From Hyphomicrobiales bacterium (GTDB taxonomy: Bacteria; Pseudomonadota; Alphaproteobacteria; Rhizobiales; Beijerinckiaceae), in contig JAQGKD010000062.1 of the NCBI GenBank assembly GCA_028290285.1, positions 1 through 64,000 of the forward strand: 64,000 nucleotides of DNA. Direction: 5' to 3'. The stretch's first letter is position 1. Every line of letters begins with the position of its first letter. Below are positions 1 to 64,000 of this stretch, one piece after another. The notes beneath the pieces are model-generated. The model saw only the letters and a list, made by a program, of their open reading frames with translations. It searched no databases and was not told where the DNA came from. The position numbers were made by a program, and so were the translations under genes.

Positions 1-6
1 GGATCC

Positions 7-31
7 GCCGCCCTGAAAAAGCGGCGGCAGC
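7..31 (-). terminator. GC-rich hairpin downstream of the HAD gene
   Basis: Complementary arms CCGCCGC and GCGGCGG enclose a loop of about nine bases, just past the stop of the phosphatase reading frame. No clear T-tract follows on the minus strand, so it is only a possible terminator. Confidence 0.35.
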
Positions 32-46
32 GTCCATTCTCCTGGG

Positions 47-1040
47 CTATTTCTTTTCGAACGGGAAGATGACTTTCCAGTCCCGTTTCATGTCGACGAC
101 CGTCCAGTCGTCGACGGCCGCAGCGTCCAGTGCCCTGTCGAGACGACCGATGGGCGACTTCCTGTCATAGGCCCACTCGCGCTCGGCATCGGTGTGGTGG
201 ATGATCACGCCGAGACGCAGGCCGCCGCTTAGCGTCGTCCATTGCAGCATTTGCAGATCGCCATCCGAGTTTCCGAATGCCGCGACGGGCCTGTGGCCGA
301 TACCTTGATTGATGCCAACCGGCTTCCCCGGGCCATCGTCGATGAAGTTCAGTTCCGGCAGGCGCATCAGGACAGGTCTGCCGTCCCGCATCTCGAACTT
401 GACCTTGACGCTGCTGCCGACCACCTGCTCGGGCGGGATGTCGTAGACCTTCGCCGTCCAGGGACGCATGAAATCAACACCGCCGCCGGAGGCGATGAAC
501 GTCTTGAAGCCGTTGGCACGCAGGTAGCCGAGTAACTCCAGCATCGGCTGGTAGACCATCTCGGTGTACAGCTTCCCCGTTTTCGGATGCCTGGCGGTCG
601 CGATCCAGTCGCGGACGATCTGGTTAAATTCGGCAGTGGTCATGCCGACGTGCGTGGCCATGACGATTTCGGCGATTGCCGGCTCGCCCCCGGCCACCTT
701 GGACGTTCCCCTTGAGCAGCGAGGCGAATGGCTCCTTCGTCGTCCATTCAGGATGCTGGGGCGCAAGCGCCTTCACGCGTTCCACCGCAAACACAAGTTG
801 CACATAAAGCGGCTGCTCCGCCCAAAGCGTCCCATCGTTGTCGAACGTGGCGATGCGTTCGGCGGGTGGGGTAAAGTCCGGCGAGCCCGGTGACGTTACG
901 CGCTCGACGAAGGAGACGATGGCCTTCTTGGGCGCGGTGTCGTTCCAGGACGGCAGGTGATCCTGGGCCAGGCAGGGTGCCGCCCACACGAACAGCACGG
1001 CGGCTACGGCGCGGAGAAGACTGAAACTGGGCAATTTCAT
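47..1040 (-). pseudogene. Secreted HAD-superfamily phosphatase, frameshifted
   Basis: Two overlapping minus-strand frames together make one HAD-like phosphatase of about 330 residues. The 5' frame starts at 1040 with a signal peptide (cleavage near CLAQ) and carries the HAD motif I DNDGTLW. The 3' frame supplies the rest, from GGEPAIAEIVMATHVGM through the motif II-like FIASGGG and the motif III/IV region FGNSDGDLQM to the C-terminus. Continuity breaks at about 690-712, where the upstream frame reads LLKGNVQGG and then nonsense, while the other frame resumes as VAGGEPAIAE. A one-base indel restores a normal protein. It is either a young pseudogene or a sequencing error. Periplasmic location is inferred from the signal peptide; the substrate is unknown. 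Confidence 0.75.
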
Positions 1041-1470
1041 AGGTTACATTCCCCTGATTTCGCCCGAGCGTCCCTCCAGAACGATCGAGGTTTGTAAGTT
1101 CAGCAATGAACCTAGGGGGCTGAGTATCGCCAAGGTTTGATCTGGATCATTTCTTGCGATGTCCAGAGGAGCTTGCGTTTCAACTTTGGCTGAGCCGTTC
1201 GTTCGTTGGAAGTGGGGCAACAGCGGCAGGAATAGTGCTGCCCTCTGCCGGTCAGGCGAAATGGGATGCGAAGCAGGCGCGGAAGGGTCTATGCACGTCG
1301 ATTGCAATCGCCGCCCGATCTGCTAGATCCTCAACGAGAACGAGCGGGGTTCGGCGGGACTTTCTGTCACCATTGGTCCCATTCGATCCACTCTTGTTCG
1401 CTTTCCGGTCTCAGGCGTTATCTGCGGCTGGGGCCGAAAACCCTGAGAAATCAGGTTAGTTGGGTGACAT
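1041..1470. other. Intergenic region, nothing recognised
   Basis: About 430 bases lie between the HAD phosphatase start and tRNA-Pro. Short frames exist on both strands, but none has a ribosome binding site or recognisable protein. It presumably holds promoters for the flanking genes. Confidence 0.5.
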
Positions 1471-1547
1471 CGGGGTATAGCGCAGTCTGGTAGCGCGGAA
1501 GTTTTGGGTACTTCAGGTCGTAGGTTCGAATCCTGCTACCCCGACCA
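1471..1547 (+). tRNA. tRNA-Pro (anticodon TGG)
   Basis: The 77-nt cloverleaf has acceptor arms CGGGGTA and TACCCCG, D-arm GCGC/GCGC, and anticodon stem GAAGT/ACTTC closing loop TTTGGGT, which gives anticodon TGG. The T-loop is GGTTCGAATCC, and the 3' end carries an encoded CCA. The sequence has the usual alphaproteobacterial tRNA-Pro form. An NDUFS4-like gene begins just downstream. Confidence 0.97.
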
Positions 1548-1613
1548 GTCTCGCCGGATACGGCGAGCAATATGAACGACTTCAGGCGTTTCGACGTGAC
1601 GAGCGGGAACAAC

Positions 1614-1919
1614 ATGACGGCACGGATCTATCGCCCGGCAAAGAGCGCCACCCAGTCTGGAGCGGCGCGCACGAAGGCGTGGCTTCTCGAGTACATGCCG
1701 CACGAGCCGCGGCAGATCGAGCCCCTGATGGGCTGGACCAGCTCGGGCGACATGAACAGCCAGCTCAAGCTCTGGTTCGCGACCTGCGACGAGGCCGTGG
1801 CCTATGCGCAGCGCGAGGGAATCACCTATCGCGTCGAGCAGCCCAAGCCTGCGACCCGCCGCGTCATGTCCTACTCGGACAATTTCAAGACCAACCGCAT
1901 CGGTCAGTGGACGCACTGA
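1614..1919 (+). CDS. NDUFS4-like complex I accessory subunit
   Basis: The 101-residue protein matches the 'ETC complex I subunit' family, the bacterial relative of mitochondrial NDUFS4 and an accessory subunit at the matrix-arm (cytosolic) side of NADH:ubiquinone oxidoreductase. Visible family features are the N-terminal ARIYRPAKSATQSG, the central LMGWTSSGDM around residue 45, and the C-terminal YSDNF followed by a terminal WTH. It is alone between two tRNAs. I chose the ATG at 1614 because the family usually begins MxARIYRP. An in-frame ATG at 1572 would add 14 residues and start only 24 bases after the tRNA. Confidence 0.88.
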   Translation: MTARIYRPAKSATQSGAARTKAWLLEYMPHEPRQIEPLMGWTSSGDMNSQLKLWFATCDEAVAYAQREGITYRVEQPKPATRRVMSYSDNFKTNRIGQWTH

Positions 1920-1930
1920 CGTCCCCTTGA

Positions 1931-2007
1931 GGCCCCATAGCTCAGCTGGATAGAGCAGCCGCCTTCTAAGCGGCAGGTCGCAGGTTCGAGTCCTGCTGGG
2001 GTCGCCA
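1931..2007 (+). tRNA. tRNA-Arg (anticodon TCT)
   Basis: The 77-nt cloverleaf has acceptor arms GGCCCCA and TGGGGTC (one G-T pair), anticodon stem GCCGC/GCGGC around loop CTTCTAA giving anticodon TCT, T-arm GCAGGTTCGAGTCCTGC, discriminator G and an encoded CCA. It reads AGA codons. Confidence 0.97.
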
Positions 2008-2041
2008 GATTTTTCCCTCGTAAAGCCCCGTGAGGCCGCGT

Positions 2042-3313
2042 TCAGGCGATGAGAATGGCGCGGATGTCGTTGACGTTGGTCAGTGTCGGGCCGGTGCGAA
2101 TGAGGTCGTCCGTCGCATCGAACAGGCTGTAGCTGTCGTGCGCGACGAGGTGGTGACGCGGATCGCATCCTGCTGCGCGGGCGCGAACGAGTGTGCCAGG
2201 GCCGACGAGGGCGCCTGCGGCATCTTCGGTGCCGTCGATGCCGTCGCTATCTCCGGCCACGGCCCAGATCCCGGGCTGGCCTGCCATCGCAATGGCGAAG
2301 CCGAGCAGGAATTCGGTATTTCGGCCACCCCGTCCTGCCGGACCCTGGCCGATCGTGACAGTCGTTTCCCCGCCCGAGAGAAGCACGGCGGGTGCAGCGA
2401 CCGGATGGCCGTTGAGCTGAACGGATCTGGCGATGCCAGCCATGATCGTACCGAGTTCGCGGCTCTCGCCCTCAATCGCATCCCCAAGGATCAACGGAGC
2501 GAACCCGAGGGCGCGCGCAGTCTCGGCAGCTGCCGCGAGCGCGAGGGACGGCGCCGCGATCAGGCGCACGTCTGTCGGGAAGTCGCCGGGCTTCGGCGTT
2601 TCAACGCCCTGTTCGAGAAGTCTCCTGGCGGCCTCCGGCAGCTGGAGCCGATACCGCGAGACGATCTCGCGGACCTCCGCGATCGTGCTTGGATCTGGCG
2701 CCGTCGGTCCGGATGCAATGGCTGCGGGATCGTCGCCGGGCACGTCGCTGATGACGAGCGTGACGACATGCGCGGGAGCAGCAGCTGCGGCCAGCCGGCC
2801 GCCCTTGATCGAGGAGAGGTGCTTGCGGACGGCATTCATCTCGGTGATCGTCGCACCGCTCGCCAGCAGCGCGCGGTTGACGGCCTGCTTGTCGCCAAGG
2901 GTCATGTCGCCTGCGGGCAGGGCCAGCAACGCCGAACCACCGCCCGAGATCAGCGCGATCACGAGATCGTCCGGCCCCAGTTCCTGCACTGCGGCAATGA
3001 TCCGCCGCGCGGCTGTCTCGCTCATCGCGTCGGGAACGGGATGAGACGCTTGTAAGATCTCGATCCGGCCCGCGGGAACGGCATGGCCGTATCGCGTGAC
3101 GACCACGCCGGACACGTCGACATCGCTCCATGCGGCATCTAGCGCCGCCGCCATGGCAGCCGATGCCTTGCCGGCTCCGACCACGATGCAGCGCCCCCTC
3201 GGCTTATCGGGAAGGTTGCGCAGGACAGCAGGGCCCGGCGCGGCACTGGCGACCGCCGCATCGAAGATCTGCCGCAGGGCTCGTTTCGCTTCCCGATCGT
3301 CGATGGCGGGCAT
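2042..3313 (-). CDS. ttuD: Glycerate kinase type-2 / TtuD (MOFRL family)
   Basis: The 423-residue protein belongs to the DUF4147/MOFRL glycerate kinase family, long annotated as TtuD hydroxypyruvate reductase. It phosphorylates D-glycerate to 2-phosphoglycerate. It shows the N-terminal nucleotide-fold segment CIVVGAGKASAAM (42-54), the glycine-rich LISGGGSALL (121-130), the RKHLSSIKGG lysine segment (163-172), and a C-terminal MOFRL domain with LSGGETTVTIGQGPAGRGGRN (312-332) and GDSDGIDGTEDAAGA. The ATG at 3313 is used; longer in-frame upstream sequence overlaps the tartrate dehydrogenase gene and is not homologous. It lies 11 bases after that gene in one operon and would finish the tartrate route into glycolysis. 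Confidence 0.9.
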   Translation of the reverse strand: MPAIDDREAKRALRQIFDAAVASAAPGPAVLRNLPDKPRGRCIVVGAGKASAAMAAALDAAWSDVDVSGVVVTRYGHAVPAGRIEILQASHPVPDAMSETAARRIIAAVQELGPDDLVIALISGGGSALLALPAGDMTLGDKQAVNRALLASGATITEMNAVRKHLSSIKGGRLAAAAAPAHVVTLVISDVPGDDPAAIASGPTAPDPSTIAEVREIVSRYRLQLPEAARRLLEQGVETPKPGDFPTDVRLIAAPSLALAAAAETARALGFAPLILGDAIEGESRELGTIMAGIARSVQLNGHPVAAPAVLLSGGETTVTIGQGPAGRGGRNTEFLLGFAIAMAGQPGIWAVAGDSDGIDGTEDAAGALVGPGTLVRARAAGCDPRHHLVAHDSYSLFDATDDLIRTGPTLTNVNDIRAILIA

Positions 3314-3324
3314 GGTCCTGCTCG

Positions 3325-4398
3325 TTAAACGTTCGAGCTGAGGATGGCATCGACCACGGCGTTCGTCACGTCCTTGGTCGTTGCCGTGCCGCCGACGTCG
3401 GGCGTCATGGTGCCGGCTCCGGTCACCGTCTCCACGGCGCGCATGAGCCGCGCAGAGGCATCGGCCTCCCCAAGATGATCGAGCATCTGCGAGGCGGTCC
3501 AGAAGGTGGCGACCGGGTTCGCAATTCCTTTGCCCGTGATGTCGAAGGCCGAACCGTGGATGGGCTCGAACATCGAGGGAAAGCGGCGCTCGGGATCGAT
3601 GTTGGCGGTGGGTGCGACGCCGAGGCTTCCGGCCAGCGCACCGGCAAGGTCCGACAGGATGTCGGCATGCAGATTGGTGGCGACGATCGTGTCGAGCGAC
3701 TTCGGCTTGAGCGTCATCCGCACCGTCATCGCGTCCACGAGCATTTTGTCCCACGTCACATCCGGAAACTCGGTCGCGACTTCGGCTGCGATCTCATCCC
3801 ACATCACCATGCCGTGGCGCTGCGCGTTGGACTTGGTGACGACGGTCAGGAGCTTGCGCGGGCGCGCCTGCGCGAGCTTGAACGCGTAGCGCATGATGCG
3901 CGTCACGCCGGCGCGGGTGAAAATGGCGACTTCCGTTCCGACTTCCTCGGGAAAGCCCCGATGCGCCCGCCCGCCATGTCCCGAATATTCACCCTCCGAG
4001 TTTTCGCGGACGATGACCCAGTCGAGATCGCCGGGACCAACGCCGTGCAAAGGCGACTGTATGCCAGGAAGGATCTTCGTTGGCCGCACGTTGGCGTATT
4101 GGTCGAAGCCCTGGCAGATCGGGAGCCTGAGGCCCCAGAGGGTGATGTGGTCGGGAACGTCGGGCGCGCCGACCGCGCCGAAGAAGATCGCGTCGAAGCG
4201 CTTCAGCTGCGCAAGTCCATCAGCCGGCATCATGACGCCGTGGCGCTTGTAGTAGTCGGAACCCCAGTCGAAGCTCTCGATGTTGAACTTCACATCGCCG
4301 GCGCGGCGCTGAAGGCTTTCGAGCACCGTGATGCCGGCGGCGATCACCTCGGGGCCGATGCCGTCGGCGGGGATGGCCGCAATCGAATATTCACGCAT
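3325..4398 (-). CDS. ttuC: Tartrate dehydrogenase/decarboxylase (TtuC family)
   Basis: The 357-residue enzyme is of the isocitrate/isopropylmalate dehydrogenase superfamily, subgroup tartrate or D-malate dehydrogenase. It is an NAD- and divalent-metal-dependent oxidoreductase converting tartrate to oxaloglycolate or D-glycerate plus CO2. Visible motifs are DGIGPEV (12-18), the substrate arginine context YANVRPTKI (101-109), RENSEGEYSG (131-140), the K-N pair in VVTKSNAQR (187-195), and the metal and signature region LHADILSDLAGALAGSLG (243-260). Start at 4398 has GAGGAG seven bases upstream. D-malate is an alternative substrate because the subfamily is promiscuous, but a TtuB-like transporter upstream and glycerate kinase downstream favour tartrate. 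Confidence 0.88.
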   Translation of the reverse strand: MREYSIAAIPADGIGPEVIAAGITVLESLQRRAGDVKFNIESFDWGSDYYKRHGVMMPADGLAQLKRFDAIFFGAVGAPDVPDHITLWGLRLPICQGFDQYANVRPTKILPGIQSPLHGVGPGDLDWVIVRENSEGEYSGHGGRAHRGFPEEVGTEVAIFTRAGVTRIMRYAFKLAQARPRKLLTVVTKSNAQRHGMVMWDEIAAEVATEFPDVTWDKMLVDAMTVRMTLKPKSLDTIVATNLHADILSDLAGALAGSLGVAPTANIDPERRFPSMFEPIHGSAFDITGKGIANPVATFWTASQMLDHLGEADASARLMRAVETVTGAGTMTPDVGGTATTKDVTNAVVDAILSSNV

Positions 4399-4429
4399 GA
4401 AAAACTCCTCGATCCTGAATGTGGAAATG

Positions 4430-5731
4430 TCAGTGCTGCGATGCTGCCGCTGGCGACGCGGCCGGTCTCTGCGAGCGGGCCAGCGCCAGTGTGAGAATGG
4501 CGGACAGCAGCATAAGTCCGGCGACGAAGTAGAGGCCGCCTTCGAAACTGCCCGTGACATCCTTGATCCATCCGATCATCGAGGGACCGACGAAGCCGCC
4601 GAGATTTCCGATGGAATTGATCGTCGCGATGCCGGCGGCAGCGGCTGAGCCGGAGAGGAACATCGTCGGCATGCTCCAGAGTGGCGGCTTGGCTGCACTG
4701 ACACCGATATTCACCAGCGACAATGCAACGATGACGGCGATGACGGTGGTTGCGAAGCCGGCCAGAACCAGCCCGGCAGACGCAAGAACGCACGCGCCCA
4801 CGACATGCCAGGTCCGCTCGCCTGATTTGTCCGAGTGACGAGCCCAGAGGATCATCGCCGCGATCGCGAGCGTTGCCGGGATAGCATTGAGCAGGCCGAC
4901 CTGCATGGACGTCAGGCCGAACTCCTTGATGATCTGCGGCGCCCAGATGCCGAGCGTGTAGAGACCCGCCGACGTTCCGAAATACACCATGGACAGGGCG
5001 ATGATGCGGATGTCGGCGAGGCCACGCAGGATGCTGTGCTTTGCTTCGGCGGGTCTTGCCGCCTGTTCCGCGTTCATCGTGTCGACGAGCCAGCTGCGCT
5101 CCTCGTCTGACAGCCACTTCGCCTGTTCCGGACGATCGGTCATATAGCCGAGCACCACGAAACCCAGGATCACGGCGGGAATGGCTTCGATAATGAACAT
5201 CCATTGCCAGCCCGCGAGACCCATCATGCCATGCATGCCGAGCAGCGCACCCGAGAGCGGTGAGCCGAGTGCCGTGGAAAGGGGGGCGGCCGCCATGAAG
5301 ATGGCCGTCACAGCCGCGCGCTGGCGGGTCGGGAACCAGTAGCTCAGATAAAGGATGATGCCCGGGAAGAAACCGGCCTCAGCCACGCCGAGGAGGAAGC
5401 GCAGCGAATAGAAGCTCGTCGATCCTTGTACGAACGCCATTGCGCCCGACACGATTCCCCAGGTGACCATGACCCGGGCAATCCAGATGCGGGCGCCGAC
5501 CTTGTGGAGGATCAGATTGGAGGGGACCTCGAACAGGAAGTAGCCCAGGAAGAATATGCCCGCGCCGAAGCCGAATACGCTGGGCGAGAAGCCGAGATCC
5601 TTGTTCATGGTCAAAGCCGCGAACCCGAGATTCACCCGGTCGATGAAGGCGACGAAGTAGAGCAGCATGACGAACGGGACGATGCGCATCGTGATCTTGC
5701 GCAGGACACGCGTTTCCAGCTCACTGGCCAT
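4430..5731 (-). CDS. ttuB: MFS transporter, anion:cation symporter family (TtuB-like)
   Basis: The 433-residue major facilitator has about 12 hydrophobic segments in two halves and a charged central loop near residues 200-240. N-terminal features typical of the ACS family (tartrate, phthalate and glucarate carriers) are YFVAFIDRVNLGFAALTMNKD (25-45) and GYFLFEVPSNLILHKVGAR. It is the first gene of a minus-strand operon with tartrate dehydrogenase and glycerate kinase, and it diverges from a LysR gene, the same order as ttuBCD of Agrobacterium. Tartrate import by proton symport is inferred from context; other hydroxy-dicarboxylates are possible. Confidence 0.85.
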   Translation of the reverse strand: MASELETRVLRKITMRIVPFVMLLYFVAFIDRVNLGFAALTMNKDLGFSPSVFGFGAGIFFLGYFLFEVPSNLILHKVGARIWIARVMVTWGIVSGAMAFVQGSTSFYSLRFLLGVAEAGFFPGIILYLSYWFPTRQRAAVTAIFMAAAPLSTALGSPLSGALLGMHGMMGLAGWQWMFIIEAIPAVILGFVVLGYMTDRPEQAKWLSDEERSWLVDTMNAEQAARPAEAKHSILRGLADIRIIALSMVYFGTSAGLYTLGIWAPQIIKEFGLTSMQVGLLNAIPATLAIAAMILWARHSDKSGERTWHVVGACVLASAGLVLAGFATTVIAVIVALSLVNIGVSAAKPPLWSMPTMFLSGSAAAAGIATINSIGNLGGFVGPSMIGWIKDVTGSFEGGLYFVAGLMLLSAILTLALARSQRPAASPAAASQH

Positions 5732-5836
5732 TGGGGCTTCCTCGCTTGCGTTCTTTTTGATTGGTCGAAAGCGCTTCAGGACCCGCGCTTGGCCAGAGGC
5801 TATGATGCTGCCTTGCGTCCTTCAATGCGCAGTGGT

Positions 5837-5857
5837 TTATACAAAAAAATGATATAA
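5837..5857. promoter_or_regulatory. LysR-type operator candidate TTATA-N11-TATAA
   Basis: A perfect 5-bp inverted repeat with an 11-base, A-rich spacer fits the T-N11-A rule for LysR regulators. It lies between the divergent ttuB-like and LysR genes, about 21 bases before the chosen LysR start and 105 bases before the transporter start. Confidence 0.55.
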
Positions 5858-5877
5858 TGTTTGGGCTGGGAGAACCC

Positions 5878-6792
5878 ATGGACCTGAACCAGCTGCGTTG
5901 TTTCGTTGTCGCTGCCGAAATGCTTCATTTCGGCAAGGCTGCTCGGCACCTGGAGATGATGCCATCCGCGCTGGGCCGTCATGTGCGGTTGCTGGAAGAG
6001 GATCTGGGGACGCAACTCCTGCTTCGCACGACCCGGAACGTTTCTCTGACGGCGGAGGGAGCACTGTTCCTTGAGGAAGCCCGAAAGCTTCTCGATCAAG
6101 CGGACGACCTTGCCAACCGCTTCCGGACGCGCGGTCGGTCCAGCGCCAGCACGCTGCGCGTCGGCGCCATAGACAGTGCTGCGGCGGGACTTCTGCCCAT
6201 GCTCCTTCACGATTTCCGCATGGCGCGGCCAGATGTCGCCGTTCATCTGGTGGAGGACAAGACGATCCGCATGCTTCCCCGCCTCGTTTCCGGACGGCTC
6301 GATCTCGCGTTCGTTCGTCCACCGGAACACGCGGACAAGAACATCGAATTCGAATTCCTGTTCTACGAGACGGCGGTCGTAGCAGTCCCGGATAGTCATA
6401 GACTGGCGGATCGTTCCAGGGTCACGATCGAGGAGCTTGCAGACGAGCCCTTGATCGTGCCGGAACGGCGGTCGCGTCCGCACAGCTACGACCTCACGAT
6501 CAAACTCTTTGCCGAAGCTGGACTGCAGGCACGGATCGCACAAATCGCCGAAGAGAAGCACACCATCGTCAATCTCGTGGCGGCGAAACTCGGCATAGCA
6601 ATAGTCCCGCGATGGACGTCGCGTCTGGCCGCGCCCGGAGTGCGCTTTTTGCCGCTCGACGGAGAAGGAAAACGCCAGATGAACAAGCTTCCGCTGGCTG
6701 CTGCCTGGGCTCGTGGTTCGCGCGATCCCGTGCGCGACGAGATGCTGGAGACTGTACGGCTGGGCCTGTCGACGTATTGCTCCCTGGCATAG
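5878..6792 (+). CDS. LysR-type transcriptional regulator
   Basis: The 304-residue protein has an N-terminal winged helix-turn-helix (MDLNQLRCFVVAAEMLHFGK, then AARHLEMMPSALGRHVRLLE) and a C-terminal periplasmic-binding-like effector domain from about residue 90. It is transcribed divergently from the tartrate operon, the usual arrangement for a LysR regulator and its target, so it probably activates that operon in response to tartrate (the role of TtuA in Agrobacterium). The start at 5878 is preceded by GGGAGA. An in-frame ATG at 5857 would add seven residues but overlaps the likely operator. Confidence 0.9.
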   Translation: MDLNQLRCFVVAAEMLHFGKAARHLEMMPSALGRHVRLLEEDLGTQLLLRTTRNVSLTAEGALFLEEARKLLDQADDLANRFRTRGRSSASTLRVGAIDSAAAGLLPMLLHDFRMARPDVAVHLVEDKTIRMLPRLVSGRLDLAFVRPPEHADKNIEFEFLFYETAVVAVPDSHRLADRSRVTIEELADEPLIVPERRSRPHSYDLTIKLFAEAGLQARIAQIAEEKHTIVNLVAAKLGIAIVPRWTSRLAAPGVRFLPLDGEGKRQMNKLPLAAAWARGSRDPVRDEMLETVRLGLSTYCSLA

Positions 6793-6917
6793 GGTGCGAC
6801 CTGGCCGAGTAAACGAGGAATAGTTCGGTACGTCGTCGCCGATGTGTCCGGGGTCTTCTCGTTGATTTTCAGGATTGTTGGTGCGAAATGGAACCGGCGG
6901 GTACTTGGCCAGTTCAT

Positions 6918-6939
6918 CTCCAGTAATAATATACTGGAG
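6918..6939 (+). promoter_or_regulatory. Hairpin covering the ribosome binding site of the next gene
   Basis: CTCCAGTA-N6-TACTGGAG is a perfect 8-bp inverted repeat. The right arm contains most of the Shine-Dalgarno TGGAGG, and the start codon is at 6948. In RNA the hairpin would hide the ribosome binding site. As DNA it could equally be an operator. Confidence 0.5.
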
Positions 6940-6947
6940 GAAGCATC

Positions 6948-7259
6948 ATGATGAATTTCCATGTCCGTAATACTCTCATCGCCGCTGCACTGGTTCTGGG
7001 AGCTTCCGCAGCTTTCGCTCAAGCTCCGCCCGCAGGCCCTGCCGACAAAAGCGGCGGTGGTGCCGCCGAACTCTCGGGTATCACGGCCTGCGACGAGGCA
7101 CAGATGACCGCATCTGAAGCTTCAATGAAGAAAATGAGCGACGGAACCAAGAAAACGGCTGCCATGAAGGAAATGGCCATGGCAAAGGACATGATGGCGA
7201 AGAAGGACCTCGCCGCCTGCAAGACGCACATGAACAATGCCATGGGTATGATGAAGTAG
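6948..7259 (+). CDS. Small secreted Met/Lys-rich protein, unknown function
   Basis: The 103-residue protein has a clear signal peptide (hydrophobic stretch at residues 8-22, cleavage near AFAQ) and a mature part rich in Met, Lys and Ala, with two cysteines (TACDEAQM and LAACKTHM) that could form a disulphide. Repeated helical K/M-rich segments suggest a small helical periplasmic protein. I do not recognise the family. TGGAGGA lies six bases before the ATG, inside an inverted repeat that could control translation. It is monocistronic, with a strong terminator after it. Confidence 0.75.
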   Translation: MMNFHVRNTLIAAALVLGASAAFAQAPPAGPADKSGGGAAELSGITACDEAQMTASEASMKKMSDGTKKTAAMKEMAMAKDMMAKKDLAACKTHMNNAMGMMK

Positions 7260-7286
7260 CACGTAGAACCAAAACACGGTTGATAT

Positions 7287-7317
7287 AGCGCCGCTCGAAA
7301 GAGCGGCGCTTTTTTTT
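7287..7317 (+). terminator. Rho-independent terminator
   Basis: A perfect 10-bp stem AGCGCCGCTC/GAGCGGCGCT with a GAAA loop is followed by a run of eight T. It ends the small secreted protein transcript. Confidence 0.92.
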
Positions 7318-7354
7318 ATCGGTCAAGTCACTGAGAGCTCAGACCCCCTGTATA

Positions 7355-7519
7355 TCAGGCGTGCCGGTCGTTTATGGGTCTATCGTCGCCTTCAGACAGG
7401 ATGCGGACCGCGGCACCGTCGAGATCCTCGTATTGACTGTTGTTGAGGGACCACATGAAGGCGCAGAGCCCGACAAGACCGAGGACCAAAGCGATGGGGA
7501 TGAGGTAAAAGAAGTCCAT
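7355..7519 (-). CDS. ccoS: cbb3 oxidase assembly protein CcoS
   Basis: The 54-residue protein has one N-terminal membrane helix (FFYLIPIALVLGLVGLCAF, residues 3-21) followed by the characteristic CcoS segment MWSLNNSQYEDLDGAAVRIL and an acidic tail. CcoS is needed for cofactor insertion into cbb3 oxidase. It lies just downstream of the DUF2189 gene in the cco operon. An adjacent ATG at 7522 would add one Met; GGGAG lies upstream of both. The usual assembly partners CcoG, CcoH and CcoI are not in the window. Confidence 0.9.
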   Translation of the reverse strand: MDFFYLIPIALVLGLVGLCAFMWSLNNSQYEDLDGAAVRILSEGDDRPINDRHA

Positions 7520-7546
7520 CATTCGGCGGCTCCCACGACGCGTCAG

Positions 7547-8332
7547 CTATTTCCAGATCGCGCGATAGGCATGCCAGGTGCCGTGCCCGAGGACTGGAAA
7601 GACGATGATGAGACCGATGAGGCCGGTGACGAGGCTGAGCAGAAACAGCGCAAACGCAATGGCGCCCCATGTGAGCATAACTGGAAGATTATTCCAGACG
7701 AGCGCGGTGCTGCGGCCCATTGCAGTCAGCGCGTCGAGACGCTCCGTCAGCAGCATCGGTATCGAAAAGGCGCTTATGGCGAAGGAGAAGGCTGCGAAGA
7801 GCGCTCCAACAGCGCCACCTACGATGAGCATCGTCCAGCCCGTCGGCGTCGTGAACAACATCGGGGCGATGTGATCGAGGCCGGGAAAGGCGCGTACTCC
7901 AAAAAACAGCGCGTAGATAATCACAGCGGCGCGCATCCAGAGGAGCATAAGCAAGCAGAGGAGCACGCCCGTAAAAAGGATTTGTCCGCCTGATTTCGGC
8001 CGGACGAAAATCATACGCGCAAGGCGCACCGGTTCCCCTGCTGCGATCTGACGGCTTTTTTCGTACAGGCCGATGGCAAGCAGGGGCCCCACGACCATGA
8101 AGCCGGCGAAGGCCGGGAACAGGACCGAGGCCCAGCCGATCGCGAAAAGCCCGAAGACGATTGTCGCCGACACGAGACTGACGAGCAGGCCATAAATGAG
8201 GCTGGATGTGGGATGGACGGCGACGTCGCGCCAGCCTGCCGCCAGCCATTTAAACGCATGCGCGGGCGAAAGATGCCGCTTCCAAGGGTCGTCCCGGGGC
8301 AACGGTGGCGCGACTGCGGGGATAGTTGTCAA
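7547..8332 (-). CDS. DUF2189 membrane protein in the cbb3 operon
   Basis: The 261-residue protein has about six hydrophobic segments and fits the DUF2189 family of predicted integral membrane proteins, often found near cbb3 oxidase genes. Family landmarks are the N-terminal PWKRHLSPAHAFKWLAAGWRD, the GLYEKSRQIAAGE loop, and FPVLGHGTWHAYRAIW at the C-terminus. No ATG lies in the right place. I chose TTG at 8332, which has AAGGAG eight bases upstream and yields the expected N-terminus. Its function is unknown; a role in oxidase biogenesis or membrane context is inferred only from position. Confidence 0.8.
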   Translation of the reverse strand: MTTIPAVAPPLPRDDPWKRHLSPAHAFKWLAAGWRDVAVHPTSSLIYGLLVSLVSATIVFGLFAIGWASVLFPAFAGFMVVGPLLAIGLYEKSRQIAAGEPVRLARMIFVRPKSGGQILFTGVLLCLLMLLWMRAAVIIYALFFGVRAFPGLDHIAPMLFTTPTGWTMLIVGGAVGALFAAFSFAISAFSIPMLLTERLDALTAMGRSTALVWNNLPVMLTWGAIAFALFLLSLVTGLIGLIIVFPVLGHGTWHAYRAIWK

Positions 8333-8351
8333 GGTTACGCTCCTTCGTATT

Positions 8352-8564
8352 CTATCGTGGCGCGCACGATGATTGCGCCGCTGCGAATGCGCCGCGCCCC
8401 GCGTTTCCTTCGCCCGGTCGAAGATGCGAAACGCACTCGGGCTGCGATGTCGCGGCAACGAAAAGGAGATGTGCGTTGGCCGCGACGATGAAGATGAGCC
8501 CGGCGGCGACAAGAAGCCATACAAGGGCTTTCCGCGACGCTGGCGTTTTAAGGGTGAGAGTCAT
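8352..8564 (-). CDS. 70-aa single-span membrane protein linked to ccoP
   Basis: The short protein has a positively charged N-terminus (MTLTLKTPASRK), one membrane helix (LVWLLVAAGLIFIVAANAHL, residues 14-33) and a tail with two cysteines (QPECVSHLRPGEG and SSCAP). Its ATG overlaps the ccoP stop (ATGA), so translation is probably coupled. That coupling, a sensible topology and its place inside the cco operon support a real gene. It may be an accessory subunit or assembly factor of the oxidase; I know no characterised relative. Confidence 0.7.
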   Translation of the reverse strand: MTLTLKTPASRKALVWLLVAAGLIFIVAANAHLLFVAATSQPECVSHLRPGEGNAGRGAFAAAQSSCAPR

Positions 8565-9442
8565 GGCGCAGGAGACCTCAAATCCACGAGGTAGAGCGCG
8601 AGCAGTTTGCGGTCCACGGGGGAAAGGCGCGCCTCCCATGTGGGCATATGTCCCTGCCGGCCGCCCCATACACTGTTAAAAACCGATTGCGTTTCGCCGC
8701 CATAGATCCAGTATTGATCGGTCAGGTTGGGCGCGCCCATCTCGACATTGCCCTTGCCCTCATCGCCATGACAGGCAACGCAATTGGCGGCGAAAATCGC
8801 TTTTCCAGCTTCCACCTTCTCCGGGCTCGTCGCCTTGGCAGCTTCCGGATCGGACAGGCTTCGAACATAGCTCACGACGTCTTCAATATCGCTGCGGGGC
8901 AGGACCTTGTCGCGTCCAAAAGCCAGCATCTGCGACACTCGGGTTTCCGGATGCGTCGCGTTGATGCCGACACGGAGCGTTTCCGCGATGGTGTCCGCTT
9001 CGCCGCCCCACAACCAGGATGCCGTCGTCAGGTTGGGAAAACCCTTTCCGCCTTTCGCATTGATGCCGTGGCACGCGGCGCAATTATCCCCGAACAGTGC
9101 GCGGCCCGTTTGACGCACCGCGTCCATCAGGCGCGGATCGGCCTGAATGTCCGCGTAACCCTCGGTCTCGACGCGCTTCGTCCATACCGATCTTTCGAGA
9201 GCGGCCTGCTTCAGGCTTTCCGCCACAGTGGTGCGCTGGTCTATGCCAAGAAGGCCCTTCGTGTATGTCACGCCAATCGGCCATGCCGGCATCAGCACCC
9301 AGTAGACGACCGCGAACACGGCCGTCACGACGAGAAAGAAATAAACCAGCCGGGGAACTGGCGTGTTCAATTCCTTGATGCCATTCCACTCATGCCCGGT
9401 GGTGAGGTAGCCGGTGAAAGGGTCTCGTTCTTCTACAGCCAC
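8561..9442 (-). CDS. ccoP: cbb3 oxidase subunit III, dihaem cytochrome c CcoP
   Basis: The 293-residue membrane-anchored cytochrome c starts with the family-typical DPFTGYLTTGHEWNGIKELN, has one membrane helix at about 32-52, and carries two periplasmic haem-binding motifs, CAACH (121-125) and CVACH (221-225), with candidate axial methionines in VSQMLAFG and GHMPTW. It passes electrons from soluble cytochrome c to CcoO and CcoN. The start is GTG at 9442, overlapping the end of ccoQ by ten bases, and the stop overlaps the next ATG. Confidence 0.97.
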   Translation of the reverse strand: MAVEERDPFTGYLTTGHEWNGIKELNTPVPRLVYFFLVVTAVFAVVYWVLMPAWPIGVTYTKGLLGIDQRTTVAESLKQAALERSVWTKRVETEGYADIQADPRLMDAVRQTGRALFGDNCAACHGINAKGGKGFPNLTTASWLWGGEADTIAETLRVGINATHPETRVSQMLAFGRDKVLPRSDIEDVVSYVRSLSDPEAAKATSPEKVEAGKAIFAANCVACHGDEGKGNVEMGAPNLTDQYWIYGGETQSVFNSVWGGRQGHMPTWEARLSPVDRKLLALYLVDLRSPAP

Positions 9443-9609
9443 GGCTTGTCCTCACCTTGCAGGATGGACTTGGCCGCCTGATCGAAAAGCCCCTTGTTTC
9501 TCGGCCAATACGCATAGACGACAACGCCGGTCGACAATGCGAGCAGATAGAAGAGGCCAAAGGACTTCGAGAACCAGACGAGTGTGTCGTGTGCAAGATC
9601 CATGATCAT
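9433..9609 (-). CDS. ccoQ: cbb3 oxidase subunit IV CcoQ
   Basis: The 58-residue protein has one membrane helix (FGLFYLLALSTGVVVYAYWP, about 18-37) followed by the family signature RNKGLFDQAAKSIL and a short acidic tail. CcoQ stabilises the cbb3 complex. The first ATG overlaps the ccoO stop (ATGA); a second in-frame ATG lies two codons on. It sits exactly between ccoO and ccoP as in the canonical operon. Confidence 0.93.
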   Translation of the reverse strand: MIMDLAHDTLVWFSKSFGLFYLLALSTGVVVYAYWPRNKGLFDQAAKSILQGEDKPWL

Positions 9610-10346
9610 TCCCCCTTGCTCGCAACCGGCCGATGGGCTGCGTCGGTCAGGTGGCCTAGGATCTGGAGATAGGCGACGAGCGCGTCCATCTCGGTCAGAT
9701 TGCCGGACGCCCCACCAAAGGACTGCACGTGCGTCGCCTTGCCGTAGCGCTTGACGAGTTCCTCCGACGCAGGTGTATCCGGTGTCGCCTGTCCAAACGC
9801 ATCGGCCGTGGCGTGGACGATCATATCATCGGTATATGGAACGCCGACATCGCGTTGCGCCTTGAGATGGAGGCCCAGGTCGTCGATGCGAAGCGGCGTT
9901 CTATTCAGCCACGCATAGGCGGGCATCACCGATTCGGGCACCACGTCGCGCGGGTTGGTGAGATGAGCGACATGCCACTCATCCGAGTATTTTTCGCCAA
10001 TTCGTGCGAGATCGGGTCCTGTCCGTTTCGAGCCCCACAGCATCGGATGATCGTATTTGGACTCGACCGCGAGAGAATAGGGACCGTAGCGTTCCACCTC
10101 GTCGCTGAGCGTGCGGATCATTTGCGAGTGGCACGCGTAGCACCCTTCGCGAATGTAGATATTGCGGCCCGCGAGTTCGAGCGGGGTATAGAGACGCATG
10201 TCTGCCGCATCCTCGACCGTCTGATGGATGGTGAAGAGCGGTGCGATTTCCACGAGGCCGCCGATGCTGGACACGGCGATGATGCCGAGGACGAGTCCGA
10301 TCGCTTTGCGTTCCAGCCGATAGTGAGTTCCAAACATGCCGCTCAC
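9606..10346 (-). CDS. ccoO: cbb3 oxidase subunit II, monohaem cytochrome c CcoO
   Basis: The 246-residue protein has an N-terminal membrane anchor (about 15-37) and a periplasmic domain with one haem motif, CYACH (69-73), within YIREGCYACHSQMIR. Further family blocks are SKYDHPMLWGSKRTGPDL and VVPESVMPAYAWL, the latter likely holding the axial methionine. It relays electrons from CcoP to the CcoN active site. The start is taken as GTG at 10346, overlapping the ccoN stop (GTGA). An ATG three codons later is the alternative. Confidence 0.96.
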   Translation of the reverse strand: MSGMFGTHYRLERKAIGLVLGIIAVSSIGGLVEIAPLFTIHQTVEDAADMRLYTPLELAGRNIYIREGCYACHSQMIRTLSDEVERYGPYSLAVESKYDHPMLWGSKRTGPDLARIGEKYSDEWHVAHLTNPRDVVPESVMPAYAWLNRTPLRIDDLGLHLKAQRDVGVPYTDDMIVHATADAFGQATPDTPASEELVKRYGKATHVQSFGGASGNLTEMDALVAYLQILGHLTDAAHRPVASKGE

Positions 10347-12001
10347 TCTCCCGGCTGAAGCAAGGGTCCGGCGACCGGGGCGAGCACCGGCGTGTCCGCC
10401 GCCTGTTCGACCGCTGCGAACGACGCGGTGACGATCGTCATCCAGATATTATAGCAGCCGATAATTGCACCGATCAGGAACAGAAGACCGCCGATGGCGC
10501 GAGCGATATAATAGGGGCGCATCGCCACGAGAGAGTCCACGAAAGAATAGGCCAGCGTGCCATTCTCATTGTAGGTCCGCCACATCAGACCCTGGATGAT
10601 TCCGGAGTTCCACATCGCGAAGACGTAGACGACGGTGCCGGAGAGCGCGAGCCAGAAATGCGCTTCAACCATGCGGGAGGAATACATCCTGTCGCGCTTC
10701 CAGAGCCACGGAACGGAGGCATAAATCGCCCCGAACGTGATCATGGCCACCCATCCCAGCGCTCCCGCGTGAACATGGCCAATGGTCCAGTCGGTGTAAT
10801 GCGAAAGGGAATTGACGGAGCGGATCGCCATGAACGAGCCCTCGAAGGTGGTCAATCCGTAAAACACCGCGGCGACCATCATGAAGCGCAGCGTGGCGTC
10901 GTCGCGTACCTTGTGCCACGCGCCGTTGAGGGTGAGGAGCGCGTTGCCGGCAGACGCCCATGAGGGCACGAGCAACATGACGGAGAACGTCATTCCGAGC
11001 GTCTGCACCCATTGGGGCAGGGCTGTATAGTGCAGGTGGTGCGAGCCAGCCCACATGTAGAAGAACGTGATGCCCCAGAAGCTGATGATCGAAAGCCGAT
11101 ACGAGTAGATCGGCCGCCCCGCTACCTTCGGCAGATAATAGTACATCATGCCCAGGAATCCGGAGGTCAGGAAAAAGGCGACGGCGTTATGGCCGTACCA
11201 CCATTGCGTCATCGCATCCTGCACACCTGAAAACGCGGAATAACTCTTCGCGTGGCCGAACGAGACGGGCACGGCGAGATTGTTGACGATGTGAAGGATC
11301 GCAACAACCAGAATGAACGCCATGTAGTACCAGTTTGACACGTAGATGTGTGGTTCCTTGCGCCTCATCAACGTGCGGAGGTACAGGATGAAATAAGTGA
11401 CCCAGACGATCACCAGCCAGATATCGGCATACCATTCCGGCTCGGCGTATTCCTTGGATTGCGTGATCCCCATCATGTAACCGGTCACCGCAAGCACACA
11501 GAACAGATTGTAGCCGAACAGCACGAACCACGCGGTCAGTTGATCCGGCAGACGCGCGCGCGAGGTGCGCTGAACGACGTAGAACGACGTCGCGATGAGC
11601 GCATTGCCGCCGAACCCGAAGATGACCGACGTTGTATGAACGGGACGAAGGCGCCCGAAACTCGACCAGCCCGCATCGAACGTCAGGTCTGGATTGACGA
11701 GAAGCCACGCCACCCAGTCACCCACGAAAAGCCCGAAGACAACCCATGCCATCGCGAGAATGATGCCGATTTTGCTGGGGTCATCGTAATATTGGCTAAG
11801 CCTGTCTTCTTGCGGTTCGGGCGCGAGATATCCGCGGATGACAAAAAACGCACCGGCAATGGCGGAGACCATGACAACGTAGCCGTGCGCGCCCAGGGGA
11901 TCGTTTCGTCCGGCAGCGGACATCAGCAGCCCAACTACGGCCAAAGCCGCGAGTATGGCGAGCGCGCCCTGTCGTTCGTTCTTGGTGAGTTGAGCAATCA
12001 T
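10343..12001 (-). CDS. ccoN: cbb3 oxidase catalytic subunit I CcoN
   Basis: The 552-residue haem-copper oxidase has about 12 membrane helices. It reduces O2 to water at a haem b3-CuB site and pumps protons with high O2 affinity. Histidine ligands are visible in LRPVHTTSVIFGF, WYGHNAVAFF, WAGSHHLHYTALP and WTIGHVHAGALGW. It is first in the order ccoNOQP. The start is uncertain: ATG at 12001 gives the usual N-terminus, while an in-frame ATG at 12028 would add nine residues; neither has a strong ribosome binding site. A 23-bp palindrome shared with the haemoglobin promoter lies at 12138-12160. Confidence 0.95.
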   Translation of the reverse strand: MIAQLTKNERQGALAILAALAVVGLLMSAAGRNDPLGAHGYVVMVSAIAGAFFVIRGYLAPEPQEDRLSQYYDDPSKIGIILAMAWVVFGLFVGDWVAWLLVNPDLTFDAGWSSFGRLRPVHTTSVIFGFGGNALIATSFYVVQRTSRARLPDQLTAWFVLFGYNLFCVLAVTGYMMGITQSKEYAEPEWYADIWLVIVWVTYFILYLRTLMRRKEPHIYVSNWYYMAFILVVAILHIVNNLAVPVSFGHAKSYSAFSGVQDAMTQWWYGHNAVAFFLTSGFLGMMYYYLPKVAGRPIYSYRLSIISFWGITFFYMWAGSHHLHYTALPQWVQTLGMTFSVMLLVPSWASAGNALLTLNGAWHKVRDDATLRFMMVAAVFYGLTTFEGSFMAIRSVNSLSHYTDWTIGHVHAGALGWVAMITFGAIYASVPWLWKRDRMYSSRMVEAHFWLALSGTVVYVFAMWNSGIIQGLMWRTYNENGTLAYSFVDSLVAMRPYYIARAIGGLLFLIGAIIGCYNIWMTIVTASFAAVEQAADTPVLAPVAGPLLQPGE

Positions 12002-12137
12002 CCTGACGTCACTTCCATGCCGTGGCATATTGCGTGTGCGAGCCTCCCGGCGAGAGGCTGCGTTAGCGAACCGTCACCCATTGCGAGGATCCCGTGCAGG
12101 GAGAAGCAATGGCTCAGCGCAGGTAGAAGCCAGCATA

Positions 12138-12160
12138 AAGACACATCCAGTTTATATCTT
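12138..12160. promoter_or_regulatory. NsrR-like operator, copy 1
   Basis: A 23-bp imperfect palindrome of form AAGANAYA-N7-TRTNTCTT lies between ccoN and the divergent Rrf2 gene. Read on the minus strand, it is identical at 17 of 23 positions to the copy at 13658-13680. The general shape (AAGA half-sites, AT-rich, 23 bp) resembles known NsrR sites. Confidence 0.6.
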
Positions 12161-12272
12161 AAATCCTATTCTGCGACAACGTCTTATCGAGTACCTCGCG
12201 ATAGGGCGCGGTCGTGAGTGGACCGTTCTAAGGTCCGAGCACCGCGCTTGCTTGCAAAACATGCGAGCGCGG

Positions 12273-12286
12273 TGCATCTTTATGCA
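12273..12286. promoter_or_regulatory. Inverted repeat TGCAT-N4-ATGCA before the Rrf2 gene
   Basis: A perfect 5-bp inverted repeat about 40 bases upstream of the regulator start, following a longer imperfect GC-rich hairpin at 12243-12272. It could be an autoregulatory site, but it does not share the spacing of the 23-bp operator. Confidence 0.35.
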
Positions 12287-12325
12287 TTGAATGCCCGAGA
12301 TGATCGGAAGCGACCGGGGTCGGCG

Positions 12326-12754
12326 ATGCGATTGACGAACTTTTCTGATTATTCACTGCGCGTCCTGATGTACGCGGCGTCGCGCAGCGACCGGCTGATC
12401 ACGATCGAGGAAACGGCCGCTGTTTATGGAATTTCTCGCGCGCATCTGATGAAAGTCGCCAACCAGCTCACACGGTCGGGCTTTCTGAGAGCGGTGCGCG
12501 GCCGGTCGGGAGGGCTTGCCCTCGCCAAGACGCCCGACAAAATCCGGCTCAGCGACGTGTTACGTGCAACCGAACCCGACTTTGCACTCGTCGAATGTTT
12601 TTCGGAAGAAAATGCCTGCCTCATTACGCCGAGGTGCCGCCTCCGCAAGGCATTGAGCGAGGCGCTGGGCGCGTTCTTGGCCACGCTTGACGGCTACACA
12701 CTTGCCGATCTCATCCTGCGTCCGGCCGACTTCGGGATCAAGGGCGCTGCGTAA
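12326..12754 (+). CDS. nsrR: Rrf2-family regulator, NsrR type
   Basis: The 142-residue Rrf2 repressor has an N-terminal winged helix (MRLTNFSDYSLRVLMYAA) with recognition helix ISRAHLMKVANQLTRSG, a GRSGGLALA wing, and three cysteines at 91, 98 and 104 (VECFSEENACLITPRCRL). That spacing is typical of the [Fe-S] cluster of the nitric-oxide sensor NsrR rather than IscR. It diverges from ccoNOQP and is followed by two haemoglobin genes. The start is the ATG giving the conserved MRLT N-terminus. NO-responsive repression of haemoglobins and possibly the oxidase is inferred from the shared operator. Confidence 0.88.
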   Translation: MRLTNFSDYSLRVLMYAASRSDRLITIEETAAVYGISRAHLMKVANQLTRSGFLRAVRGRSGGLALAKTPDKIRLSDVLRATEPDFALVECFSEENACLITPRCRLRKALSEALGAFLATLDGYTLADLILRPADFGIKGAA

Positions 12755-12765
12755 TTCCAGTGCGA

Positions 12766-13158
12766 TCATGAAGACGTTGGATGCAGCGCTCCATCGTCAC
12801 GGCGATGCAGGCTTATCCGAAGATTTTCCGCCATCGCACTAGCGACGTTGAGAAACGCGAGCCTATGCTCGGGCGCAATCTCCTGCTCTACGGCTTTCGC
12901 GAAGAGTTCGAGCCAAAGTTGCATGTGCTCCTCGCGGATGCTGTCGTGACTGAGGTGAGCGGCCATGAACCCGGCTCCTTTGTAGCCCCTCGACACGCGG
13001 AGAGCAGTCAGCCAGAATTCAGTGATCTTGCTGATGTGGGCGGGCCAGTCATCTCCTATCAACGGGTCGAAGACGGGACCAAGCACGGCGTCACGCCGGA
13101 CGCTGTTATAGAACGACTCCAGGAGGGCCCGGACCATGTCCGCATCTATGGCGCTCAT
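12766..13158 (-). CDS. Group III truncated haemoglobin, copy 2
   Basis: The protein is about 130 residues long with the trHb3 pattern: LLESFYNSVRRDAVLGPVFD (helix B region), WPAHISKITEFW (helix E region), and a proximal-histidine region AAHLSHDSIREEHMQLWLELF. Such proteins bind O2 or NO and are often linked to NO or microaerobic stress. It follows another trHb3 gene and converges on the NsrR-like gene with an 11-base gap. I chose the ATG at 13158, which gives an N-terminus matching its neighbour; ATG at 13197 is possible and would overlap the upstream gene by 14 bases. Confidence 0.88.
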   Translation of the reverse strand: MSAIDADMVRALLESFYNSVRRDAVLGPVFDPLIGDDWPAHISKITEFWLTALRVSRGYKGAGFMAAHLSHDSIREEHMQLWLELFAKAVEQEIAPEHRLAFLNVASAMAENLRISLHRRDDGALHPTSS

Positions 13159-13183
13159 CGTGCTGGCCTCTTGGCTGCCTGGC

Positions 13184-13609
13184 TCATGCGCTGGCATCGG
13201 ACGTCTCTTTTCGAGCGGGGAGGTGCAGGGCATCAGGCCCGATGTTCAAGCCGATTTGCAGGCTGTCGGCAATGCGGTGCGCCCGATCGACAAAGAAGGC
13301 CGCCGCGTGTCCGGCGCAGATCTCCGACACGCAGGCCTCGAACAGTGCAAGCCAGCGTTTGAAATGGTCGGGCGTCAGGCCAAGCGTTTGATGGGCGACG
13401 TGGGGCTTCCCGTGATAACGGCCGCTCATCATTGTCACCGAGGACCAGAAGTCCACCATGTTCGCAAGATGCTCATCCCACCGATGTCCGACCCGGCTTT
13501 CGAAGATGGGGCCCAGTATCAGGTCCTGCCGAATGCGCGCGTAGAACGTCTGGACGAGCTGCTGGATCAGCGCCTCTGACAGTGCCTCTGGCAGGTGGGG
13601 GTGCCGCAT
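13184..13609 (-). CDS. Group III truncated haemoglobin, copy 1
   Basis: The 141-residue trHb3 protein has LVQTFYARIRQDLILGPIFE (helix B region), WDEHLANMVDFW (helix E region), and GKPHVAHQTLGLTPDHFKRW (residues 67-86) with candidate proximal histidine H73. It is the promoter-proximal member of a tandem pair and is only moderately similar to the downstream copy, so the duplication is not recent. The start at 13609 has GAGGA close upstream. A 23-bp NsrR-like palindrome lies 49-71 bases upstream. NO or O2 handling is expected. Confidence 0.9.
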   Translation of the reverse strand: MRHPHLPEALSEALIQQLVQTFYARIRQDLILGPIFESRVGHRWDEHLANMVDFWSSVTMMSGRYHGKPHVAHQTLGLTPDHFKRWLALFEACVSEICAGHAAAFFVDRAHRIADSLQIGLNIGPDALHLPARKETSDASA

Positions 13610-13657
13610 GGAGTCCTCACGAAGGTAATTCGAACTGGCCTTTTCGATAGGCTTTTT

Positions 13658-13680
13658 AAGATATACTTTCAATGTCTCTT
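13658..13680. promoter_or_regulatory. NsrR-like operator, copy 2
   Basis: This 23-bp palindrome of form AAGANAYA-N7-TRTNTCTT lies in the divergent promoter between the first haemoglobin (start 13609) and the DUF6522 gene (start 13711). It matches the copy near ccoN at 17 of 23 positions on the opposite strand. Confidence 0.6.
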
Positions 13681-13710
13681 TTGAAAGGTCGAAATCAATC
13701 GGAGATCACG

Positions 13711-13980
13711 ATGGATATCGAACGTGAAGCAGGGGGCGACTATCTGATTGCGTCCGCTGAGGTGGCAGCAAGGTTTCGCATATCGATCGCTGAGCTTCGT
13801 CGACTGACGACGCTGGGTCTTATGTCGAGTTCCGTCGAGACGGGGGAGGGTGAGGATGCCGGCACCTCGAGGCTCACCTTGCGCTGCGGTAACCGGGTCT
13901 GGCGTGCCGTACTCGATGCTCATGATCACGTTTCGAGCGAAGACTTTTTCGTCGAACGCGCCAGGCCACCGCGTCGGTGA
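13711..13980 (+). CDS. DUF6522 family protein
   Basis: The 89-residue protein fits the small DUF6522 family, usually found near denitrification or NO-response genes. Family-like blocks are IASAEVAARFRISIAELRRL (residues 15-34), VETGEGEDAGTSRLTLRCG, and VWRAVLDAHDHV at the C-terminus. The start at 13711 has GGAGATCACG upstream; an in-frame ATG at 13672 would lie inside the operator. It diverges from the trHb3 pair and shares their operator. The molecular function is unknown. Confidence 0.72.
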   Translation: MDIEREAGGDYLIASAEVAARFRISIAELRRLTTLGLMSSSVETGEGEDAGTSRLTLRCGNRVWRAVLDAHDHVSSEDFFVERARPPRR

Positions 13981-14154
13981 CCTTCGACCAAGGCCGGGCC
14001 TTAGGCTGGAACGCAATTCACGAAAGCGTGGGATGGCCGCTAGACGGGGGTTGCCGGGTTCCAAACTGCGCTGTTCAGGCTACGTTGCTGCCAAGGTCGC
14101 AGCACAAGTCGAGCCTGGCTTGCCGCAGGCCATGTGAACGGAGGAAGCTCGCAT

Positions 14155-15048
14155 ATGGATTCCAAGCCCCGTAAAAGTGCCAGGGATTTCGATCAGCGCC
14201 TGCTCGATCTCTACGATCAATATTGCCATGGCAGGATTGATCGTCGCCAATTCGTTTCGAGCGCCGGCAAATATGCGGCCGCCGGCGTGAGCGCCACGGC
14301 GCTTGTCGAAATGCTCTTGCCCGATTATGCGCTCGCTCAGCAGGTGAAGCCGGACGATCCACGCATCAAGACGGAAATGATCACGTTCGACTCACCCCAG
14401 GGCAATGGGCCGACGAAGGCCCTTCTTGCTAAACCCGCAGCCGGGGGCAAGCGCGGCGCCGTGGTCGTGGTGCATGAGAATCGGGGTCTCAACCCGTATG
14501 TCGCGGACGTCGCCCGCCGCCTGGCCGTTGCCGGGTTCACGGCGCTGGCACCTGACGGCCTCAGCTCACTCGGCGGATATCCGGGCGATGACGAAAAAGG
14601 CCGGGAAATGCAGGCCAAGCTCGACTCGCGCAAGCTGCTGATGGATTTTATCGCAGCCTTCAATTGGCTGAAAGCCGATCCCGATTCCAACGGCAGGGTC
14701 GGTGTTGTCGGCTTCTGCTTCGGCGGATCGGTCGTGAATTCGATGGCCGTTATGCTGCCGGATCTGGCCGCCGCGGTTCCTTATTACGGAGCCGCCCCGA
14801 AAGCCGAGGACGTGCCGCGCATCAAGGCGCCGCTTCTCATCCATCACGGCGAACTCGACACGCGTCTCGTCGAGGGCTTGCCTGCCTATGAGGCAGCACT
14901 GAAGGCGAACGGAAAAACCTACGAGGCTTTCATCTATCCGAAGGCCAACCACGGCTTCCATAACGACACGACGCCACGATACGACAAGGAACAGGCGGAA
15001 TTGTCGTGGGAGCGCACGACAGCCTTCTTCAAGAAGCATCTTTCGTAA
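14155..15048 (+). CDS. Dienelactone hydrolase-family protein with Tat-like leader
   Basis: The 297-residue alpha/beta hydrolase has the dienelactone hydrolase triad: nucleophile C188 in [11 protein letters not shown]235 in HHGELD, and H266 in ANHGFHND. It is longer than plain ClcD-type enzymes because an N-terminal segment carries a twin-arginine-like motif ([12 protein letters not shown]30-R31) and a hydrophobic stretch ending in ALAQQ, suggesting Tat export. Similar to the YghX/YsgA group. The start at 14155 has GGAGG 11 bases upstream; an ATG at 14134 is the alternative. The substrate is unknown. Just downstream is a 12-bp perfect hairpin. Confidence 0.85.
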
Positions 15049-15055
15049 AGGCGCA

Positions 15056-15084
15056 GTCGGCCTGCCTTCAGCAGGCAGGCCGAC
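15056..15084 (+). terminator. 12-bp hairpin after the dienelactone hydrolase gene
   Basis: Perfect arms GTCGGCCTGCCT and AGGCAGGCCGAC with a 5-base loop start eight bases after the stop codon. No T-run follows, so it may be a bidirectional or Rho-assisted terminator between convergent genes. Confidence 0.6.
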
Positions 15085-15181
15085 GAGAGTTCGTGCGCAT
15101 GCTCGGGTATCTCCATTCCACTGCGGGTCGATGCTTCCGTTTTGTCGCGCTTTCGCCGATACCCGGAACGCAGCTACCGCA

Positions 15182-16204
15182 TCAATGCGGCGTCAGTGCC
15201 TCGCGAACGCGCGTCACGACATCGGGAGGCGTAGCCATCAGATCCTTCACGAGGTCGGCGACTTCCGCGCCGTTCAGCGGGTCCACGTCGAGCTTCAAGC
15301 GATCGGCCTCTGCCAGGAATTCCGGATCTTTCATTGTCTCGTCGAACGCTCGACGAAGGGCGTCGATACGCTCGGCGGGCACGTTGGGCGGGAGGAAGAA
15401 GGGACGGCCAGTCTCCAACCGTGCCATGACGAGACGCAGGGCCTGCTTGTCGGGCTCGCTTTTCGCTGCCTCGTAGACGCTGGGAACATCTGGCAGTTCG
15501 GGGTTCTTGCGCAGCGACCATTGCGCGATGACCTTGATCTTCTTCTCCGACAGCCAGTTTGACTTCAGTGCCTTGAGGCTCGTCCAGGCCGTCGCGCCGT
15601 TGCCTTGAATTTCCCCGGCCTCCATGGCGGAGTGAATCTGCGGCGTGCCTTCATAGCCGCTGACCACCCTGAACTTCGTGCCAAGTATCGAGTTAGCAAT
15701 CATCGGGAAGTCGAATTGGGTGGTGCCGGGCGCTTGTGCGCCGACGACCAGTTCCTTCTTGTAGACATCAGCGAAACTCTGGTCGGGCGCAGTATGCCAT
15801 ACATATGTCACGTGCGTTTCCCGATTGGTGCTGCCGATCCAGTTCAACTTGACGGGGTCGAACGGAGGAGTTCCCGGTTGCAGCAGGACGGTCGTGGGCA
15901 GGCCGCCGAAAGACGCTCCGATCGCAGTGCCATCGAACGGGCCATTCTTATAAAGCGAGTGGGTCATCGTTATGCTTCCAGCACCCGGCTGGTTTTGGAC
16001 GATGACGGTCGGGTTTCCGGGGATGTGCGCACCAAACCGCCGGGCGAAGGCCCGTGCGTTAATGTCGTATCCCGAGCCCGCCGCCACACCGACGATGATG
16101 CGTACGACTTTCCCCTTGAAGAAGGCTCCGACGTCTTCCCCCGTCTGGGCATGCGCGGGGGCAGTCACCAATAGCGTCGAGACGGCGAGCCAAAGCTTCT
16201 TCAT
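15182..16204 (-). CDS. Orphan TctC/Bug-type substrate-binding protein
   Basis: The 340-residue periplasmic solute-binding protein belongs to the tripartite tricarboxylate transporter receptor (Bug/TctC) family. It has a signal peptide (cleavage near AHAQ), then VRIIVGVAAGSGYDINARAF, HIPGNPTVIVQNQPGAGSI (cavity loop), and the C-terminal ERIDALRRAFDETMKDPEF. AGGAGG precedes the ATG at 16204. No TctA or TctB membrane subunits lie nearby. It follows a cupin gene on the same strand, separated by a hairpin. Ligands of this family are usually carboxylates; this one is unknown. Confidence 0.9.
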   Translation of the reverse strand: MKKLWLAVSTLLVTAPAHAQTGEDVGAFFKGKVVRIIVGVAAGSGYDINARAFARRFGAHIPGNPTVIVQNQPGAGSITMTHSLYKNGPFDGTAIGASFGGLPTTVLLQPGTPPFDPVKLNWIGSTNRETHVTYVWHTAPDQSFADVYKKELVVGAQAPGTTQFDFPMIANSILGTKFRVVSGYEGTPQIHSAMEAGEIQGNGATAWTSLKALKSNWLSEKKIKVIAQWSLRKNPELPDVPSVYEAAKSEPDKQALRLVMARLETGRPFFLPPNVPAERIDALRRAFDETMKDPEFLAEADRLKLDVDPLNGAEVADLVKDLMATPPDVVTRVREALTPH

Positions 16205-16357
16205 GGGGATTCCTCCTGAGCAAGCGGTCAGCCGTTGCCCGCTGTTCCGAGGAGCGCTGTGGCTATCCTCATTCGCGGTCTTTCCGGCTTGGGCTGGTAT
16301 TGCGTGGCTGACAGGCGCGTGCGTGAAACCTAGACGCATTCGACTGTCAGCAAACGA

Positions 16358-16377
16358 GGGCGGGTCGGAACCCGCCC
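16358..16377 (-). terminator. 8-bp hairpin between the cupin and TctC genes
   Basis: Perfect arms GGGCGGGT and ACCCGCCC with a 4-base loop, 12 bases beyond the cupin stop. The weak T content suggests partial termination or mRNA 3'-end protection. Confidence 0.5.
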
Positions 16378-16388
16378 CGTAGATCTCA

Positions 16389-16853
16389 TCAGGCTTTCGG
16401 CTCGAAGCCCTTGTCATAGTGCGGCCCGGCCATGGTGCCGTCCGCCGCCATGCCGATAATGCCGTGGGTCAGGTCTTTGATGGCGAGGAAGGTCACGTCC
16501 TCATCCTGCAACGCAACGGTGGAGTGCACCTTGTTTGCGGGAAAGAACAGCAGCGTGCCAGGACCCACGATGCGCTCTTCCTCGCCTTCGATATTGACCC
16601 GCACCTTGCCGGTCACGATGTAATTCCACTGTTCGTTGGGGTGACTGTGAGGGCGGGCGCCCGTGCCCTTCAGCTTGGTCATCAAACCGACCTGCATGCG
16701 CTCGCCCTCGATCACCGGGCCATGTGCGCTGGAATATCCGGTGCCGGCATCGATCTTGTTCATCTCCGCGAGTGCAAAGATGAAATTGCCGTCGCCCGCC
16801 TTCACGGCGCCCTTGTTCTTCGTCGTCTGTGCCGCGGTGCTGCCGTCGCTCAT
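16389..16853 (-). CDS. Single-domain cupin protein
   Basis: The 154-residue small beta-barrel protein has both cupin motifs: motif 1 in ARPHSHPNEQWNYIVTGKVR (metal ligands H, H and E) and motif 2 in GPGTLLFFPANKVHSTV (final H ligand). A mononuclear metal site is therefore expected. Start chosen at ATG 16853 because GGAGA lies six bases upstream; earlier in-frame ATG 16865 and TTG 16871 lack ribosome binding sites. It could be an isomerase, dioxygenase or ligand sensor. It shares a strand with an orphan TctC gene and diverges from a GntR regulator. Confidence 0.85.
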   Translation of the reverse strand: MSDGSTAAQTTKNKGAVKAGDGNFIFALAEMNKIDAGTGYSSAHGPVIEGERMQVGLMTKLKGTGARPHSHPNEQWNYIVTGKVRVNIEGEEERIVGPGTLLFFPANKVHSTVALQDEDVTFLAIKDLTHGIIGMAADGTMAGPHYDKGFEPKA

Positions 16854-17256
16854 GCCATTCTCCATCGTCAAGTTGGGAGGGTGTGCCGACGCTCGATCGC
16901 GAGCGTCAAAGTTTTCGCAGGTTGCCCGCAGGTGCCGGGCATGGCGTCTACTCAGAGGTCATTCGTCTGGCTGGCGGTTTTCGCCAGACCACGCAGGTCG
17001 GTCAGCAATTCACTGATTGAAGTCGAAAAAGGCCTGCCCATCCCGGACGATCTCCTCGAGATTTCCCTTTGCCCCGCGCTGCCCAAACCGCGCATTTACG
17101 CTTGAGATGTTCGAACATTTCGCTTTGTTCGTCAAAATGGTGATTGACAATCATATGGCTGTCAACCGAAATTGTTTTGGCAATACGTTGATTTTTCGGG
17201 GCATCACGCACCCTTTCGTTTATTCCCATCGACGCAGCATTGGAGCGCGAGAGGCC
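16854..17256. other. Divergent intergenic region, cupin to GntR
   Basis: About 400 bases with no supported gene. The left part is GC-rich; 17100-17220 is AT-richer and holds the palindrome at 17144-17165. Promoters for both flanking genes are expected. Confidence 0.5.
17144..17165. promoter_or_regulatory. Palindrome TTGACA-N10-TGTCAA with central CATATG
   Basis: Symmetric at 18 of 22 positions: outer hexamers TTGACA and TGTCAA and a central CATATG. The left arm could double as a -35 box. It lies about 90 bases before the GntR start, so it is a good candidate autoregulatory operator. Confidence 0.5.
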
Positions 17257-18042
17257 ATGGATCAGAGCTTCCGAGAGCCAGCCACCCGGCCAGCCCAGAC
17301 GGGAGCCGGGGACCTCAAGACGATGGGCGAAGAAGCATACGCCATGCTCCGGGCGGATCTCATCGCCGGTCGTCTCGATCCCGGGCAGAAGCTTCGGTTC
17401 CGTCAGCTAAGCGCCCACTACAACGTGGGGATCGCGCCCTTGCGGGAGGCTCTGGCCCGCCTTGCCAGCGAACGCCTCGTCGACTTCCACGGGCAGCGCG
17501 GGTTCGCAGTTGCGTCCGTGTCACTCGAAGAGCTCGAAGAGCTGTGTTCTCTCCGCATTGATCTGTCCTGCAAGGCCCTGCGCGCATCGATCAGTCGGGG
17601 CGACGAGGACTGGGAAGCGGAAATCCTAGTCGCGTTGCATCGCTTGGAGCGGAGCCCAAGACCCGCCTCTGACGATGCGGAAGGCTTTGACGAATGGGAG
17701 CGGCGGCACGACCGATTTCACGAAAGCCTCGTAGCTGCCTGCAAGTCGCGGTGGCTGCTCCATTTCTGTCGAACCCTGTCGGACCAGTTCCAGCGCTATC
17801 GGCGGCTGATCGTTTTGAGAATGTCGGAATCCGATCAGGACTGGAGCCGAATCCGGGAGCAGCACCGCACGATCGCGGAGGCCACTTTGGCGCGCAACAC
17901 CGAGCTCGCCGTCGAACTCCTCACGCGACATTTCGAAGGTAGCGTCAGGCAGGTGACGGAGCTTTATCAGCGATCCGCCGCGCTCGACGCGCTGGCGGTT
18001 TCCGCCTCGCGCGTCGACCGCAGCCGCGCGCGTGGCGAGTAG
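17257..18042 (+). CDS. GntR-family (FCD) transcriptional regulator
   Basis: The 261-residue protein has an N-terminal GntR winged helix (YAMLRADLIAGRLDPGQKLR, LSAHYNVGIAPLREALARLASERLV) and a C-terminal helical FCD ligand domain with candidate metal residues in ERRHDRFHESLVAACKS and REQHRTIAEATLARN. These regulators respond to small organic acids. The ATG at 17257 follows GAGAGG; the long upstream open frame is not homologous. It is followed by a binding-protein-like gene, an LVIVD protein and a CobW GTPase on the same strand, and diverges from the cupin. The direct target is not known. Confidence 0.9.
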   Translation: MDQSFREPATRPAQTGAGDLKTMGEEAYAMLRADLIAGRLDPGQKLRFRQLSAHYNVGIAPLREALARLASERLVDFHGQRGFAVASVSLEELEELCSLRIDLSCKALRASISRGDEDWEAEILVALHRLERSPRPASDDAEGFDEWERRHDRFHESLVAACKSRWLLHFCRTLSDQFQRYRRLIVLRMSESDQDWSRIREQHRTIAEATLARNTELAVELLTRHFEGSVRQVTELYQRSAALDALAVSASRVDRSRARGE

Positions 18043-18096
18043 GAATGTGATCAGCCGGTTGACGTTTCCGGCTCAGCGAACGTGAAGGACAATGAC

Positions 18097-18789
18097 ATGA
18101 CAGGTGACGTTCGCATTCTTGGGACAATGGCAGTTCAGCATGCGGTCATGCGGATCGCCGAGGCGGCCATGGCCGAGGCGGGTGGCGTCATCAGCGGCTC
18201 TTTCGGCACGGCGGGAGTCGTGACCGCGGGGGTGGAAGCTGGCGAACCCGCCGACATCGTCATCTCGAGCAAGAGCTCAATCGCGGCCCTTGCGGAAAAA
18301 GGATTGGTTCAAGGCCCGTCCTATGACCTGGGGCAGGTGCGCATCGCGTTGGGCGTAGCGAAGGGCGGCGCAAAACCCGACATCTCCAGCGTCGCGGCGC
18401 TGACTAAGACGCTGTCCGAAGCGCCGTCTGTTTCCTTCGGCGATCCGAAGGGCGGTGCGACGAGCGGAATCCATTTCGCAAAAGTTCTGGATCGCCTGGG
18501 GTTGGCGGAAACGGTAGGGGTTAAGGCAAATCTGCAAAGCAACGGCTTCACCGTCATGGCGGAAGTGGTCGCGGGGCGGGCCTCGTTCGGCTTCACGCAG
18601 GCCAGCGAAATCATGGCATCTCCCGGTGTTGAAATTGGCGGATATCTGCCAGACGAGTTGCAACTCGTCAGCACATACACTGCCGCTCTCACCCCCCGTG
18701 GCGCGAGCAACGACGCGGCAAAGGCATTTTTGTCGCGGCTGACGGACACCGGCTCAAAGGCGATCCTCAACGCCGAAGGCATCGATTGA
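18097..18789 (+). CDS. ModA-like substrate-binding-fold protein without signal peptide
   Basis: The 230-residue protein is of the periplasmic-binding type 2 fold related to molybdate-binding ModA. Typical blocks are VRILGTMAVQHAVMRIAEAA, GEPADIVISSKSSIAALAEKG and GDPKGGATSGIHFAKVLDRLG. No signal peptide precedes the fold, so it may be cytoplasmic or the annotated start is wrong. I used ATG 18097 with GAAGGA seven bases upstream; a GTG at 18082 is the alternative and still gives no leader. No ABC permease is nearby. A role as a soluble sensor or enzyme linked to the GntR gene is possible. Confidence 0.78.
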   Translation: MTGDVRILGTMAVQHAVMRIAEAAMAEAGGVISGSFGTAGVVTAGVEAGEPADIVISSKSSIAALAEKGLVQGPSYDLGQVRIALGVAKGGAKPDISSVAALTKTLSEAPSVSFGDPKGGATSGIHFAKVLDRLGLAETVGVKANLQSNGFTVMAEVVAGRASFGFTQASEIMASPGVEIGGYLPDELQLVSTYTAALTPRGASNDAAKAFLSRLTDTGSKAILNAEGID

Positions 18790-18862
18790 TTGGGCTGGGA
18801 CCTGCCCACCCGGCATGGTCCTCGCAGACGGTTTCAGGTTCTCCAGGTGGAGTTTGATACGC

Positions 18863-20074
18863 ATGATCGCTGACGAAGCGCGCGGGCTGCGTTTGATCGC
18901 ACAAGACACGTTGCGAGGGTTCGGAGGACTCGGGGAGGGCATGTCGCTGCAGGCGGCCCCCGACGGTCGCCGGATCATGTGGCTGGCCCACGAGGGGCCA
19001 CCGAAAAATTTCACCGGAGTTGATGTTACCGATCCAAGCAGGCCGAAGGTCATCGTGCAGACGGACCTTCCGCACAACCGCATCCGTTCCAATTCGCTGG
19101 AGACCTGCGGTAATCTCATGGCGGTGGCCTATCAGGTGCTCGAACCGGGGCTGCAGCCGGCCGGCATCGAACTGTTCGACATCAGTGTTCCGGAGAACCC
19201 TCGCTCGATCAGCTTCTTCGATTGCTCCGGGCCGCATTCACGCGGCGTCCACCAATTGTGGTTCGTGGATGGACGCTACATCCATTGTGCTGCCGGGGCG
19301 GCGGATTTCACACCCCGCAACCAGCTGGACGATCAGCCCTATCGCATCATCGATGTGTCGAACCCCTCGAAGCCCTTCGAGGTCGGCCGTTGGTGGATGC
19401 CGGGCACGAGGGAGGGCGACGATGCGCCCGCGCCCGCCCGCCTTCCGATCGATTCCGGTTTTCGAGCCCACAACACGAACGTCTTTCCGCAGAGGCCCGA
19501 CCGCGCCTACGTCGGTTACCTCGACGGCGGAGCCTACGTGCTCGACATTTCCGACATGGGCTCGCCGAAGATCGTATCGAGCTTCAATCCCCATCCGCCC
19601 TATCCGGGGTTCACCCACACGGTTCTCCCCTTGTTCAGCCGCGATCTCCTCGTCGTGTCGGACGAATGCGTGCTGGACAATGGCGGCGACTGGCCAAAGC
19701 TGACCTGGATCGTGGACGCACGGGTCGAGACCAATCTCGTGCCCATCAGCACGCTGCCGATGCCCCCCCTCGAAGTCTACGGCCAGAAGGGCGGACGTTA
19801 CGGATCGCACAATCTGCATGAGAACCGCCCGGGCGACACCTCGTTCAAATCCGACAACCTGATCTTCTCGACGTTCTTCAACGCCGGTGTACGCGTCTAC
19901 GATCTCACCAACCCGCTCCAGCCCAAGGAGGTCGCATCCTTCGTGCCCTCGGCGCCCGAAGGCACGCGTGTCGGCGCGGTCCAGATCAACGATGTCTATG
20001 TCGATGAGAACGGGATCGTATATGCGGTGGATCGGTTCACCGGCGGTCTCTACATCATGGAGATGACGTTCTGA
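18863..20074 (+). CDS. LVIVD-repeat beta-propeller protein
   Basis: The 403-residue protein is built of repeats of the form 'xGIELFDISVPENPRxI', seen as FTGVDVTDPSRPKVI, GIELFDISVPENPRSI, YRIIDVSNPSKPFEV, AYVLDISDMGSPKIV and VRVYDLTNPLQPKEV, as expected for a seven-bladed LVIVD propeller. No signal peptide is visible. The start at 18863 follows GGTGGAG; earlier in-frame codons are unlikely. It is followed two bases later by a CobW-family gene, so the two are probably co-translated. Function is unknown; these propellers may be scaffolds or cryptic enzymes. Confidence 0.82.
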   Translation: MIADEARGLRLIAQDTLRGFGGLGEGMSLQAAPDGRRIMWLAHEGPPKNFTGVDVTDPSRPKVIVQTDLPHNRIRSNSLETCGNLMAVAYQVLEPGLQPAGIELFDISVPENPRSISFFDCSGPHSRGVHQLWFVDGRYIHCAAGAADFTPRNQLDDQPYRIIDVSNPSKPFEVGRWWMPGTREGDDAPAPARLPIDSGFRAHNTNVFPQRPDRAYVGYLDGGAYVLDISDMGSPKIVSSFNPHPPYPGFTHTVLPLFSRDLLVVSDECVLDNGGDWPKLTWIVDARVETNLVPISTLPMPPLEVYGQKGGRYGSHNLHENRPGDTSFKSDNLIFSTFFNAGVRVYDLTNPLQPKEVASFVPSAPEGTRVGAVQINDVYVDENGIVYAVDRFTGGLYIMEMTF

Positions 20075-20076
20075 GC

Positions 20077-21111
20077 ATGACGCAGATACCCGTCACCGTG
20101 ATCACCGGCTTCCTGGGGAGCGGCAAGACCACGCTCCTCAACCATCTCCTGAACGATCCGGGGATGGCGGACACAGCCGTGATCATCAATGAATTCGGCG
20201 AGATCTCGATCGATCACCTTCTGGTCGAGAGCGCGCTGGAAAATACGATGGTGCTGCAGAGCGGCTGCATCTGCTGCACGATCCGGGGCGACCTCGTGGA
20301 CACCCTCATGGATCTGGTCGGCAAGCGCGATCGTGGAGAGATCCCCGCCTTCTCGCGCGTGGCCATCGAAACCACGGGCCTCGCCGATCCCGCGCCCATT
20401 CTGCAGACGCTGGCGACCGACGCGCTGGTCGCGCCCGTCTTCAGGCTCAAGACGGTCGTGACGACCATCGACAGCGTGAACGGGCTCGGGCAGATCGCGG
20501 CTTTTCCCGAAGCTGCGAAACAGGTGGCCCTCGCCGACGTGCTGGTGCTCACGAAGGCCGACCTTGCAAGTCGCCCCGCCATGGAAGCCTTGGCCTCGCG
20601 ACTGCGGGAGATCAATCCCGGAGCTGCGATGCTGGAGGTGCTGAACGGCGCGATTTCGCCCGACGATCTCTTTAGCCGCGCGGATGCACATTCCGACGAT
20701 CCGGCCACGATCCGCAACTGGCTCGCCGCGGAAGCGTTCGAGCATCCGCACGATCATGACCATGCCGGCCATACGCACGCACACAACGATCCCAACCGGC
20801 ATGGAAGCGGAATCCGCGCCTTTTGCATGACGCTCGACGAAGCAATCACGCTTCCAGCGCTGGAAACGTGGCTGGCGTCGATCACATCGCTGCGCGGGGC
20901 CGACTTGCTGCGCATGAAAGGCATCTTGAATGTCGCAGGCGAGCCCGGACCCGTCGTCCTTCAGGGCGTTCAGCATCTGCTGCATCCGCTGACTCGCCTT
21001 GCCCGCTGGCCGGACGCTGACCGGCGGAGCCGGATTGTTTTCATCACCCAGAACATTCCCGAGGCGGCGCTGCGCAACAGCCTGCTGGCGCTCGTCCCGA
21101 AGTCGACTTAG
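20077..21111 (+). CDS. CobW/COG0523 GTPase, putative metallochaperone
   Basis: The 344-residue G3E GTPase has Walker A GFLGSGKTT (11-19), the metal-binding motif GCICC (C64, C66, C67), the base-recognition LTKAD, and a histidine-rich loop (HPHDHDHAGHTHAH, about 227-240) before the CobW C-terminal domain. Such proteins deliver metals such as Zn or Co to client enzymes using GTP. It directly follows the LVIVD gene, so that protein or the metal-binding products of this locus may be clients. No Zur-like site or cobalamin riboswitch was seen. The end overlaps the convergent gene by four bases. Confidence 0.92.
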   Translation: MTQIPVTVITGFLGSGKTTLLNHLLNDPGMADTAVIINEFGEISIDHLLVESALENTMVLQSGCICCTIRGDLVDTLMDLVGKRDRGEIPAFSRVAIETTGLADPAPILQTLATDALVAPVFRLKTVVTTIDSVNGLGQIAAFPEAAKQVALADVLVLTKADLASRPAMEALASRLREINPGAAMLEVLNGAISPDDLFSRADAHSDDPATIRNWLAAEAFEHPHDHDHAGHTHAHNDPNRHGSGIRAFCMTLDEAITLPALETWLASITSLRGADLLRMKGILNVAGEPGPVVLQGVQHLLHPLTRLARWPDADRRSRIVFITQNIPEAALRNSLLALVPKST

Positions 21112-21833
21112 TCGTCGAAGAGGCGCGGACGGAACGGCCCGCAGGGTACGGGATCCTGGCTCCAGTAGCGAGACGGCGGGCCGTCCAGAAGATCAGTGAA
21201 CAGGCGCTGCGGCTCTGTCAGATCGGCAACCGAAAACGAGACGACTCTCGTGATGCCCGCGTTGGCCAGGCGCTCGACCCGGGCCCGCGCTTTGGGCGGC
21301 GACAAGCCGGCGTCCTTCGAAACCGCCGCCGTGAGAGTTCCCCCAAGCCAGAAGGCGAAATCCACCTGCACGAAATCCGCTTCCGTCCCCGTGGGCGCGG
21401 CCTCCGGGGCATAGAGATGAGCCCGGGGCAGGGGGCGCGGTGCGGAGTAGAGCCAGTCCAGGGGGGCGTAGAGGTTCGCGAAGGTCTCCGAACGTTCGCG
21501 CAGCGCGGCGTCGTCAGTCGCCTCCTTGAGAAGATGGTCGAAATAGGCGTCGACGAAAGCTTGCGCCGTTCTGTCCCACGGCCGGCACATCTGCCGCACA
21601 TGCGCGCGCAGGGTCTCGGTCACGGACTGGCCCGCCGTCGTCTGTGGATTCAGCACCCATGGCGCATTGTTGAGGCGCAGCGGCTCGCGCCGGGCCTTGT
21701 TCACGACCATCAAGGGGAAGCTTGCCTCGATGCCGATCCCGCGCCTTGTCGCGCGTCCGAGCTTCATCGCCGCGAGCGACCATTGGTCGGCCGCATAGGG
21801 GATCAGCAACACGTCAGGCAGAAGCATCGACAT
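21108..21833 (-). CDS. Conserved-looking hypothetical protein (241 aa)
   Basis: I do not recognise the family. The protein has no signal peptide or membrane helix. It begins MSMLLPDVLLIPYAADQWSL and contains basic and aromatic-rich segments, a PPKARARVERL helix and a proline-rich end (CGPFRPRLFDD). Coding is supported by the single long frame with normal codon bias and by clean tail-to-tail packing: its stop overlaps the CobW stop by four bases. It diverges from a methyltransferase gene at 21991. A second in-frame ATG lies two codons on. Confidence 0.6.
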   Translation of the reverse strand: MSMLLPDVLLIPYAADQWSLAAMKLGRATRRGIGIEASFPLMVVNKARREPLRLNNAPWVLNPQTTAGQSVTETLRAHVRQMCRPWDRTAQAFVDAYFDHLLKEATDDAALRERSETFANLYAPLDWLYSAPRPLPRAHLYAPEAAPTGTEADFVQVDFAFWLGGTLTAAVSKDAGLSPPKARARVERLANAGITRVVSFSVADLTEPQRLFTDLLDGPPSRYWSQDPVPCGPFRPRLFDD

Positions 21834-21990
21834 GGCGATTCACGTGTTCTTTCTGATCACTCCGGCGCAAGATAGCGAGTGATCCCGCGATAATCTGCGC
21901 GGGTCAATAGGCTGCGTGTCGGCCGGGTGGACACGAGGCTCGCACGGCAGAGAATGAGGCTCGCCTCAAAAGCAGCCGCACGGGGATACG

Positions 21991-22614
21991 ATGGGCGACG
22001 CCAGGCATTGGAACGAAGTCTACGAGACGAAGCCGGCTGAAACCGTCAGCTGGTATGAGGACGAGCCGTGCAACTCGCTGGCTATGCTGGACGCCGCGGG
22101 GATCAAGCCAGACGCGGCCGTGGTGGATGTAGGTGGCGGTGCGTCGCGGCTGGTCGACTGCCTGCTCGATCGAGGCTTCACTCGGGTGTCCGTGCTCGAC
22201 CTCTCCTCTGCTGCACTGGACGTGGCACGGGGCCGCTTGGCGGGGCGCGCCGGTCAAGTAGAATGGGTCGTGCAGGACGTCACGTGCTGGGAACCGGCTC
22301 CGGGCTCAATCGACGTCTGGCACGACCGGGCGGTCCTCCATTTTCTTGTCGATGACCAGGATCGGCAGGCCTATTTAAGAGCGCTGGGTGCGGGACTGAA
22401 GCCTGGAGGCTTCGCCATTCTGGCCCCCTTCGCGCTGACGGGCCCTGAAAAATGCAGCGGTCTTCCTGTTCGCCACTACTCGCCCGGAAGTCTTCAATCC
22501 CTGCTCGGGCCTCAGTTCAGCCTTATGAAATCTCTGGCCGCGACACACATCACGCCGGGCGGCTCGAGGCAGGACTTCATCTACTGCCTGTTCCGCAGGA
22601 CCGTTGCTGCCTGA
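21991..22614 (+). CDS. Class I SAM-dependent methyltransferase
   Basis: The 207-residue protein has the SAM-binding motif I VVDVGGGASRLVD (about 44-56), acidic end of strand 2 in VSVLDLSSAALDVARGRLAG, and post-motif IDVWHDRAVLHFLVDD. N-terminal HWNEVYETKPAETVSWYEDE is typical of a group of thiopurine/tellurite-like small-molecule methyltransferases. The acceptor is unknown. It stands alone between divergent and convergent neighbours. Confidence 0.88.
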   Translation: MGDARHWNEVYETKPAETVSWYEDEPCNSLAMLDAAGIKPDAAVVDVGGGASRLVDCLLDRGFTRVSVLDLSSAALDVARGRLAGRAGQVEWVVQDVTCWEPAPGSIDVWHDRAVLHFLVDDQDRQAYLRALGAGLKPGGFAILAPFALTGPEKCSGLPVRHYSPGSLQSLLGPQFSLMKSLAATHITPGGSRQDFIYCLFRRTVAA

Positions 22615-22635
22615 AGACATCGGGTAAGCGGGCGG

Positions 22636-22947
22636 TCAATAGGCTATGGCCAGATAGTCGGCGATGGTTTTTGTGTCCGCGTCCGTGATCTGCGCCTTGT
22701 ACGTCTTGATCATCTTGGTGACCTCGGCCTCCCAGAAGGCCTTGCCCTTCTTGGGCGGCTGGATCGAGACGTAATCCGCCGAATGGCAGGCGCTGCAATT
22801 GTTCTTGGCCGCTTCGACCCCGGAGCCGGGCCGGAAGGTCGCCGTTTCCTCGGGCAATTTGTACGTCACGGGACTGGCGGTCGCCAGTCCGATGCCGACG
22901 GTCGTGACGCCAGCTGCGAGACAGGACGCGAGCGCGAATTTCGGCAT
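22636..22947 (-). CDS. sorB: Cytochrome c subunit of sulfite dehydrogenase (SorB-like)
   Basis: The 103-residue secreted monohaem cytochrome c has a signal peptide (cleavage near ATAS), haem motif CSACH, and KKGKAFWEAEVTKMIKTYKA with a candidate axial methionine, matching SorB. SorB accepts electrons from the molybdenum subunit SorA, which oxidises sulfite to sulfate. GGGAG lies six bases before the ATG at 22947. The upstream sorA is only a decayed 3' fragment, so SorB has lost its partner here. Confidence 0.85.
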   Translation of the reverse strand: MPKFALASCLAAGVTTVGIGLATASPVTYKLPEETATFRPGSGVEAAKNNCSACHSADYVSIQPPKKGKAFWEAEVTKMIKTYKAQITDADTKTIADYLAIAY

Positions 22948-22958
22948 GGTCATCTCCC

Positions 22959-23560
22959 TCAGGCTGCGCGAATGCGAACGGTTTCGACGACGTTTCGCAT
23001 GTAGCCCGCAGGGTTCCAGAGCGCGGTCGTCGGCTGGGATTCTCCAATGCGATTGATCGCACGCACCTGCAGTTCGTGAGAGCCCGCCGGCAGGCGGATC
23101 ATGGCCTGCCATTCGCGAAACGAATATTTTCCGAGGTCCTGACCGAGCTTCGTCCCTGACCACGTCTTCCCCCCGTCAGTCGACAGGATCACATCCGTGA
23201 TCCCGTAGCCCCCGTCGAAGGCGATGCCCTTCACGCGCGTGTCCTGACCGGCCTTGAGACACAGGGACAGACGCCGCGGGTGCTGTCGGGTCTTGCGTTC
23301 GCTGCCTCGAGCCGAGCCGGCCGCGCCGCGCCCTTGGCTATGGCAGCGCCGACGTCCTCTCACCCAGTCGTGATGTCGAACGTCTGGCTTGGCGACAAAA
23401 ATCCCGTTGCAAACCGGGCATATTCGCGCACCATTGGATGGCTGGTCCTGAAGACCGGCAGTCTCGAAGACCGATGCCACGCCCGTGGTGACACGGACGA
23501 TGTCCGCCCGGAGGTCGTTGTTCGCGCCCTAGCGCATGCGCGACGCCATTTTACGATTGC
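22959..23560 (-). pseudogene. sorA: Remnant of sulfite dehydrogenase molybdenum subunit (sorA)
   Basis: The intact 3' part (to 22959) reads as the C-terminal Mo-co dimerisation domain: VKGIAFDGGYGITDVILST, GGKTWSGTKLGQDLGKYSF, LQVRAINRIGESQP. Upstream, homology jumps between frames: DLRADIVRVTTGVASVFETA in one, HPMVREYARFATGFLSPSQT in another, with a stop in FDITTG(stop)EDVGAAIA. At least two frameshifts and one nonsense change are needed. The catalytic Moco domain is missing before about 23540. It sits immediately upstream of sorB, so it was once a sorAB operon. Confidence 0.8.
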
Positions 23561-23636
23561 GCATGGACGGCTGTGAGACAGACCGACCGATACAAGACCT
23601 CTGAAAATCTGAGATCCTGAACATCGGAGAAATCGC

Positions 23637-23876
23637 ATGTTTCGAATAAGTCTTCTGGCTTGCGCTGCTTTGTTCGTGCTTCCAACGGCAGCTTCGGCGC
23701 AATATCGCGACCTGAACAACGAACCGACTTGTTCGCTGGAAGGGTCGGGAATGGACCCGCGCTGCGTGGGCGATACGTTTGCTGGCACTTATAGTGACAT
23801 GACCGCGGTGATGCAGCGCCGCCCGCCGTCGGCCTACGTCAGCCCACGCGTTGTCGGGCCGTATCGCTATAGGTGA
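23637..23876 (+). CDS. Small secreted protein, unknown function
   Basis: The 79-residue protein has a clear signal peptide (ISLLACAALFVLPTAASAQ) and a short mature part with two cysteines (PTCSLEG and DPRCVGD), rich in Arg, Pro and Tyr near the C-terminus. GGAGAAATCGC precedes the ATG. No domain recognised. It is divergent from the sorA remnant and convergent with the next gene. Confidence 0.65.
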   Translation: MFRISLLACAALFVLPTAASAQYRDLNNEPTCSLEGSGMDPRCVGDTFAGTYSDMTAVMQRRPPSAYVSPRVVGPYRYR

Positions 23877-23947
23877 TCGCCCCGTCTTCTGCCAACCACC
23901 CTTCCGAAAGGCGGTTAGCCTCCGGGAGGGTGGCAGATTATTGGCCT

Positions 23948-25060
23948 TCAGCCGTTCGGATCGCTCCGCGAGGTCGCTACTTTCCCAGCCTGCACGCGCT
24001 CCGAAAATTCGGTGGAACGTCCGGCAGCCAGTTCTTCCGCCTGCGTGATCCACTGCTCGCGGTCGATGCGGCCGGGGAAGGCGAGATAGGAGCCGACCCA
24101 TTTGACGTTGTCGGGCGACCAGGCGGCGATCTGGTCGAAATGCCAGACGCCCAGGCCGTTGAGCCGTTCCTCGTTCTGCTTGCCGATGCCTTTGATGCGC
24201 TTGAGGTCATCCGCGGCGCCGCCCTTTGCGCCTGCGAGGCCAAGCGGTCGCGCGCCGCCATGCTCATTCTCCCCTTCGAGGGGTGGCGAGAGCGAGGGAA
24301 GGCTGCTGCTCAGGAATGTTGCTTCCGCATCGGTCAAGAGTTCGTCGGCGGAGTCGTCTATTGAGATCTCACCCGATTTGATGCCGGCCGAATGCACTGT
24401 ATCGACGCCTGCCGAGAGAAGCCTCGCCTGCTCGATCCATTGCTCGCGTTGAACGCGCCCCGAAAAGCGCATGTGCTCGCCAACCCAGACAGCATTCTCG
24501 GGAGTCCAGCCGGCAATCTGGGTGAAATGATAGATGCCGAGTTCGTTGCAGATCTTCTGGTTTTTCGGGCCGATGCCACGGATCAGGGTCAGGTCGTCAA
24601 CAAGTTCGGACCGCTGGATCAGCCCGGCGGGTCGGCCCGAGGATGCAGGCTCCGTCGCGAGGCTCGGAGCGGCTGCCGACAAAACAGCAACAGGCTCAAC
24701 CGCGACCAGGGCGCTCACGGGCGAGGCGGCGGCGGGAACCGTCGCAAGTGGCGCCGGTGCTGCGTTCGTTGGCATAGGCGCGGGAACGCCGATCATCTTG
24801 GATTTGAGCCACCCGCCGAGCAGGCAAGACAAGACGAACACAACGGAGAAAAGCACCAGCTCTTCGAGCCAGAGGCCGAGCTTGCCTGGCAGGCCGCGCA
24901 CCAGCACCGTGAAAAGCGCGACCACGAACCCGAGTACGACCCAGCTCAGCCATGGCGTTCTTTCGCGCCCCGCCTTCGAGAAAGTAAACCAGCCGGTGAC
25001 GGCGCCCACGAAACCGGCGGCAACAAGCCAGCCCGTGATCTGTGAAAGGAGATAGATCAT
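23948..25060 (-). CDS. Membrane protein with duplicated helix-hairpin-helix domain
   Basis: The 370-residue protein has three N-terminal hydrophobic segments (about 5-25, 37-55, 66-84), a Pro/Ala linker, and two copies of a 60-residue domain at about 156-218 and 299-361. Each copy carries a helix-hairpin-helix core (LIRGIGPKNQ / RIKGIGKQN) followed by LGxxHFxQIAxWxxxNxxWVG and GRxxREQWIxQA. This resembles the C-terminal domain fused to some NADH dehydrogenase subunit E proteins. It starts ten bases after the OmpA-family gene in the same operon. DNA binding or assembly scaffolding are options; function unknown. Confidence 0.8.
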   Translation of the reverse strand: MIYLLSQITGWLVAAGFVGAVTGWFTFSKAGRERTPWLSWVVLGFVVALFTVLVRGLPGKLGLWLEELVLFSVVFVLSCLLGGWLKSKMIGVPAPMPTNAAPAPLATVPAAASPVSALVAVEPVAVLSAAAPSLATEPASSGRPAGLIQRSELVDDLTLIRGIGPKNQKICNELGIYHFTQIAGWTPENAVWVGEHMRFSGRVQREQWIEQARLLSAGVDTVHSAGIKSGEISIDDSADELLTDAEATFLSSSLPSLSPPLEGENEHGGARPLGLAGAKGGAADDLKRIKGIGKQNEERLNGLGVWHFDQIAAWSPDNVKWVGSYLAFPGRIDREQWITQAEELAAGRSTEFSERVQAGKVATSRSDPNG

Positions 25061-25070
25061 CGGTATCCGC

Positions 25071-26825
25071 CTATTTAACAGTGAATTCGATGCGCCGGTT
25101 TTGCGCCTTGCCCTCGGCGGTTTCATTCGAGGCAATGGGCTTGTCCTGCCCGTAGCCGCGAGCTGAAATCCGGGAGACATCGATGCCTGCGTTCGCGACG
25201 TAAGCGACGACGGCTTTCGCGCGGCGCTCCGAGAGTTCGAGGTTCATGTCTTCCGCGCCGTCACTATCGGTGTGACCAGCCACTTCGATTTCGGCTTGTG
25301 GACAGCGTTGCGCTGTCGCGATCAGATAATCGAGGATGGGCCCCGAGGACCGTTGCAGATCGGCGCCGCCTGTCTCGAAAAGGATCTTCCCCTTCGCGAG
25401 CAATCCTGCGAACGCGGGCTGGCACGCTGCCGTTGCGAGCATTGCTCCCGGAGGCTTTACGCCCACGCTCACCTGGCCCTCGAATTTCGCGGGGAGGGCG
25501 GCAAGAAATGCGGCGCGGATTTCGTCCGCCGCTTTCACATAGACAGCGCGGCCAGCCAGATTCATGGCATTGCCGGAGACGCTGAGAACACCGTCTGCCA
25601 GTCGCGCCATGGCGGACAGCGCGCCTGTCACGGCATCGGCAAAACCCTCAGGGGCGCCCGATCCGCGCCGCAGATCATCCTCCACCTGATCGTTGAAGAA
25701 GAGGCTCTTCGCGATGGCTAGAATGCTTGCACGTGTGTCGTCATCCGGCACGAAACCGGACAGGCGAACATGGCCGTCATCCTTCTCGATCCTGAAAATG
25801 TAGGGCGAGACGGCGAGATCCTTGATATCGACGCTGGCGAGCGTAAAACCCTGCGGCAGTTTGATTTTCAGCTCGCTCGCGAGATCCGCCCCGATCATAC
25901 CCGGCGCTTCGCCCGTGATCGCAAGTCTACCGTCCGTCAGTGTGGCCTTGCCGGTCGTGAGACTGGCGAGCGCACTGAGCGCAAGCTCCGTGGCCGCCTT
26001 GAAATTGCCGGACGGCGCGCCGCGCGCGATGCCGAGCCCGTTCTTGACTGCAAATCCCGTGAAGAGGGCGGAGGCCCTGGCTGTCGAGGCGTTGCGAACG
26101 TCTAAGGACGGAGTGTCTCCGCCGAGCAGGATTTCGCCGGCGCTTTTCTGCACCGAAAAGACATAGGGCGCTTTCAGGGGCGGCAGGATGTCCGCCTTCG
26201 TCAGCGTGAAGCCGTACGGAAGCTTTTGTGCCGCCACCAGCGCAGCCTCGAAGGCCTCGGATGTGGCCGACTGCCCGGATACGCTGAAGCCGCTGTCCGC
26301 CAGCGACATCTGACCGTTCACCAGCCCTGCCGCTTGTCCGATTCCCGCCGCGGCCATGATTTGGAACCCGGTTGGCGCTCCGGTTGCGTAGGTCAGTTTG
26401 TCGACGACCGGCAGACTACCGGCCGCGCTCTTCGCTGCTGCCAGAACGGCTGCGCGGGCAGAGGGCAGGGGGACGTTGCCGCTCAGCACCACCTCACCAC
26501 CCTCTCGGGAAAATGCGAAGACATATGGCTTGGCGGGTAAGGTGAGCGTGGTCTGGAGGTAGGCGGAACGAACTCCGCGCGCTTCCTCGACACCCGCTTC
26601 CAGGATGGACCTGTCGACGCCGAACGATTGGCCGGTGACCGTGACATCACGTCCCGAGGCCGTCACACCGGGCGCCGCCAATGCATCTGTCCCGAGCCCG
26701 CCAAGGGCCGTCAGCGCGTTCGAGCCAACATCCTGCTGGATGCGCGTGGTGGTAGCGATCGCGCAGACGATCCAGATAATCGCCAGCGGTACAGCGCCTA
26801 TCCACCATTTGCCGGGTTGGTGCAT
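25071..26825 (-). CDS. OmpA-family protein with three internal repeats
   Basis: The 584-residue protein has an N-terminal signal anchor (about 9-26), three repeats of about 120 residues beginning at 100, 220 and 341 (YVFAFSREGGEVVLSGNVP, YVFSVQKSAGEILLGGDTP, YIFRIEKDDGHVRLSGFVP), each followed by a GAPxGF-type segment and a second small domain reminiscent of BON modules, and a C-terminal OmpA peptidoglycan-binding domain (ILFETGGADLQ, GHTDSDGAEDMNLELSERRA). GAGGG precedes ATG 26825. It is likely an inner-membrane-anchored periplasmic protein binding cell wall, paired with the helix-hairpin-helix membrane protein. Confidence 0.87.
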   Translation of the reverse strand: MHQPGKWWIGAVPLAIIWIVCAIATTTRIQQDVGSNALTALGGLGTDALAAPGVTASGRDVTVTGQSFGVDRSILEAGVEEARGVRSAYLQTTLTLPAKPYVFAFSREGGEVVLSGNVPLPSARAAVLAAAKSAAGSLPVVDKLTYATGAPTGFQIMAAAGIGQAAGLVNGQMSLADSGFSVSGQSATSEAFEAALVAAQKLPYGFTLTKADILPPLKAPYVFSVQKSAGEILLGGDTPSLDVRNASTARASALFTGFAVKNGLGIARGAPSGNFKAATELALSALASLTTGKATLTDGRLAITGEAPGMIGADLASELKIKLPQGFTLASVDIKDLAVSPYIFRIEKDDGHVRLSGFVPDDDTRASILAIAKSLFFNDQVEDDLRRGSGAPEGFADAVTGALSAMARLADGVLSVSGNAMNLAGRAVYVKAADEIRAAFLAALPAKFEGQVSVGVKPPGAMLATAACQPAFAGLLAKGKILFETGGADLQRSSGPILDYLIATAQRCPQAEIEVAGHTDSDGAEDMNLELSERRAKAVVAYVANAGIDVSRISARGYGQDKPIASNETAEGKAQNRRIEFTVK

Positions 26826-27023
26826 TGAAAAACCCTCAATCAATTTTGCGGGGCAAACCGCGAAAAACATCAGTTCAAAGCTATGCGCGACGAAATACGA
26901 ACGCGAGGGCGCTAAAAAAACAGATCGCCTACGAAGCAGGTCCTGAGCCTAAAACCATTCCAGCTTCCCGCATAGCCCATGCTAGGGAAAATATGACGCA
27001 CACCGGCTGCGCTAGCGTGTTCA

Positions 27024-27210
27024 TGAAGTACAACAGTTCGGACCGACCGACTGCCGAACGCATCTATGCCTTCTACCAGGAGAAGAGCATCATCGCGCGC
27101 GAAGCCGCCTTTCCGAGGCTGGTCTTCAGGCGGTCGTGGACTCGCCGGTCGAGAACATTCCGGTGGCATCGCTGATTGACGCGCATTCCCTCGCCGAGGC
27201 AAGGAAATAG
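27024..27210 (+). pseudogene. Possible fragment of a substrate-binding protein
   Basis: Two frames appear to join: SDRPTAERIYAFYQEKSIIA in one and AGLQAVVDSPVENIPVASLI, ending AEARK and a stop at 27210, in another, with a frame change near 27105. The pattern resembles the C-terminal end of an NMT1/Tau-like binding protein, but I cannot confirm it. The remaining 26826-27023 holds nothing recognisable. Confidence 0.3.
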
Positions 27211-27214
27211 CGCG

Positions 27215-29539
27215 TCACGCGCGCGCCTCGGCGATCAGCCGGAACAACACCTGCGGCGTCACGGGTGTCTGGCTGATCCTCACATGGAACGGAGACAGCG
27301 CGTCCTCGATCGCCGAGATGATCGCCGCAGCCGCGGGGATCGTGCCCACCTCGCCGACCCCCTTCGCGCCCAGCGGGTTGATGGGCGAGGGCGTCTGCCG
27401 ATAAATCGTCTGGAAATTAGGCACGTCGGTCGATGTCGGCAGCAGATAATCCGCGAAAGTGGTCGTCAGCGGCTGGCCGTTGGCGTCGTAGATCATCTCT
27501 TCGAGCAGCGCGTTGCCGATGCCATGGGCGATGCCGCCACGGATCTGACCATCGACGATCATCGGGTTGATGAGCGTGCCGCAATCCTGCAGGGCCGTGT
27601 AGCGCAGGATGGTGACATGGGCGAGATCGGGGTCCACCTCGACCTCCACGACATGGCTCGTATTCGCATAGGCGAGCGGCTCGGTCTGCCATTTGATGTC
27701 GGCTTCGAGCGAGGGCTCGATGCCCGGCGGAAAGGCATAGCCCGGCGCCCCCCGCAGAATGCGTGACAGTTCGCCGAGCGAAACCGCGAGATCTGGCGCG
27801 CCGATGACGCGCACCTTGCCGTCTGCGAGTTCGAGATCGTCTTCGGACGCCTCCAGCATGTGGCTCGCGAGCTTCTTCGCCTTGGCAGCGACCGCGCGCG
27901 AGGAGAGCAGCACGGAGGAGCCCGCCGTCACCAGCTGGCGGCTCGCAAAGCCGCCGAGCCCGAGTGGCGTGCGCGCCGTGTCGCCGGAGGTGACCGTGAT
28001 CTGGTCGGCACGGACGCCGAGCTGGTCGGCGCAGATCTGTGCGAGGGCGGTGCCGAGGCCCTGGCCCATGGCTGCCGCGCCCGTATAGATCGAGATCTGT
28101 CCCGATGGATTGACGCGCACCATGCCCGTCTCAAAGGGACCGCGCCCCGTGCCCTTCACCGCATGGGCGAGCCCGATGCCCAGATAGCGGCCCTGCTTGC
28201 GCGCATCCGCCTGCCGCTTCGCAAACCCGTCCCAATCGGCCGCCGCCAGCACTTCCGCCTGGCTGGCAATGTAATCGCCGCTGTCATAGGTGATGCCTGC
28301 ACCCGAGCGCGCCTTCAGCGGCTTGGAATAGGGCATCTTCTCCGGCGGGATGAGATTGCGTCGGCGAATTTCCACGCGGCCCACGCCGAGTTCGCGCGCC
28401 ACGCGATCCATCAGCCGTTCCATCGCGAAGGCGGCTTGCGGATACCCAGCGCCACGCACGGAGGACGCCGGCACCTTGTTGGTGAAACCGATGATTACGT
28501 CGACTTCGTAATGCGGCACGATGTAGGGGCCAGGCACCGCCGTCGCCGAATTATACGGCAGGTTGACGGCCTTGAGCGCATAGGCGCCCTGATCGTGGAT
28601 CAGATTACCGCGAATGCCCGATATCAACCCTTCACCATCGACGGCGATTTCAAGCGTCCAATATTGGTCGCGCTCCTGCACGGCGGTCATGCAGTGTTCG
28701 CGGCGGTCCTCGACCCATTTCAGCGAGCGGCGCAAGAGCAGGGCGGCGGCGGCAACCGCGATCTCTTCGGGGTAAATGCAATATTTCGGGCCGAAACCGC
28801 CGCCCACATCGGGCGTGATGACGCGCAGGCTGTCTTCCTCGAGCCGCGTCGCTTCGGCGATCGCCGTGAACAGGTCGTTTGGCATCTGTGTCGACGACCA
28901 GACGTTCAGCCCACGGTCGGGACGGCATTCGGCGACAACGCCGCGCGTCTCCATCGGATGCGCGCAGCCGCGATGCTGCCACAGCTCCTCGCGAAACACA
29001 TGCTTCGCCGTGGCGAAGGCCGACGCGGCATCGCCATAGGCGACCTTCAGCCGGTTGAGCACATTCGTGCTCGCTTCCTGCCGCACAGTGAGATCGTTGC
29101 TCGCAACGGCGGCGCGGATGTCTGTCACCACGGGCAAGGGCTCGTAGTCGACGATCACGCAACCCGCCGCATCCTCCGCCGCGTAGCGGCTTTCGGCCAC
29201 GACCATGGCAATGGTCTCACCGACGAAGGCGACCTCCGTGTTCGACAAAATGTAGGGCGTTATCGGCCCAGTCGCCTTGGTCGGGCTGGCACCGAGGGGC
29301 ATCCGCTCCACGCCTGTCACCTTGATCAGATCGGCCATCGTCAGCACGGCATGCACGCCGGGCATCGCGCGCGCTTCGTCGAGCGCGATGGAGCGGATCA
29401 GGGCATGGGCGTGCTGGCTGCGGACGAAGCAAACATGGAGAATGCCGGGGATGGAAATATCGTCGAGAAACTGCCCATTGCCGGTCAGCAAGGGCCTGTC
29501 TTCGATGCGCGGAGTGCGAGAGCCGATCAGAGAACCCAT
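27215..29539 (-). CDS. Molybdenum hydroxylase large subunit, set 1
   Basis: The 774-residue protein is a xanthine-dehydrogenase-family molybdopterin-binding subunit. Visible are the N-terminal IGSRTPRIEDRPLLTGNGQF, the Moco loop DVGGGFGPKYCIYPEE, the active-site loop SVRGAGYPQAAFAMERL, MGQGLGTALAQICAD, and the catalytic glutamate segment GAKGVGEVGTIPAAAA. The active-site loop lacks the AYxCSFR of form I CO dehydrogenase, so it is a hydroxylase or aldehyde-type enzyme. It follows its 2Fe-2S and FAD subunits (order M-S-L). The start at 29539 is five bases past the small-subunit stop. It is the last gene of the minus-strand cluster. Confidence 0.92.
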   Translation of the reverse strand: MGSLIGSRTPRIEDRPLLTGNGQFLDDISIPGILHVCFVRSQHAHALIRSIALDEARAMPGVHAVLTMADLIKVTGVERMPLGASPTKATGPITPYILSNTEVAFVGETIAMVVAESRYAAEDAAGCVIVDYEPLPVVTDIRAAVASNDLTVRQEASTNVLNRLKVAYGDAASAFATAKHVFREELWQHRGCAHPMETRGVVAECRPDRGLNVWSSTQMPNDLFTAIAEATRLEEDSLRVITPDVGGGFGPKYCIYPEEIAVAAAALLLRRSLKWVEDRREHCMTAVQERDQYWTLEIAVDGEGLISGIRGNLIHDQGAYALKAVNLPYNSATAVPGPYIVPHYEVDVIIGFTNKVPASSVRGAGYPQAAFAMERLMDRVARELGVGRVEIRRRNLIPPEKMPYSKPLKARSGAGITYDSGDYIASQAEVLAAADWDGFAKRQADARKQGRYLGIGLAHAVKGTGRGPFETGMVRVNPSGQISIYTGAAAMGQGLGTALAQICADQLGVRADQITVTSGDTARTPLGLGGFASRQLVTAGSSVLLSSRAVAAKAKKLASHMLEASEDDLELADGKVRVIGAPDLAVSLGELSRILRGAPGYAFPPGIEPSLEADIKWQTEPLAYANTSHVVEVEVDPDLAHVTILRYTALQDCGTLINPMIVDGQIRGGIAHGIGNALLEEMIYDANGQPLTTTFADYLLPTSTDVPNFQTIYRQTPSPINPLGAKGVGEVGTIPAAAAIISAIEDALSPFHVRISQTPVTPQVLFRLIAEARA

Positions 29540-29544
29540 CTGAA

Positions 29545-30024
29545 TCACTTGCCTCCGAGGCGGGTCGCGGCATCCTGCGCGGCTTCGACAATGCTTTGAT
29601 AGCCGGTGCAACGGCAGATGTTGCCGGAAATGGCATCGCGGATCTCGTCCTCTGAAGGCGACGGCGTTTCCGCCAGCAACTCCGTAAGGGTCATCAGCAT
29701 GCCCGGCGTGCAGAAGCCGCATTGCAAGCCGTGATGATCGTGAAAGGCCTGCTGTAGCGGGCTCAGCGTCCCATCAGCCGCAGCCAGCCCCTCTATCGTG
29801 CGAACCGCGAAGCCATCGACCTGTGCCGCCAGCATCAGGCAGGAGCGCACACTGGCGCCTTCCACGAGAACCGTGCATGCCCCGCAGACGCCATGCTCGC
29901 AGCCCAGATGCGTCCCCTTCAAACCCAGGTCATGGCGCAGGAAGTCCGCGAGCGTCAGGCGCGGGCTGACGCTGCGCTCGTAAGGCATCCCGTTTACGCT
30001 GACACTGATGTTGACGGGCGTCAT
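29545..30024 (-). CDS. Molybdenum hydroxylase 2Fe-2S subunit, set 1
   Basis: The 159-residue protein carries two [2Fe-2S] clusters: the plant-ferredoxin-type [15 protein letters not shown] and the helical [10 protein letters not shown] with NICRCTGYQ. It relays electrons from the molybdenum subunit to the FAD subunit. Its ATG overlaps the stop of the FAD subunit (ATGA), and the large subunit follows directly. No signal peptide, so the enzyme is cytoplasmic. Confidence 0.95.
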
Positions 30025-30896
30025 ATCGCAGCCTCCGAAGTGGCGCCGTGCATGGCCTGCAGCAGCGCACGCGTGACGAGGACAGATGCGACATGGCGCC
30101 GGTAGTCGACATCCGCGTGAATGTCGGCCGAGGCCGGCATATCCTTCACCAGTGCCGAGGCCCGCGCGATGAGGTCTGCACCGCCATCGGTTCCGAGTAG
30201 CAGCGCCTCGGCGGAATCGAGCCGGATGGGGGTGTCGGTGAGCCCACCGATGGCAATAGCGACGCGTGAGATGCGGGCGGCATTGTCACGCTCGACGAGG
30301 CAGCATGCAGATGCGATGGCGAAATCCCCCCTGCGTCGCGCATGTTCGAGAAATGCCCATGAATGATCCAGTGCCCAGGGCTTGATCCAGAGCCGCGTCA
30401 ACATTTCGTCAGACGCTAGCTTGACGCTCATGTATCCGGCCAGAAAGTCTCGGATCGGCAGGCGCTTGCGGCCGGACGACGAGGCAATCTCGACCTCCGC
30501 ATCATACAGCAGCGCGATGGTCGGAAGCTCGGCGGAAGGATCGAGGTGGCAGATGCTGCCGCCGATCGTCCCGCGATTGCGCGTCTGGCGGTGCCCGACA
30601 TATTTCAGCGCCTCAACCATGACGGGCAAATGTCGCGCAATGAGCGGCGAGCGTTCCAGCAGCCGCTGCCGGACCATTGCGCCGATCTCGACACGCCCGT
30701 CGATCAGCAGGAGTTCCGAAAGTTGCGGAATCCTGTTCAGATCGATCAGCGTGTCGGGAAAGACGAAGCGGAGATTGAGCATCGCCATCAACGATTGCCC
30801 GCCCGCGAGCAGCTTGGCATTCTCCGTAGTTGCCAGAAGCGCGAGCGCCTCATCGAGGCTCGCGGGACGCAGATAGTCGAATGGCGGTGGCTTCAT
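30021..30896 (-). CDS. Molybdenum hydroxylase FAD subunit, set 1
   Basis: The 291-residue CoxM-like protein has FAD-binding motifs AGGQSLMAMLNLRF (32-45) and TIGGSICHLDPSAELP, plus the N-terminal PPFDYLRPASLDEALALLA. It takes electrons from the 2Fe-2S subunit to an external acceptor. The ATG overlaps the stop of the upstream TctC gene (ATGA), and its own stop overlaps the small subunit start, so four genes form one coupled unit. Confidence 0.95.
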   Translation of the reverse strand: MKPPPFDYLRPASLDEALALLATTENAKLLAGGQSLMAMLNLRFVFPDTLIDLNRIPQLSELLLIDGRVEIGAMVRQRLLERSPLIARHLPVMVEALKYVGHRQTRNRGTIGGSICHLDPSAELPTIALLYDAEVEIASSSGRKRLPIRDFLAGYMSVKLASDEMLTRLWIKPWALDHSWAFLEHARRRGDFAIASACCLVERDNAARISRVAIAIGGLTDTPIRLDSAEALLLGTDGGADLIARASALVKDMPASADIHADVDYRRHVASVLVTRALLQAMHGATSEAAI

Positions 30897-31957
30897 GGGG
30901 CTTTTTTGCTCGCGGGTGTTTCAGCGCCGGATGCCGCTGCGGCAGCTGCGATGACTTCTTTGGGGGAAGCCCAGAGCGAGGCCACCAGATCCTGTATCTT
31001 CTTGCCGGATACGGGGTTCACATCGAGGTTGCTCTTCTTGGCGTCAGCCAGGAATTCCGGGTCGGTCATGGTTTCGTCGAACGCTTGACGCAAGGCCTTC
31101 AGCCGCTCCTCGGGAACGCCAGGCGGCGTTGCGAACGGCCGCGCCATTTCCTGCGGCGCCACGATCAGTTCGACGATCTTCTTTTTGACGGGGTCGCTCA
31201 CAAGATCGAGGATCAGCGGCACTTCCGGAATCGCCGGATGCTTTTCGAGGGAGGCCTGCACGAGGATTCTGACCTTCTTCTGCACCAGCCAATCGTTATG
31301 GATGCTCTGCAGCGTGCTGTATGAAATGCCGCAGAGACCGTCGAGCTCACCGCGCTCCATGGCAAGCGTCATTTCCGCCGTGCCCGGATATCCCGTCACA
31401 AGGCGCGTATTCGAGCCGAATACCTTTTGCAGCACGTTTGCGAAGACATCCGGCTCGGAGCCGCGCCCTTCGCCACCCGCGCGATATTCCTTGGTGAGCA
31501 CGTCGTTCCAGTTCTGGATCGGCGACGTATGCCACGAAATGCAGATGCTGGTGTCCTGCGTGATGCTACCGAGATAGCCGAGCTTGGTGCCGTCGAAATC
31601 GGCGGGCGCGATGAGGAGCGGATAAAGCGGCAGGCTGCGTCCGAAAGTGCCTATGGTAGTGCCGTCTTTAGGAGCAACCTGGGAAAGGTAGTTGACGACC
31701 TTGAGGCTGCCCGCACCCGGCATGCTCTGGGGGACCACATTCGGATTGCCCGGAATGTGCCGGCCGATGTGGCGCGAGAGCAGGCGGGCGTAGAGGTCGT
31801 AGCCGCCGCCGACGCTGTAGCCGATGAGCAGGTTGATTGTCTTGCCCTTGTAGAAACTCGCGACGGACTCCGCACTGTTCTGCGCGACGGCTGCGGCAGA
31901 TGTCAGCAGAAGGCTCGATAACGCCAGTAAGGCAGTGAATTTGACCCGAGACATCAT
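30893..31957 (-). CDS. TctC/Bug-type binding protein coupled to hydroxylase set 1
   Basis: The 354-residue periplasmic receptor has a signal peptide (cleavage near AVAQ), INLLIGYSVGGGYDLYARLL, HIPGNPNVVPQSMPGAGSLK, and the C-terminal ERLKALRQAFDETMTDPEF. GAGGATCTTTAC precedes the ATG (two adjacent ATGs). No TctA or TctB accompanies it. Direct ATGA coupling to a molybdenum hydroxylase suggests that it binds the hydroxylase substrate or a related acid in the periplasm. The C-terminus is extended by an Ala/Lys-rich tail. Confidence 0.92.
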   Translation of the reverse strand: MMSRVKFTALLALSSLLLTSAAAVAQNSAESVASFYKGKTINLLIGYSVGGGYDLYARLLSRHIGRHIPGNPNVVPQSMPGAGSLKVVNYLSQVAPKDGTTIGTFGRSLPLYPLLIAPADFDGTKLGYLGSITQDTSICISWHTSPIQNWNDVLTKEYRAGGEGRGSEPDVFANVLQKVFGSNTRLVTGYPGTAEMTLAMERGELDGLCGISYSTLQSIHNDWLVQKKVRILVQASLEKHPAIPEVPLILDLVSDPVKKKIVELIVAPQEMARPFATPPGVPEERLKALRQAFDETMTDPEFLADAKKSNLDVNPVSGKKIQDLVASLWASPKEVIAAAAAASGAETPASKKAP

Positions 31958-32062
31958 GTAAAGATCCTCATCATCTGCGGATGGAAGTCATGAAGCAGCG
32001 AGCCCGCTCCGACTGTGCGTTCCAGACGCATACCTCGTGCCAATTACGCCCCGATCAGACGA

Positions 32063-32089
32063 AGAAGGGCGCGATTCCCGCGCCCTTCT
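32063..32089 (-). terminator. 11-bp hairpin between two halves of the catabolic cluster
   Basis: Perfect arms AGAAGGGCGCG and CGCGCCCTTCT with a five-base loop, seven bases beyond the stop at 32096 and 106 bases before the TctC start. No T-run follows. It probably separates or attenuates transcription between the upstream and downstream gene sets. Confidence 0.55.
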
Positions 32090-32095
32090 GATCTT

Positions 32096-33082
32096 TCAGA
32101 CTCGGAACCCGCCGCGCTTGTGACCCTGGTCCACAGGCAGGAACATTTCCTCGGGCGTCATCTTGTTCTTCATCATGCCCTGCTCATAGGAATAGCCGAT
32201 GAGCGTTTCGAGGTTATGCCTGTTTTTCGGCGTCATTCCGTATTCCCACGGATCTGTGCCGAGCACGTCTTCCTGCTCTTCCCAAGCTTCGCGATACCAG
32301 GCCAGCGGAACGAGACGCGGGTTTTCCATGCGCTTCATCGCAATGGACTTGGATGCTTCGAACGCCTTGTAGAGTTCGACGGGCACCCAGGGGTGACGAT
32401 CGATCAGCGACTTGCGCAGCCCCATCACATGCATGATCGGGAAAATTTGCGTCTTCTTGTAATAGGCGATCTCGTCGTTCTTGTAGTCTGGGAAAAGCCT
32501 CCCGACATTCGGATCCTTGTTGAGGATCGGGTCAATCAGGTCGGGATGCAGAACGGCGTCCAGCTCGCCACTGACGAGCATCTTTTCGACCGACTTGTCG
32601 TCGGGCAGGCGCGTCAGCCTGAGGCCCGGCGGCGGCGTGAATTCCACGTCCTCGTCAATCTCGGAGAACCATTCGCAGGACGTGTGCGGCACGCCATATT
32701 CATGCTCGAGAATGCCCCGCAGCCAAAGGATCGCGCTGACCTGATAGGACTTCACGCCGATCTTCTTGCCGATAAGATCCTTCGGGCTCTTGATGCCCTT
32801 GTTCGTGTTGATGAACACGAACCCGTGGCGGAAGCGCCGATGCAGGAACACCGGCAGCGACTCGATCGGCATGCCCTGATCCTTGGCGATCAGGTACGAC
32901 GAACTCGACAGTTCCGCGACGTCGAATTCACCGTTGCGAAGGAACCGCCAGTGGCGGGTGCTGGAGTCCATTTTGGTCAGGATGGTCAGTTCGATCCCAT
33001 CCGGCTTGACGATTCCCTCCTTGATCGGCCGCACGATCTCATAATCGCCGCAGGCCAATGTGATCTTGATGTCGCTCGGCAT
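32096..33082 (-). CDS. 4,5-dihydroxyphthalate decarboxylase-like protein
   Basis: The 328-residue protein resembles the Pht5-type 4,5-dihydroxyphthalate decarboxylase family, which has a periplasmic-binding-protein fold. Blocks are ITLACGDYEIVRPIKEGIVK (7-26), DVAELSSSSYLIAKDQG, and IFPIMHVMGLRKSLIDRHPW. There is no signal peptide, consistent with a cytoplasmic enzyme rather than a transport receptor. It follows the UbiD gene with a 46-base gap. A second decarboxylation step is possible; a soluble binding role cannot be excluded. Confidence 0.82.
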   Translation of the reverse strand: MPSDIKITLACGDYEIVRPIKEGIVKPDGIELTILTKMDSSTRHWRFLRNGEFDVAELSSSSYLIAKDQGMPIESLPVFLHRRFRHGFVFINTNKGIKSPKDLIGKKIGVKSYQVSAILWLRGILEHEYGVPHTSCEWFSEIDEDVEFTPPPGLRLTRLPDDKSVEKMLVSGELDAVLHPDLIDPILNKDPNVGRLFPDYKNDEIAYYKKTQIFPIMHVMGLRKSLIDRHPWVPVELYKAFEASKSIAMKRMENPRLVPLAWYREAWEEQEDVLGTDPWEYGMTPKNRHNLETLIGYSYEQGMMKNKMTPEEMFLPVDQGHKRGGFRV

Positions 33083-33128
33083 TTGCGAGTCCTTTTCTGT
33101 GAATGACTGGTTCGTTCAAATCGTTGGG

Positions 33129-34562
33129 TTAGACACCATCGGGCAGCACATGAGCCCACTTGTCCTTGATGCGCTTGTCGAGCTCCTTGCTGGAGCGCGC
33201 GACGATCGGGAACGTATCCTTGCGCTTGAACGGTTTGCAAGCATTGATGATGATGCGCCCATTCCGGCGATCGACGTCGCCATCGTAGCACATGGGGTCC
33301 AGCGCTGAACTCCAGCCTCCCTCGATGATGTCGATGCTCTCGCGCGTGTCGACGCGCGTGGACATCGCCCAGATGACCTCGTCGATCTTGGTCGGGTCGA
33401 TGTCGTCATCGACGACGATCGTCCAGCGGTTGCAATAAGCGCCTGCGAGACAATGGGCGGCGATCATTCCGGCCTGCTTGGCATGGCCGCCATAAAGCTG
33501 CTTGATTGAGACGGTCGTCCAGAAGCGGCTGCCGCCCGCCTCATGCGCCCAGACACCCTTGATCTCCGGCACGCCGGCGGCTTCGAGCTGGTTCCATATT
33601 GCGCCGCAGCGATAGCTGCCGAGGTAGAATGTATTGTCGTTCGGAGGCACGGCGGGAATGGCGCCGAGCAGGATCGGGTCGTTGCGGTGCATCATGGTCT
33701 CGATGCGAATGACGGGCTCGGGACGGCTGCCGCCAGCGTAATAGCCGGTCCACTCGCCGAGCGGACCTTCCTGCATCACGTCGTTGGGGTGGATGTAACC
33801 TTCGAACGCAATCTCCGCATTGGCTGGAACCGGCAAGCCGGTCTTCGGCATGCGGAAGATTTCAACGGCCTCGCCGAAAATGCCGCCAGCGGCTTCGAAT
33901 TCGCTCTTTCCGTAGGGGATCTCGAGACCCGAGAGCATGAACATGGCCGGATGCACGCCGACGACGACGGCGACCGGGCAGGGCTCGCCACGGTCGTGGT
34001 ACTTGTTCAACAGGATGCGTCCGTGCTTGCCGGGCGAGATCATCACAGTCGCGATATTGGGCCCCTGCGTCTGCACGCGGTAGGCGCCGTAATTGATCCA
34101 GCCTGAATCCGGGTCCTTGATGATGACCATGCAGGCCGTGCCGATGAAGGGGCCGCCGTCATGCTCGTGCCAGACGGGGGTCGGAATCTTCTCGAGATTG
34201 ACATCCTTGCCTTCGAGAATGTTCTCGCAAAGCGGACCGCCATTGACCTCGACGGGCGGGATCATCGGCGCATCGCGCATATAGCCCCGCCACCATTGCA
34301 CCAGGTCCATCTCGCTGCCCTTGGCGGGTAGCCCCAGGGCGATGTTGATGCGCGCCACGGAGGTCAGAATGTTGGCGAGGACTCGCGCGCCCTTCGGAAA
34401 ACCGGGCACTTCGTCGAACAGGACCGCGGGATTGCCCATCTTGCGCTGATAGAGATCGACGATGCCGCCGATCTCTTCCTTGGGCTCCGCGCCCTTGATG
34501 ATCTTGAGCTCGCCAATCGCCTCGACGGCGGCGAGCCAGTCGCGGAGGTCCTTATTCGCCAT
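33129..34562 (-). CDS. UbiD-family prFMN-dependent decarboxylase
   Basis: The 477-residue protein has UbiD landmarks: NKDLRDWLAAVEAIGEL at the N-terminus, CENILEGKDVNLEKIPTPVW, the prFMN/metal region INYGAYRVQTQGPN, and the catalytic-glutamate segment MQEGPLGEWTGYYAGG. Such enzymes reversibly decarboxylate aromatic, heteroaromatic or unsaturated acids using prenylated FMN. The start at 34562 follows CAGGAGATTGAA. It lies between an ABC permease and the dihydroxyphthalate-decarboxylase-like gene. No UbiX prenyltransferase is in the window, so the cofactor must come from elsewhere. The substrate is probably the acid handled by the adjacent hydroxylases. Confidence 0.92.
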   Translation of the reverse strand: MANKDLRDWLAAVEAIGELKIIKGAEPKEEIGGIVDLYQRKMGNPAVLFDEVPGFPKGARVLANILTSVARINIALGLPAKGSEMDLVQWWRGYMRDAPMIPPVEVNGGPLCENILEGKDVNLEKIPTPVWHEHDGGPFIGTACMVIIKDPDSGWINYGAYRVQTQGPNIATVMISPGKHGRILLNKYHDRGEPCPVAVVVGVHPAMFMLSGLEIPYGKSEFEAAGGIFGEAVEIFRMPKTGLPVPANAEIAFEGYIHPNDVMQEGPLGEWTGYYAGGSRPEPVIRIETMMHRNDPILLGAIPAVPPNDNTFYLGSYRCGAIWNQLEAAGVPEIKGVWAHEAGGSRFWTTVSIKQLYGGHAKQAGMIAAHCLAGAYCNRWTIVVDDDIDPTKIDEVIWAMSTRVDTRESIDIIEGGWSSALDPMCYDGDVDRRNGRIIINACKPFKRKDTFPIVARSSKELDKRIKDKWAHVLPDGV

Positions 34563-34622
34563 TTCAATCTCCTGTTCATGCGCGGTGCGCATATCGTGCT
34601 TGTTGGGTTGCGGAAACTCTCT

Positions 34623-35411
34623 TCAGCCGCCACCCGCCAGAGGTGTCTGCTTGCGCGTGGCCCAGCCCGTCATGCGGGTTTCGATCAGCGCGAAGATGAG
34701 ATATGTGCCGATGCCCATGGCCGCGATCACGATGAGGCCTGCGAACATCAGCGATGTCCGGAATTGCGAGGCCGCCTGCAGCATCATGTAGCCAATGCCG
34801 TCATTGGAGGCGAGCGTCTCGGAGATGACAGCACCAACGAAGGCCAGTGTAATCGCCACCTTCAGCGATGCGAAGAAATAGGGCAGGCTGCGCGGCAGGC
34901 CGACCTTGATGAGCACATCCAGCTTCGACGCGCCGAGAGAGCGCAACACGTCTTCGAGTTCAGGTTCGACCGTGGCAAGTCCAGCCGCGACATTGACCGC
35001 GATCGGAAAGAACGACAGCAGGAATGCGGTCGCAATCGCGGGCGGGGCTCCAATGCCCATCCAGAGTACAAGGACTGGCACGACGGCCGCCTTCGGCACC
35101 GAGTTGATGCCGATCAGCATCGGATAGAAGCCGGCATAGACAAGCCGCGACGAGCCGATCGCGACACCCAGAAATCCACCGACCAGGATGCCGATACCAA
35201 AGCCGATCAGCGTATTCGTCAGCGTGAATACAGCATGCTCCATGATCGGATCGCGATACTGCATGAAGGAATTGTAGACCGCCAAAGGGGACGGCAGGAT
35301 GAAGGCCTTCAACTCGAAAACTCGCACCGAGAAGTCCCAGAGAATCAGCGTTCCCAGCAGTACGAGCCATGGCATGACCCGCTCGAGCCGTCGAAAGGTT
35401 TTCGGCGTCAT
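34623..35411 (-). CDS. ABC transporter permease, Tau/Nrt/Ssu type
   Basis: The 262-residue permease has about six membrane helices and a BPD-type coupling loop (LEDVLRSLGASKLDVLIKVG). It is SsuC/TauC-like in length and pattern. Its ATG follows the ATPase stop with no gap, so the ATPase, permease and upstream binding protein form a complete importer. The TauABC-type class often imports sulfonates, nitriles, pyrimidines or aromatic acids such as phthalate; here an aromatic acid is inferred from context. Confidence 0.92.
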   Translation of the reverse strand: MTPKTFRRLERVMPWLVLLGTLILWDFSVRVFELKAFILPSPLAVYNSFMQYRDPIMEHAVFTLTNTLIGFGIGILVGGFLGVAIGSSRLVYAGFYPMLIGINSVPKAAVVPVLVLWMGIGAPPAIATAFLLSFFPIAVNVAAGLATVEPELEDVLRSLGASKLDVLIKVGLPRSLPYFFASLKVAITLAFVGAVISETLASNDGIGYMMLQAASQFRTSLMFAGLIVIAAMGIGTYLIFALIETRMTGWATRKQTPLAGGG

Positions 35412-36269
35412 TCAGGCAGCCCCTTGTGCTTGCGTGGCTGGAGCGCGGGCTTCGTTGCGGATCTGTGCGATCTCGCTTCGGATCTGCTGCACGATTTCGA
35501 CAAAATGCGGATCAAACGTGCTGTCCAGCGTGCGCGGGCGCGGCACGTCGACTCGATGAACCGAGATGACACGCCCAGGGCGCGCGCTCATCACAAAGAT
35601 GACGTCCGCGAGGTAGGCGGCTTCACGCAGATCATGCGTCACGAGAATGCAGGTGAACTTTTTCTCGATCCAGAGATCCTGCAGGACGGCCCAGAGTTCC
35701 TCGCGCGTGAACGCGTCGAGCGCGGCGAAGGGTTCGTCGAGCATCAGCAATTGCGGTTCGTGGATCAGGGCGCGACACAGGTTGGCGCGCTGCTGCATTC
35801 CACCCGAAAGCATCCACGGCTGCTTCTGCTCGAATCCTTTAAGGCCGACGGTTTCGAGAAGCGCCATCGCACGTGCGATATATTGCGCTTTCTGCGCGCG
35901 CAGGCGCGACCGGTGCGGCTGTACGATTTCGAGCGGCAGCATGGTGTTGCCAAGCGTGTCGCGCCACGGCAGGAGGGTTGGATTCTGGAATGCCATGCCG
36001 GTAATCTTCAACGGACCCGTCACGACCTTTCCTGCCACCTTGATCGTGCCGGAGGTCGGCGGACACAGGCCCGTCACAAGCCGCATGAACGAGGATTTGC
36101 CGCAACCCGATGGGCCGACGATGGCCGCGAATTGTCCTTTCTTGATGCGCAGGTCAACGCCTGAGAGCGCCAGCGTCCCGTGTTCGTCCCCGTATCGCAG
36201 AGACACCGAAGATAGATCGACGAAGTCGCGTTCGGCGTCCGGATCCACTGGCATATTCGACATATCCAT
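35412..36269 (-). CDS. ABC transporter ATPase, Tau/Nrt/Ssu type
   Basis: The 285-residue ATPase has Walker A GPSGCGKSS, Q-loop AFQNPTLLPW, signature LSGGMQQRA, Walker B LLMLDEPFAALD and the switch histidine in LVTHDLREA. The signature LSGGM and the D-loop are of the SsuB/TauB/NrtD class. It energises the adjacent permease and sits between it and the binding protein in the operon. A second ATG at residue 3 is possible. Confidence 0.94.
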   Translation of the reverse strand: MDMSNMPVDPDAERDFVDLSSVSLRYGDEHGTLALSGVDLRIKKGQFAAIVGPSGCGKSSFMRLVTGLCPPTSGTIKVAGKVVTGPLKITGMAFQNPTLLPWRDTLGNTMLPLEIVQPHRSRLRAQKAQYIARAMALLETVGLKGFEQKQPWMLSGGMQQRANLCRALIHEPQLLMLDEPFAALDAFTREELWAVLQDLWIEKKFTCILVTHDLREAAYLADVIFVMSARPGRVISVHRVDVPRPRTLDSTFDPHFVEIVQQIRSEIAQIRNEARAPATQAQGAA

Positions 36270-36286
36270 CAGTCCCGCACCCCGCT

Positions 36287-37336
36287 TCAGCCGATCATTC
36301 GTTCTGACTGGGCAGGCATGAACCGCCCGTCAAACAGTATCTCCGGCGTCACCTTGTTAGGCAGTTCGAGCCCGCTCGACAGCGTGGCGATGCTGTCTTC
36401 CATCCGCTTCATGTCGAACGCGCCGAGGCCGTTTTTCTTGACATTCACCGTGCGGATCAGCTTGTCGATGACCCAATCCATGCGGGCGCGCTCGATCTTC
36501 GGGTTGAGCAGCTTGTCGCGCTTCAATACAGCCTCGATCGCGGCATCGCGGTTCTTGGCGGCTTGCACCCATGACCGGGCGATGGCTACGGCCATGCGTT
36601 TCACCACGTCGGGCTTGTTCTTGATCATGTCCTGGCTGGCGATCAGCGAATTGCCGAAGAAGTTGAATCCGAAGTCGGCAAAGTACAGCAAGTTAATGTC
36701 GTCGAGCGCGAGCCCGTTGTCCATCAGGTTGAAGATGGCCGTGTAATCGAAGGCGATTACGGCATCGACGTCGCCCTTGAGCAGCAGCGTGTCGCGTAGC
36801 TTGACGTCGATGGTGGAGCGGTTGACCGACTTGGGATCGATCTTGTTCAGGGCGAGGAGCGCGGGCAGGATCTTCGATCCCGCATCGGCGGTTCCCGTGC
36901 CGAGCTTGGCGCCAACGAGATCCTGGAGCTTCTTGATCGGCTTGCGCTTGAGGCTCAGCACGACGGCCGGAAAGACGTCGAAAATCGGCATGATGATGCG
37001 GGGTGCGGAATCGGGGTTGCGTCCCGCGAATTCCACGACAGCCGATGCGTCCGCGAGGCCGAATTCGTAGGCACCCGAAGCCACGCGCGTGATCGCCTCG
37101 CCCGAGCCGGACGAGCCATCGGGTGTCACGGTAAGACCGAGATCTTTGTAAATGCCCGTTTCCGCTGCGTAGAACGAGGGCGCATTGCCGCCGTAGATCC
37201 GAAACTCGAGCGCGAGCTTGACGGCATCCATGGTTTGCGCACGCGCGATATAGGGAGAAGCGATGAGAGCGCCCGCGGCTACGGCGCCGACTTTCAGAGC
37301 GTGGCGGCGTGTGTTTCCGGTGTGCTTCGTGTCCAT
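36287..37336 (-). CDS. ABC transporter binding protein with Tat signal
   Basis: The 349-residue protein has a twin-arginine leader (NTRRHALKVGAVAAGALIAS, cleavage near ARAQ) and an NMT1/TauA-like fold (VKLALEFRIYGGNAPSFYAA, PDGSSGSGEAITRVASGAYE). Tat export suggests folding before export or cofactor binding. It is the periplasmic receptor for the adjacent permease and ATPase and follows the set 2 hydroxylase small subunit by 42 bases. Confidence 0.92.
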   Translation of the reverse strand: MDTKHTGNTRRHALKVGAVAAGALIASPYIARAQTMDAVKLALEFRIYGGNAPSFYAAETGIYKDLGLTVTPDGSSGSGEAITRVASGAYEFGLADASAVVEFAGRNPDSAPRIIMPIFDVFPAVVLSLKRKPIKKLQDLVGAKLGTGTADAGSKILPALLALNKIDPKSVNRSTIDVKLRDTLLLKGDVDAVIAFDYTAIFNLMDNGLALDDINLLYFADFGFNFFGNSLIASQDMIKNKPDVVKRMAVAIARSWVQAAKNRDAAIEAVLKRDKLLNPKIERARMDWVIDKLIRTVNVKKNGLGAFDMKRMEDSIATLSSGLELPNKVTPEILFDGRFMPAQSERMIG

Positions 37337-37378
37337 GAGAGGCTCCTGTAGAGAGGGTATGCTCCGTGACGCAGAACT

Positions 37379-37867
37379 TTATGCTTGTGATGTGCACTCG
37401 GCTGGTGTCAGCCGGGTCGATGCAAGCTTGATTGCATGAACGATGCCAGAATAGCCCGTGCAGCGGCAGATATGTCCGGCGAGCGCCTGGCGCACCTCGT
37501 CCTCGCTTGGCGTCGGGTTTCGCCTCAAGAGATCGCGGCCTGCCATCAGCATGCCAGGCGTGCAGAAGCCGCACTGCAGCGCATGCGACTCGTGGAAGGC
37601 CTGCCGCAGTACGTCGGTGAGCGGATCGTCGGCGAGACCTTCGAGCGTGACGACGTTACGCCCGTCGCACATGACAGCGAATTTGAGGCACGATCGCGCG
37701 ATGACGCCATCGACGAGCACGGTGCAGGCGCCGCACGCGCCATGTTCGCAACCAAGATGTGTCGCCGTCAGCCCGCATGTCTCCCGCACGAAATCCGCGA
37801 GACTCGTGCGTGGCTCGACATCGCTCTGGATCGGGGCCCCATTCACATGAAGTGCGATTTTGGTCAT
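37379..37867 (-). CDS. Molybdenum hydroxylase 2Fe-2S subunit, set 2
   Basis: The 162-residue protein has [25 protein letters not shown] and HICRCTGYSGIV, the eight cysteines for two [2Fe-2S] clusters. Its ATG overlaps the FAD subunit stop (ATGA at 37864-37867). An ABC importer gene set follows. Very like the set 1 small subunit in motif wording, which suggests the two sets are paralogues. Confidence 0.95.
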   Translation of the reverse strand: MTKIALHVNGAPIQSDVEPRTSLADFVRETCGLTATHLGCEHGACGACTVLVDGVIARSCLKFAVMCDGRNVVTLEGLADDPLTDVLRQAFHESHALQCGFCTPGMLMAGRDLLRRNPTPSEDEVRQALAGHICRCTGYSGIVHAIKLASTRLTPAECTSQA

Positions 37868-38682
37868 GCGCCCGAGACCTCCCCGATTGCGCGGCCGAGA
37901 GTGGTCTGGTGAAGGTGGCACGAATAGGCGTCTGGTTCCGGCATAAGTGCGTCGAGTTCCCTGGCGATGCAGGCGTCCGTGCCAGCGCCGGTTGCGAGCG
38001 CGGCTGCCGTCGCATGCAGCAGGCTTGCGCGCGGTCCAGCGCCTGCGATCACGACGCGCGTCGTTACATTCGCCACGTCATGCACGACAACGGCGAGCGA
38101 CGTCGCGAACGCGCCGACCTTCTTGTTGAACTTCACGTAGGAGGTGCGGGCGGAGGCCGGGAGCTTAAAAATTTCGAAGCCCGCGATGATCTCGCCTGGC
38201 CGAAGCGATGTCTCGTATGTGCCCACAAGCAGCTCATCCATGGCAACGCGGCGCTCCCCTTGCGGTCCCCTACAGATGGCGAGAGCGCCGAGCGCGAGAA
38301 GCACAGCGGGCCAGTCGGCGGCGGGATCGGCCATGGCGACGCTGCCGCCTATGGTTCCGTGGCAGCGAACCGCGCGATAGGCGATGTTCCCAGCCGCTTT
38401 TCGCATCAGGCCGTTGCCGGGATCGGGTGCAATGCCGTCCTCGAACATGGCATGTGTCAGCCCCGCGCCGACGAACACGCGATCCCCGAGATCGCGGGTT
38501 TCGCGCAACTCGGCGATGCGGCCGATATCCACGATATAGTCGAACGGCGCGAGCCGAAGGTTGAGCAGCGGCACGAGTGACTGCCCACCGGCGATCAAGG
38601 CGCTGTCGCTATTCTTGCCCAAAAGCCCGATCGCATCGTCGAGCGTCGGAGGGCAGCCATATTCGAACGTCGAGGGCTTCAT
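37864..38682 (-). CDS. Molybdenum hydroxylase FAD subunit, set 2
   Basis: The 272-residue CoxM-like protein has FAD motifs AGGQSLVPLLNLRL (31-44) and TIGGSVAMADPAADWP. The N-terminus (FEYGCPPTLDDAIGLL) is typical. ATG overlaps the stop of the large subunit (ATGA) and its stop overlaps the small subunit, giving order L-M-S, which differs from set 1 (M-S-L). Confidence 0.95.
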   Translation of the reverse strand: MKPSTFEYGCPPTLDDAIGLLGKNSDSALIAGGQSLVPLLNLRLAPFDYIVDIGRIAELRETRDLGDRVFVGAGLTHAMFEDGIAPDPGNGLMRKAAGNIAYRAVRCHGTIGGSVAMADPAADWPAVLLALGALAICRGPQGERRVAMDELLVGTYETSLRPGEIIAGFEIFKLPASARTSYVKFNKKVGAFATSLAVVVHDVANVTTRVVIAGAGPRASLLHATAAALATGAGTDACIARELDALMPEPDAYSCHLHQTTLGRAIGEVSGA

Positions 38683-41042
38683 GACGCCGCCCTCTCGGAC
38701 GCACGGGCAAGCTGCACGGCATCCCAGACGCGTCGTGGCGTCAGGGGGGTCTCGTTGAAGCTCGCCTTGCAGTCGCGAAAAGCGTCGGCGACGGCATTGG
38801 CCAGCGCCGCGGGCGGGGCAATCGCGCCGCCTTCGCCAACCCCCTTGACGCCATATTCAGTCACCTTGGCGGGTGTCACGGAATGGGCGATGCGCACGGT
38901 TGGTATCTCCGTCGCACACGGCATCATGTAATCGGCGAAAGTCGTGGCGAGCGGCTGTCCGTCGGCGTTGAACGGGATCTCTTCGTAGAGGCCCGTGCCG
39001 ATACCCTGCGCAATGCCGCCCTGAACTTGCCCATCGACGATCATGGGATTGATCATGGTGCCGCAATCCTCGGACACGGCATAGTCGAGGATCTTCACGC
39101 CACCGGTGGATTCGTCGACCTCCACCACGACGGCATGCGTGCCGTAGGAGAAGACGCCTGCCGATTCCGTGGGCTCGTAGGTGCCCGTCATGTCGAGTGA
39201 GGGGTCCATGCCCTCGGGCAGCATTTCCTGCCGGATATTGGCGGCGAGTGCGATCTCGCGGAAAGCGACGGAGCCGCTCTGGCTGACCACATGTCCGTCT
39301 TCGATGTGCACGTTCTTCGGATCGGCCTGCAGGAAATGCGCGCCGATCAATCGAATCTTCTCGGCTAGGCGGCGGGATGTGGTGCCCACTGCGCCGCCGG
39401 CGAAGACGATGGTGCGCGACGCGAATGTGCCGAACCCGAAGGGCGTCGTCGACGTGTCGCCGTAGCGAATCTTGATCTGAGAGGGGTCGAGGCTGAGTTC
39501 ATGCGCGGCGATCTGCGCCAGCGTGGTTTCGTGTCCCTGTCCGTGGTTCTGCACGCCGACGTGAATGACGACGGACCCATCGGGCAGCATGCGCACATTC
39601 GCGGATTCGTAGCCCGGCACGACACGCGATTTGCGCTTCGACCATTCCACCACGCCATGCCCGCTCTGTTCGGTATAGACCGCGAAGCCCACCCCGACGC
39701 GCGGCTCGCCAGCCCTGCGCGCTGCCTGTCGCCGCCTGACGGCCGGAATGTCCACCATCGCAGCGGCGGTATCGAGTGCGTCGTGGTAGTCGCCCGTGTC
39801 CAGCTTCAAACCCGCGACGGTGACAAAAGGCATTTCCTCGCGCGTCACGAGGTTGCGCTTGCGCAACTCGTAGGGCTCGATGCCCATGTGCAGCGCCACC
39901 TCGTCGACAAGCCGCTCGATGGCGAAACATGCACCGGGGCGGGCGACGCCGCGATAGGGGCCCATGGGCGCCTTGTTTGTCGCGACAGTGAACGTATTCA
40001 CCGAGAGAGCCTTGACGCGATAGGGGCCGGGGAGGTTTCCAGCCGCCATGCTGGCCTCCATGAAGGAGCCCGTCGGCCAGAGCGCATAAGCGCCCGCGTC
40101 GATATAGACGTCTCCCTCGATGCCCAGCAGCCGCCCCTCGCTGTCGGCCGTCACCGTCAGGTCGTAATGATGATCGCGGCAATGGACGGAGGCCAGCAGA
40201 TGCTCGCGCCGGTCCTCGATCCATCGCACGGGATGACCGACCTTGAGCGCGATCGCGCAAACCGCGATCTCTTCCGGCAGCAGGCGGTTCTTGCCACCGA
40301 AGCCTCCGCCGACGTCGGGTGCGATGACGCGAATTTGGTTCTCCGGCAGGCCGAGTGCACGCGCGAGCCCCAGCCGCATGACATGGCCGCCCTGCGTCGA
40401 AAGATGAACGACGAGCTCTTCCAGCCGCGCATCCCAATGCGCAACCACGCCGCGCGTTTCGAGCGACACGGTCGCCTGCCGGTTCATGCGAAACCTGCGG
40501 TGCAGGCGGATGGGCGCATCCTTCAGGAGGCTCATGTCGCCCGCGCTGATCGTGCGCGCGATATAGGCATTGTCGGCCCAGTTTTCGAACAGCCGTGCGG
40601 AGCCGGGAGACATGGCGTCGATGGCATTGACCACGGCGGGCAGTTCAGCGCATTCCACCTCGACCAGCTCGGCCAGATCCTCGGCGCGTGCCCGCGTCGT
40701 CGCGATACAGGCGGCGATGGCCTGGCCGACGTAGCGAACCTTATCGGAGGCCAGCGCAGGGTAGGGCGATTGCCGGAAGGCATCCAACTCGGGGCCGGCT
40801 TCGAGCACGTTCAGCGAGGGGAAATCGGCGATCGTGAAGACGCGATTCTGCGAGTCCGCGGGCTTGGTGATGGACGTGATACGCCCATGCGCAATCTGAC
40901 TGCGGACGAAGGCGATATCCTGCAAGCCGGGAAGGCGGACATCGGCGACGAACATCGCCTTTCCTGCGAGATGTCGCGCGTCTTCCTTACGCAACAGGCT
41001 GGCCCCGATCCAGCCGCTGGAAGAATGCGCATCCCCACTCAT
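38679..41042 (-). CDS. Molybdenum hydroxylase large subunit, set 2
   Basis: The 787-residue molybdopterin-binding subunit has WIGASLLRKEDARHLAGKAM at the N-terminus, Moco loop DVGGGFGGKNRLLPEEIAV, active-site loop GPYRGVARPGACFAIERL, HVGVQNHGQGHETTLAQIAA, and the catalytic glutamate segment GVKGVGEGGAIAPPAA. Not a form I CO dehydrogenase. The start at 41042 gives the right N-terminus; a long upstream open frame is not homologous. It is the first gene of the minus-strand cluster, and a palindrome lies about 65 bases upstream. Confidence 0.92.
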   Translation of the reverse strand: MSGDAHSSSGWIGASLLRKEDARHLAGKAMFVADVRLPGLQDIAFVRSQIAHGRITSITKPADSQNRVFTIADFPSLNVLEAGPELDAFRQSPYPALASDKVRYVGQAIAACIATTRARAEDLAELVEVECAELPAVVNAIDAMSPGSARLFENWADNAYIARTISAGDMSLLKDAPIRLHRRFRMNRQATVSLETRGVVAHWDARLEELVVHLSTQGGHVMRLGLARALGLPENQIRVIAPDVGGGFGGKNRLLPEEIAVCAIALKVGHPVRWIEDRREHLLASVHCRDHHYDLTVTADSEGRLLGIEGDVYIDAGAYALWPTGSFMEASMAAGNLPGPYRVKALSVNTFTVATNKAPMGPYRGVARPGACFAIERLVDEVALHMGIEPYELRKRNLVTREEMPFVTVAGLKLDTGDYHDALDTAAAMVDIPAVRRRQAARRAGEPRVGVGFAVYTEQSGHGVVEWSKRKSRVVPGYESANVRMLPDGSVVIHVGVQNHGQGHETTLAQIAAHELSLDPSQIKIRYGDTSTTPFGFGTFASRTIVFAGGAVGTTSRRLAEKIRLIGAHFLQADPKNVHIEDGHVVSQSGSVAFREIALAANIRQEMLPEGMDPSLDMTGTYEPTESAGVFSYGTHAVVVEVDESTGGVKILDYAVSEDCGTMINPMIVDGQVQGGIAQGIGTGLYEEIPFNADGQPLATTFADYMMPCATEIPTVRIAHSVTPAKVTEYGVKGVGEGGAIAPPAALANAVADAFRDCKASFNETPLTPRRVWDAVQLARASERAAS

Positions 41043-41488
41043 TGCGTCCCCATCTCCGCCTGCTCTCACAACGCGCAACCTGTCCAAAAAATGGCACTTG
41101 GGCGTGTATTCAACCACTTTTGAATATTTGATAAAGTCTTTATTTTCAGCGGTTTGCTTATTCCAAGCCAGCGTTCGGCTGCCTCTGTCCCAAAAAGTTG
41201 ACACGCTGTTCCCAGTCTGTAAAGCTCTTTTTCGGTGAGGCTGCGGTTTTGAGATTTTGAATGTCGCTTCGACACGCAACGGCAGAAAACGGATCCAAAA
41301 ATCTCTCGCGTGCCGACCATGCGGGCGGCGGTGAGGGCGTGCATCCTGCGGGTCCACAAGGCGCGGGAATTGCTTGATGGTCTCCCGATGCAGATGCCCG
41401 CGCCTGTTTGCTACCGCGCCCACATGCGTGACTCCGCTTCGAGTCCTTCCTGTTCAATCGTGATGTCCCTGATTCGGATCGGTACGTA
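41043..41488. other. Divergent promoter region of the catabolic cluster
   Basis: About 445 bases between the set 2 large subunit and set 3 FAD subunit starts. The left 120 bases are AT-rich and hold the inverted repeat at 41107-41126. The right part has open frames on both strands but nothing recognisable as a protein. Confidence 0.5.
41107..41126. promoter_or_regulatory. Inverted repeat TATTCAA-N6-TTGAATA
   Basis: A perfect 7-bp inverted repeat in AT-rich DNA, about 65 bases before the set 2 large subunit start and 360 before the divergent set 3 operon. The size and symmetry fit a dimeric regulator site, possibly controlling both operons. Confidence 0.5.
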
Positions 41489-42349
41489 ATGGCAAGTTTC
41501 GAACTCGTAGAGCCGACAAACCTCGAAGACGCCTTTGCCCTGCTCGACGACGACGACCCTGCCGTTCGCCCCTTCGGCGGCGGCACGGCCTTGATGCTCA
41601 TGATGAAAGCGCAATTGTTCAAGCCGGTACGGCTCGTCAGCCTGCGCCGCCTCGGGCAGCGCTTCGATGGCATCACGCTCAGCCAGGATGCGAGTTCGTT
41701 CCGCATCGGCGCGATGACGACCTTCTCGCAGCTCGAGCACTCGCCCGAGATTGGGGCTTATCTGCCCATCATCACGCAGACGATGAAGACGCTCGCCAAT
41801 GTGCGTGTGCGCAACGTGGCGACTGTCGGCGGCAATCTTGCCCATGGCGATCCTCATCTCGATCTGCCGCCCGTGTGGATGACGCTGGGCGCGGAGGCGC
41901 TCATCGTCAACAAGTCGGGCAAGCGGCTAGTGCCGATCGCCGATCTTTACGCAGGCTATTACGAAACCACTCTGGCGCAGGGCGATCTCATCGCCGAGCT
42001 GCATGTGCCGGTGCGCCCCGCCTGGCGCTCCTTCTATGCCAAGGTGACGACTCGCGCCGAGCACGACTGGCCGGCACTCGGCATCGCAGTCTCTGTGCAG
42101 GCTGAGGGGCGGTATGTGAAAGACGTCAGCATCGTCCTCAGCGCCGCCGTCGACAAGCCGACGCGGCTGGTCGCTGCCGAGGACCTTCTCCGTGGTGCGA
42201 CTATCGACGAACAAGTGCTGCGCCGCGCCGGCGAGGCTGCTGTCGCCGAGGTTCACATCGAAACCGACAATCGCGGTTCTGCCGCCTACAAGAAGCACCT
42301 TTTGAGCGTCCACCTCGGCCGCGCCATTCAAACCGTCATGGGGGAGTGA
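41489..42349 (+). CDS. Molybdenum hydroxylase FAD subunit, set 3
   Basis: The 286-residue CoxM-like protein starts FELVEPTNLEDAFALLDDDD, with FAD motif FGGGTALMLMMKAQLF (about 29-44; FGGGT replaces the usual AGGQS) and TVGGNLAHGDPHLDLP. First gene of a plus-strand M-L-S operon divergent from the main cluster. The ribosome binding site is weak (GGATCGG). The stop is six bases before the large subunit ATG. Confidence 0.94.
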   Translation: MASFELVEPTNLEDAFALLDDDDPAVRPFGGGTALMLMMKAQLFKPVRLVSLRRLGQRFDGITLSQDASSFRIGAMTTFSQLEHSPEIGAYLPIITQTMKTLANVRVRNVATVGGNLAHGDPHLDLPPVWMTLGAEALIVNKSGKRLVPIADLYAGYYETTLAQGDLIAELHVPVRPAWRSFYAKVTTRAEHDWPALGIAVSVQAEGRYVKDVSIVLSAAVDKPTRLVAAEDLLRGATIDEQVLRRAGEAAVAEVHIETDNRGSAAYKKHLLSVHLGRAIQTVMGE

Positions 42350-42354
42350 GACCA

Positions 42355-44643
42355 ATGGTTGCTGTCACATCCTCTCCCAACATCGGCAAATCCATCGACC
42401 GCCTGGAGGCCCGCGAAAAGGTTACCGGCCGCGTTGAATACGTTCATCACCTGCGCCTGCCGGGCATGCTTTACGGAAAAATTTTCCGCAGCACCGTGCC
42501 GCATGCGCGCATAAAGAGCGTGGATATCTCTGCCGCGCAGGCCCTCGAGGGCGTCTATCAGGTCGTCACCATCGACGACATTCGCAAGGTGATTCCGCAT
42601 CCCTATTACGGCCCGGCGTTCCACGATCAGCCGATTCTGGCGGACGGAAAAGTGCGTTTCGCAGGCGAGCCTGTCGCGGTAGTGCTGGCCACAGACAAGC
42701 GCATCGCGGAGGAGGCGGTCGGCCTCATCACCGCCGAATACGAGGACCTGCCCGGCGTCTTCGACGAAGTCGACGCCATGACATCGGAGACGCTCGTCCA
42801 TGACGTGCTGAAACCGGCTGCGACCTTCCCGGATCTGCAACATCTGAAGGGCCGGAGCGGTACCAATGTAGCGCTCGATTATCATCTGCTGCACGGCGAT
42901 CCGGATGCCGGCTTCGCGGCGTCCGACCACATATTCGAGCACACGTTCCGCACCCAGCAGGTGATGCACACGCCGATGGAGCCTTTCGTCTCCGTCGCCG
43001 ATGCGCAGGAAGGCCGCGTCACGCTGCACACTGCGTCGCAGGGACCGTCCTTCGTGCGCATCGAGATCGCGCGCCTTCTCGGCCTGCCGGAAAACCGCGT
43101 GCGCGTGGTCGTGCCGCATCTCGGCGGCGGCTTCGGCGGAAAACTCTATATCAAGCTCGAGGCGCTCGTCACCGCGCTGTCTATGGTCGCGCAGAGGCCC
43201 GTGAAGATCTCGCTCACCATGGAAGAGCAGTTCTATATGGTCACGCGCCATCCTTGCACGTTCAAGATCAAGAGCGGCGTGACCAAGGAGGGCAAGATCC
43301 TCGCGCGCCATTGCGAGATCGTATGGAACGGCGGTGCCTATGCCGATATCGGCCCGCGCGTGACGCAGAAGGCGGGCTTCACCTCGGCCGGTCCCTACGA
43401 CATCGAGAACGTCTCCATCGATTCCTATGCCGTCTACACGAACCGTCCGCCGTGCGGCGCACTGCGCGGCTTCGGCGCCCCGCAGACGGCCTGGGCCTAC
43501 GAGTGCCACACGGACATGATCGCCGACGCGCTCGGCTTCGACAAGATCGAGTTCCGTCGGCAAAACCTCCTGCGGGAAGGGCGCCCGCAGGCGTCGGGAA
43601 CGCTGATGCGCGACGCCGCGCTCGATCAGGTGCTCGACCACATCGTGGATCGCATGAACTGGAGCGTGCCGCTAAACAAGGGCACGGGCCGCATCCGCCG
43701 GGGTCGCGGCATCGCCATCGGCTTCAAGGGCATCACGGCGCCGACCACCTCTGTCGCCATCGTCAACATGTATGGCGACGGCAGCTGCGGGCTCTATATC
43801 GGCACCGTCGACATGGGGCAGGGGTCGGACACGGTGATGGCCCAGATCGCCGCCGAAGTGCTGAACATCGATGCGGCCTCGATCCGGGTCATCCATCCCG
43901 ACACCGACGTGACGCCCTACGACATGGGCACGCTGGGTTCGCGGTCGACCTTCCACATGGGAACGGCGGTTCGGCTCGCAGCCGAGGAGGCGAAAGCCAA
44001 GATCGCTGCGCTCGCAGTCGAACTCGGCATGCCCGAGGGGAGCAACGTGCCGCTGGCGGAACTCTTCCGCCGCAAATATGGGATGCAAGCGGGCAACATC
44101 ATCGGCACCGGCAGCTTCATTCCGGCCTACGAGAAACCGGACACCAAGACCGGCCAGTCCACCAAGGCGACGCCCTTCTGGGGCGTCGGCGCGGCGGGCG
44201 CGGAGGTCGAGATCGACACCGAGACCGGCCACATCAAGGTGACCAAGCTCGTCAACGTGGCGGATGTCGGCACGGCCATCAATCCGAAGATGGTGCAGCA
44301 GCAATTGTCGGGGGCGGGCATCATGCAGCTCGGTTTCACGCTCACGGAAAACATGGTGTTTCGCGATGGGCAACTGACCAACGGCTCGCTCGCGGATTAC
44401 AAGATCCCGAACCTGCTCGACATGCCCCGCGAGTTCATCAACGAATATGTGGAGTCCCGCCAGAAGGACGGGCCGTTCGGCGCCAAGGGGGCAGGTGAAA
44501 GCACGACCATCGCGCTCTCGCCCGCCATCGGCAACGCCGTCGCGGACGCCATTGGCATTCACCTGACGGATTTGCCCATCACGCCGGAATCCATCTTCCG
44601 CGCGCTGCAAGAAGCAAACGGCACCCCATTGGCGGGAGACTGA
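42355..44643 (+). CDS. Molybdenum hydroxylase large subunit, set 3
   Basis: The 762-residue molybdopterin subunit has IDRLEAREKVTGRVEYVHHL, Moco loop HLGGGFGGKLYIKLEALV, active-site loop CGALRGFGAPQTAWAYECHT, VDMGQGSDTVMAQIAAEVLN and GAKGAGESTTIALSPA. The RGFGAPQ wording is closer to xanthine/nicotinate dehydrogenase-like and 4-hydroxybenzoyl-CoA-reductase-like enzymes than sets 1 and 2. ATG 42355 follows GGGGGAG eight bases upstream; a GTG at 42346 overlaps the previous stop. It is therefore a distinct enzyme, not a recent copy. Confidence 0.93.
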   Translation: MVAVTSSPNIGKSIDRLEAREKVTGRVEYVHHLRLPGMLYGKIFRSTVPHARIKSVDISAAQALEGVYQVVTIDDIRKVIPHPYYGPAFHDQPILADGKVRFAGEPVAVVLATDKRIAEEAVGLITAEYEDLPGVFDEVDAMTSETLVHDVLKPAATFPDLQHLKGRSGTNVALDYHLLHGDPDAGFAASDHIFEHTFRTQQVMHTPMEPFVSVADAQEGRVTLHTASQGPSFVRIEIARLLGLPENRVRVVVPHLGGGFGGKLYIKLEALVTALSMVAQRPVKISLTMEEQFYMVTRHPCTFKIKSGVTKEGKILARHCEIVWNGGAYADIGPRVTQKAGFTSAGPYDIENVSIDSYAVYTNRPPCGALRGFGAPQTAWAYECHTDMIADALGFDKIEFRRQNLLREGRPQASGTLMRDAALDQVLDHIVDRMNWSVPLNKGTGRIRRGRGIAIGFKGITAPTTSVAIVNMYGDGSCGLYIGTVDMGQGSDTVMAQIAAEVLNIDAASIRVIHPDTDVTPYDMGTLGSRSTFHMGTAVRLAAEEAKAKIAALAVELGMPEGSNVPLAELFRRKYGMQAGNIIGTGSFIPAYEKPDTKTGQSTKATPFWGVGAAGAEVEIDTETGHIKVTKLVNVADVGTAINPKMVQQQLSGAGIMQLGFTLTENMVFRDGQLTNGSLADYKIPNLLDMPREFINEYVESRQKDGPFGAKGAGESTTIALSPAIGNAVADAIGIHLTDLPITPESIFRALQEANGTPLAGD

Positions 44644-44644
44644 C

Positions 44645-45133
44645 GTGACGACACCCCGGACCATCCGCTTCACACTCAACGAACGCGCCGTCAGCCTCGA
44701 CGTCATGCCGCATGAGACCATCATCGACATGTTGACCCAGCGCTTCGACCTGAAGGGTGCACGCGAAAGCTGCGGCCAGGGCCTGTGCGGCTGCTGTACC
44801 GTTTATGTCGACGGCAAATCCCTGTCGGCCTGCCTGTCGCTCGCCTGGTTCCTCGATGGCACGAAGGTCGAGACCATCGAGGGGCTCGCCAAGGGCGGGC
44901 AACTAGATCCCGTGCAGGAGGCTTTCATCGAGGCGGGAGCCTTCCAATGCGGGTTCTGCACGCCCGGCTTCATCATGATGGTAAAGCAATTGCTCGATCA
45001 TCACCCCGATCCAAGCGACGACGAGATCCGCCATTACCTGACGGGCAATCTCTGCCGCTGCTCCGCCTATCCCGAGATTGTGGACGCGGTGCGGATCGCA
45101 GCGGCCAAGCGGGCTCGGGCTTTGGCGGCCTAA
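44645..45133 (+). CDS. Molybdenum hydroxylase 2Fe-2S subunit, set 3
   Basis: The 162-residue protein has CGQGLCGCCTVYVDG, CGFCTPGFIMM and NLCRCSAYPEIV, giving two [2Fe-2S] clusters. CGQGLCG differs from CEHGxCG of sets 1 and 2, again marking set 3 as a separate lineage. Start codon GTG at 44645, two bases after the large subunit stop. A 13-bp hairpin follows. Confidence 0.94.
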   Translation: MTTPRTIRFTLNERAVSLDVMPHETIIDMLTQRFDLKGARESCGQGLCGCCTVYVDGKSLSACLSLAWFLDGTKVETIEGLAKGGQLDPVQEAFIEAGAFQCGFCTPGFIMMVKQLLDHHPDPSDDEIRHYLTGNLCRCSAYPEIVDAVRIAAAKRARALAA

Positions 45134-45154
45134 TGAGCGTGTGAGGAGGTATGT

Positions 45155-45189
45155 ATCTGCGCCTCCCGTGATGGTTGGGAGGCGCAGAT
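45155..45189 (+). terminator. 13-bp hairpin after the set 3 operon
   Basis: Perfect arms ATCTGCGCCTCCC and GGGAGGCGCAGAT with a nine-base loop, 22 bases after the 2Fe-2S subunit stop. No T-run, so termination may be partial, or it protects the transcript end. Confidence 0.6.
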
Positions 45190-45543
45190 CGTAACTCGCA
45201 TAATTCGGACTACTCGCGACGAACCGACATTTTGATCCGTGTCGAATTGATTTGCACCGAAACAGTGCTCTTGATCTTACCTCCTGGCATTAGAACTATT
45301 AGCATGAAGGCAACGAAAATTGCTTTTTGCGTAATGTCGTCGAGAACCATTTTTTAGACTCCATTTCAATCACAACGTAACCTCCTGTAATTCAGCCGCC
45401 ATGACTAGGTGCCTTTGTTAGTGTACTGATAAGAGTTCGGAACTTTTTTGAACCAAGAACGCGCCCCCCGCGACAAGCCCCCGCAACTTCCCTATGCTGT
45501 CCCGGCACCCGGCAAGAGGGGCGAACGCAAGGGGGAGGGCGCG
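45190..45543. other. AT-rich intergenic region, nothing recognised
   Basis: About 350 bases, AT-rich to about 45440, without a supported gene. It may hold a separate promoter for the downstream TctC gene. Confidence 0.45.
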
Positions 45544-46584
45544 ATGGCTCGGCATGGGGCACGGATTTTGGTGGCGGCGGCATGTTTGGCGATGGCCGGA
45601 TCCGCCCACGCGCAGGACGCGATTGCCTCCTTCTACAAGGGCCGCAACCTCACCATCATCATCGGCTCGTCGCCCGGCGGCGGCTATGATCTCTACGGCC
45701 GCTTGATCTCGCGCTTCCTCAGCAAGCACGTTCCCGGCAACCCGACGATCATCGTGCAAAACATGCCGGGCGCGGCATCCAACGTCGCGGCGGCCTATGT
45801 CTACAACGTCGCGCCGAAGGATGGCTCTGTGATCGGCGCGCTGTTCATGGGCGCGGTGGTCGAGCCGCTGTTCGGGGATTCGAAGCGCGTCACGCACGAC
45901 ATGAGCAAGTTCAACTATATCGGCAACGCCAACAGCGATGCCTATGTCTGCCTCGTGCGCACCGACGCGCCGGTCAAGAACATGGCGGATGCGTTCGAAA
46001 AGGAACTCATCATGGGTGCCAGCGCGGAAGGCGCCTCGACGCGCGACTTTCCGGTGCTCCTGAAAAACCTGCTCGGCGCGAAATTCAAGGTTGTCGCTGG
46101 CTATCCCGGCACGCGCGAGATCAACCTGGCGCTGGAGAAGGGCGAGGTTCAGGGGGCCTGCGGCGAAACATGGTCGAGTGTCGCGGCAACCTATCCAACA
46201 TGGTTCAAGGACAATCTGGTCAAGCCGCTCGTGCAGGAATCCAACACCGGTTACCCCGACCTCGACAAGCGGGGCGTGCCGCTTGCCCGTGAGTTTGCGA
46301 AGACGGACGAACAGCGCCAGATCCTCGATCTCGTCTATACGCAAACGACCTTCGGGCGGCCCTATGTCGTCGCCCCCGGTGTCCCGCCCGAGCGGATCGA
46401 GGCGCTCCGCAAAGCCTTTATGGAAACGCTCACCGATCCCGATCTGCTGGCAGAGGCCAAGCGCATCAACCTCGATGTCGGCCCCATCTCCGGCGCGGAG
46501 TTGCAGAAGCTGATCGCGAAGCTCTATGCGACGCCGCAGGACCTCGTTGACAAGGCGAAGGCGGCGATTGCGTTCCGGAATTGA
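45544..46584 (+). CDS. TctC/Bug-type binding protein next to hydroxylase set 3
   Basis: The 346-residue periplasmic receptor has a signal peptide (LVAAACLAMAGSAHAQ), LTIIIGSSPGGGYDLYGRLI, HVPGNPTIIVQNMPGAASNV and ERIEALRKAFMETLTDPDL. GGGGGAGGG precedes the ATG at 45544. Its wording is close to the TctC protein coupled to set 1 (ASFYKGK/R then IIG-x-S), so the two are likely paralogues. No TctA/TctB genes nearby. It may bind the same carboxylate class. Confidence 0.92.
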   Translation: MARHGARILVAAACLAMAGSAHAQDAIASFYKGRNLTIIIGSSPGGGYDLYGRLISRFLSKHVPGNPTIIVQNMPGAASNVAAAYVYNVAPKDGSVIGALFMGAVVEPLFGDSKRVTHDMSKFNYIGNANSDAYVCLVRTDAPVKNMADAFEKELIMGASAEGASTRDFPVLLKNLLGAKFKVVAGYPGTREINLALEKGEVQGACGETWSSVAATYPTWFKDNLVKPLVQESNTGYPDLDKRGVPLAREFAKTDEQRQILDLVYTQTTFGRPYVVAPGVPPERIEALRKAFMETLTDPDLLAEAKRINLDVGPISGAELQKLIAKLYATPQDLVDKAKAAIAFRN

Positions 46585-46598
46585 GACATCGAACGAAG

Positions 46599-46622
46599 AA
46601 GGGCTCCCGGTGGGGAGCCCTT
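46599..46622. terminator. 10-bp hairpin between convergent genes
   Basis: Perfect arms AAGGGCTCCC and GGGAGCCCTT with a GGTG loop, between the TctC gene and the convergent HdeA-like gene. It could serve both strands. Confidence 0.7.
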
Positions 46623-46647
46623 CAAATCATCAAGCGTTCAAAAATCC

Positions 46648-46899
46648 TCAGCCGCCCATCGCCTTTTCAGCGGCTTCCATGGCCTTGGCCTTCGGGTTTG
46701 CCTTGCAATAGGCGTTCATCTTCATGTCGATGTCGGCTGCCATCTTGTCCATGGCGGCATCGCCGGTCTTGGGCGTGGGGCCTGCCGAGGCTGCCAGTTT
46801 CAGGTAATCGGCACAATTCATGTCGGGGTCGGTGACCTGGGCCACGGCGGCCTGGGCGAAGAAGATGGACGTGACAGCGACGAGGCAAGCAAAGCGCAT
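46648..46899 (-). CDS. Small HdeA/HdeB-like secreted protein
   Basis: The 83-residue protein has a signal peptide (cleavage near AVAQ), then NCADYLKLA, a helical middle and MNAYCKANPKAKAMEAAEKA. The two cysteines and the CxxYL...YCKxNP pattern fit HdeA/HdeB-like periplasmic proteins, whose Escherichia coli members are acid-stress chaperones. The fit is by pattern only. GAAGGAAATATC precedes the ATG at 46899. Confidence 0.65.
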   Translation of the reverse strand: MRFACLVAVTSIFFAQAAVAQVTDPDMNCADYLKLAASAGPTPKTGDAAMDKMAADIDMKMNAYCKANPKAKAMEAAEKAMGG

Positions 46900-47042
46900 G
46901 ATATTTCCTTCAAACGATAAAAAGGGAAGAATCGCTGACGGACAATGGGGGAGCGGCGAGGGGCTCACAAGTTCTCATTTACGAAACCCGGCGCACACAG
47001 CAAGCAAGTCATCTTCAGCAAGAAGTAATAGCTTGCAGCCGC

Positions 47043-47501
47043 TCAGGAAACCGGCGGAGTTATTGCCGGTTTCGTCTTCGGCTTCGGAGGTGCACGCCGT
47101 GCCGCGCGTGGTATGCCGAGGCGCCGCACGGGTTCGAGTGTGACGAACACGGGATTGGGAAAATGCTCGAGCGTCGCGCCGGTCGATGCATCGACACCCA
47201 TCCCTATGACGCCGCCAATGAGGATATTGCCAGCCATCCCCGCTGCGCCTGCGCCGGCAACCTTCGTACCAACGGGAACCTGCTGGGGTGAGTAGCCCGG
47301 CTTGCTGAACGAAACCACGAACTCTGATTTGCGCGGCACCTCGAAGGTGCATGGCGTGGACGGACAGGTCAGCCCGGTCGACGTGGTGGCCAGCGCACCG
47401 GCGGGTTCTGAATTGATCGCCACCTGATCCGTGGTGCCGCGCGTAATCGTGGCACAGCCGGAAACAGCCAGGCCCAATGCTGCAATCATAATGATTTTCA
47501 T
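47043..47501 (-). CDS. Putative outer-membrane lipoprotein
   Basis: The 152-residue protein has a lipoprotein signal peptide with lipobox LAVSGC (C16 lipidated), then TITRGTTDQVAINSEPAGA, a cysteine pair (TCPSTPC), and a glycine-rich hydrophobic stretch AGAGAAGMAGNILIGGVIGM near residue 90 that resembles glycine-zipper segments. A basic Pro/Lys-rich tail ends it. GGAGCTGG precedes the ATG. Function unknown; a PEGA-like envelope domain is possible. Confidence 0.78.
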   Translation of the reverse strand: MKIIMIAALGLAVSGCATITRGTTDQVAINSEPAGALATTSTGLTCPSTPCTFEVPRKSEFVVSFSKPGYSPQQVPVGTKVAGAGAAGMAGNILIGGVIGMGVDASTGATLEHFPNPVFVTLEPVRRLGIPRAARRAPPKPKTKPAITPPVS

Positions 47502-47888
47502 AAAACCAGCTCCAGCTCCGCAATAGGCGGGACTAGAACCTATGGCCCCTGCAATCAGGCGAGCTAGCCAAAAGAAACCCGCTCGATGAATGTGCACAGG
47601 AATTTCAACCAGCTTGCTGGCAACCGGCCCGCATCCACAATCCCGCAGCCGTGGAGTCCCAGCCTCGTCAGCAGGAGCCCGCAACGTGCCAGCGCCCCTC
47701 AAACGAGGACACGCAAGCCGCCGTTCCGCAAACCAACGGAGTATTACACGCAAAAAGGGCATGAGATCTTGGACTTAGCCATGAAGCCAAAATCTTGCCG
47801 CGCGGCCAGCTTCGTCCTAAAAGCGCCTGCGCGCCCCCGTGGGCAGAATCAGGCCGGTGCCGCTGGGCTCCCGCAGTTCGAGACTCAC
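47502..47888. other. Divergent intergenic region, lipoprotein to GT39 gene
   Basis: About 390 bases. An open frame runs in from 47586 in phase with the glycosyltransferase, but its translation is low-complexity and unlike the family, so it is treated as non-coding. An in-frame ATG at 47781 is an unlikely alternative start. Confidence 0.45.
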
Positions 47889-49604
47889 ATGACGATCGCC
47901 CGGATCATCGAGCCGGCCGCCGCGGCCCTGGACCAGACCCTCGCGTCCCATCGCAGAGTGGGCATCTGGCTCGCCGTTGTCGCGCTGGCGCTCTTCCTGC
48001 CGGGCTTCTTCACGCTCCAGCCGATGGATCGCGACGAGCCGCGTTTCGCTCAGGCGACGAAGCAGATGCTCGAAACGGGCGACGCCGTCGCCATCCGCTT
48101 CCAGGATGAAGCCCGCAACAAGAAGCCGGTCGGCATCTACTGGATGCAGGCGGCCGTCGTGGGGGCGGCAGAAAAGCTAGGCCTGCCCAATGCGCGCACG
48201 ACGATCTGGCTCTATCGGTTCGTCTCGTTGCTCGGCGCGGTTTCTGCCGTGCTGCTCACTTATTGGGCGGCGCTCCCCTTCGTATCCCGACGCCACGCTT
48301 TTATCGCGGCGCTGCTGTTTGCCTCGACAGCCCTGATCGGAGTCGAGGCGCGACTGGCGAAGACCGATGCTGTCATGACGGCGACCGTCGTGGCCTGCAT
48401 GGGCGCGTTGGCGCGGATCTATCTGGCCTCGCGCAAGCCGGGCGGCCGTGGACTCGCCTTGCCCTTCGTTTTCTGGACGGCCATCGGCGTCGGACTTCTC
48501 GTCAAGGGGCCGATCACGCCGATGATCCCGGTTTTCACGGCGATTGTTCTCGGCATCAAGGACCGTTCGGCACGCTGGCTCGGCGACACGCGTCCTCTGG
48601 CCGGAGTCATCTGGGCCCTTGCGTTGGTCGTGCCATGGTTCGTCCTCATCATGGTCGCGACCAAGGGGGCCTTCCTGGCCGATTCGGTCGGCGGCGACAT
48701 GCTCGGCAAGGTCGGGGCAGGGCAGGAATCGCACGGCGCTCCGCCGGGCACGTATCTGCTCGCGTTCTGGGCCACGGCATGGCCCATGGCCCCCTTCGCC
48801 GCGCTGGCCGCGCCGATTGTCTGGCGTCTGCGGCGTGATCCCCCGGTCGCTTTCCTGCTGGCGTGGCTCGTTCCGGCCTGGATCATGTTCGAGGCTGTGC
48901 CGACGAAATTGCCGCATTACGTCCTGCCACTTTATCCGGCGATCGCCATTCTCTGCGCCGTCGGCATCGAGCGCGGCTGCCTCGCGCTCGACAGGCGCTG
49001 GGCGCGTCCCGTGCTGCTCCTCGTGCCTGGTATCGCCCTCATCTTGGTGGCCCTGAGCGCCGGACTGAGCGTCTGGAGCCAGCACATCCCGGGCACGGCG
49101 GCCTTTGCTGCCATGCCTTTCCTGCTCTGGCTCGCCCTGCACCTTGCGCGCGACATCGGCCGCGAAAAGCTTGAAACCTCGATCATCGGCAGCGTGGCGC
49201 TCGCAGGCCTTTGCTACATCCTGATCTACAGCGGGCTGCTGACCAGCGGCCCCTTCGACCCCTTCCGCGTCTCGCCTCGGCTTGCAGAGGCGCGCCGTCT
49301 GATCTCCGCGACCGTGCCCGGCTGCCCGAGCCTCTCGGCGGCGAGCGCCGGATATCACGAGCCGAGCCTTGTTTTTCTGGTGGGCACCGATCTGTTGCTC
49401 ACGGAAGGCAAGGGCGCGGCCCAGTTTATCCAGGCGGAACCCTGCCGCATGGCCTTCGTCGATATACGGGAAGAGCCCGCCTTCAAGGCCGCTCTCTCCT
49501 CGCCGTCGAGCGTGTCTCTCGCCGACCGCATCACGGGCATCAACCTCAACGGCGGCCGCAGGCTCGATATCGGCATCTATGTTTTGAAAGCGTCGCAGCC
49601 ATGA
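47889..49604 (+). CDS. GT39-family membrane glycosyltransferase (ArnT/RgtD-like)
   Basis: The 571-residue protein has about 12 hydrophobic segments and the periplasmic catalytic-loop signature of ArnT-type enzymes, PMDRDEPRFAQATKQMLETG (about 45-64) followed by RFQDEARNKKPVGIYWMQA. Such enzymes move a sugar from polyprenyl phosphate to lipid A or core. The next three genes (PAP2, GT2, LAB_N) overlap head to tail. Rhizobial RgtDEF, which adds galacturonic acid to lipid A, is the closest functional model I can suggest; the sugar here is not determined. Confidence 0.88.
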   Translation: MTIARIIEPAAAALDQTLASHRRVGIWLAVVALALFLPGFFTLQPMDRDEPRFAQATKQMLETGDAVAIRFQDEARNKKPVGIYWMQAAVVGAAEKLGLPNARTTIWLYRFVSLLGAVSAVLLTYWAALPFVSRRHAFIAALLFASTALIGVEARLAKTDAVMTATVVACMGALARIYLASRKPGGRGLALPFVFWTAIGVGLLVKGPITPMIPVFTAIVLGIKDRSARWLGDTRPLAGVIWALALVVPWFVLIMVATKGAFLADSVGGDMLGKVGAGQESHGAPPGTYLLAFWATAWPMAPFAALAAPIVWRLRRDPPVAFLLAWLVPAWIMFEAVPTKLPHYVLPLYPAIAILCAVGIERGCLALDRRWARPVLLLVPGIALILVALSAGLSVWSQHIPGTAAFAAMPFLLWLALHLARDIGREKLETSIIGSVALAGLCYILIYSGLLTSGPFDPFRVSPRLAEARRLISATVPGCPSLSAASAGYHEPSLVFLVGTDLLLTEGKGAAQFIQAEPCRMAFVDIREEPAFKAALSSPSSVSLADRITGINLNGGRRLDIGIYVLKASQP

Positions 49605-50428
49605 TGGCCACGCACCTCGCGCCGATCCGGCTCGCCTCGCGCGACTTTCTCGCACGCTGGCAGTCCCGTGAACGCGAATCCGCCACCCGCGGCCGACAGA
49701 TCGAGGCCGTCCTCGCACTGTTCATCTGCGGGCTGGTCGTCCTGGTCGCATGGTTGGGCGACGAACGCATCGCCTATGCGATGCGCGATCTTCCCGAAAC
49801 CTTGCGACGTCCGCTTCTGCAGATTACGAAGCTCGGCGAATCCGGCTGGATTTTCGCACTCGCGATAGCCGTCCTCGGCGGCGCTCTGTTCGCCCGTCAT
49901 CGCGGCCTCGGCCTGCGGCTGGACGCGGCGCTGGGCGTGCTGGCGGGGCGCGCCTTCTTCATCGTGGCCGTGAATGCCGCGTCGGGCCTCCTCTCGCTGG
50001 TGGTCAAGACCGTCGTGGGGCGCGCCCGGCCGCGGCTGCTCGATATGGTCGGCCCCTTTCACTTCGATCTGTTCTCGGTCAAATCGGCCCTCTTGAGCTT
50101 CCCGTCCGGGCATGCGGTGACGGCACTGACGACAGCCACCGCGCTCGCGTTCCTGGCTCCGCGCGGCGGCTGGCCGGCTTTCGTGCTGGCACTGCTCATC
50201 TGCATTTCACGCGTCGCCACTGGCGCGCATTACCCCAGCGATGTGATCGGCGGCATGGCGCTCGGCTTCGCGACGACGATCTTCGCCCGCCGCGCCTTCG
50301 CCGATCGCGGCATCGTGTTTCGGTCCGGCCCGTCGGGCATCGTTCTGCGCGGCGCCGGCATGGTCGGTCCCGCGCTGCGCAAGATCGCCGCACGCTGGAG
50401 CACCAAGCCTGTCAGGAGTCCTGAATGA
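49601..50428 (+). CDS. PAP2-family membrane phosphatase
   Basis: The 275-residue protein has about six membrane helices and the three acid-phosphatase motifs: KTVVGRARPRL, SFPSGHAVTAL (catalytic His) and SRVATGAHYPSDVIGG. These enzymes remove phosphate from lipids, such as undecaprenyl diphosphate or lipid A (LpxE type). The ATG at 49601 overlaps the glycosyltransferase stop (ATGA). The operon suggests lipid A dephosphorylation or polyprenyl carrier recycling. Confidence 0.92.
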   Translation: MMATHLAPIRLASRDFLARWQSRERESATRGRQIEAVLALFICGLVVLVAWLGDERIAYAMRDLPETLRRPLLQITKLGESGWIFALAIAVLGGALFARHRGLGLRLDAALGVLAGRAFFIVAVNAASGLLSLVVKTVVGRARPRLLDMVGPFHFDLFSVKSALLSFPSGHAVTALTTATALAFLAPRGGWPAFVLALLICISRVATGAHYPSDVIGGMALGFATTIFARRAFADRGIVFRSGPSGIVLRGAGMVGPALRKIAARWSTKPVRSPE

Positions 50429-51159
50429 ACGTCTCACCCAGCGTTTCCGTGGTCGTGCCGGTGCGCAACGAGGCCGGCAACATCGAAGCGCTCGTCACCG
50501 AGATCGAGGCCGCGCTATCGCAGGCGGGCCCCTTCGAGATTGTCTACGTCAACGACGGTTCGACCGACGGCACATCGCGGGAACTGGCCCGGCTCGCAGC
50601 CACGCGTCCGTACCTGCGCGAGATCGCGCATGCAGCCTCCTGCGGGCAATCGGCCGCCGTGCGCAGCGGCGTGCGCGCGGCGCGGTCCCCCGTCATCCTC
50701 ACGCTGGATGGTGACGGCCAGAACGATCCGTCCTTTATGCCGGCGTTTCTCGCCGCCTTGCGCGAAGCGGGGCCGGGCTGCGGCCTCGTGCAGGGGCAGC
50801 GCGTCGGCCGCAAGGACACGGGCTTCAAGCGGATGCAGTCGCGCATTGCCAACAAGGTGCGCGCGGCCGTGCTGAACGACGGCACGCGCGACACCGGCTG
50901 CGGCTTCAAATGCTTTCCGCGCGAGGCCTACCTGGCCTTGCCCTATTTCGACGCGCTGCATCGCTTCATGCCCGCCCTGATCCGCCGCGAGGGCCTCGGA
51001 ATCGCCTATGTCGACGTTGTCGATCGGCCGCGGCTGACGGGCGTGTCGAACTATGGCTTCTTCGACCGGCTGTGGGTCGGCATGGTCGATCTCGCCGGTG
51101 TGCGCTGGCTGCTCACCCGCCGCAAGAAAGTGCCCGTTGCGACGGAGGTCGTTCGATGA
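50425..51159 (+). CDS. GT2 polyprenyl-phosphate glycosyltransferase (ArnC/DPM1-like)
   Basis: The 244-residue protein has VSVVVPVRNEAGNIEALV, VNDGSTDGTSREL and the DxD-like TLDGDGQNDPSF, plus RDTGCGFKCFPREAYL typical of dolichol-phosphate-mannose-synthase-like enzymes. It lacks the C-terminal membrane helices of longer members. It probably makes the polyprenyl-phosphate sugar donor used by the GT39 enzyme. ATGA overlaps at both ends. Confidence 0.92.
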   Translation: MNVSPSVSVVVPVRNEAGNIEALVTEIEAALSQAGPFEIVYVNDGSTDGTSRELARLAATRPYLREIAHAASCGQSAAVRSGVRAARSPVILTLDGDGQNDPSFMPAFLAALREAGPGCGLVQGQRVGRKDTGFKRMQSRIANKVRAAVLNDGTRDTGCGFKCFPREAYLALPYFDALHRFMPALIRREGLGIAYVDVVDRPRLTGVSNYGFFDRLWVGMVDLAGVRWLLTRRKKVPVATEVVR

Positions 51160-51476
51160 TTTTCAGCCTGTCGCAGAACTTGGGCGATTATCTCTACGAC
51201 GTGTTCGTCCAGCGTTTCGATTTCTGGCTGGCCTTCGGCATTGTCGCGCAACTGGTCTTTACGGCGCGTTTCCTCGTGCAATGGATCGCCAGCGAGCGGG
51301 CAGGGCAGAGCGTCATGCCCATGGCCTTCTGGCTGCTCTCGATCGTGGGCGGCATGATGACGCTGCTTTACGGCATCGAGCGCCGGGAGGCCGTCATCAT
51401 CATGGGGCAGGTGCTCGCCGTCTTCATCTACGTGCGCAACATGATGCTGATCTACAACAAGCGGCGGAAGGGCTGA
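51156..51476 (+). CDS. Lipid A biosynthesis N-terminal-domain (LAB_N) protein
   Basis: The 106-residue protein has about three membrane helices and the LAB_N family wording: FGIVAQLVFTARFLVQWIAS, ERAGQSVMPMAFWLLSIVGG, LYGIERREAVIIMGQ and FIYVRNMMLIY. The domain is named from a fusion to LpxB and also occurs alone beside GT2 and GT39 genes. Possible flippase or partner for the polyprenyl sugar. ATG overlaps the GT2 stop. Confidence 0.9.
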   Translation: MIFSLSQNLGDYLYDVFVQRFDFWLAFGIVAQLVFTARFLVQWIASERAGQSVMPMAFWLLSIVGGMMTLLYGIERREAVIIMGQVLAVFIYVRNMMLIYNKRRKG

Positions 51477-51494
51477 GAAGCCCCGCCGCCCGCG

Positions 51495-52682
51495 TCAGTC
51501 CGCCTGCCGCAACCGCTCGAACCCGCGTTCCAGGTCTTCCTTGAGGTCTTCGATATCCTCGAGACCGATCTGGAAGCGCAAGGCCGGTCCGCCGGGATTC
51601 CATGTCGTGGCCGTGCGGTAGGTCGCGCAATCGAAGGGAATGACCAGGCTTTCATAGCCGCCCCACGAATAGCCCATGCCGAACAATTCGAGCCCGTCGA
51701 GCATGGCCGCTACCGCCTTTGACGAGAAGGGGTTCAGCACGATGGAGAACAGGCCGGATGCGCCCAGAAAATCGCGCTTCCAGATATCGTGGCCGGGGGC
51801 TCCGGGCAGCGCGGGGTGCAGCACCTGCGCTACTTCCGGGCGCGTCTTGAACCAATGCGCCAGCGCGAGTCCCTGCCGCTCCGCCTCACGCAGACGCAGT
51901 TCCATCGTGCGCAGGCCGCGAAGCGCGAGGAACACGTCCTCCGGACCGGCGCACATGGCGAAGGCGTCGAACGTCGAGCGCAGTTTCCTCCACCAGGCCG
52001 GATTGGCCGAGACGAGACCCAGCATCAGGTCGGAATGGCCAGACAGATATTTCGTGCCCGCTTCGATGGCGAGATCAACGCCACGCTCATGTGGCGGAAA
52101 AAACAGCGGCGTTGCCCAAGTATTGTCCATTATGACGCACAGGCCGCGCTTGTGCGCCTCTTCGGCAATTGCCGGAATGTCCTGCATCTCGAAGCTCTGC
52201 GATCCCGGCGCCTCGACCAGCACGACGCTGGTGTTTTCGCGGATGAGATCGCCGATTCGCGCTCCGACCAGGGGATCGTAATAGCTGGTCTCGATGCCCA
52301 TGCGGGCCAGGATCGTGTCGCAGAAATGACGGGTTGGGCCGTAGGCTGAGTCGGTTACCAGGATATGATCGCCACTTTTCACAGCTGTCATAAGGGCAAG
52401 CGTGACGGCTGCTAGACCGGTAGGGGCCAGGACAGTACCTGCGGCGCCCGCGATTTCGGTCCACGCCTTCTCGAGCGCCTCCGTGGTCGGCGTGCCCTTC
52501 GTGCCGTAGGTGAATCGCGCCTGACGGTCGTGCAGGGCCGCGACGGTGGGGGCGAGAACAGTTGATCCCCGGTAAATTGGCGTATTGACGAAACCAAATT
52601 GCTCAGCTGGTTCACGCCCGGCGGTGACGAGCCGCGTGCGTGTTCTCAAGGCCTTACGTGTTTCGTCGCTGAGTTTGGCCAT
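51495..52682 (-). CDS. metC: Cystathionine beta-lyase
   Basis: The 395-residue PLP enzyme of the Cys/Met metabolism family has TYGTKGTPTTEALEKAWTEI, SAYGPTRHFC, VIMDNTWATPLFF, the PLP lysine in EAGTKYLSGHSDLMLG and GYSWGGYESLVIP, which matches the cystathionine beta-lyase subgroup. It splits cystathionine to homocysteine, pyruvate and ammonia. The start at 52682 (MAKLSDETRKAL) is the family-typical one; the long upstream open frame is not homologous. It diverges from aapJ. Confidence 0.92.
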   Translation of the reverse strand: MAKLSDETRKALRTRTRLVTAGREPAEQFGFVNTPIYRGSTVLAPTVAALHDRQARFTYGTKGTPTTEALEKAWTEIAGAAGTVLAPTGLAAVTLALMTAVKSGDHILVTDSAYGPTRHFCDTILARMGIETSYYDPLVGARIGDLIRENTSVVLVEAPGSQSFEMQDIPAIAEEAHKRGLCVIMDNTWATPLFFPPHERGVDLAIEAGTKYLSGHSDLMLGLVSANPAWWRKLRSTFDAFAMCAGPEDVFLALRGLRTMELRLREAERQGLALAHWFKTRPEVAQVLHPALPGAPGHDIWKRDFLGASGLFSIVLNPFSSKAVAAMLDGLELFGMGYSWGGYESLVIPFDCATYRTATTWNPGGPALRFQIGLEDIEDLKEDLERGFERLRQAD

Positions 52683-52850
52683 TGCTGCCCCTGTGGAGGG
52701 GCCGCGCCCTCTCTTGACCGTGGTATGAAAGTCGCTTGTGATACGTATTCGTTCAAGCCGATGCTCGCGCCACTCAGACGGAGAGCAGCCGGAACAGCTC
52801 GACTGACTGACATATTTTTCGGGCGCATGCCAGATTTGGAGTCCAACGGG

Positions 52851-53879
52851 ATGAAACGTTTTGTCGCTACCCTCGTGGCCGCGGCCGCCTTGGGAGCATT
52901 GGCTTCCCCGGCCTTTGCTCAATCCGGATCGAAGACGCTCGAACAGGTGAAGCAGAAGGGGTTCCTTACCTGCGGAACAAACACCGGTCTGGCCGGCTTC
53001 GGCCTGCCTGACGACAAGGGCAACTGGACAGGCCTCGACGTCGACCTGTGTCGCGGCCTCGCGGCCGGCATCTTCGGCGACGCCACGAAGGTGAAGTTCA
53101 TTCCGCTCTCCGCCAAGGATCGCTTCACGGCGCTCCAGTCCGGCGAGATCGATGTGCTCTCGCGCAACGGCACCTGGACGCAATCGCGCGAAGCTGAACT
53201 CGGGCTCATGTGGGCGGGTGTCAATTATTACGACGGCCAGGGCTTCATGGTGCGCAAGAAGCTGAATATCGCGTCGGCCCTCGAACTGTCCGGCGCGTCG
53301 ATCTGCGTGCAGCAGGGCACCACGACCGAACTGAACATGGCGGACTTCTTCCGCACCAATTCGATGAAGTACGAAGGCGTCGCCTTCGCCGACATCAACG
53401 AAGCCGTGAAAGCCTATGATTCCGGCCGCTGCGATGCCTACACCACGGACGCGTCCGGCCTTTATTCGTCGCGCCTGAAGCTGGTCAATCCGGACGAGCA
53501 CGTCGTGCTGCCGGAAATCATTTCCAAGGAGCCGCTCGGGCCGGCCGTGCGCCAGGGTGACGACCAATGGTTCAATCTCGTCAGATGGACGCACTACGCC
53601 ATGATCAACGCCGAGGAACTCGGCGTCACCAAGGCCAATGTCGAGGAACAGCTCAAATCCGCCAACCCGGAAGTGAAGCGCTTCCTCGGCGTCGAGGGTG
53701 ACTTTGGCAAGGGGCTCGGTCTGTCGAAGGCCTGGGCCTATCAGATCGTCAAGGCTGTCGGAAATTACGGCGAGGTGTTCGACCGCAACGTGGGCGCCAA
53801 CTCGTCGCTCAAGATCAAGCGGGGCCTCAACAACCTCTGGTCAAAGGGCGGCATTCAATACGCCCCGCCGATTCGCTGA
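52851..53879 (+). CDS. aapJ: General L-amino acid binding protein AapJ
   Basis: The 342-residue periplasmic receptor has a signal peptide (cleavage near AFAQ) and the AapJ pattern: KQKGFLTCGTNTGLAGFGLP, GNWTGLDVDLCRGLAAGIFG, SGEIDVLSRNGTWTQSREAE and AVRQGDDQWFNLVRWTHYA. It delivers many L-amino acids to AapQMP. GGAG lies nine bases before the ATG. A UUCG-capped hairpin follows the stop, probably favouring higher levels of this subunit. Confidence 0.96.
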   Translation: MKRFVATLVAAAALGALASPAFAQSGSKTLEQVKQKGFLTCGTNTGLAGFGLPDDKGNWTGLDVDLCRGLAAGIFGDATKVKFIPLSAKDRFTALQSGEIDVLSRNGTWTQSREAELGLMWAGVNYYDGQGFMVRKKLNIASALELSGASICVQQGTTTELNMADFFRTNSMKYEGVAFADINEAVKAYDSGRCDAYTTDASGLYSSRLKLVNPDEHVVLPEIISKEPLGPAVRQGDDQWFNLVRWTHYAMINAEELGVTKANVEEQLKSANPEVKRFLGVEGDFGKGLGLSKAWAYQIVKAVGNYGEVFDRNVGANSSLKIKRGLNNLWSKGGIQYAPPIR

Positions 53880-53889
53880 CCTCGGGACT

Positions 53890-53909
53890 GGCGGGGCTTC
53901 GGCCCCGCC
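53890..53909 (+). terminator. UUCG-capped hairpin between aapJ and aapQ
   Basis: Perfect 8-bp stem GGCGGGGC/GCCCCGCC with a TTCG loop and no T-run. Typical of intercistronic hairpins that stabilise a binding-protein mRNA or cause partial termination. Confidence 0.75.
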
Positions 53910-53979
53910 GCTTCGATCCGTCACGAAACATGCGTAGCACGACTGGTCGGGAATGCGGCGTCGCCGCGGGGGCATTCGC

Positions 53980-55164
53980 ATGACAGACGCCCAAGCGGCA
54001 AGTAAGCCGTCGATCTCACCCTTTTACGATCCACGTGTTCGCGCCTTCGTCTATCAGGCCGTGCTCGTCGTCGTTCTGGGCTTCATCGTCTATGAGGCCG
54101 TCGTCAACGCCAGCATGAACATGCGGGCGCGGGGCATCCCCACGGATTTTTCGTTCTGGAACCGTGTATCCGGTTTCGACGTCAACCAGACACTGATCGA
54201 CTATTCCGCCGTCTCCACTTATGGCCGCGCCTTCTGGGTCGGCTTGTGGAACACGCTGCTCGTCGGGTGCATCGGCGTCGTGCTTACGACGTTCCTGGGC
54301 TTCCTCGTTGGCATCGCGCGCCTGTCGCCGAATTTCGTCGTCGCGAAACTGGCGATGATCTACGTCGAGGTCCTGCGCAACACACCGCTGCTGCTGCAGC
54401 TTCTGTTCTGGTACAACGCGGTTCTGAAGCCACTTCCCAATCCGCGCGACTCGGTCTCGCTCGGGGCGGGCGTCTTCATCAACAATCGCGGCCTCATCCT
54501 GCCGGACCCGCAACTGGGACCGGGCTCCGACTGGGTCATGTGGAGCGTCGCCATCGGCTGCGCGCTGGCCATCGCCTTCCGCTACGTCGCTCGCAAGCGG
54601 CAGGCGGAGACCGGGCAGATCCTGCCGGTCGGGCTCGTTTCGGTCGGCCTTGTCGTTGGCCTTCCGCTGCTCGTGTTCTTCATTATGGGGCGTCCGCTCA
54701 GCTTTGCCATGCCCGTGCTGCGCGGCTTCAACTTCGCGGGCGGCGTGCGTGTGCTGCCTGAGTTCGTGGCCTTGCTTCTGGGCCTCGTGCTCTACACGGC
54801 GGCGTTCATCGCCGAAATCGTGCGCGCCGGCATCCTCTCGGTGCCCAAGGGCCAGACGGAGGCGGCGCTGGCTGTCGGTCTGCGGCCTCGCCAGGTTTTG
54901 AAGCTGGTTGTCATCCCGCAGGCCATGCGCGTGATTATCCCGCCGCTGACCAACCAATATCTCAACCTGATCAAGAACTCGTCGCTCGCCGTCTTCATCG
55001 GCTACCCGGATCTCGTGCAGGTCTTCGCGGGCACCGTGCTCAACCAGACAGGCGCGGCCGTGCAGGTGATCGCCATCACCATGGCGGTCTATCTCGTGAT
55101 CTCGCTCGTGACGTCGTTCCTCATGAACATCTACAACCGGCGGAAGGCTCTGGTGGAGCGCTGA
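53980..55164 (+). CDS. aapQ: General L-amino acid permease AapQ
   Basis: The 394-residue membrane subunit has about eight hydrophobic segments, the HisM-type block MIYVEVLRNTPLLLQLLFWY and coupling loop GILSVPKGQTEAALAVGLRP. AapQ is longer than simple HisQ because of a large central insertion, seen here. ATG 53980 follows GGGGG. The stop overlaps the aapM start (TGATG). Confidence 0.95.
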   Translation: MTDAQAASKPSISPFYDPRVRAFVYQAVLVVVLGFIVYEAVVNASMNMRARGIPTDFSFWNRVSGFDVNQTLIDYSAVSTYGRAFWVGLWNTLLVGCIGVVLTTFLGFLVGIARLSPNFVVAKLAMIYVEVLRNTPLLLQLLFWYNAVLKPLPNPRDSVSLGAGVFINNRGLILPDPQLGPGSDWVMWSVAIGCALAIAFRYVARKRQAETGQILPVGLVSVGLVVGLPLLVFFIMGRPLSFAMPVLRGFNFAGGVRVLPEFVALLLGLVLYTAAFIAEIVRAGILSVPKGQTEAALAVGLRPRQVLKLVVIPQAMRVIIPPLTNQYLNLIKNSSLAVFIGYPDLVQVFAGTVLNQTGAAVQVIAITMAVYLVISLVTSFLMNIYNRRKALVER

Positions 55165-56468
55165 TGACTGACGAAACCGTCTCCTCCAATCCCGCCTATC
55201 TCCGGCGCGAGGCCGCGCTTGCGCAGGCAGCGCCGATCACGACGAGCGGTCCCATTGCCTGGGTTCGCGCCCATCTGCTGTCTGGCTGGCTGTCCGCGAT
55301 TCTGTCGCTCATCTTCGTAATCTTTTTGGTCTGGGCGGTGCCAGACCTGATCCGCTTCTTCTTCATCGACGCGGTTTGGTCCGCGACCGACGGGACGGCA
55401 TGTCGGGCCCCGGGAACGGGAGCATGCTGGGCCTTCATCGCGCGCAAAATCGATTTCTTCCGCTACGGCTCCTATCCCTCGGACTTTCATTGGCGCGTCG
55501 ATCTGACGTTGATGATCGGCGCGGTGCTCGCAGCGCGGTTGCTCTGGCCTTCAGGAAAGAAGGGCATCGCGGGGCTGGCCGTCTTCATTCTGGGCGTGCC
55601 GCTGCTGATGTTCCTGCTCATCCCGGGGGTGGCGGCGGTCCTGCGTGACCCTGCGACTGAAATCACGATCCTCGGCATCGGGGTAGGGCTCGCCGCGCTC
55701 CTCGAAGCCACGGCACTTTCGACAGGCCTGGTGGCGCTGCTGTTCTTTGCCGCCTATCCAGTGCTCGTCGTGATCCTGCTGCATGGCTCCGTGACGTTCG
55801 GCCTGCCCATGGTCGACACGAACCTCTGGGGCGGCATCTTCGTCAGCCTGCTCGTGGCCACGATCGGAATCGTGGTCTCATTGCCCGTTGGCGTCATGCT
55901 GGCGCTCGGCCGACGCTCGCGGTTGCCGATCGTGCGGTTCTTCTCCGTCATTTTCATCGAATTCGTGCGCGGCGTGCCGTTCATTACAGTGCTCTTCATG
56001 GCCAACACCATGCTGCCGCTGTTCGTGCCCGAATATTTGACGCCTGACCGCCTGCTACGCCCGCTGATCGGCGTCGCGCTCTTCGCATCCGCTTATATGG
56101 CCGAGGAAATTCGTGGCGGCCTGCAGGCTATGCCTAAGGGCCAGTACGAAGGCGCGATGGCGCTGGGGCTTGGATATAGCCAGATGATGCGTCTCGTCGT
56201 GTTGCCACAGGCGCTGACACTGGTCATTCCCGGTATCGTCAACATCTTCATCGGCCTTTTCAAGGACACGACGCTGGTCGCGATTGTCGGCGTATTCGAT
56301 TTCCTGCGTACCGTCGATACGGCGCGCGTCGACCCCGCCTGGTCGGGCCCGAGCATATCGGCCACGGGCTATGCATTCGCAGCTCTTTTCTATTTCGTCT
56401 TCTGCTTCGGCATGTCCCGTTACTCGCTCATGATGGAACGGCGCCTTTCGGCCGGCCGCGCACATTGA
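55164..56468 (+). CDS. aapM: General L-amino acid permease AapM
   Basis: The 434-residue partner permease has about eight to ten membrane helices, the block SVIFIEFVRGVPFITVLFMA and coupling loop GLQAMPKGQYEGAMALGLGY. It forms the heterodimeric channel with AapQ. Translation is coupled to aapQ by a one-base overlap. Confidence 0.95.
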   Translation: MTDETVSSNPAYLRREAALAQAAPITTSGPIAWVRAHLLSGWLSAILSLIFVIFLVWAVPDLIRFFFIDAVWSATDGTACRAPGTGACWAFIARKIDFFRYGSYPSDFHWRVDLTLMIGAVLAARLLWPSGKKGIAGLAVFILGVPLLMFLLIPGVAAVLRDPATEITILGIGVGLAALLEATALSTGLVALLFFAAYPVLVVILLHGSVTFGLPMVDTNLWGGIFVSLLVATIGIVVSLPVGVMLALGRRSRLPIVRFFSVIFIEFVRGVPFITVLFMANTMLPLFVPEYLTPDRLLRPLIGVALFASAYMAEEIRGGLQAMPKGQYEGAMALGLGYSQMMRLVVLPQALTLVIPGIVNIFIGLFKDTTLVAIVGVFDFLRTVDTARVDPAWSGPSISATGYAFAALFYFVFCFGMSRYSLMMERRLSAGRAH

Positions 56469-56487
56469 TCTCTAGGAGTTTTTCAAG

Positions 56488-57261
56488 ATGACCACTCCCG
56501 CCGCCCTCGCGCCCACTCCCGTGCATAACGAACTCGCCGTCGAGATCGTTGGCATGAACAAATGGTATGGCCAGTTCCACGTCCTGAAGGACATCGACCT
56601 CACCGTCAGGCGCGGCGAGAAGCTCGTGATCTGCGGGCCCTCAGGTTCCGGCAAGTCCACCATGATCCGCTGCATCAACCGGCTGGAGGAGCATCAGAAG
56701 GGCAGGATCGTCGTCGATGGAATCGAGCTCACCAACGACCTGAAGCGCATCGACGAAGTGCGCCGCGACGTCGGCATGGTCTTCCAGCACTTTAATCTCT
56801 TTCCGCATCTCACCATCCTCGAGAACTGCACGCTCGCGCCGATCTGGGTGAAGAAAATGCGCAGGAAGGACGCGGAGGAGGTGGCGATGCACTACCTGAC
56901 GCGCGTCAAGATCCCAGAGCAAGCACATAAGTTTCCCGGCCAGCTCTCAGGCGGCCAGCAGCAGCGCGTCGCGATCGCACGGTCTCTCTGCATGAGCCCG
57001 AAGATCATGCTGTTCGATGAGCCGACATCCGCTCTCGATCCGGAAATGGTCAAGGAAGTGCTGGATACGATGGTGTCCCTCGCTCAGGAGGGGATGACAA
57101 TGCTTTGCGTGACCCATGAGATGGGTTTTGCGCGCCAGGTGGCCGACCGGGTCATCTTCATGGATGCCGGGCAAATCGTAGAAGCCAACCGCCCCGAGGA
57201 GTTTTTCGCGAATCCGCAACATGAGCGAACCCGCCTGTTTCTGAGCCAGATCCTGCATTGA
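56488..57261 (+). CDS. aapP: General L-amino acid ABC ATPase AapP
   Basis: The 257-residue ATPase has Walker [11 protein letters not shown]-loop [13 protein letters not shown], signature [15 protein letters not shown], Walker [13 protein letters not shown] and switch CVTHEMGFA. Polar amino acid (GlnQ/HisP) class. Last gene of aapJQMP. AGGAG lies upstream of the ATG. Confidence 0.96.
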
Positions 57262-57279
57262 TCGGTTGAGCGACTCGCT

Positions 57280-57435
57280 TCAGGTGAGGCTGGTCGCGAC
57301 CTTGTTGAACTTGGACGAGACGCTGGTGCCGAGCTTCGTCACAGCACTGATGACCGCGATGGCGATGAGACCCGCTATGAGGCCGTACTCGATGGCTGTT
57401 GCACCGGACGTGTCTTTCAGAAAACGCATGAACAT
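57280..57435 (-). CDS. Flp-type pilin 3
   Basis: The 51-residue class IVb prepilin has a short basic leader, a processing and Glu+5 motif DTSGATAIEYGLIAGLIAIA and a hydrophobic helix. Mature Flp pilins polymerise into Tad pili. GAGGATCCGTCC precedes ATG 57435; a second ATG lies two codons on. It is third in a tandem of three; the tad/cpa machinery is not in the window. Confidence 0.93.
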   Translation of the reverse strand: MFMRFLKDTSGATAIEYGLIAGLIAIAVISAVTKLGTSVSSKFNKVATSLT

Positions 57436-57595
57436 GGACGGATCCTCATAGAGGCCCGGCAAGCGCCGGACGCTTATCATCGGCTGGTGATTTCCTTCTT
57501 CCACTGCGGAAGACGCGCCGATAGCTTGTCCGCGCGGAGTTGCTCGCGAAACATTTGTTTTTGCTTTGAAATTTATACAAACAACAATGAGGCTC

Positions 57596-57769
57596 TCAAG
57601 ATACAGAGCTGAGGGCCGCCCAAATACTGTCAAAACGCAAATATACCTTGCTCATCACAGCACCTGCCGCAGAGGTGATGACTATGCCGAGCAAGCCGAC
57701 GAGAAGACCGTATTCGATCGCAGTGGCGCCGCCGTCATCGGACAGAAGACTGCGCAATTTAGCTTTCAT
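57596..57769 (-). CDS. Flp-type pilin 2, divergent
   Basis: The 57-residue prepilin has motif DDGGATAIEYGLLVGLLGIV. The tail (VYLRFDSIWAALSSVS) is longer and differs from the NKxAT ending of its neighbours, so it may be a minor pilin. ATG 57769 with GAGAAC upstream. Confidence 0.9.
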   Translation of the reverse strand: MKAKLRSLLSDDGGATAIEYGLLVGLLGIVITSAAGAVMSKVYLRFDSIWAALSSVS

Positions 57770-57903
57770 TTGGGAGTTCTCATTGAGTGATTCGCATCGA
57801 CGCACGGACTCAATTCAGGAACGTCAGACGATTTGCTGGATCAACTTCGGTATGAGAGCAAGGCGGCGGTACGCTGATCTGTCCGCCGCCTCGTTCCTTT
57901 GAA

Positions 57904-58068
57904 TCAGCTGATGGCCGTAGCGATTTTGTTGAACTGAGTCTTCAGGTTGCTGCCGACACTCGTAATCGCCCCGATCACCGCGACGGCAATGAGACCGGCG
58001 ATGAGGCCGTATTCGATCGCGGTGGCGCCGGACTCGTTGGCAATGAACTTCTGGACAAGAGACTTCAT
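57904..58068 (-). CDS. Flp-type pilin 1
   Basis: The 54-residue prepilin has motif NESGATAIEYGLIAGLIAVA and ends FNKIATAIS. It is closely similar to pilin 3. AGGAAAGG lies ten bases before ATG 58068. Promoter-proximal member of the tandem and thus a likely major pilin. Confidence 0.93.
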   Translation of the reverse strand: MKSLVQKFIANESGATAIEYGLIAGLIAVAVIGAITSVGSNLKTQFNKIATAIS

Positions 58069-58457
58069 GAGAAAAACCTTTCCTAAAAACTAAGACCCGC
58101 ACTAAAAAAACCTGGGTCGCCGGGGGCCTCGTCACCAAGGTGCATCAAAACCATCGAGCGATCAGAGGAATGTCCCTCATGCCGCTAGTAATACGTGGGA
58201 ATTACTAATAAAAAATGTACTTGAATTCTCTTTTGGTGGAGTGGCGTCAAGTTTTTTACTATGCTTATTTTGTTATATAGAGCAATAGCTTGGCAATAAC
58301 CTACAGGATTACAAGCAGGTATTTACGCTGGGCACGATTTCACAGGACATGCGTAAAAAATGGGCTCGTTGGATCAGGTATCATAAATCATTACTGTGGA
58401 TCAATGACTTGCCAGACGGAGGTCTCGATCAAGCCCGATCCGTCCGAGCCACTCCGC
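58069..58457. other. AT-rich promoter region upstream of the pilins
   Basis: About 390 bases, markedly AT-rich at 58180-58400, with no supported gene. It carries the pilin promoter on the minus strand and the 3' end of the histidine kinase transcript. No sigma-54 motif was found by eye. Confidence 0.5.
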
Positions 58458-60353
58458 TCAGCCGGCCGCGTTGCCCGGAAGCCAGAGGTCGAACCGTACG
58501 ACGCCGATGCCCGGGTTGAACGTCACGTCTCCGCCGAGCTCTCGCGCGAGTCCTCGGGCCAGAAAGAGGCCGAGCCCCGCGCCGATCGTGCGGTGAGCGC
58601 CGACGCCGCGATAGAACTTCTCGAAGACGCGCTTGGGATCCGGCATCCCGACGGGTCCGACATGGTTCCTGAACTCGATCAGGACTCCCATCTGATTGTC
58701 GCGGGACTGCTGGGCGATGGCTATGACGACTGCCTCGTCCGGCGCGCCATATTTCAGCGCATTGCTGATGAAGTTACGGAAGATGATGGAGCAGAGGCCC
58801 GGGTCGCTGCGAAAGTCGAGGTGAGAGGCCCCGTCGATATGCACACGCGTGGGCTGTTCCGATCCATCCTTGAGTTCGGTCAACAGTTGCAAGAGGTCCA
58901 ACTCGACGAGTTCGACGCTCGATGCCCCTGCCTCGACCTGCATCATCTGAATGCAACGATCGATGACGGCATTCATGTCGAGGATGGCGTGTTGTGCGCG
59001 AACCTGTAAATCAGGTGATTGGTGCCGCGCGGACATGGCTATCCGGACGATTGACAGAGGTGTCTTGAGTTCATGTGTCAGCATCGTCATGAACCGGCTC
59101 TGCTCTTGGGTTTTCCTGGTCTGGAAGGCCAGTTCGTATTCGACGAGCTTCATGTTTTCCGCCTTGCTGAGCTCGGCGCGCGCCTTGTCTTGCGAACGCC
59201 GGAAGAGGAGACTCAGCATCATCAAGTCGTTGATAACCGTGGGCAGCAGAAGGTTGTGGAGCGAAATCTCGCGGGCTGGCATGACACCCAGCATCGGCAG
59301 ACTTGATAACGAAAGTGCGACCGTGAGCAGGCCAAAGAAGATCATCAGGCTCGAACGGGACAGAAATCGGCTTTCCCCATCGCGCGGGATGCCGGGCCGG
59401 ACTCCGAACGCCGTAAGCAGCAGCGTGGGCGGGCTGACCAGGAGGACGAGGACGTTCACGTTGATCGCAATCCGTGTCTGATCCAGCCAGAGCAGGCCGA
59501 AAAGAACGGGGTAGGCGGCAATGACGACAGTTATGATCCGCACGCCCCATCGGGGCGCGTCATGGAGCTTGAGGAGAACGGCATAGAAAATCAGGCTCAC
59601 GACTGCATTGGTGAGTGCGATGTGCTCGCCAAGCATGCCCAGCGCTTCTGGCGTCGCAGCGCGCGCAAACCAGAGCCTCAGATGGCCGAGCATTGAAAGC
59701 GCCAAGCAGATCGAGGAGAGTTGAAGAGCGACGAAGACCCAGGCAACGGGCTCGCACTGGCCCATTGCGACGAAAACAGCGAAGAGCAACGCACAGAGCA
59801 TTATGCCGATGTAGACGTTACTGAAGAACTCGGACGAACGCTCGATGTGCCGCAAGTTGGAGGGCGTAAAGGCATTGATGTCCATCAGGATTGTGCTGGT
59901 GGACGAGACGCGGAGCCACACGATCTGGACCGGCTCGCTCAGGTGCACGGAGAAAGTGTGATTGAGCGACCTGAACTCGGCATCGTTCCATGCGACGCGA
60001 TCGCCCGAGATCCGAGGTGTATGTGATGGATCCTCCGGCGTGTACAGTTGGATCTCGTCGAGATATTGCGGCCGAATTCTGAGAATGAGGTCCTCTGTCG
60101 TGGCGGCTCGTCGAAGGGTAAGCCTGATCCAGTGATGCGAGCTGCTGAAGCCCTTTCCGAGTATACCTTCGTAGGGGATGGGTATCTTTTTCTGTATGTC
60201 GGCAAAGCTCAGGACTCGCGTAGAGTCCTCAAGATACGCTCGCTCGATAACGTGTTCCATCCCATGGATGCGCAGCTGGAGGAGCAGTCCCGGCACGAGG
60301 ATGATGAGAAGACCGAAGAGGCTCAGCCAAAACGTCTTTTTTACCTGCGTCAT
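58458..60353 (-). CDS. 7TM-DISM sensor histidine kinase
   Basis: The 631-residue kinase has an N-terminal membrane helix, a periplasmic 7TMR-DISMED2-like domain (about 30-165), seven membrane helices (about 175-390), a HisKA domain with phospho-accepting His in MTMLTHELKTPLSIVRIAMS, and an HATPase domain with NFISNALKYG (N box), EFRNHVGPVG and GAGLGLFLARGLARELGG (G boxes). It probably senses an extracellular ligand. The start is uncertain between 60353 and 60365. It likely pairs with the response regulator at 60881-61576. Confidence 0.9.
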   Translation of the reverse strand: MTQVKKTFWLSLFGLLIILVPGLLLQLRIHGMEHVIERAYLEDSTRVLSFADIQKKIPIPYEGILGKGFSSSHHWIRLTLRRAATTEDLILRIRPQYLDEIQLYTPEDPSHTPRISGDRVAWNDAEFRSLNHTFSVHLSEPVQIVWLRVSSTSTILMDINAFTPSNLRHIERSSEFFSNVYIGIMLCALLFAVFVAMGQCEPVAWVFVALQLSSICLALSMLGHLRLWFARAATPEALGMLGEHIALTNAVVSLIFYAVLLKLHDAPRWGVRIITVVIAAYPVLFGLLWLDQTRIAINVNVLVLLVSPPTLLLTAFGVRPGIPRDGESRFLSRSSLMIFFGLLTVALSLSSLPMLGVMPAREISLHNLLLPTVINDLMMLSLLFRRSQDKARAELSKAENMKLVEYELAFQTRKTQEQSRFMTMLTHELKTPLSIVRIAMSARHQSPDLQVRAQHAILDMNAVIDRCIQMMQVEAGASSVELVELDLLQLLTELKDGSEQPTRVHIDGASHLDFRSDPGLCSIIFRNFISNALKYGAPDEAVVIAIAQQSRDNQMGVLIEFRNHVGPVGMPDPKRVFEKFYRGVGAHRTIGAGLGLFLARGLARELGGDVTFNPGIGVVRFDLWLPGNAAG

Positions 60354-60569
60354 ATCCCCTTCCATCCCAAATTGCGGTCAAGCATAAGCCAGGCTGGTTG
60401 CTGACACAAACTAAACTGAATCTAATCTGATGAAAAAATGGGCAGATCTTTAACGCGTAAGTTTTTGTAAGGAAGCTTTCGGCACGAAATGCATTCTGCG
60501 GGGGTGAATACCAAATGTGTCCTGTGGCTTTGTTCGCGTAACAGGGCTCCTGCGGATTGGAGACTTGTG

Positions 60570-60866
60570 ATGGCGCGTAAGCGGCTCCCGGCGGAAGTGG
60601 TTGTCGATGCTTTGACGAAGGCCGCAAACGGCATGCCTCTTGTCGATTTGCTCGATGAGTTTGGCATCTCGGAACTTACGTTCCGGCGCTGGAAGGCCCA
60701 ATTCTCGGGACTGAATGCGGGGCAGGTCCGTGAAACCGTTCTGCTCGTGGAAGAGAACGCCCGGCTCAGGAAACGCATCGTGGAGTTGAGTGTCGAGCGA
60801 TGCGCCCTGAACGGAGCCTTTCTTGAGAAGCTCTCGCGCAAACGCGGCAGCGCCTTCATCCACTGA
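60570..60866 (+). CDS. Lone IS3 OrfA-like helix-turn-helix protein
   Basis: The 98-residue protein fits the transposase_8 / HTH_Tnp_1 pattern of IS3-family OrfA: RLPAEVVVDALTKAANGM, LLDEFGISELTFRRWKAQFS and a C-terminal leucine-rich coiled coil (LLVEENARLRKRIVELSVER). No OrfB integrase, terminal repeats or target duplication are visible. GGAG lies eight bases before the ATG. It sits between the kinase and regulator genes on the opposite strand. It may be a domesticated DNA-binding protein or an IS remnant. Confidence 0.78.
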   Translation: MARKRLPAEVVVDALTKAANGMPLVDLLDEFGISELTFRRWKAQFSGLNAGQVRETVLLVEENARLRKRIVELSVERCALNGAFLEKLSRKRGSAFIH

Positions 60867-60880
60867 CGGAGCGCCGCCGC

Positions 60881-61576
60881 TTACTTGACGATGAGGGGGA
60901 CGCAGAGCTGATAGCCGACCCCTCGGACCGAGCGGATGGCGTCCTTTTCCAGTCCGAGCTGGATCAGCTTCTTGCGAACCCGCGTAATCTGCACCTCAAG
61001 CCCGCCCTTGCTGAATGCGTCCTCGTTCTGCACGGTAATGCTCATCAACTGCCAGCTGTCGAGCCGTCGGTTCGAAGCCCGCGCAAGGCTCGAAAGGATC
61101 GCCGCATCGCGCGTGCTGACCTTGATCTCCTTGTCACCAAAGCTGACGCGGAGGGTCTTCTGGTCGAGTACGACGTTGGCGTCCCTCAGGTTCGAGGCTG
61201 ACAACTCAGTCGGTCCGAGTCGTCGGCGCAGTGCCTGGATTGCCATCGACAATTCATCGACCGAAGCAGGCTTGGGCACGTAGATGTCCGCGCCGGCCTT
61301 ATAGCCCTGCACGCGCTCCGCGGGGCTGTTTCGCGCGGTCACCAGAATGATGCCGACGTCCGGCTGCGCTGCCCGAAGGCGCCGCGTGAGACTCAGTCCG
61401 TCTTCCCCCGGCAGGTTGATGTCTATGATCGCGATGTCGAAAGGTTCGGACCCGATCTCGTCATCCAGATCCTCAGCGCAACTGACACCGCGGACGAAAT
61501 GCCCGTGCAGACGCAACGCCTCGACCGTCACGAAAAGGAGGGATTCGTTGTCCTCGACGACAACCAGGCTCAACAA
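60881..61576 (-). CDS. OmpR/PhoB-type response regulator
   Basis: The 231-residue protein has a receiver domain with acidic pocket VVEDNES (6-12), phospho-acceptor in DIAIIDINLPGEDG, the conserved VTAR segment, and lysine in YVPKPASVDEL, followed by a winged-helix output domain (VSTRDAAILSSLARASNRRL, VQITRVRKKLIQLGL). The gene lies upstream of the DISM kinase on the same strand with the OrfA-like gene between. Likely cognate regulator of that kinase. Confidence 0.92.
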   Translation of the reverse strand: MLSLVVVEDNESLLFVTVEALRLHGHFVRGVSCAEDLDDEIGSEPFDIAIIDINLPGEDGLSLTRRLRAAQPDVGIILVTARNSPAERVQGYKAGADIYVPKPASVDELSMAIQALRRRLGPTELSASNLRDANVVLDQKTLRVSFGDKEIKVSTRDAAILSSLARASNRRLDSWQLMSITVQNEDAFSKGGLEVQITRVRKKLIQLGLEKDAIRSVRGVGYQLCVPLIVK

Positions 61577-61703
61577 TTGAAGTACCTTTCCAACATGGGG
61601 CGAAGCATCTGAAGAAAAACGTGGATTCGAAAACAGGGCCTAACGTGATACCAATTAGTCGGGGGATTATTGTCAAGCTTAAGTCTGTTTTGGACGCTTC
61701 TCG

Positions 61704-62195
61704 CTAAAGCTTTCCCACGGTGCCGGCGCCCACGCTCGTCTTGCGGCTGCTCTCGGAAACCTCCCGGCGCACGCTCATGTTGGCCATGATCATCTCCGTG
61801 CAGAAGGCTGAGAGTGCGCCCAGCGTGCAGATCAGGCACAGCCCGAAGAGCGCGAAGAGAAGCTCCGCGCCAAGCTGGTTTCGCATGGCGCCCAGGAACA
61901 GGGTCAGGGCCGCAGCGCAGATGGCCACGCCAGCCAGAGCACCGAGAACAACCGCGACATCAAGGACATACGTGCGTTTCTTCAGAAACAGGAGCTTCCG
62001 CAGAAGCTCGTCGTCATCTTCGGACTCATGCCAGCGTTCGGCCAGCCGGTCCACGCGGTCGGCGACCCGGCCGAGGCGCGTTGCGAAGACAGCGAGGAGG
62101 CCCGCGATCCCCGTGAGGAGGAACACCGGGGTCAATGCCACCTGTATGACGTGGGCGACCGCCTCGGGATCTGTGTGGGGTAGGGCGTTGAACAT
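61704..62195 (-). CDS. DUF2721 membrane protein
   Basis: The 163-residue protein has three membrane helices and the DUF2721 pattern: HVIQVALTPVFLLTGIAGLL, FATRLGRVADRVDRL, ELLRKLLFLKKRTYVLDVAV. Function unknown. It stands alone. Confidence 0.85.
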   Translation of the reverse strand: MFNALPHTDPEAVAHVIQVALTPVFLLTGIAGLLAVFATRLGRVADRVDRLAERWHESEDDDELLRKLLFLKKRTYVLDVAVVLGALAGVAICAAALTLFLGAMRNQLGAELLFALFGLCLICTLGALSAFCTEMIMANMSVRREVSESSRKTSVGAGTVGKL

Positions 62196-62404
62196 GACCT
62201 CTATCTGTCAAATGCTGGGCAGTGAATGGCAAGGCTAGCCGATGCCTTGGGCCAGTTACTTGCGCTGCCTCAAAGATTGCCGAAATTTCACGGAGGGAAC
62301 GCAGGCCGCTGCCAAGCCGTTCGTCTCTGGCGAACTCCAGTCGAAGGCGGGGGTTCTGCATGCATCGCGGCGCATTCCGCCATGCAGGGCCGAGAGGGAT
62401 TTCC

Positions 62405-62962
62405 ATGACAAGCACACGTAATGTCGCCGTCCTCGTCGGAAGCCTGCGCAAGGGCTCCTTCAATCGGCTGGCCGCTCACGCTCTCGCGGAGTTGGCTCCC
62501 ACTGGCCTGAAGCTTCAGATCGTCGAGATCGGCGAGTTGCCCCATTACAATCAGGACGAGGACGCTGCGCCGCCTGCGGCTTGGACGACCTTCCGTCAGA
62601 AAATCAAGGCAGCCGACGCCGTGCTTTTCGTCACGCCCGAGTATAACCGCTCGGTGCCCGGCGTTCTGAAGAATGCAATCGACGTGGGCTCCCGACCTTA
62701 TGGTCAGAGCGCATGGTCAGGGAAGCCGGCTGCGGTGATGAGCGTCTCGCCAGGTGCTATCGGAGCTTTCGGCGCCAATCACCATCTGCGCCAGTCGCTC
62801 GTCTTCCTGAACATGCCCACAATGCAGCAGCCGGAAGCCTATGTCGGGGGCGCCGGGACGATGTTCGACGAAAAGGGTGCGGTCAAGAACGACAGCACGC
62901 GTGACTTTTTCCGCAGCTTCGTGGAAGCCTTCGCCGCATGGATAGAGAGGGTCTCGGCGTAA
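62405..62962 (+). CDS. NADPH-dependent FMN/quinone reductase
   Basis: The 185-residue flavodoxin-fold protein has the FMN phosphate loop VLVGSLRKGSFNRLAAHAL, FVTPEYNRSVPGVLKNAIDV and the flavin-contacting VMSVSPGAIGAFGAN. It is of the ArsH/YieF/ChrR-type family that reduces quinones, chromate or FMN. GAGAGGGATTTCC precedes the ATG at 62405. A dioxygenase-like VOC gene follows 32 bases later. Confidence 0.92.
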   Translation: MTSTRNVAVLVGSLRKGSFNRLAAHALAELAPTGLKLQIVEIGELPHYNQDEDAAPPAAWTTFRQKIKAADAVLFVTPEYNRSVPGVLKNAIDVGSRPYGQSAWSGKPAAVMSVSPGAIGAFGANHHLRQSLVFLNMPTMQQPEAYVGGAGTMFDEKGAVKNDSTRDFFRSFVEAFAAWIERVSA

Positions 62963-62994
62963 CTCGCTCCGGCCCCCAGCACGAGGATCGGCGG

Positions 62995-63834
62995 ATGAGC
63001 ACGGCAAATGCCCCATTGAGCATCGGCAAGGTGACGCTGACCGTCCACGATCTGGAAGGCGTCACCCGTTTCTACGAAAAAACCGTCGGTCTTGCCGTGC
63101 TGGAGACGGACGCCAATCGCGCGACGCTCGGCGCCGGCGGGACAGTGCTCCTCGAATTGCGGCGCGACCCCCATGCGCGCCGCCGTTTGCCGAACGAGGC
63201 AGGGCTCTTTCATACAGCCTTCCTTTTGCCGTCGCGCGGCGATCTCGCGCGCTGGCTGGTCCATGCCGCCGCGGCGAAGGTCGCTCTTCAGGGGGCCGCC
63301 GATCACCTGGTCAGCGAAGCGGTTTACCTGGCCGATCCCGAGGGCAACGGCATCGAGATCTACATCGACCGGCCGCGCGAGGTCTGGACGCGGACTGGCG
63401 ATCTGGTGGCGATGAGCAGCGATCCTCTCGACATCGAGAGCCTCATGGCCAGCACTGAGGGGCGGGATTGGCGCGGTTTTCCTGACGGCTCTGTCGTCGG
63501 CCACGTGCATTTGCAGGTGGGGACGATCGCCCCAGCCGAGGAATTCTACACGCGGCTGGGCTTCAACATCACCTGCCGCTATCCCGGCGCGACCTTCTAT
63601 GGCTCGGGCGGCTATCACCACCACCTCGCGACCAACATCTGGAACAGCCGGAACGCCCCCGTCAGATCGGGGCCGGCCACCGGTCTCGCGGACGTCGAGA
63701 TCGTCGCGGGGGATGCCGAGATCTTCGATGCTGCGCGGCTGCGCCTCGCGGCTGCGGGGAGCCCAGCACCCCGCGCGCTGAAGGTGGTCGACCCGTGGGG
63801 TACGGAATTGACGATCCGGCCTCTCGCCAGATGA
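62995..63834 (+). CDS. Two-domain VOC protein, CatE-like dioxygenase
   Basis: The 279-residue protein has two vicinal-oxygen-chelate modules. Module 1 reads IGKVTLTVHDLEGVTRFYEK and ends with DPEGNGIEIYIDRP; module 2 reads VVGHVHLQVGTIAPAEEFYT and ends with DPWGTELTIR. Likely metal ligands include H94 (GLFHTAF), H173 or H175 (GHVHLQV) and the Glu of NGIEIYID. Resembles the Bacillus CatE (YwbC/YfiE) catechol-2,3-dioxygenase group involved in quinone detoxification, which fits the adjacent reductase. The ATG at 62995 follows GAGGATCGGCGG. Confidence 0.86.
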   Translation: MSTANAPLSIGKVTLTVHDLEGVTRFYEKTVGLAVLETDANRATLGAGGTVLLELRRDPHARRRLPNEAGLFHTAFLLPSRGDLARWLVHAAAAKVALQGAADHLVSEAVYLADPEGNGIEIYIDRPREVWTRTGDLVAMSSDPLDIESLMASTEGRDWRGFPDGSVVGHVHLQVGTIAPAEEFYTRLGFNITCRYPGATFYGSGGYHHHLATNIWNSRNAPVRSGPATGLADVEIVAGDAEIFDAARLRLAAAGSPAPRALKVVDPWGTELTIRPLAR

Positions 63835-63901
63835 CCCCCGCCTGGCGCAAGCCTCCCGCAATCCAGCAGGCCTAACAGCTTGGGTGGAACAGGAGACGCG
63901 C

Positions 63902-63982
63902 ATGAGTTTCGAGCGACGTGGCGATACCCGGCACCCCTGTGGGTTGCAAGCGTACCTCTCCATGAAGGCGGTGCGGGCATGA
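63902..63982 (+). CDS. 26-codon ORF, possible leader peptide
   Basis: A short frame begins at an ATG preceded by AGGAG with normal spacing and ends in a TGA that overlaps the next ATG at 63979. The peptide begins MSFERRGDTRHPCG. The strong ribosome binding site and coupling suggest a translated leader. Confidence 0.4.
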   Translation: MSFERRGDTRHPCGLQAYLSMKAVRA

Positions 63983-64000
63983 ACTGTCTTTCGCCCCAGA
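63979..64000 (+). CDS. Start of a gene cut off by the window
   Basis: The ATG at 63979 overlaps the leader-like ORF stop and opens a frame reading MNCLSPQ to the window end. Nothing can be said of its product. Confidence 0.3.

Follow-up and report, generated by a model that had tools for sequence, protein, structure and literature searches.

The window analysed here is a 64,000-nucleotide stretch of a Hyphomicrobiales genome, and its block from 27215 to 46584 encodes three molybdenum hydroxylases, each with a large (L), a FAD (M) and a [2Fe-2S] (S) subunit, together with a UbiD decarboxylase, a protein of the 4,5-dihydroxyphthalate decarboxylase (DHPD) family, a Tau/Nrt-type ABC importer and two TctC receptors. 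The original prediction had given this same inventory, and all of its members are in place:

27215..29539, minus strand: L1, molybdenum hydroxylase large subunit (Pfam MoCoBD_1/2; best solved relative 1t3q, E 1.2e-149)
29545..30024, minus strand: S1, [2Fe-2S] subunit (Fer2 and Fer2_2; both Cys motifs)
30021..30896, minus strand: M1, FAD subunit (FAD_binding_5 and CO_deh_flav_C)
30893..31957, minus strand: TctC1, orphan solute receptor with a signal peptide-like start, judged by eye (TctC, E 1.4e-7)
32096..33082, minus strand: DHPD-like protein (phmmer to 9jp7, E 5.4e-55; in Pfam a weak NMT1 match)
33129..34592, minus strand: UbiD-A, prFMN-type decarboxylase, likely start 34562 (TIGR00148, 293 bits; Foldseek 7pda)
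34623..35411, minus strand: ABC permease of the Ssu/Tau/Nrt type (BPD_transp_1)
35412..36269, minus strand: ABC ATPase of the Tau/Nrt type (ABC_tran; taurine/nitrate-type models score best, below cut-off)
36287..37336, minus strand: ABC substrate-binding protein, NMT1-like, with a Tat-like leader judged by eye (NMT1, E 1.4e-26)
37379..37867, minus strand: S2, [2Fe-2S] subunit (NCBIfam gamma-subunit models, below equivalog cut-offs; Cys motifs)
37864..38682, minus strand: M2, FAD subunit (FAD_binding_5 only)
38679..41042, minus strand: L2, molybdenum hydroxylase large subunit (MoCoBD_1/2; best solved relative 1t3q, E 1.1e-154)
41489..42349, plus strand: M3, FAD subunit (FAD_binding_5 and CO_deh_flav_C)
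42355..44643, plus strand: L3, molybdenum hydroxylase large subunit (MoCoBD_1/2; best solved relative 1rm6, E 3.5e-100)
44645..45133, plus strand: S3, [2Fe-2S] subunit (Fer2 and Fer2_2)
45448..46584, plus strand: TctC2, orphan solute receptor, start probably near 45544 (TctC, E 8.6e-9)

In the reading frames listed for L1 (to 29722) and L2 (to 41423) the 5' ends are probably overextended, with likely starts near 29539 and 41042. TctC1 and M1 overlap by 4 bases, and M3 and L2 are divergently oriented across a 446-base gap. As had been predicted, subunit order differs among the sets: M1-S1-L1 on the minus strand (30896 to 27215), L2-M2-S2 on the minus strand (about 41042 to 37379) and M3-L3-S3 on the plus strand (41489 to 45133).

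All three sets have the features of xanthine oxidase family molybdenum hydroxylases: Moco domains, a FAD domain, two [2Fe-2S] motifs and the catalytic glutamate, which L1 retains within KGVGE. The C-terminal CODH-flavoprotein domain, CO_deh_flav_C, was undetected in M2. Assignment of the large subunits as aerobic CO dehydrogenases was rejected, as L1, L2 and L3 score 724, 541 and 310 against a cut-off of 950 for NF040766 and L1 scores 511 against 991 for TIGR02416. The motif CSFR, which we take to be the CoxL active-site loop, is absent from all three sequences. The closest solved relative of both L1 and L2 is quinoline 2-oxidoreductase (1t3q) and that of L3 is 4-hydroxybenzoyl-CoA reductase (1rm6), while 6-hydroxypseudooxynicotine dehydrogenase ranks second for L1, fourth for L2 and second for L3; the likeness to the quinoline and pseudooxynicotine enzymes is at the family level and does not imply their substrates. 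The large subunits are only 39% (L1-L2), 30% (L1-L3) and 31% (L2-L3) identical, indicating that the sets were not recently duplicated in place and supporting the earlier view that they were assembled.

UbiD-A clears the curated model TIGR00148 (293 bits against 244.85), and its best Foldseek match is the phenazine-1-carboxylate decarboxylase 7pda at 41% identity, with HudA and HmfF also among the nearest folds. Residues N157, R162, H180, E221, E265 and E270 are invariant in 28 of 28 sequences; placed after AnFdc1, N157, H180 and E221 are presumably the metal/prFMN ligands and R162, E265 and E270 the E-R-E triad. UbiX is encoded on another contig, C112 (TIGR00421, 236 bits against 108.9). The position of a UbiD in the family tree is a poor guide to its substrate, according to the introduction of PMC7976604. 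For uptake, the ABC importer is the sole complete system in the cluster, as neither TctA nor TctB occurs among its genes. Of the three uptake systems originally proposed, one thus stands, and the two TctC proteins are orphan receptors.

The DHPD-like protein matches the solved DHPD 9jp7, its nearest solved relative, along residues 5-316, and by eye it lacks a signal-like N-terminus, consistent with a cytosolic form. Were it a true dihydroxyphthalate decarboxylase, the locus might degrade phthalate-like or hydroxybenzene carboxylates, with 4,5-cleavage of protocatechuate downstream. Several neighborhoods fit such a benzene-ring route. An extradiol LigB gene adjoins a DHPD-like gene and set 2 in one locus (L055), a gene resembling a Rieske oxygenase lies about 7 kb from a Sinorhizobium DHPD (68%), and a 4-oxalomesaconate tautomerase scoring over its cut-off lies about 9 kb from the genes of a second UbiD in this genome; Rieske genes of phthalate type were seen by eye near that second UbiD type in L140 and L151, with a count of 1/54 loci. 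We nevertheless consider this route unlikely: the solved enzymes nearest to L1 and L2 use N-heterocycles, the one nearest to L3 uses a CoA ester yet the cluster has no ligase, and dihydroorotase, amidase and TcuAB, found around the second UbiD, would have no evident role. Elsewhere, orthologues of the DHPD-like protein neighbor TctC where UbiD and hydroxylases are both missing, so we treat it as a putative decarboxylase only.

The proximity of the three sets could by itself be chance. This 4.99 Mb genome has 36 places with a large-subunit domain, one of them a short fragment (40 domain matches, less four that fall in a frame already counted). By chance, 0.20 triples within 16 kb would be expected, and at least one with a probability of 0.18. 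A hot spot in a hydroxylase-rich genome, where neighboring sets with separate roles meet by happenstance, would also suit G016, in which set 2 and its ABC importer lie on a contig apart from UbiD-A, and G014, in which set 2 is on another contig. It is conservation, rather than clustering, that exceeds chance. Among same-genus genomes with UbiD-A, L1 is found in 6/7, L2 in 5/7 and L3 in 5/7, against 0/16 for each in those without it (P 7e-5 and 6e-4, uncorrected for kinship). Two congeners carry TctC1-M1-S1-L1-UbiD-DHPD-M3-L3-S3 on a single strand, a third has S3-L3-M3 against L2-M2-S2-ABC-UbiD as in the window, and additional genomes carry cluster members in other orders. L2 orthologues occur at 10/44 UbiD-A loci versus 0/54 other UbiD loci. 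With membership retained while gene order is shuffled, and adjacency recurring across several families, we give the absence of any single pathway only a slim chance. The synteny search, for which the original prediction had named a lack of co-conservation as the refuting outcome, instead found the sets co-conserved with UbiD, which supports the shared role proposed for them.

UbiD-A forms a clade (SH-aLRT 100; 51 rows, including six duplicate copies), and it occurs paired with a second UbiD, which is a new finding. A second UbiD outside clade A is present in 9/9 same-genus genomes with UbiD-A and in 26 of 32 other UbiD-A genomes, none being detected in the remaining 6/32; with the window's own genome left out, pairing held in 5/5 carriers of the class sample, three of which recur among the 32, and in 1/1 of the order sample. 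In the class, 8/385 genomes, counting the window's own, carry any UbiD of this sort. In L061/L147 the two genes lie in tandem beside L1 and TcuA. The second UbiD falls in a clade sister to A (support 92), outside the dihydroorotase-bearing branch, in 10 of those 26 genomes. The second type also occurs without UbiD-A, in G007 and G028 of the genus and in 2/7 of the class sample, and 8/9 genomes entered via non-A loci show no A type, one of the eight having two hits of which the weaker is not placed in a tree. Propylenella binzhouense L72, which is cultured, carries both types (L042, L092); other cultured carriers of the second type are Ancylobacter mangrovi (L100) and Rhodovulum sp. 12E13 (L107).

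We refer to the window block as module A and to the genes around the second UbiD as module B. In this genome (G000), module B lies on contig C124 and combines the second UbiD with an L1-type and a second hydroxylase, an AMP-forming ligase, an MDR-type reductase, a dihydroorotase (DHOase)-like imidase, one of three DHOases in the genome, and an amidase. The CoA ligase, reductase, imidase and amidase families also occur together with two molybdenum hydroxylases at C140 of the congener G007, a gene set matched by similarity at G000:C124 and G028:C6. The G007 module adds a tricarballylate dehydrogenase and a thioesterase; its DHOase (396.8 against 292.95), TcuA (681.6 against 369) and TcuB (497.7 against 246.6) exceed curated cut-offs, while its ligase exceeds none. 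DHOase lies beside the second UbiD at only 14/54 loci and amidase at 11/54, and ring-opening genes lie beside UbiD-A at 0/44. A betaproteobacterial MAG (L088) also has the second module.

The content of module B bears on two further explanations. The first, that furan or pyrrole carboxylates are degraded as in the HMF/furandicarboxylate pathway, with HmfF and a molybdenum-dependent furoyl-CoA dehydrogenase, has a precedent in that pathway (PMC6678421) and draws on the HudA and HmfF folds, the AMP-forming ligase of module B and the thioesterase of G007. It is improbable in our estimation. Three hydroxylases and two UbiDs look excessive for one five-membered ring acid, which would need no imidase, amidase or tricarballylate dehydrogenase, and the module B-type ligase occurs at only one of 44 UbiD-A loci (Propylenella, L042). 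The second is that module B catabolizes orotate (PyrK, DHODH 1B, DHOase), which module A would make, or an analogue of it, from a hydroxylatable pyrimidine carboxylate. Several lineages do combine a PyrK-like protein with DHODH 1B and class II DHOase, both scoring above cut-off (DHODH in L083, 327.5 against 269), and nine DHOase positions, which we take to be catalytic and carboxylate-binding, are conserved in 13/13 sequences. However, the modules analysed from the window's genus (G000, G007, G028) have an AMP ligase and MDR reductase without DHODH or PyrK, TcuA/TcuB and amidase do not suit carbamoyl-aspartate, and we know of no natural pool of pyrimidine acids requiring two decarboxylations. 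We judge orotate catabolism improbable to a similar degree.

We tentatively favor, at a confidence approaching even, a pathway split over two modules that degrades N-heteroaromatic (poly)carboxylates, probably of the pyridine type, with module A as its peripheral half. The class of substrate, step order, the direction from A to B and the part of DHPD are all our inference, helped for the substrate by the fact that the nearest solved relatives of UbiD-A, L1 and L2 act on N-heteroaromatics. The acid would be imported and its ring carbons hydroxylated by the molybdenum hydroxylases of module A, with carboxylates removed by UbiD-A and perhaps by the DHPD-like protein, and the product would pass to module B. 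There, a dihydroxypyridine carboxylate such as citrazinate, the 1-deaza analogue of orotate, would be converted to its CoA ester and the ring reduced; the DHOase-like enzyme would open the cyclic imide, and amide hydrolysis would give tricarballylate, which may be oxidized to cis-aconitate, TcuA/TcuB being present in related modules. It is the content of module B, with the tricarballylate dehydrogenase of G007, that leads us to read it as such a route. Given that Pfam finds no ring-opening family among the cluster genes and that UbiD-A has a second UbiD as its partner, the cluster probably does not make up a complete pathway. The originally predicted succession of hydroxylations and decarboxylations stays the best reading, here for an imported N-heteroaromatic carboxylate, but probably not within the cluster alone. 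Against this reading stand the UbiD-A genomes in which no second UbiD was detected, the second UbiDs that occur alone, belong to the clade sister to A or have no ring-opening genes beside them, the weak link between UbiD tree position and substrate, the Rieske and tautomerase genes that suit benzene-ring acids, the DHPD orthologues found apart from UbiD, and the abundance of hydroxylase paralogues in this genome. The fullest version, in which an undescribed pathway across several alphaproteobacterial families uses two UbiDs and up to five molybdenum hydroxylases to strip pyridine polycarboxylates to a citrazinate-type imide, opened toward tricarballylate and cis-aconitate by a DHOase recruited from pyrimidine metabolism, we regard as doubtful.

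Heteroaromatic acids make up a slow-turning share of dissolved organic matter and are part of many drugs and agrochemicals, and little is known of the genes that bring about their loss. The recurring UbiD and hydroxylase system, with its paired second UbiD, offers named, testable enzymes in cultured carriers. If our reading is true, some of the many hydroxylases without an assigned role in these genomes would gain one, and a dihydroorotase would be shown to be reused in ring catabolism. The fullest version would give a genetic basis for removing refractory heterocyclic nitrogen from water and soil.

The claim that no described pathway has this composition needs qualifying, since the UbiD-type HmfFG with a molybdenum dehydrogenase for furandicarboxylate (PMC6678421) and two successive molybdenum hydroxylations of isonicotinate and nicotinate (PMC4548258) are already known; HmfF is UbiD-type by the titles of the structures matched by Foldseek. 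The full composition was not found among the literature matches listed, most subscription journals lying outside the scope of the search. PhdA of Mycolicibacterium fortuitum (7pda), the closest solved UbiD to UbiD-A (41% in the Foldseek alignment), likewise has an N-heteroaromatic carboxylate as substrate. Its operon has three genes and includes a dedicated flavin prenyltransferase and a maturase (PMC13040415). Unlike that operon, the genes from 27215 to 46584 include neither family; UbiX is encoded elsewhere and the neighbors of UbiD-A are molybdenum hydroxylases. The HMF/2,5-furandicarboxylate pathway of Cupriavidus basilensis has, to our knowledge, one hydroxylase with a CoA ligase and a thioesterase, and no DHPD, imidase or amidase. 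Its genes (hmfABCDE, hmfFGH) share with ours a UbiD-type decarboxylase and a molybdenum-dependent dehydrogenase (PMC6678421). Ligase and thioesterase families, in contrast, are absent from the window cluster. The isonicotinate route of Mycobacterium sp. INA1 reportedly proceeds through a citrazyl-CoA ligase and ring reduction to a tricarballylate-type product. It is not known to us to involve a UbiD or a DHPD-like enzyme, and its genes were not found in the literature searched. INA1 belongs to a different phylum, and module A adds three further hydroxylase sets and another UbiD. Nevertheless, its hydroxylations to a 2,6-dihydroxy product (Kretzer, Frunzke and Andreesen 1993, as cited in PMC4548258) resemble our reading of the modules, and module B of G007 contains a candidate family for every step of the INA1 route.

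The window carries three molybdenum hydroxylases, each with a large (L), an FAD (M) and a [2Fe-2S] (S) subunit and numbered here as sets 1 to 3, gathered with a UbiD enzyme, a protein of the 4,5-dihydroxyphthalate decarboxylase family (DHPD) and two orphan receptors (TctC1 and TctC2). The cluster occupies roughly positions 27215-46584:

Minus strand, 5' to 3': L2-M2-S2, ABC substrate-binding protein, ATPase, permease, UbiD, DHPD-like protein, TctC1, M1-S1-L1
Plus strand, after a 446-base gap from the minus-strand block: M3-L3-S3
Plus strand, 314 bases beyond M3-L3-S3: TctC2

Gaps between the twelve minus-strand genes never exceed 138 bases. Pfam supports every L and M subunit together with S1 and S3, S2 was assessed with NCBIfam, and the catalytic glutamate and both [2Fe-2S] motifs are present in sets 1, 2 and 3. 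The subunit orders M-S-L, L-M-S and M-L-S match those of the original prediction, and the large subunits share 39, 30 and 31% identity pairwise. Proximity of the three sets is no evidence by itself. The window's own genome has 36 places with a large-subunit domain in about 5 Mb (40 matches less four second pieces of one frame; one place is a short fragment), and because random placement brings a triple of large subunits within 16 kb with a probability of 0.18, we rejected their clustering as stand-alone evidence. The evidence beyond chance is conservation.

Within the genus, 9 of 37 genomes, the window's own among them, carry a UbiD orthologue at 80% identity or more, the copy in G025 being divided between two contigs. 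Two genomes (G016, contig C5; G036, contig C13) carry TctC1-M1-S1-L1-UbiD-DHPD-M3-L3-S3 on a single strand. In G025, S3-L3-M3 faces L2-M2-S2-ABC-UbiD, the same as in the window, G014 has L3-M3 facing UbiD-DHPD-TctC1-L1, and G010 has L1-UbiD-L2. Among 23 genus genomes searched, orthologues of L1, L2 and L3 (at least 70, 71 and 75% identity, respectively) occur in 6, 5 and 5 of the 7 with a UbiD of the window's type and each in 0 of the 16 without it, in a search that scored at most 28 candidates per genome and that weak orthologues could escape. L1 was missed in G017, where a contig-edge fragment stands at 74%; L2 in G002 and G017; and L3 in G010 and G002, the latter with a contig-edge fragment whose 67% lies below threshold. 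More distant L3 relatives (64-65%) are present in G005, G015, G016 and G040. The synteny, together with these counts, bears out the expectation that the three sets are co-conserved with UbiD.

Parts of the window arrangement are spread over three short contigs in G008. There an OmpA-like gene lies past L1 (by eye), and in the window a BON/OmpA protein (25071-26870) adjoins L1; the start of the G008 gene (L128), in the same position beside L1, looks similar by eye. L1-like (51-52%) and L3-like (64-65%) sets are together again at two loci (L116, G015:C241; L119, G005:C4), and a more distant UbiD (44%) lies near an L1-like gene at L116 and L127 (G014:C417), an arrangement that is possibly a third module of the same kind.

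A UbiD profile search of genome contigs confirmed 107 loci. The best 80 of the 107, which we took, come mostly from MAGs and from few isolates, the MAGs being labelled Hyphomicrobiales, Xanthobacteraceae, Beijerinckiaceae, Rhodospirillaceae, Defluviicoccus and Alphaproteobacteria. In a tree of rows from 73 of the 80 loci and references, later enlarged, the window UbiD falls within a clade of 51 rows (SH-aLRT 100; six rows are re-fetched copies), hereafter clade A, and we refer to the window cluster as module A. We compared 44 A with 54 non-A loci, with re-fetched copies and the window left out, L061 a locus with both types, and neighbourhoods on AT-rich contigs (L131, L132 and L146, for example) read by tblastn only. 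The set-2 large subunit (at least 60%) is found at 10/44 A and 0/54 non-A loci and that of set 3 at 7/44 and 0/54; a different hydroxylase, 'L5', occurs at 0/44 and 22/54, and L1-type subunits (at least 45%) at 5/44 and 19/54. Some Mo hydroxylase is nearby in 22/32 A and 33/44 non-A loci of at least 9 kb, the A loci without one including those of Defluviicoccus. A plasmid collection searched with UbiD gave no match at 60% identity or above.

All nine same-genus genomes with the A type also carry a second, non-A UbiD at 56-61% identity, which is found in 11 of the 37 genus genomes overall (hypergeometric 4e-7, kinship ignored; some of the 11 were assigned by identity, others also by tree). Among 32 A genomes reached by handle, two of them (via L057 and L059) assigned to A by identity (71%) and not by tree, 26 have a second UbiD, outside clade A in every case; it was not found in the other six (G815, G818, G824, G827, G833 and G839). 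Of nine genomes entered via non-A loci, one also has the A type (G847, A row L098). In a class sample, 8 of 385 genomes, the window's own included, have a UbiD at E 1e-170 or better; its own aside, five have A and all five the second type, and two have the second type alone (G438 was assigned by identity alone, and the 32 include three of these five). In a sample of 397 genomes from the order, one other genome has A; it carries both types, and its UbiD identities agree with the values for the isolate Propylenella binzhouense (L042, L092). The second UbiD of 10 of the 26 genomes lies in a clade sister to A (support 92), outside the branch with ring-opening genes. At L061/L147, the genes of the two UbiD types form a tandem next to L1 and a TcuA.

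In the window's own genome, the second UbiD belongs to what we call module B, which on contig C124 (L033) consists of the following genes, named by similarity to tested relatives:

First part: L15-S-M, DHPD (66% to the window's), XRE regulator, MDR-type reductase
Continuing: AMP-forming ligase, CoxG, amidase, dihydroorotase (DHOase), L1-type-S-M (50%), divergent UbiD (58%)

In G007, module B further includes TcuB, TcuA and a hotdog-fold thioesterase, with NCBIfam equivalogs above cut-off for DHOase (396.8/292.95), TcuA (681.6/369) and TcuB (497.7/246.6). L083 has a DHODH 1B, likewise over its cut-off (327.5/269), with a PyrK-like partner. Neither the ligase nor the amidase of module B passes the cut-off of any curated model with a named substrate. 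Near non-A UbiDs we found DHOase at 14/54 loci, amidase at 11/54, DHODH at 7/54 and ligase at 7/54, and near A loci 0/44, 0/44, 0/44 and 1/44, respectively; TcuA-type genes occur at 11 of 31 chosen loci (L029 and L108, which are one place, entered as one). All nine positions for catalysis and carboxylate binding in class II DHOases, taken from E. coli PyrC, are kept in 13/13 sequences. That the module B DHOase is the housekeeping pyrC is unlikely, since two further DHOases lie elsewhere in the same genome. A possible stand-in for DHOase, shared by L061, L107 and L113, is a gene (one cluster) resembling PuuE/allantoinase, but it is only a hint: the tested copy reaches 95 bits where the cut-off is 424.6. 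About 9 kb past the partner UbiD (L034 9092-11932, G000:C124), a 4-oxalomesaconate tautomerase, over cut-off, lies beside an amidohydrolase; this pair probably belongs to a protocatechuate or gallate route.

The families, catalytic residues, pairing and synteny are matters of direct observation. We propose that modules A and B jointly degrade N-heteroaromatic, probably pyridine-type, (poly)carboxylates by a citrazinate-type route. Module A, among whose genes no ring-opening family was found, would act upstream, removing carboxylates and adding hydroxyls, and its L1, DHPD and UbiD are homologues of their module B counterparts, yet distinct from them. In module B, the dihydroorotase-like enzyme would open the imide of reduced citrazinate, and the amidase would release ammonia to yield tricarballylate, on which TcuA/TcuB act. 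On structural reasoning, citrazinate differs from orotate in having C-H where orotate has one ring N-H, and reduced citrazinate differs from dihydroorotate in having CH2 for N-H, the carboxylate position relative to the imide nitrogen being unchanged; a dihydroorotase-like enzyme should therefore be well shaped to open the reduced ring. The comparison for module B is the reported isonicotinate pathway of Mycobacterium sp. INA1. Passages of one study place 2,6-dihydroxy products among the intermediates of isonicotinate and nicotinate degradation (PMC4548258). At the start of L062 a maleate-isomerase-like fragment (by eye) adjoins set 2, and L053, L058 and L093 have isochorismatase-family genes close to UbiD; these genes are a further hint of N-heterocycle ring opening.

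The nearest solved relatives of UbiD, phenazine-1-carboxylate decarboxylase (41% in Foldseek; E 6.9e-118) and then pyrrole-2-carboxylate decarboxylase, and that of L1 and L2, quinoline 2-oxidoreductase, support an N-heterocycle substrate class; that of L3 is 4-hydroxybenzoyl-CoA reductase. The UbiD AlphaFold model, of moderate quality (pLDDT 76), served the fold search only. Counting against this reasoning from relatives are CO dehydrogenases, which rank close behind for L1 and L2, and a published statement that where an enzyme falls in the UbiD tree is not fundamentally tied to its substrate specificity (introduction of PMC7976604). CO oxidation itself is ruled out by family scores and the active-site loop, and the readings as phenylphosphate carboxylase or vanillate-type VdcC were rejected on scores below the cut-offs.

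The DHPD-like protein may serve a function independent of both modules. DHPD matches at E 1e-80 or better occur in 21 of 23 genus genomes, and in all three places fetched from genomes without the A type (L121, L122 and L123) an orthologue (71-78%) adjoins TctC, and the 20 kb read there contain neither a UbiD nor a hydroxylase. The DHPD locus on plasmid pCB3126_1 of Sinorhizobium terangae (L115), read over 31 kb, has no gene similar to the window UbiD or Mo hydroxylases. Its DHPD-like gene (68%) has genes for an amidohydrolase and a class II aldolase as neighbours (by eye), and a Rieske oxygenase-like gene lies some kilobases away.

UbiD with a Mo dehydrogenase is already known from furandicarboxylate degradation, which, in the sections of PMC6678421 that describe it, shares these two components with the window cluster. 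Among the literature matches listed, we found no description of UbiD with Mo hydroxylases or of a dihydroorotase with pyridine; nor, with subscription journals mostly outside coverage, of isonicotinate or citrazinate degradation genes of such kind, of three hydroxylase sets with UbiD and a DHPD-like protein, or of paired UbiD modules. We therefore regard the cluster as a variation on a known kind of catabolic island and not as a new kind of system.
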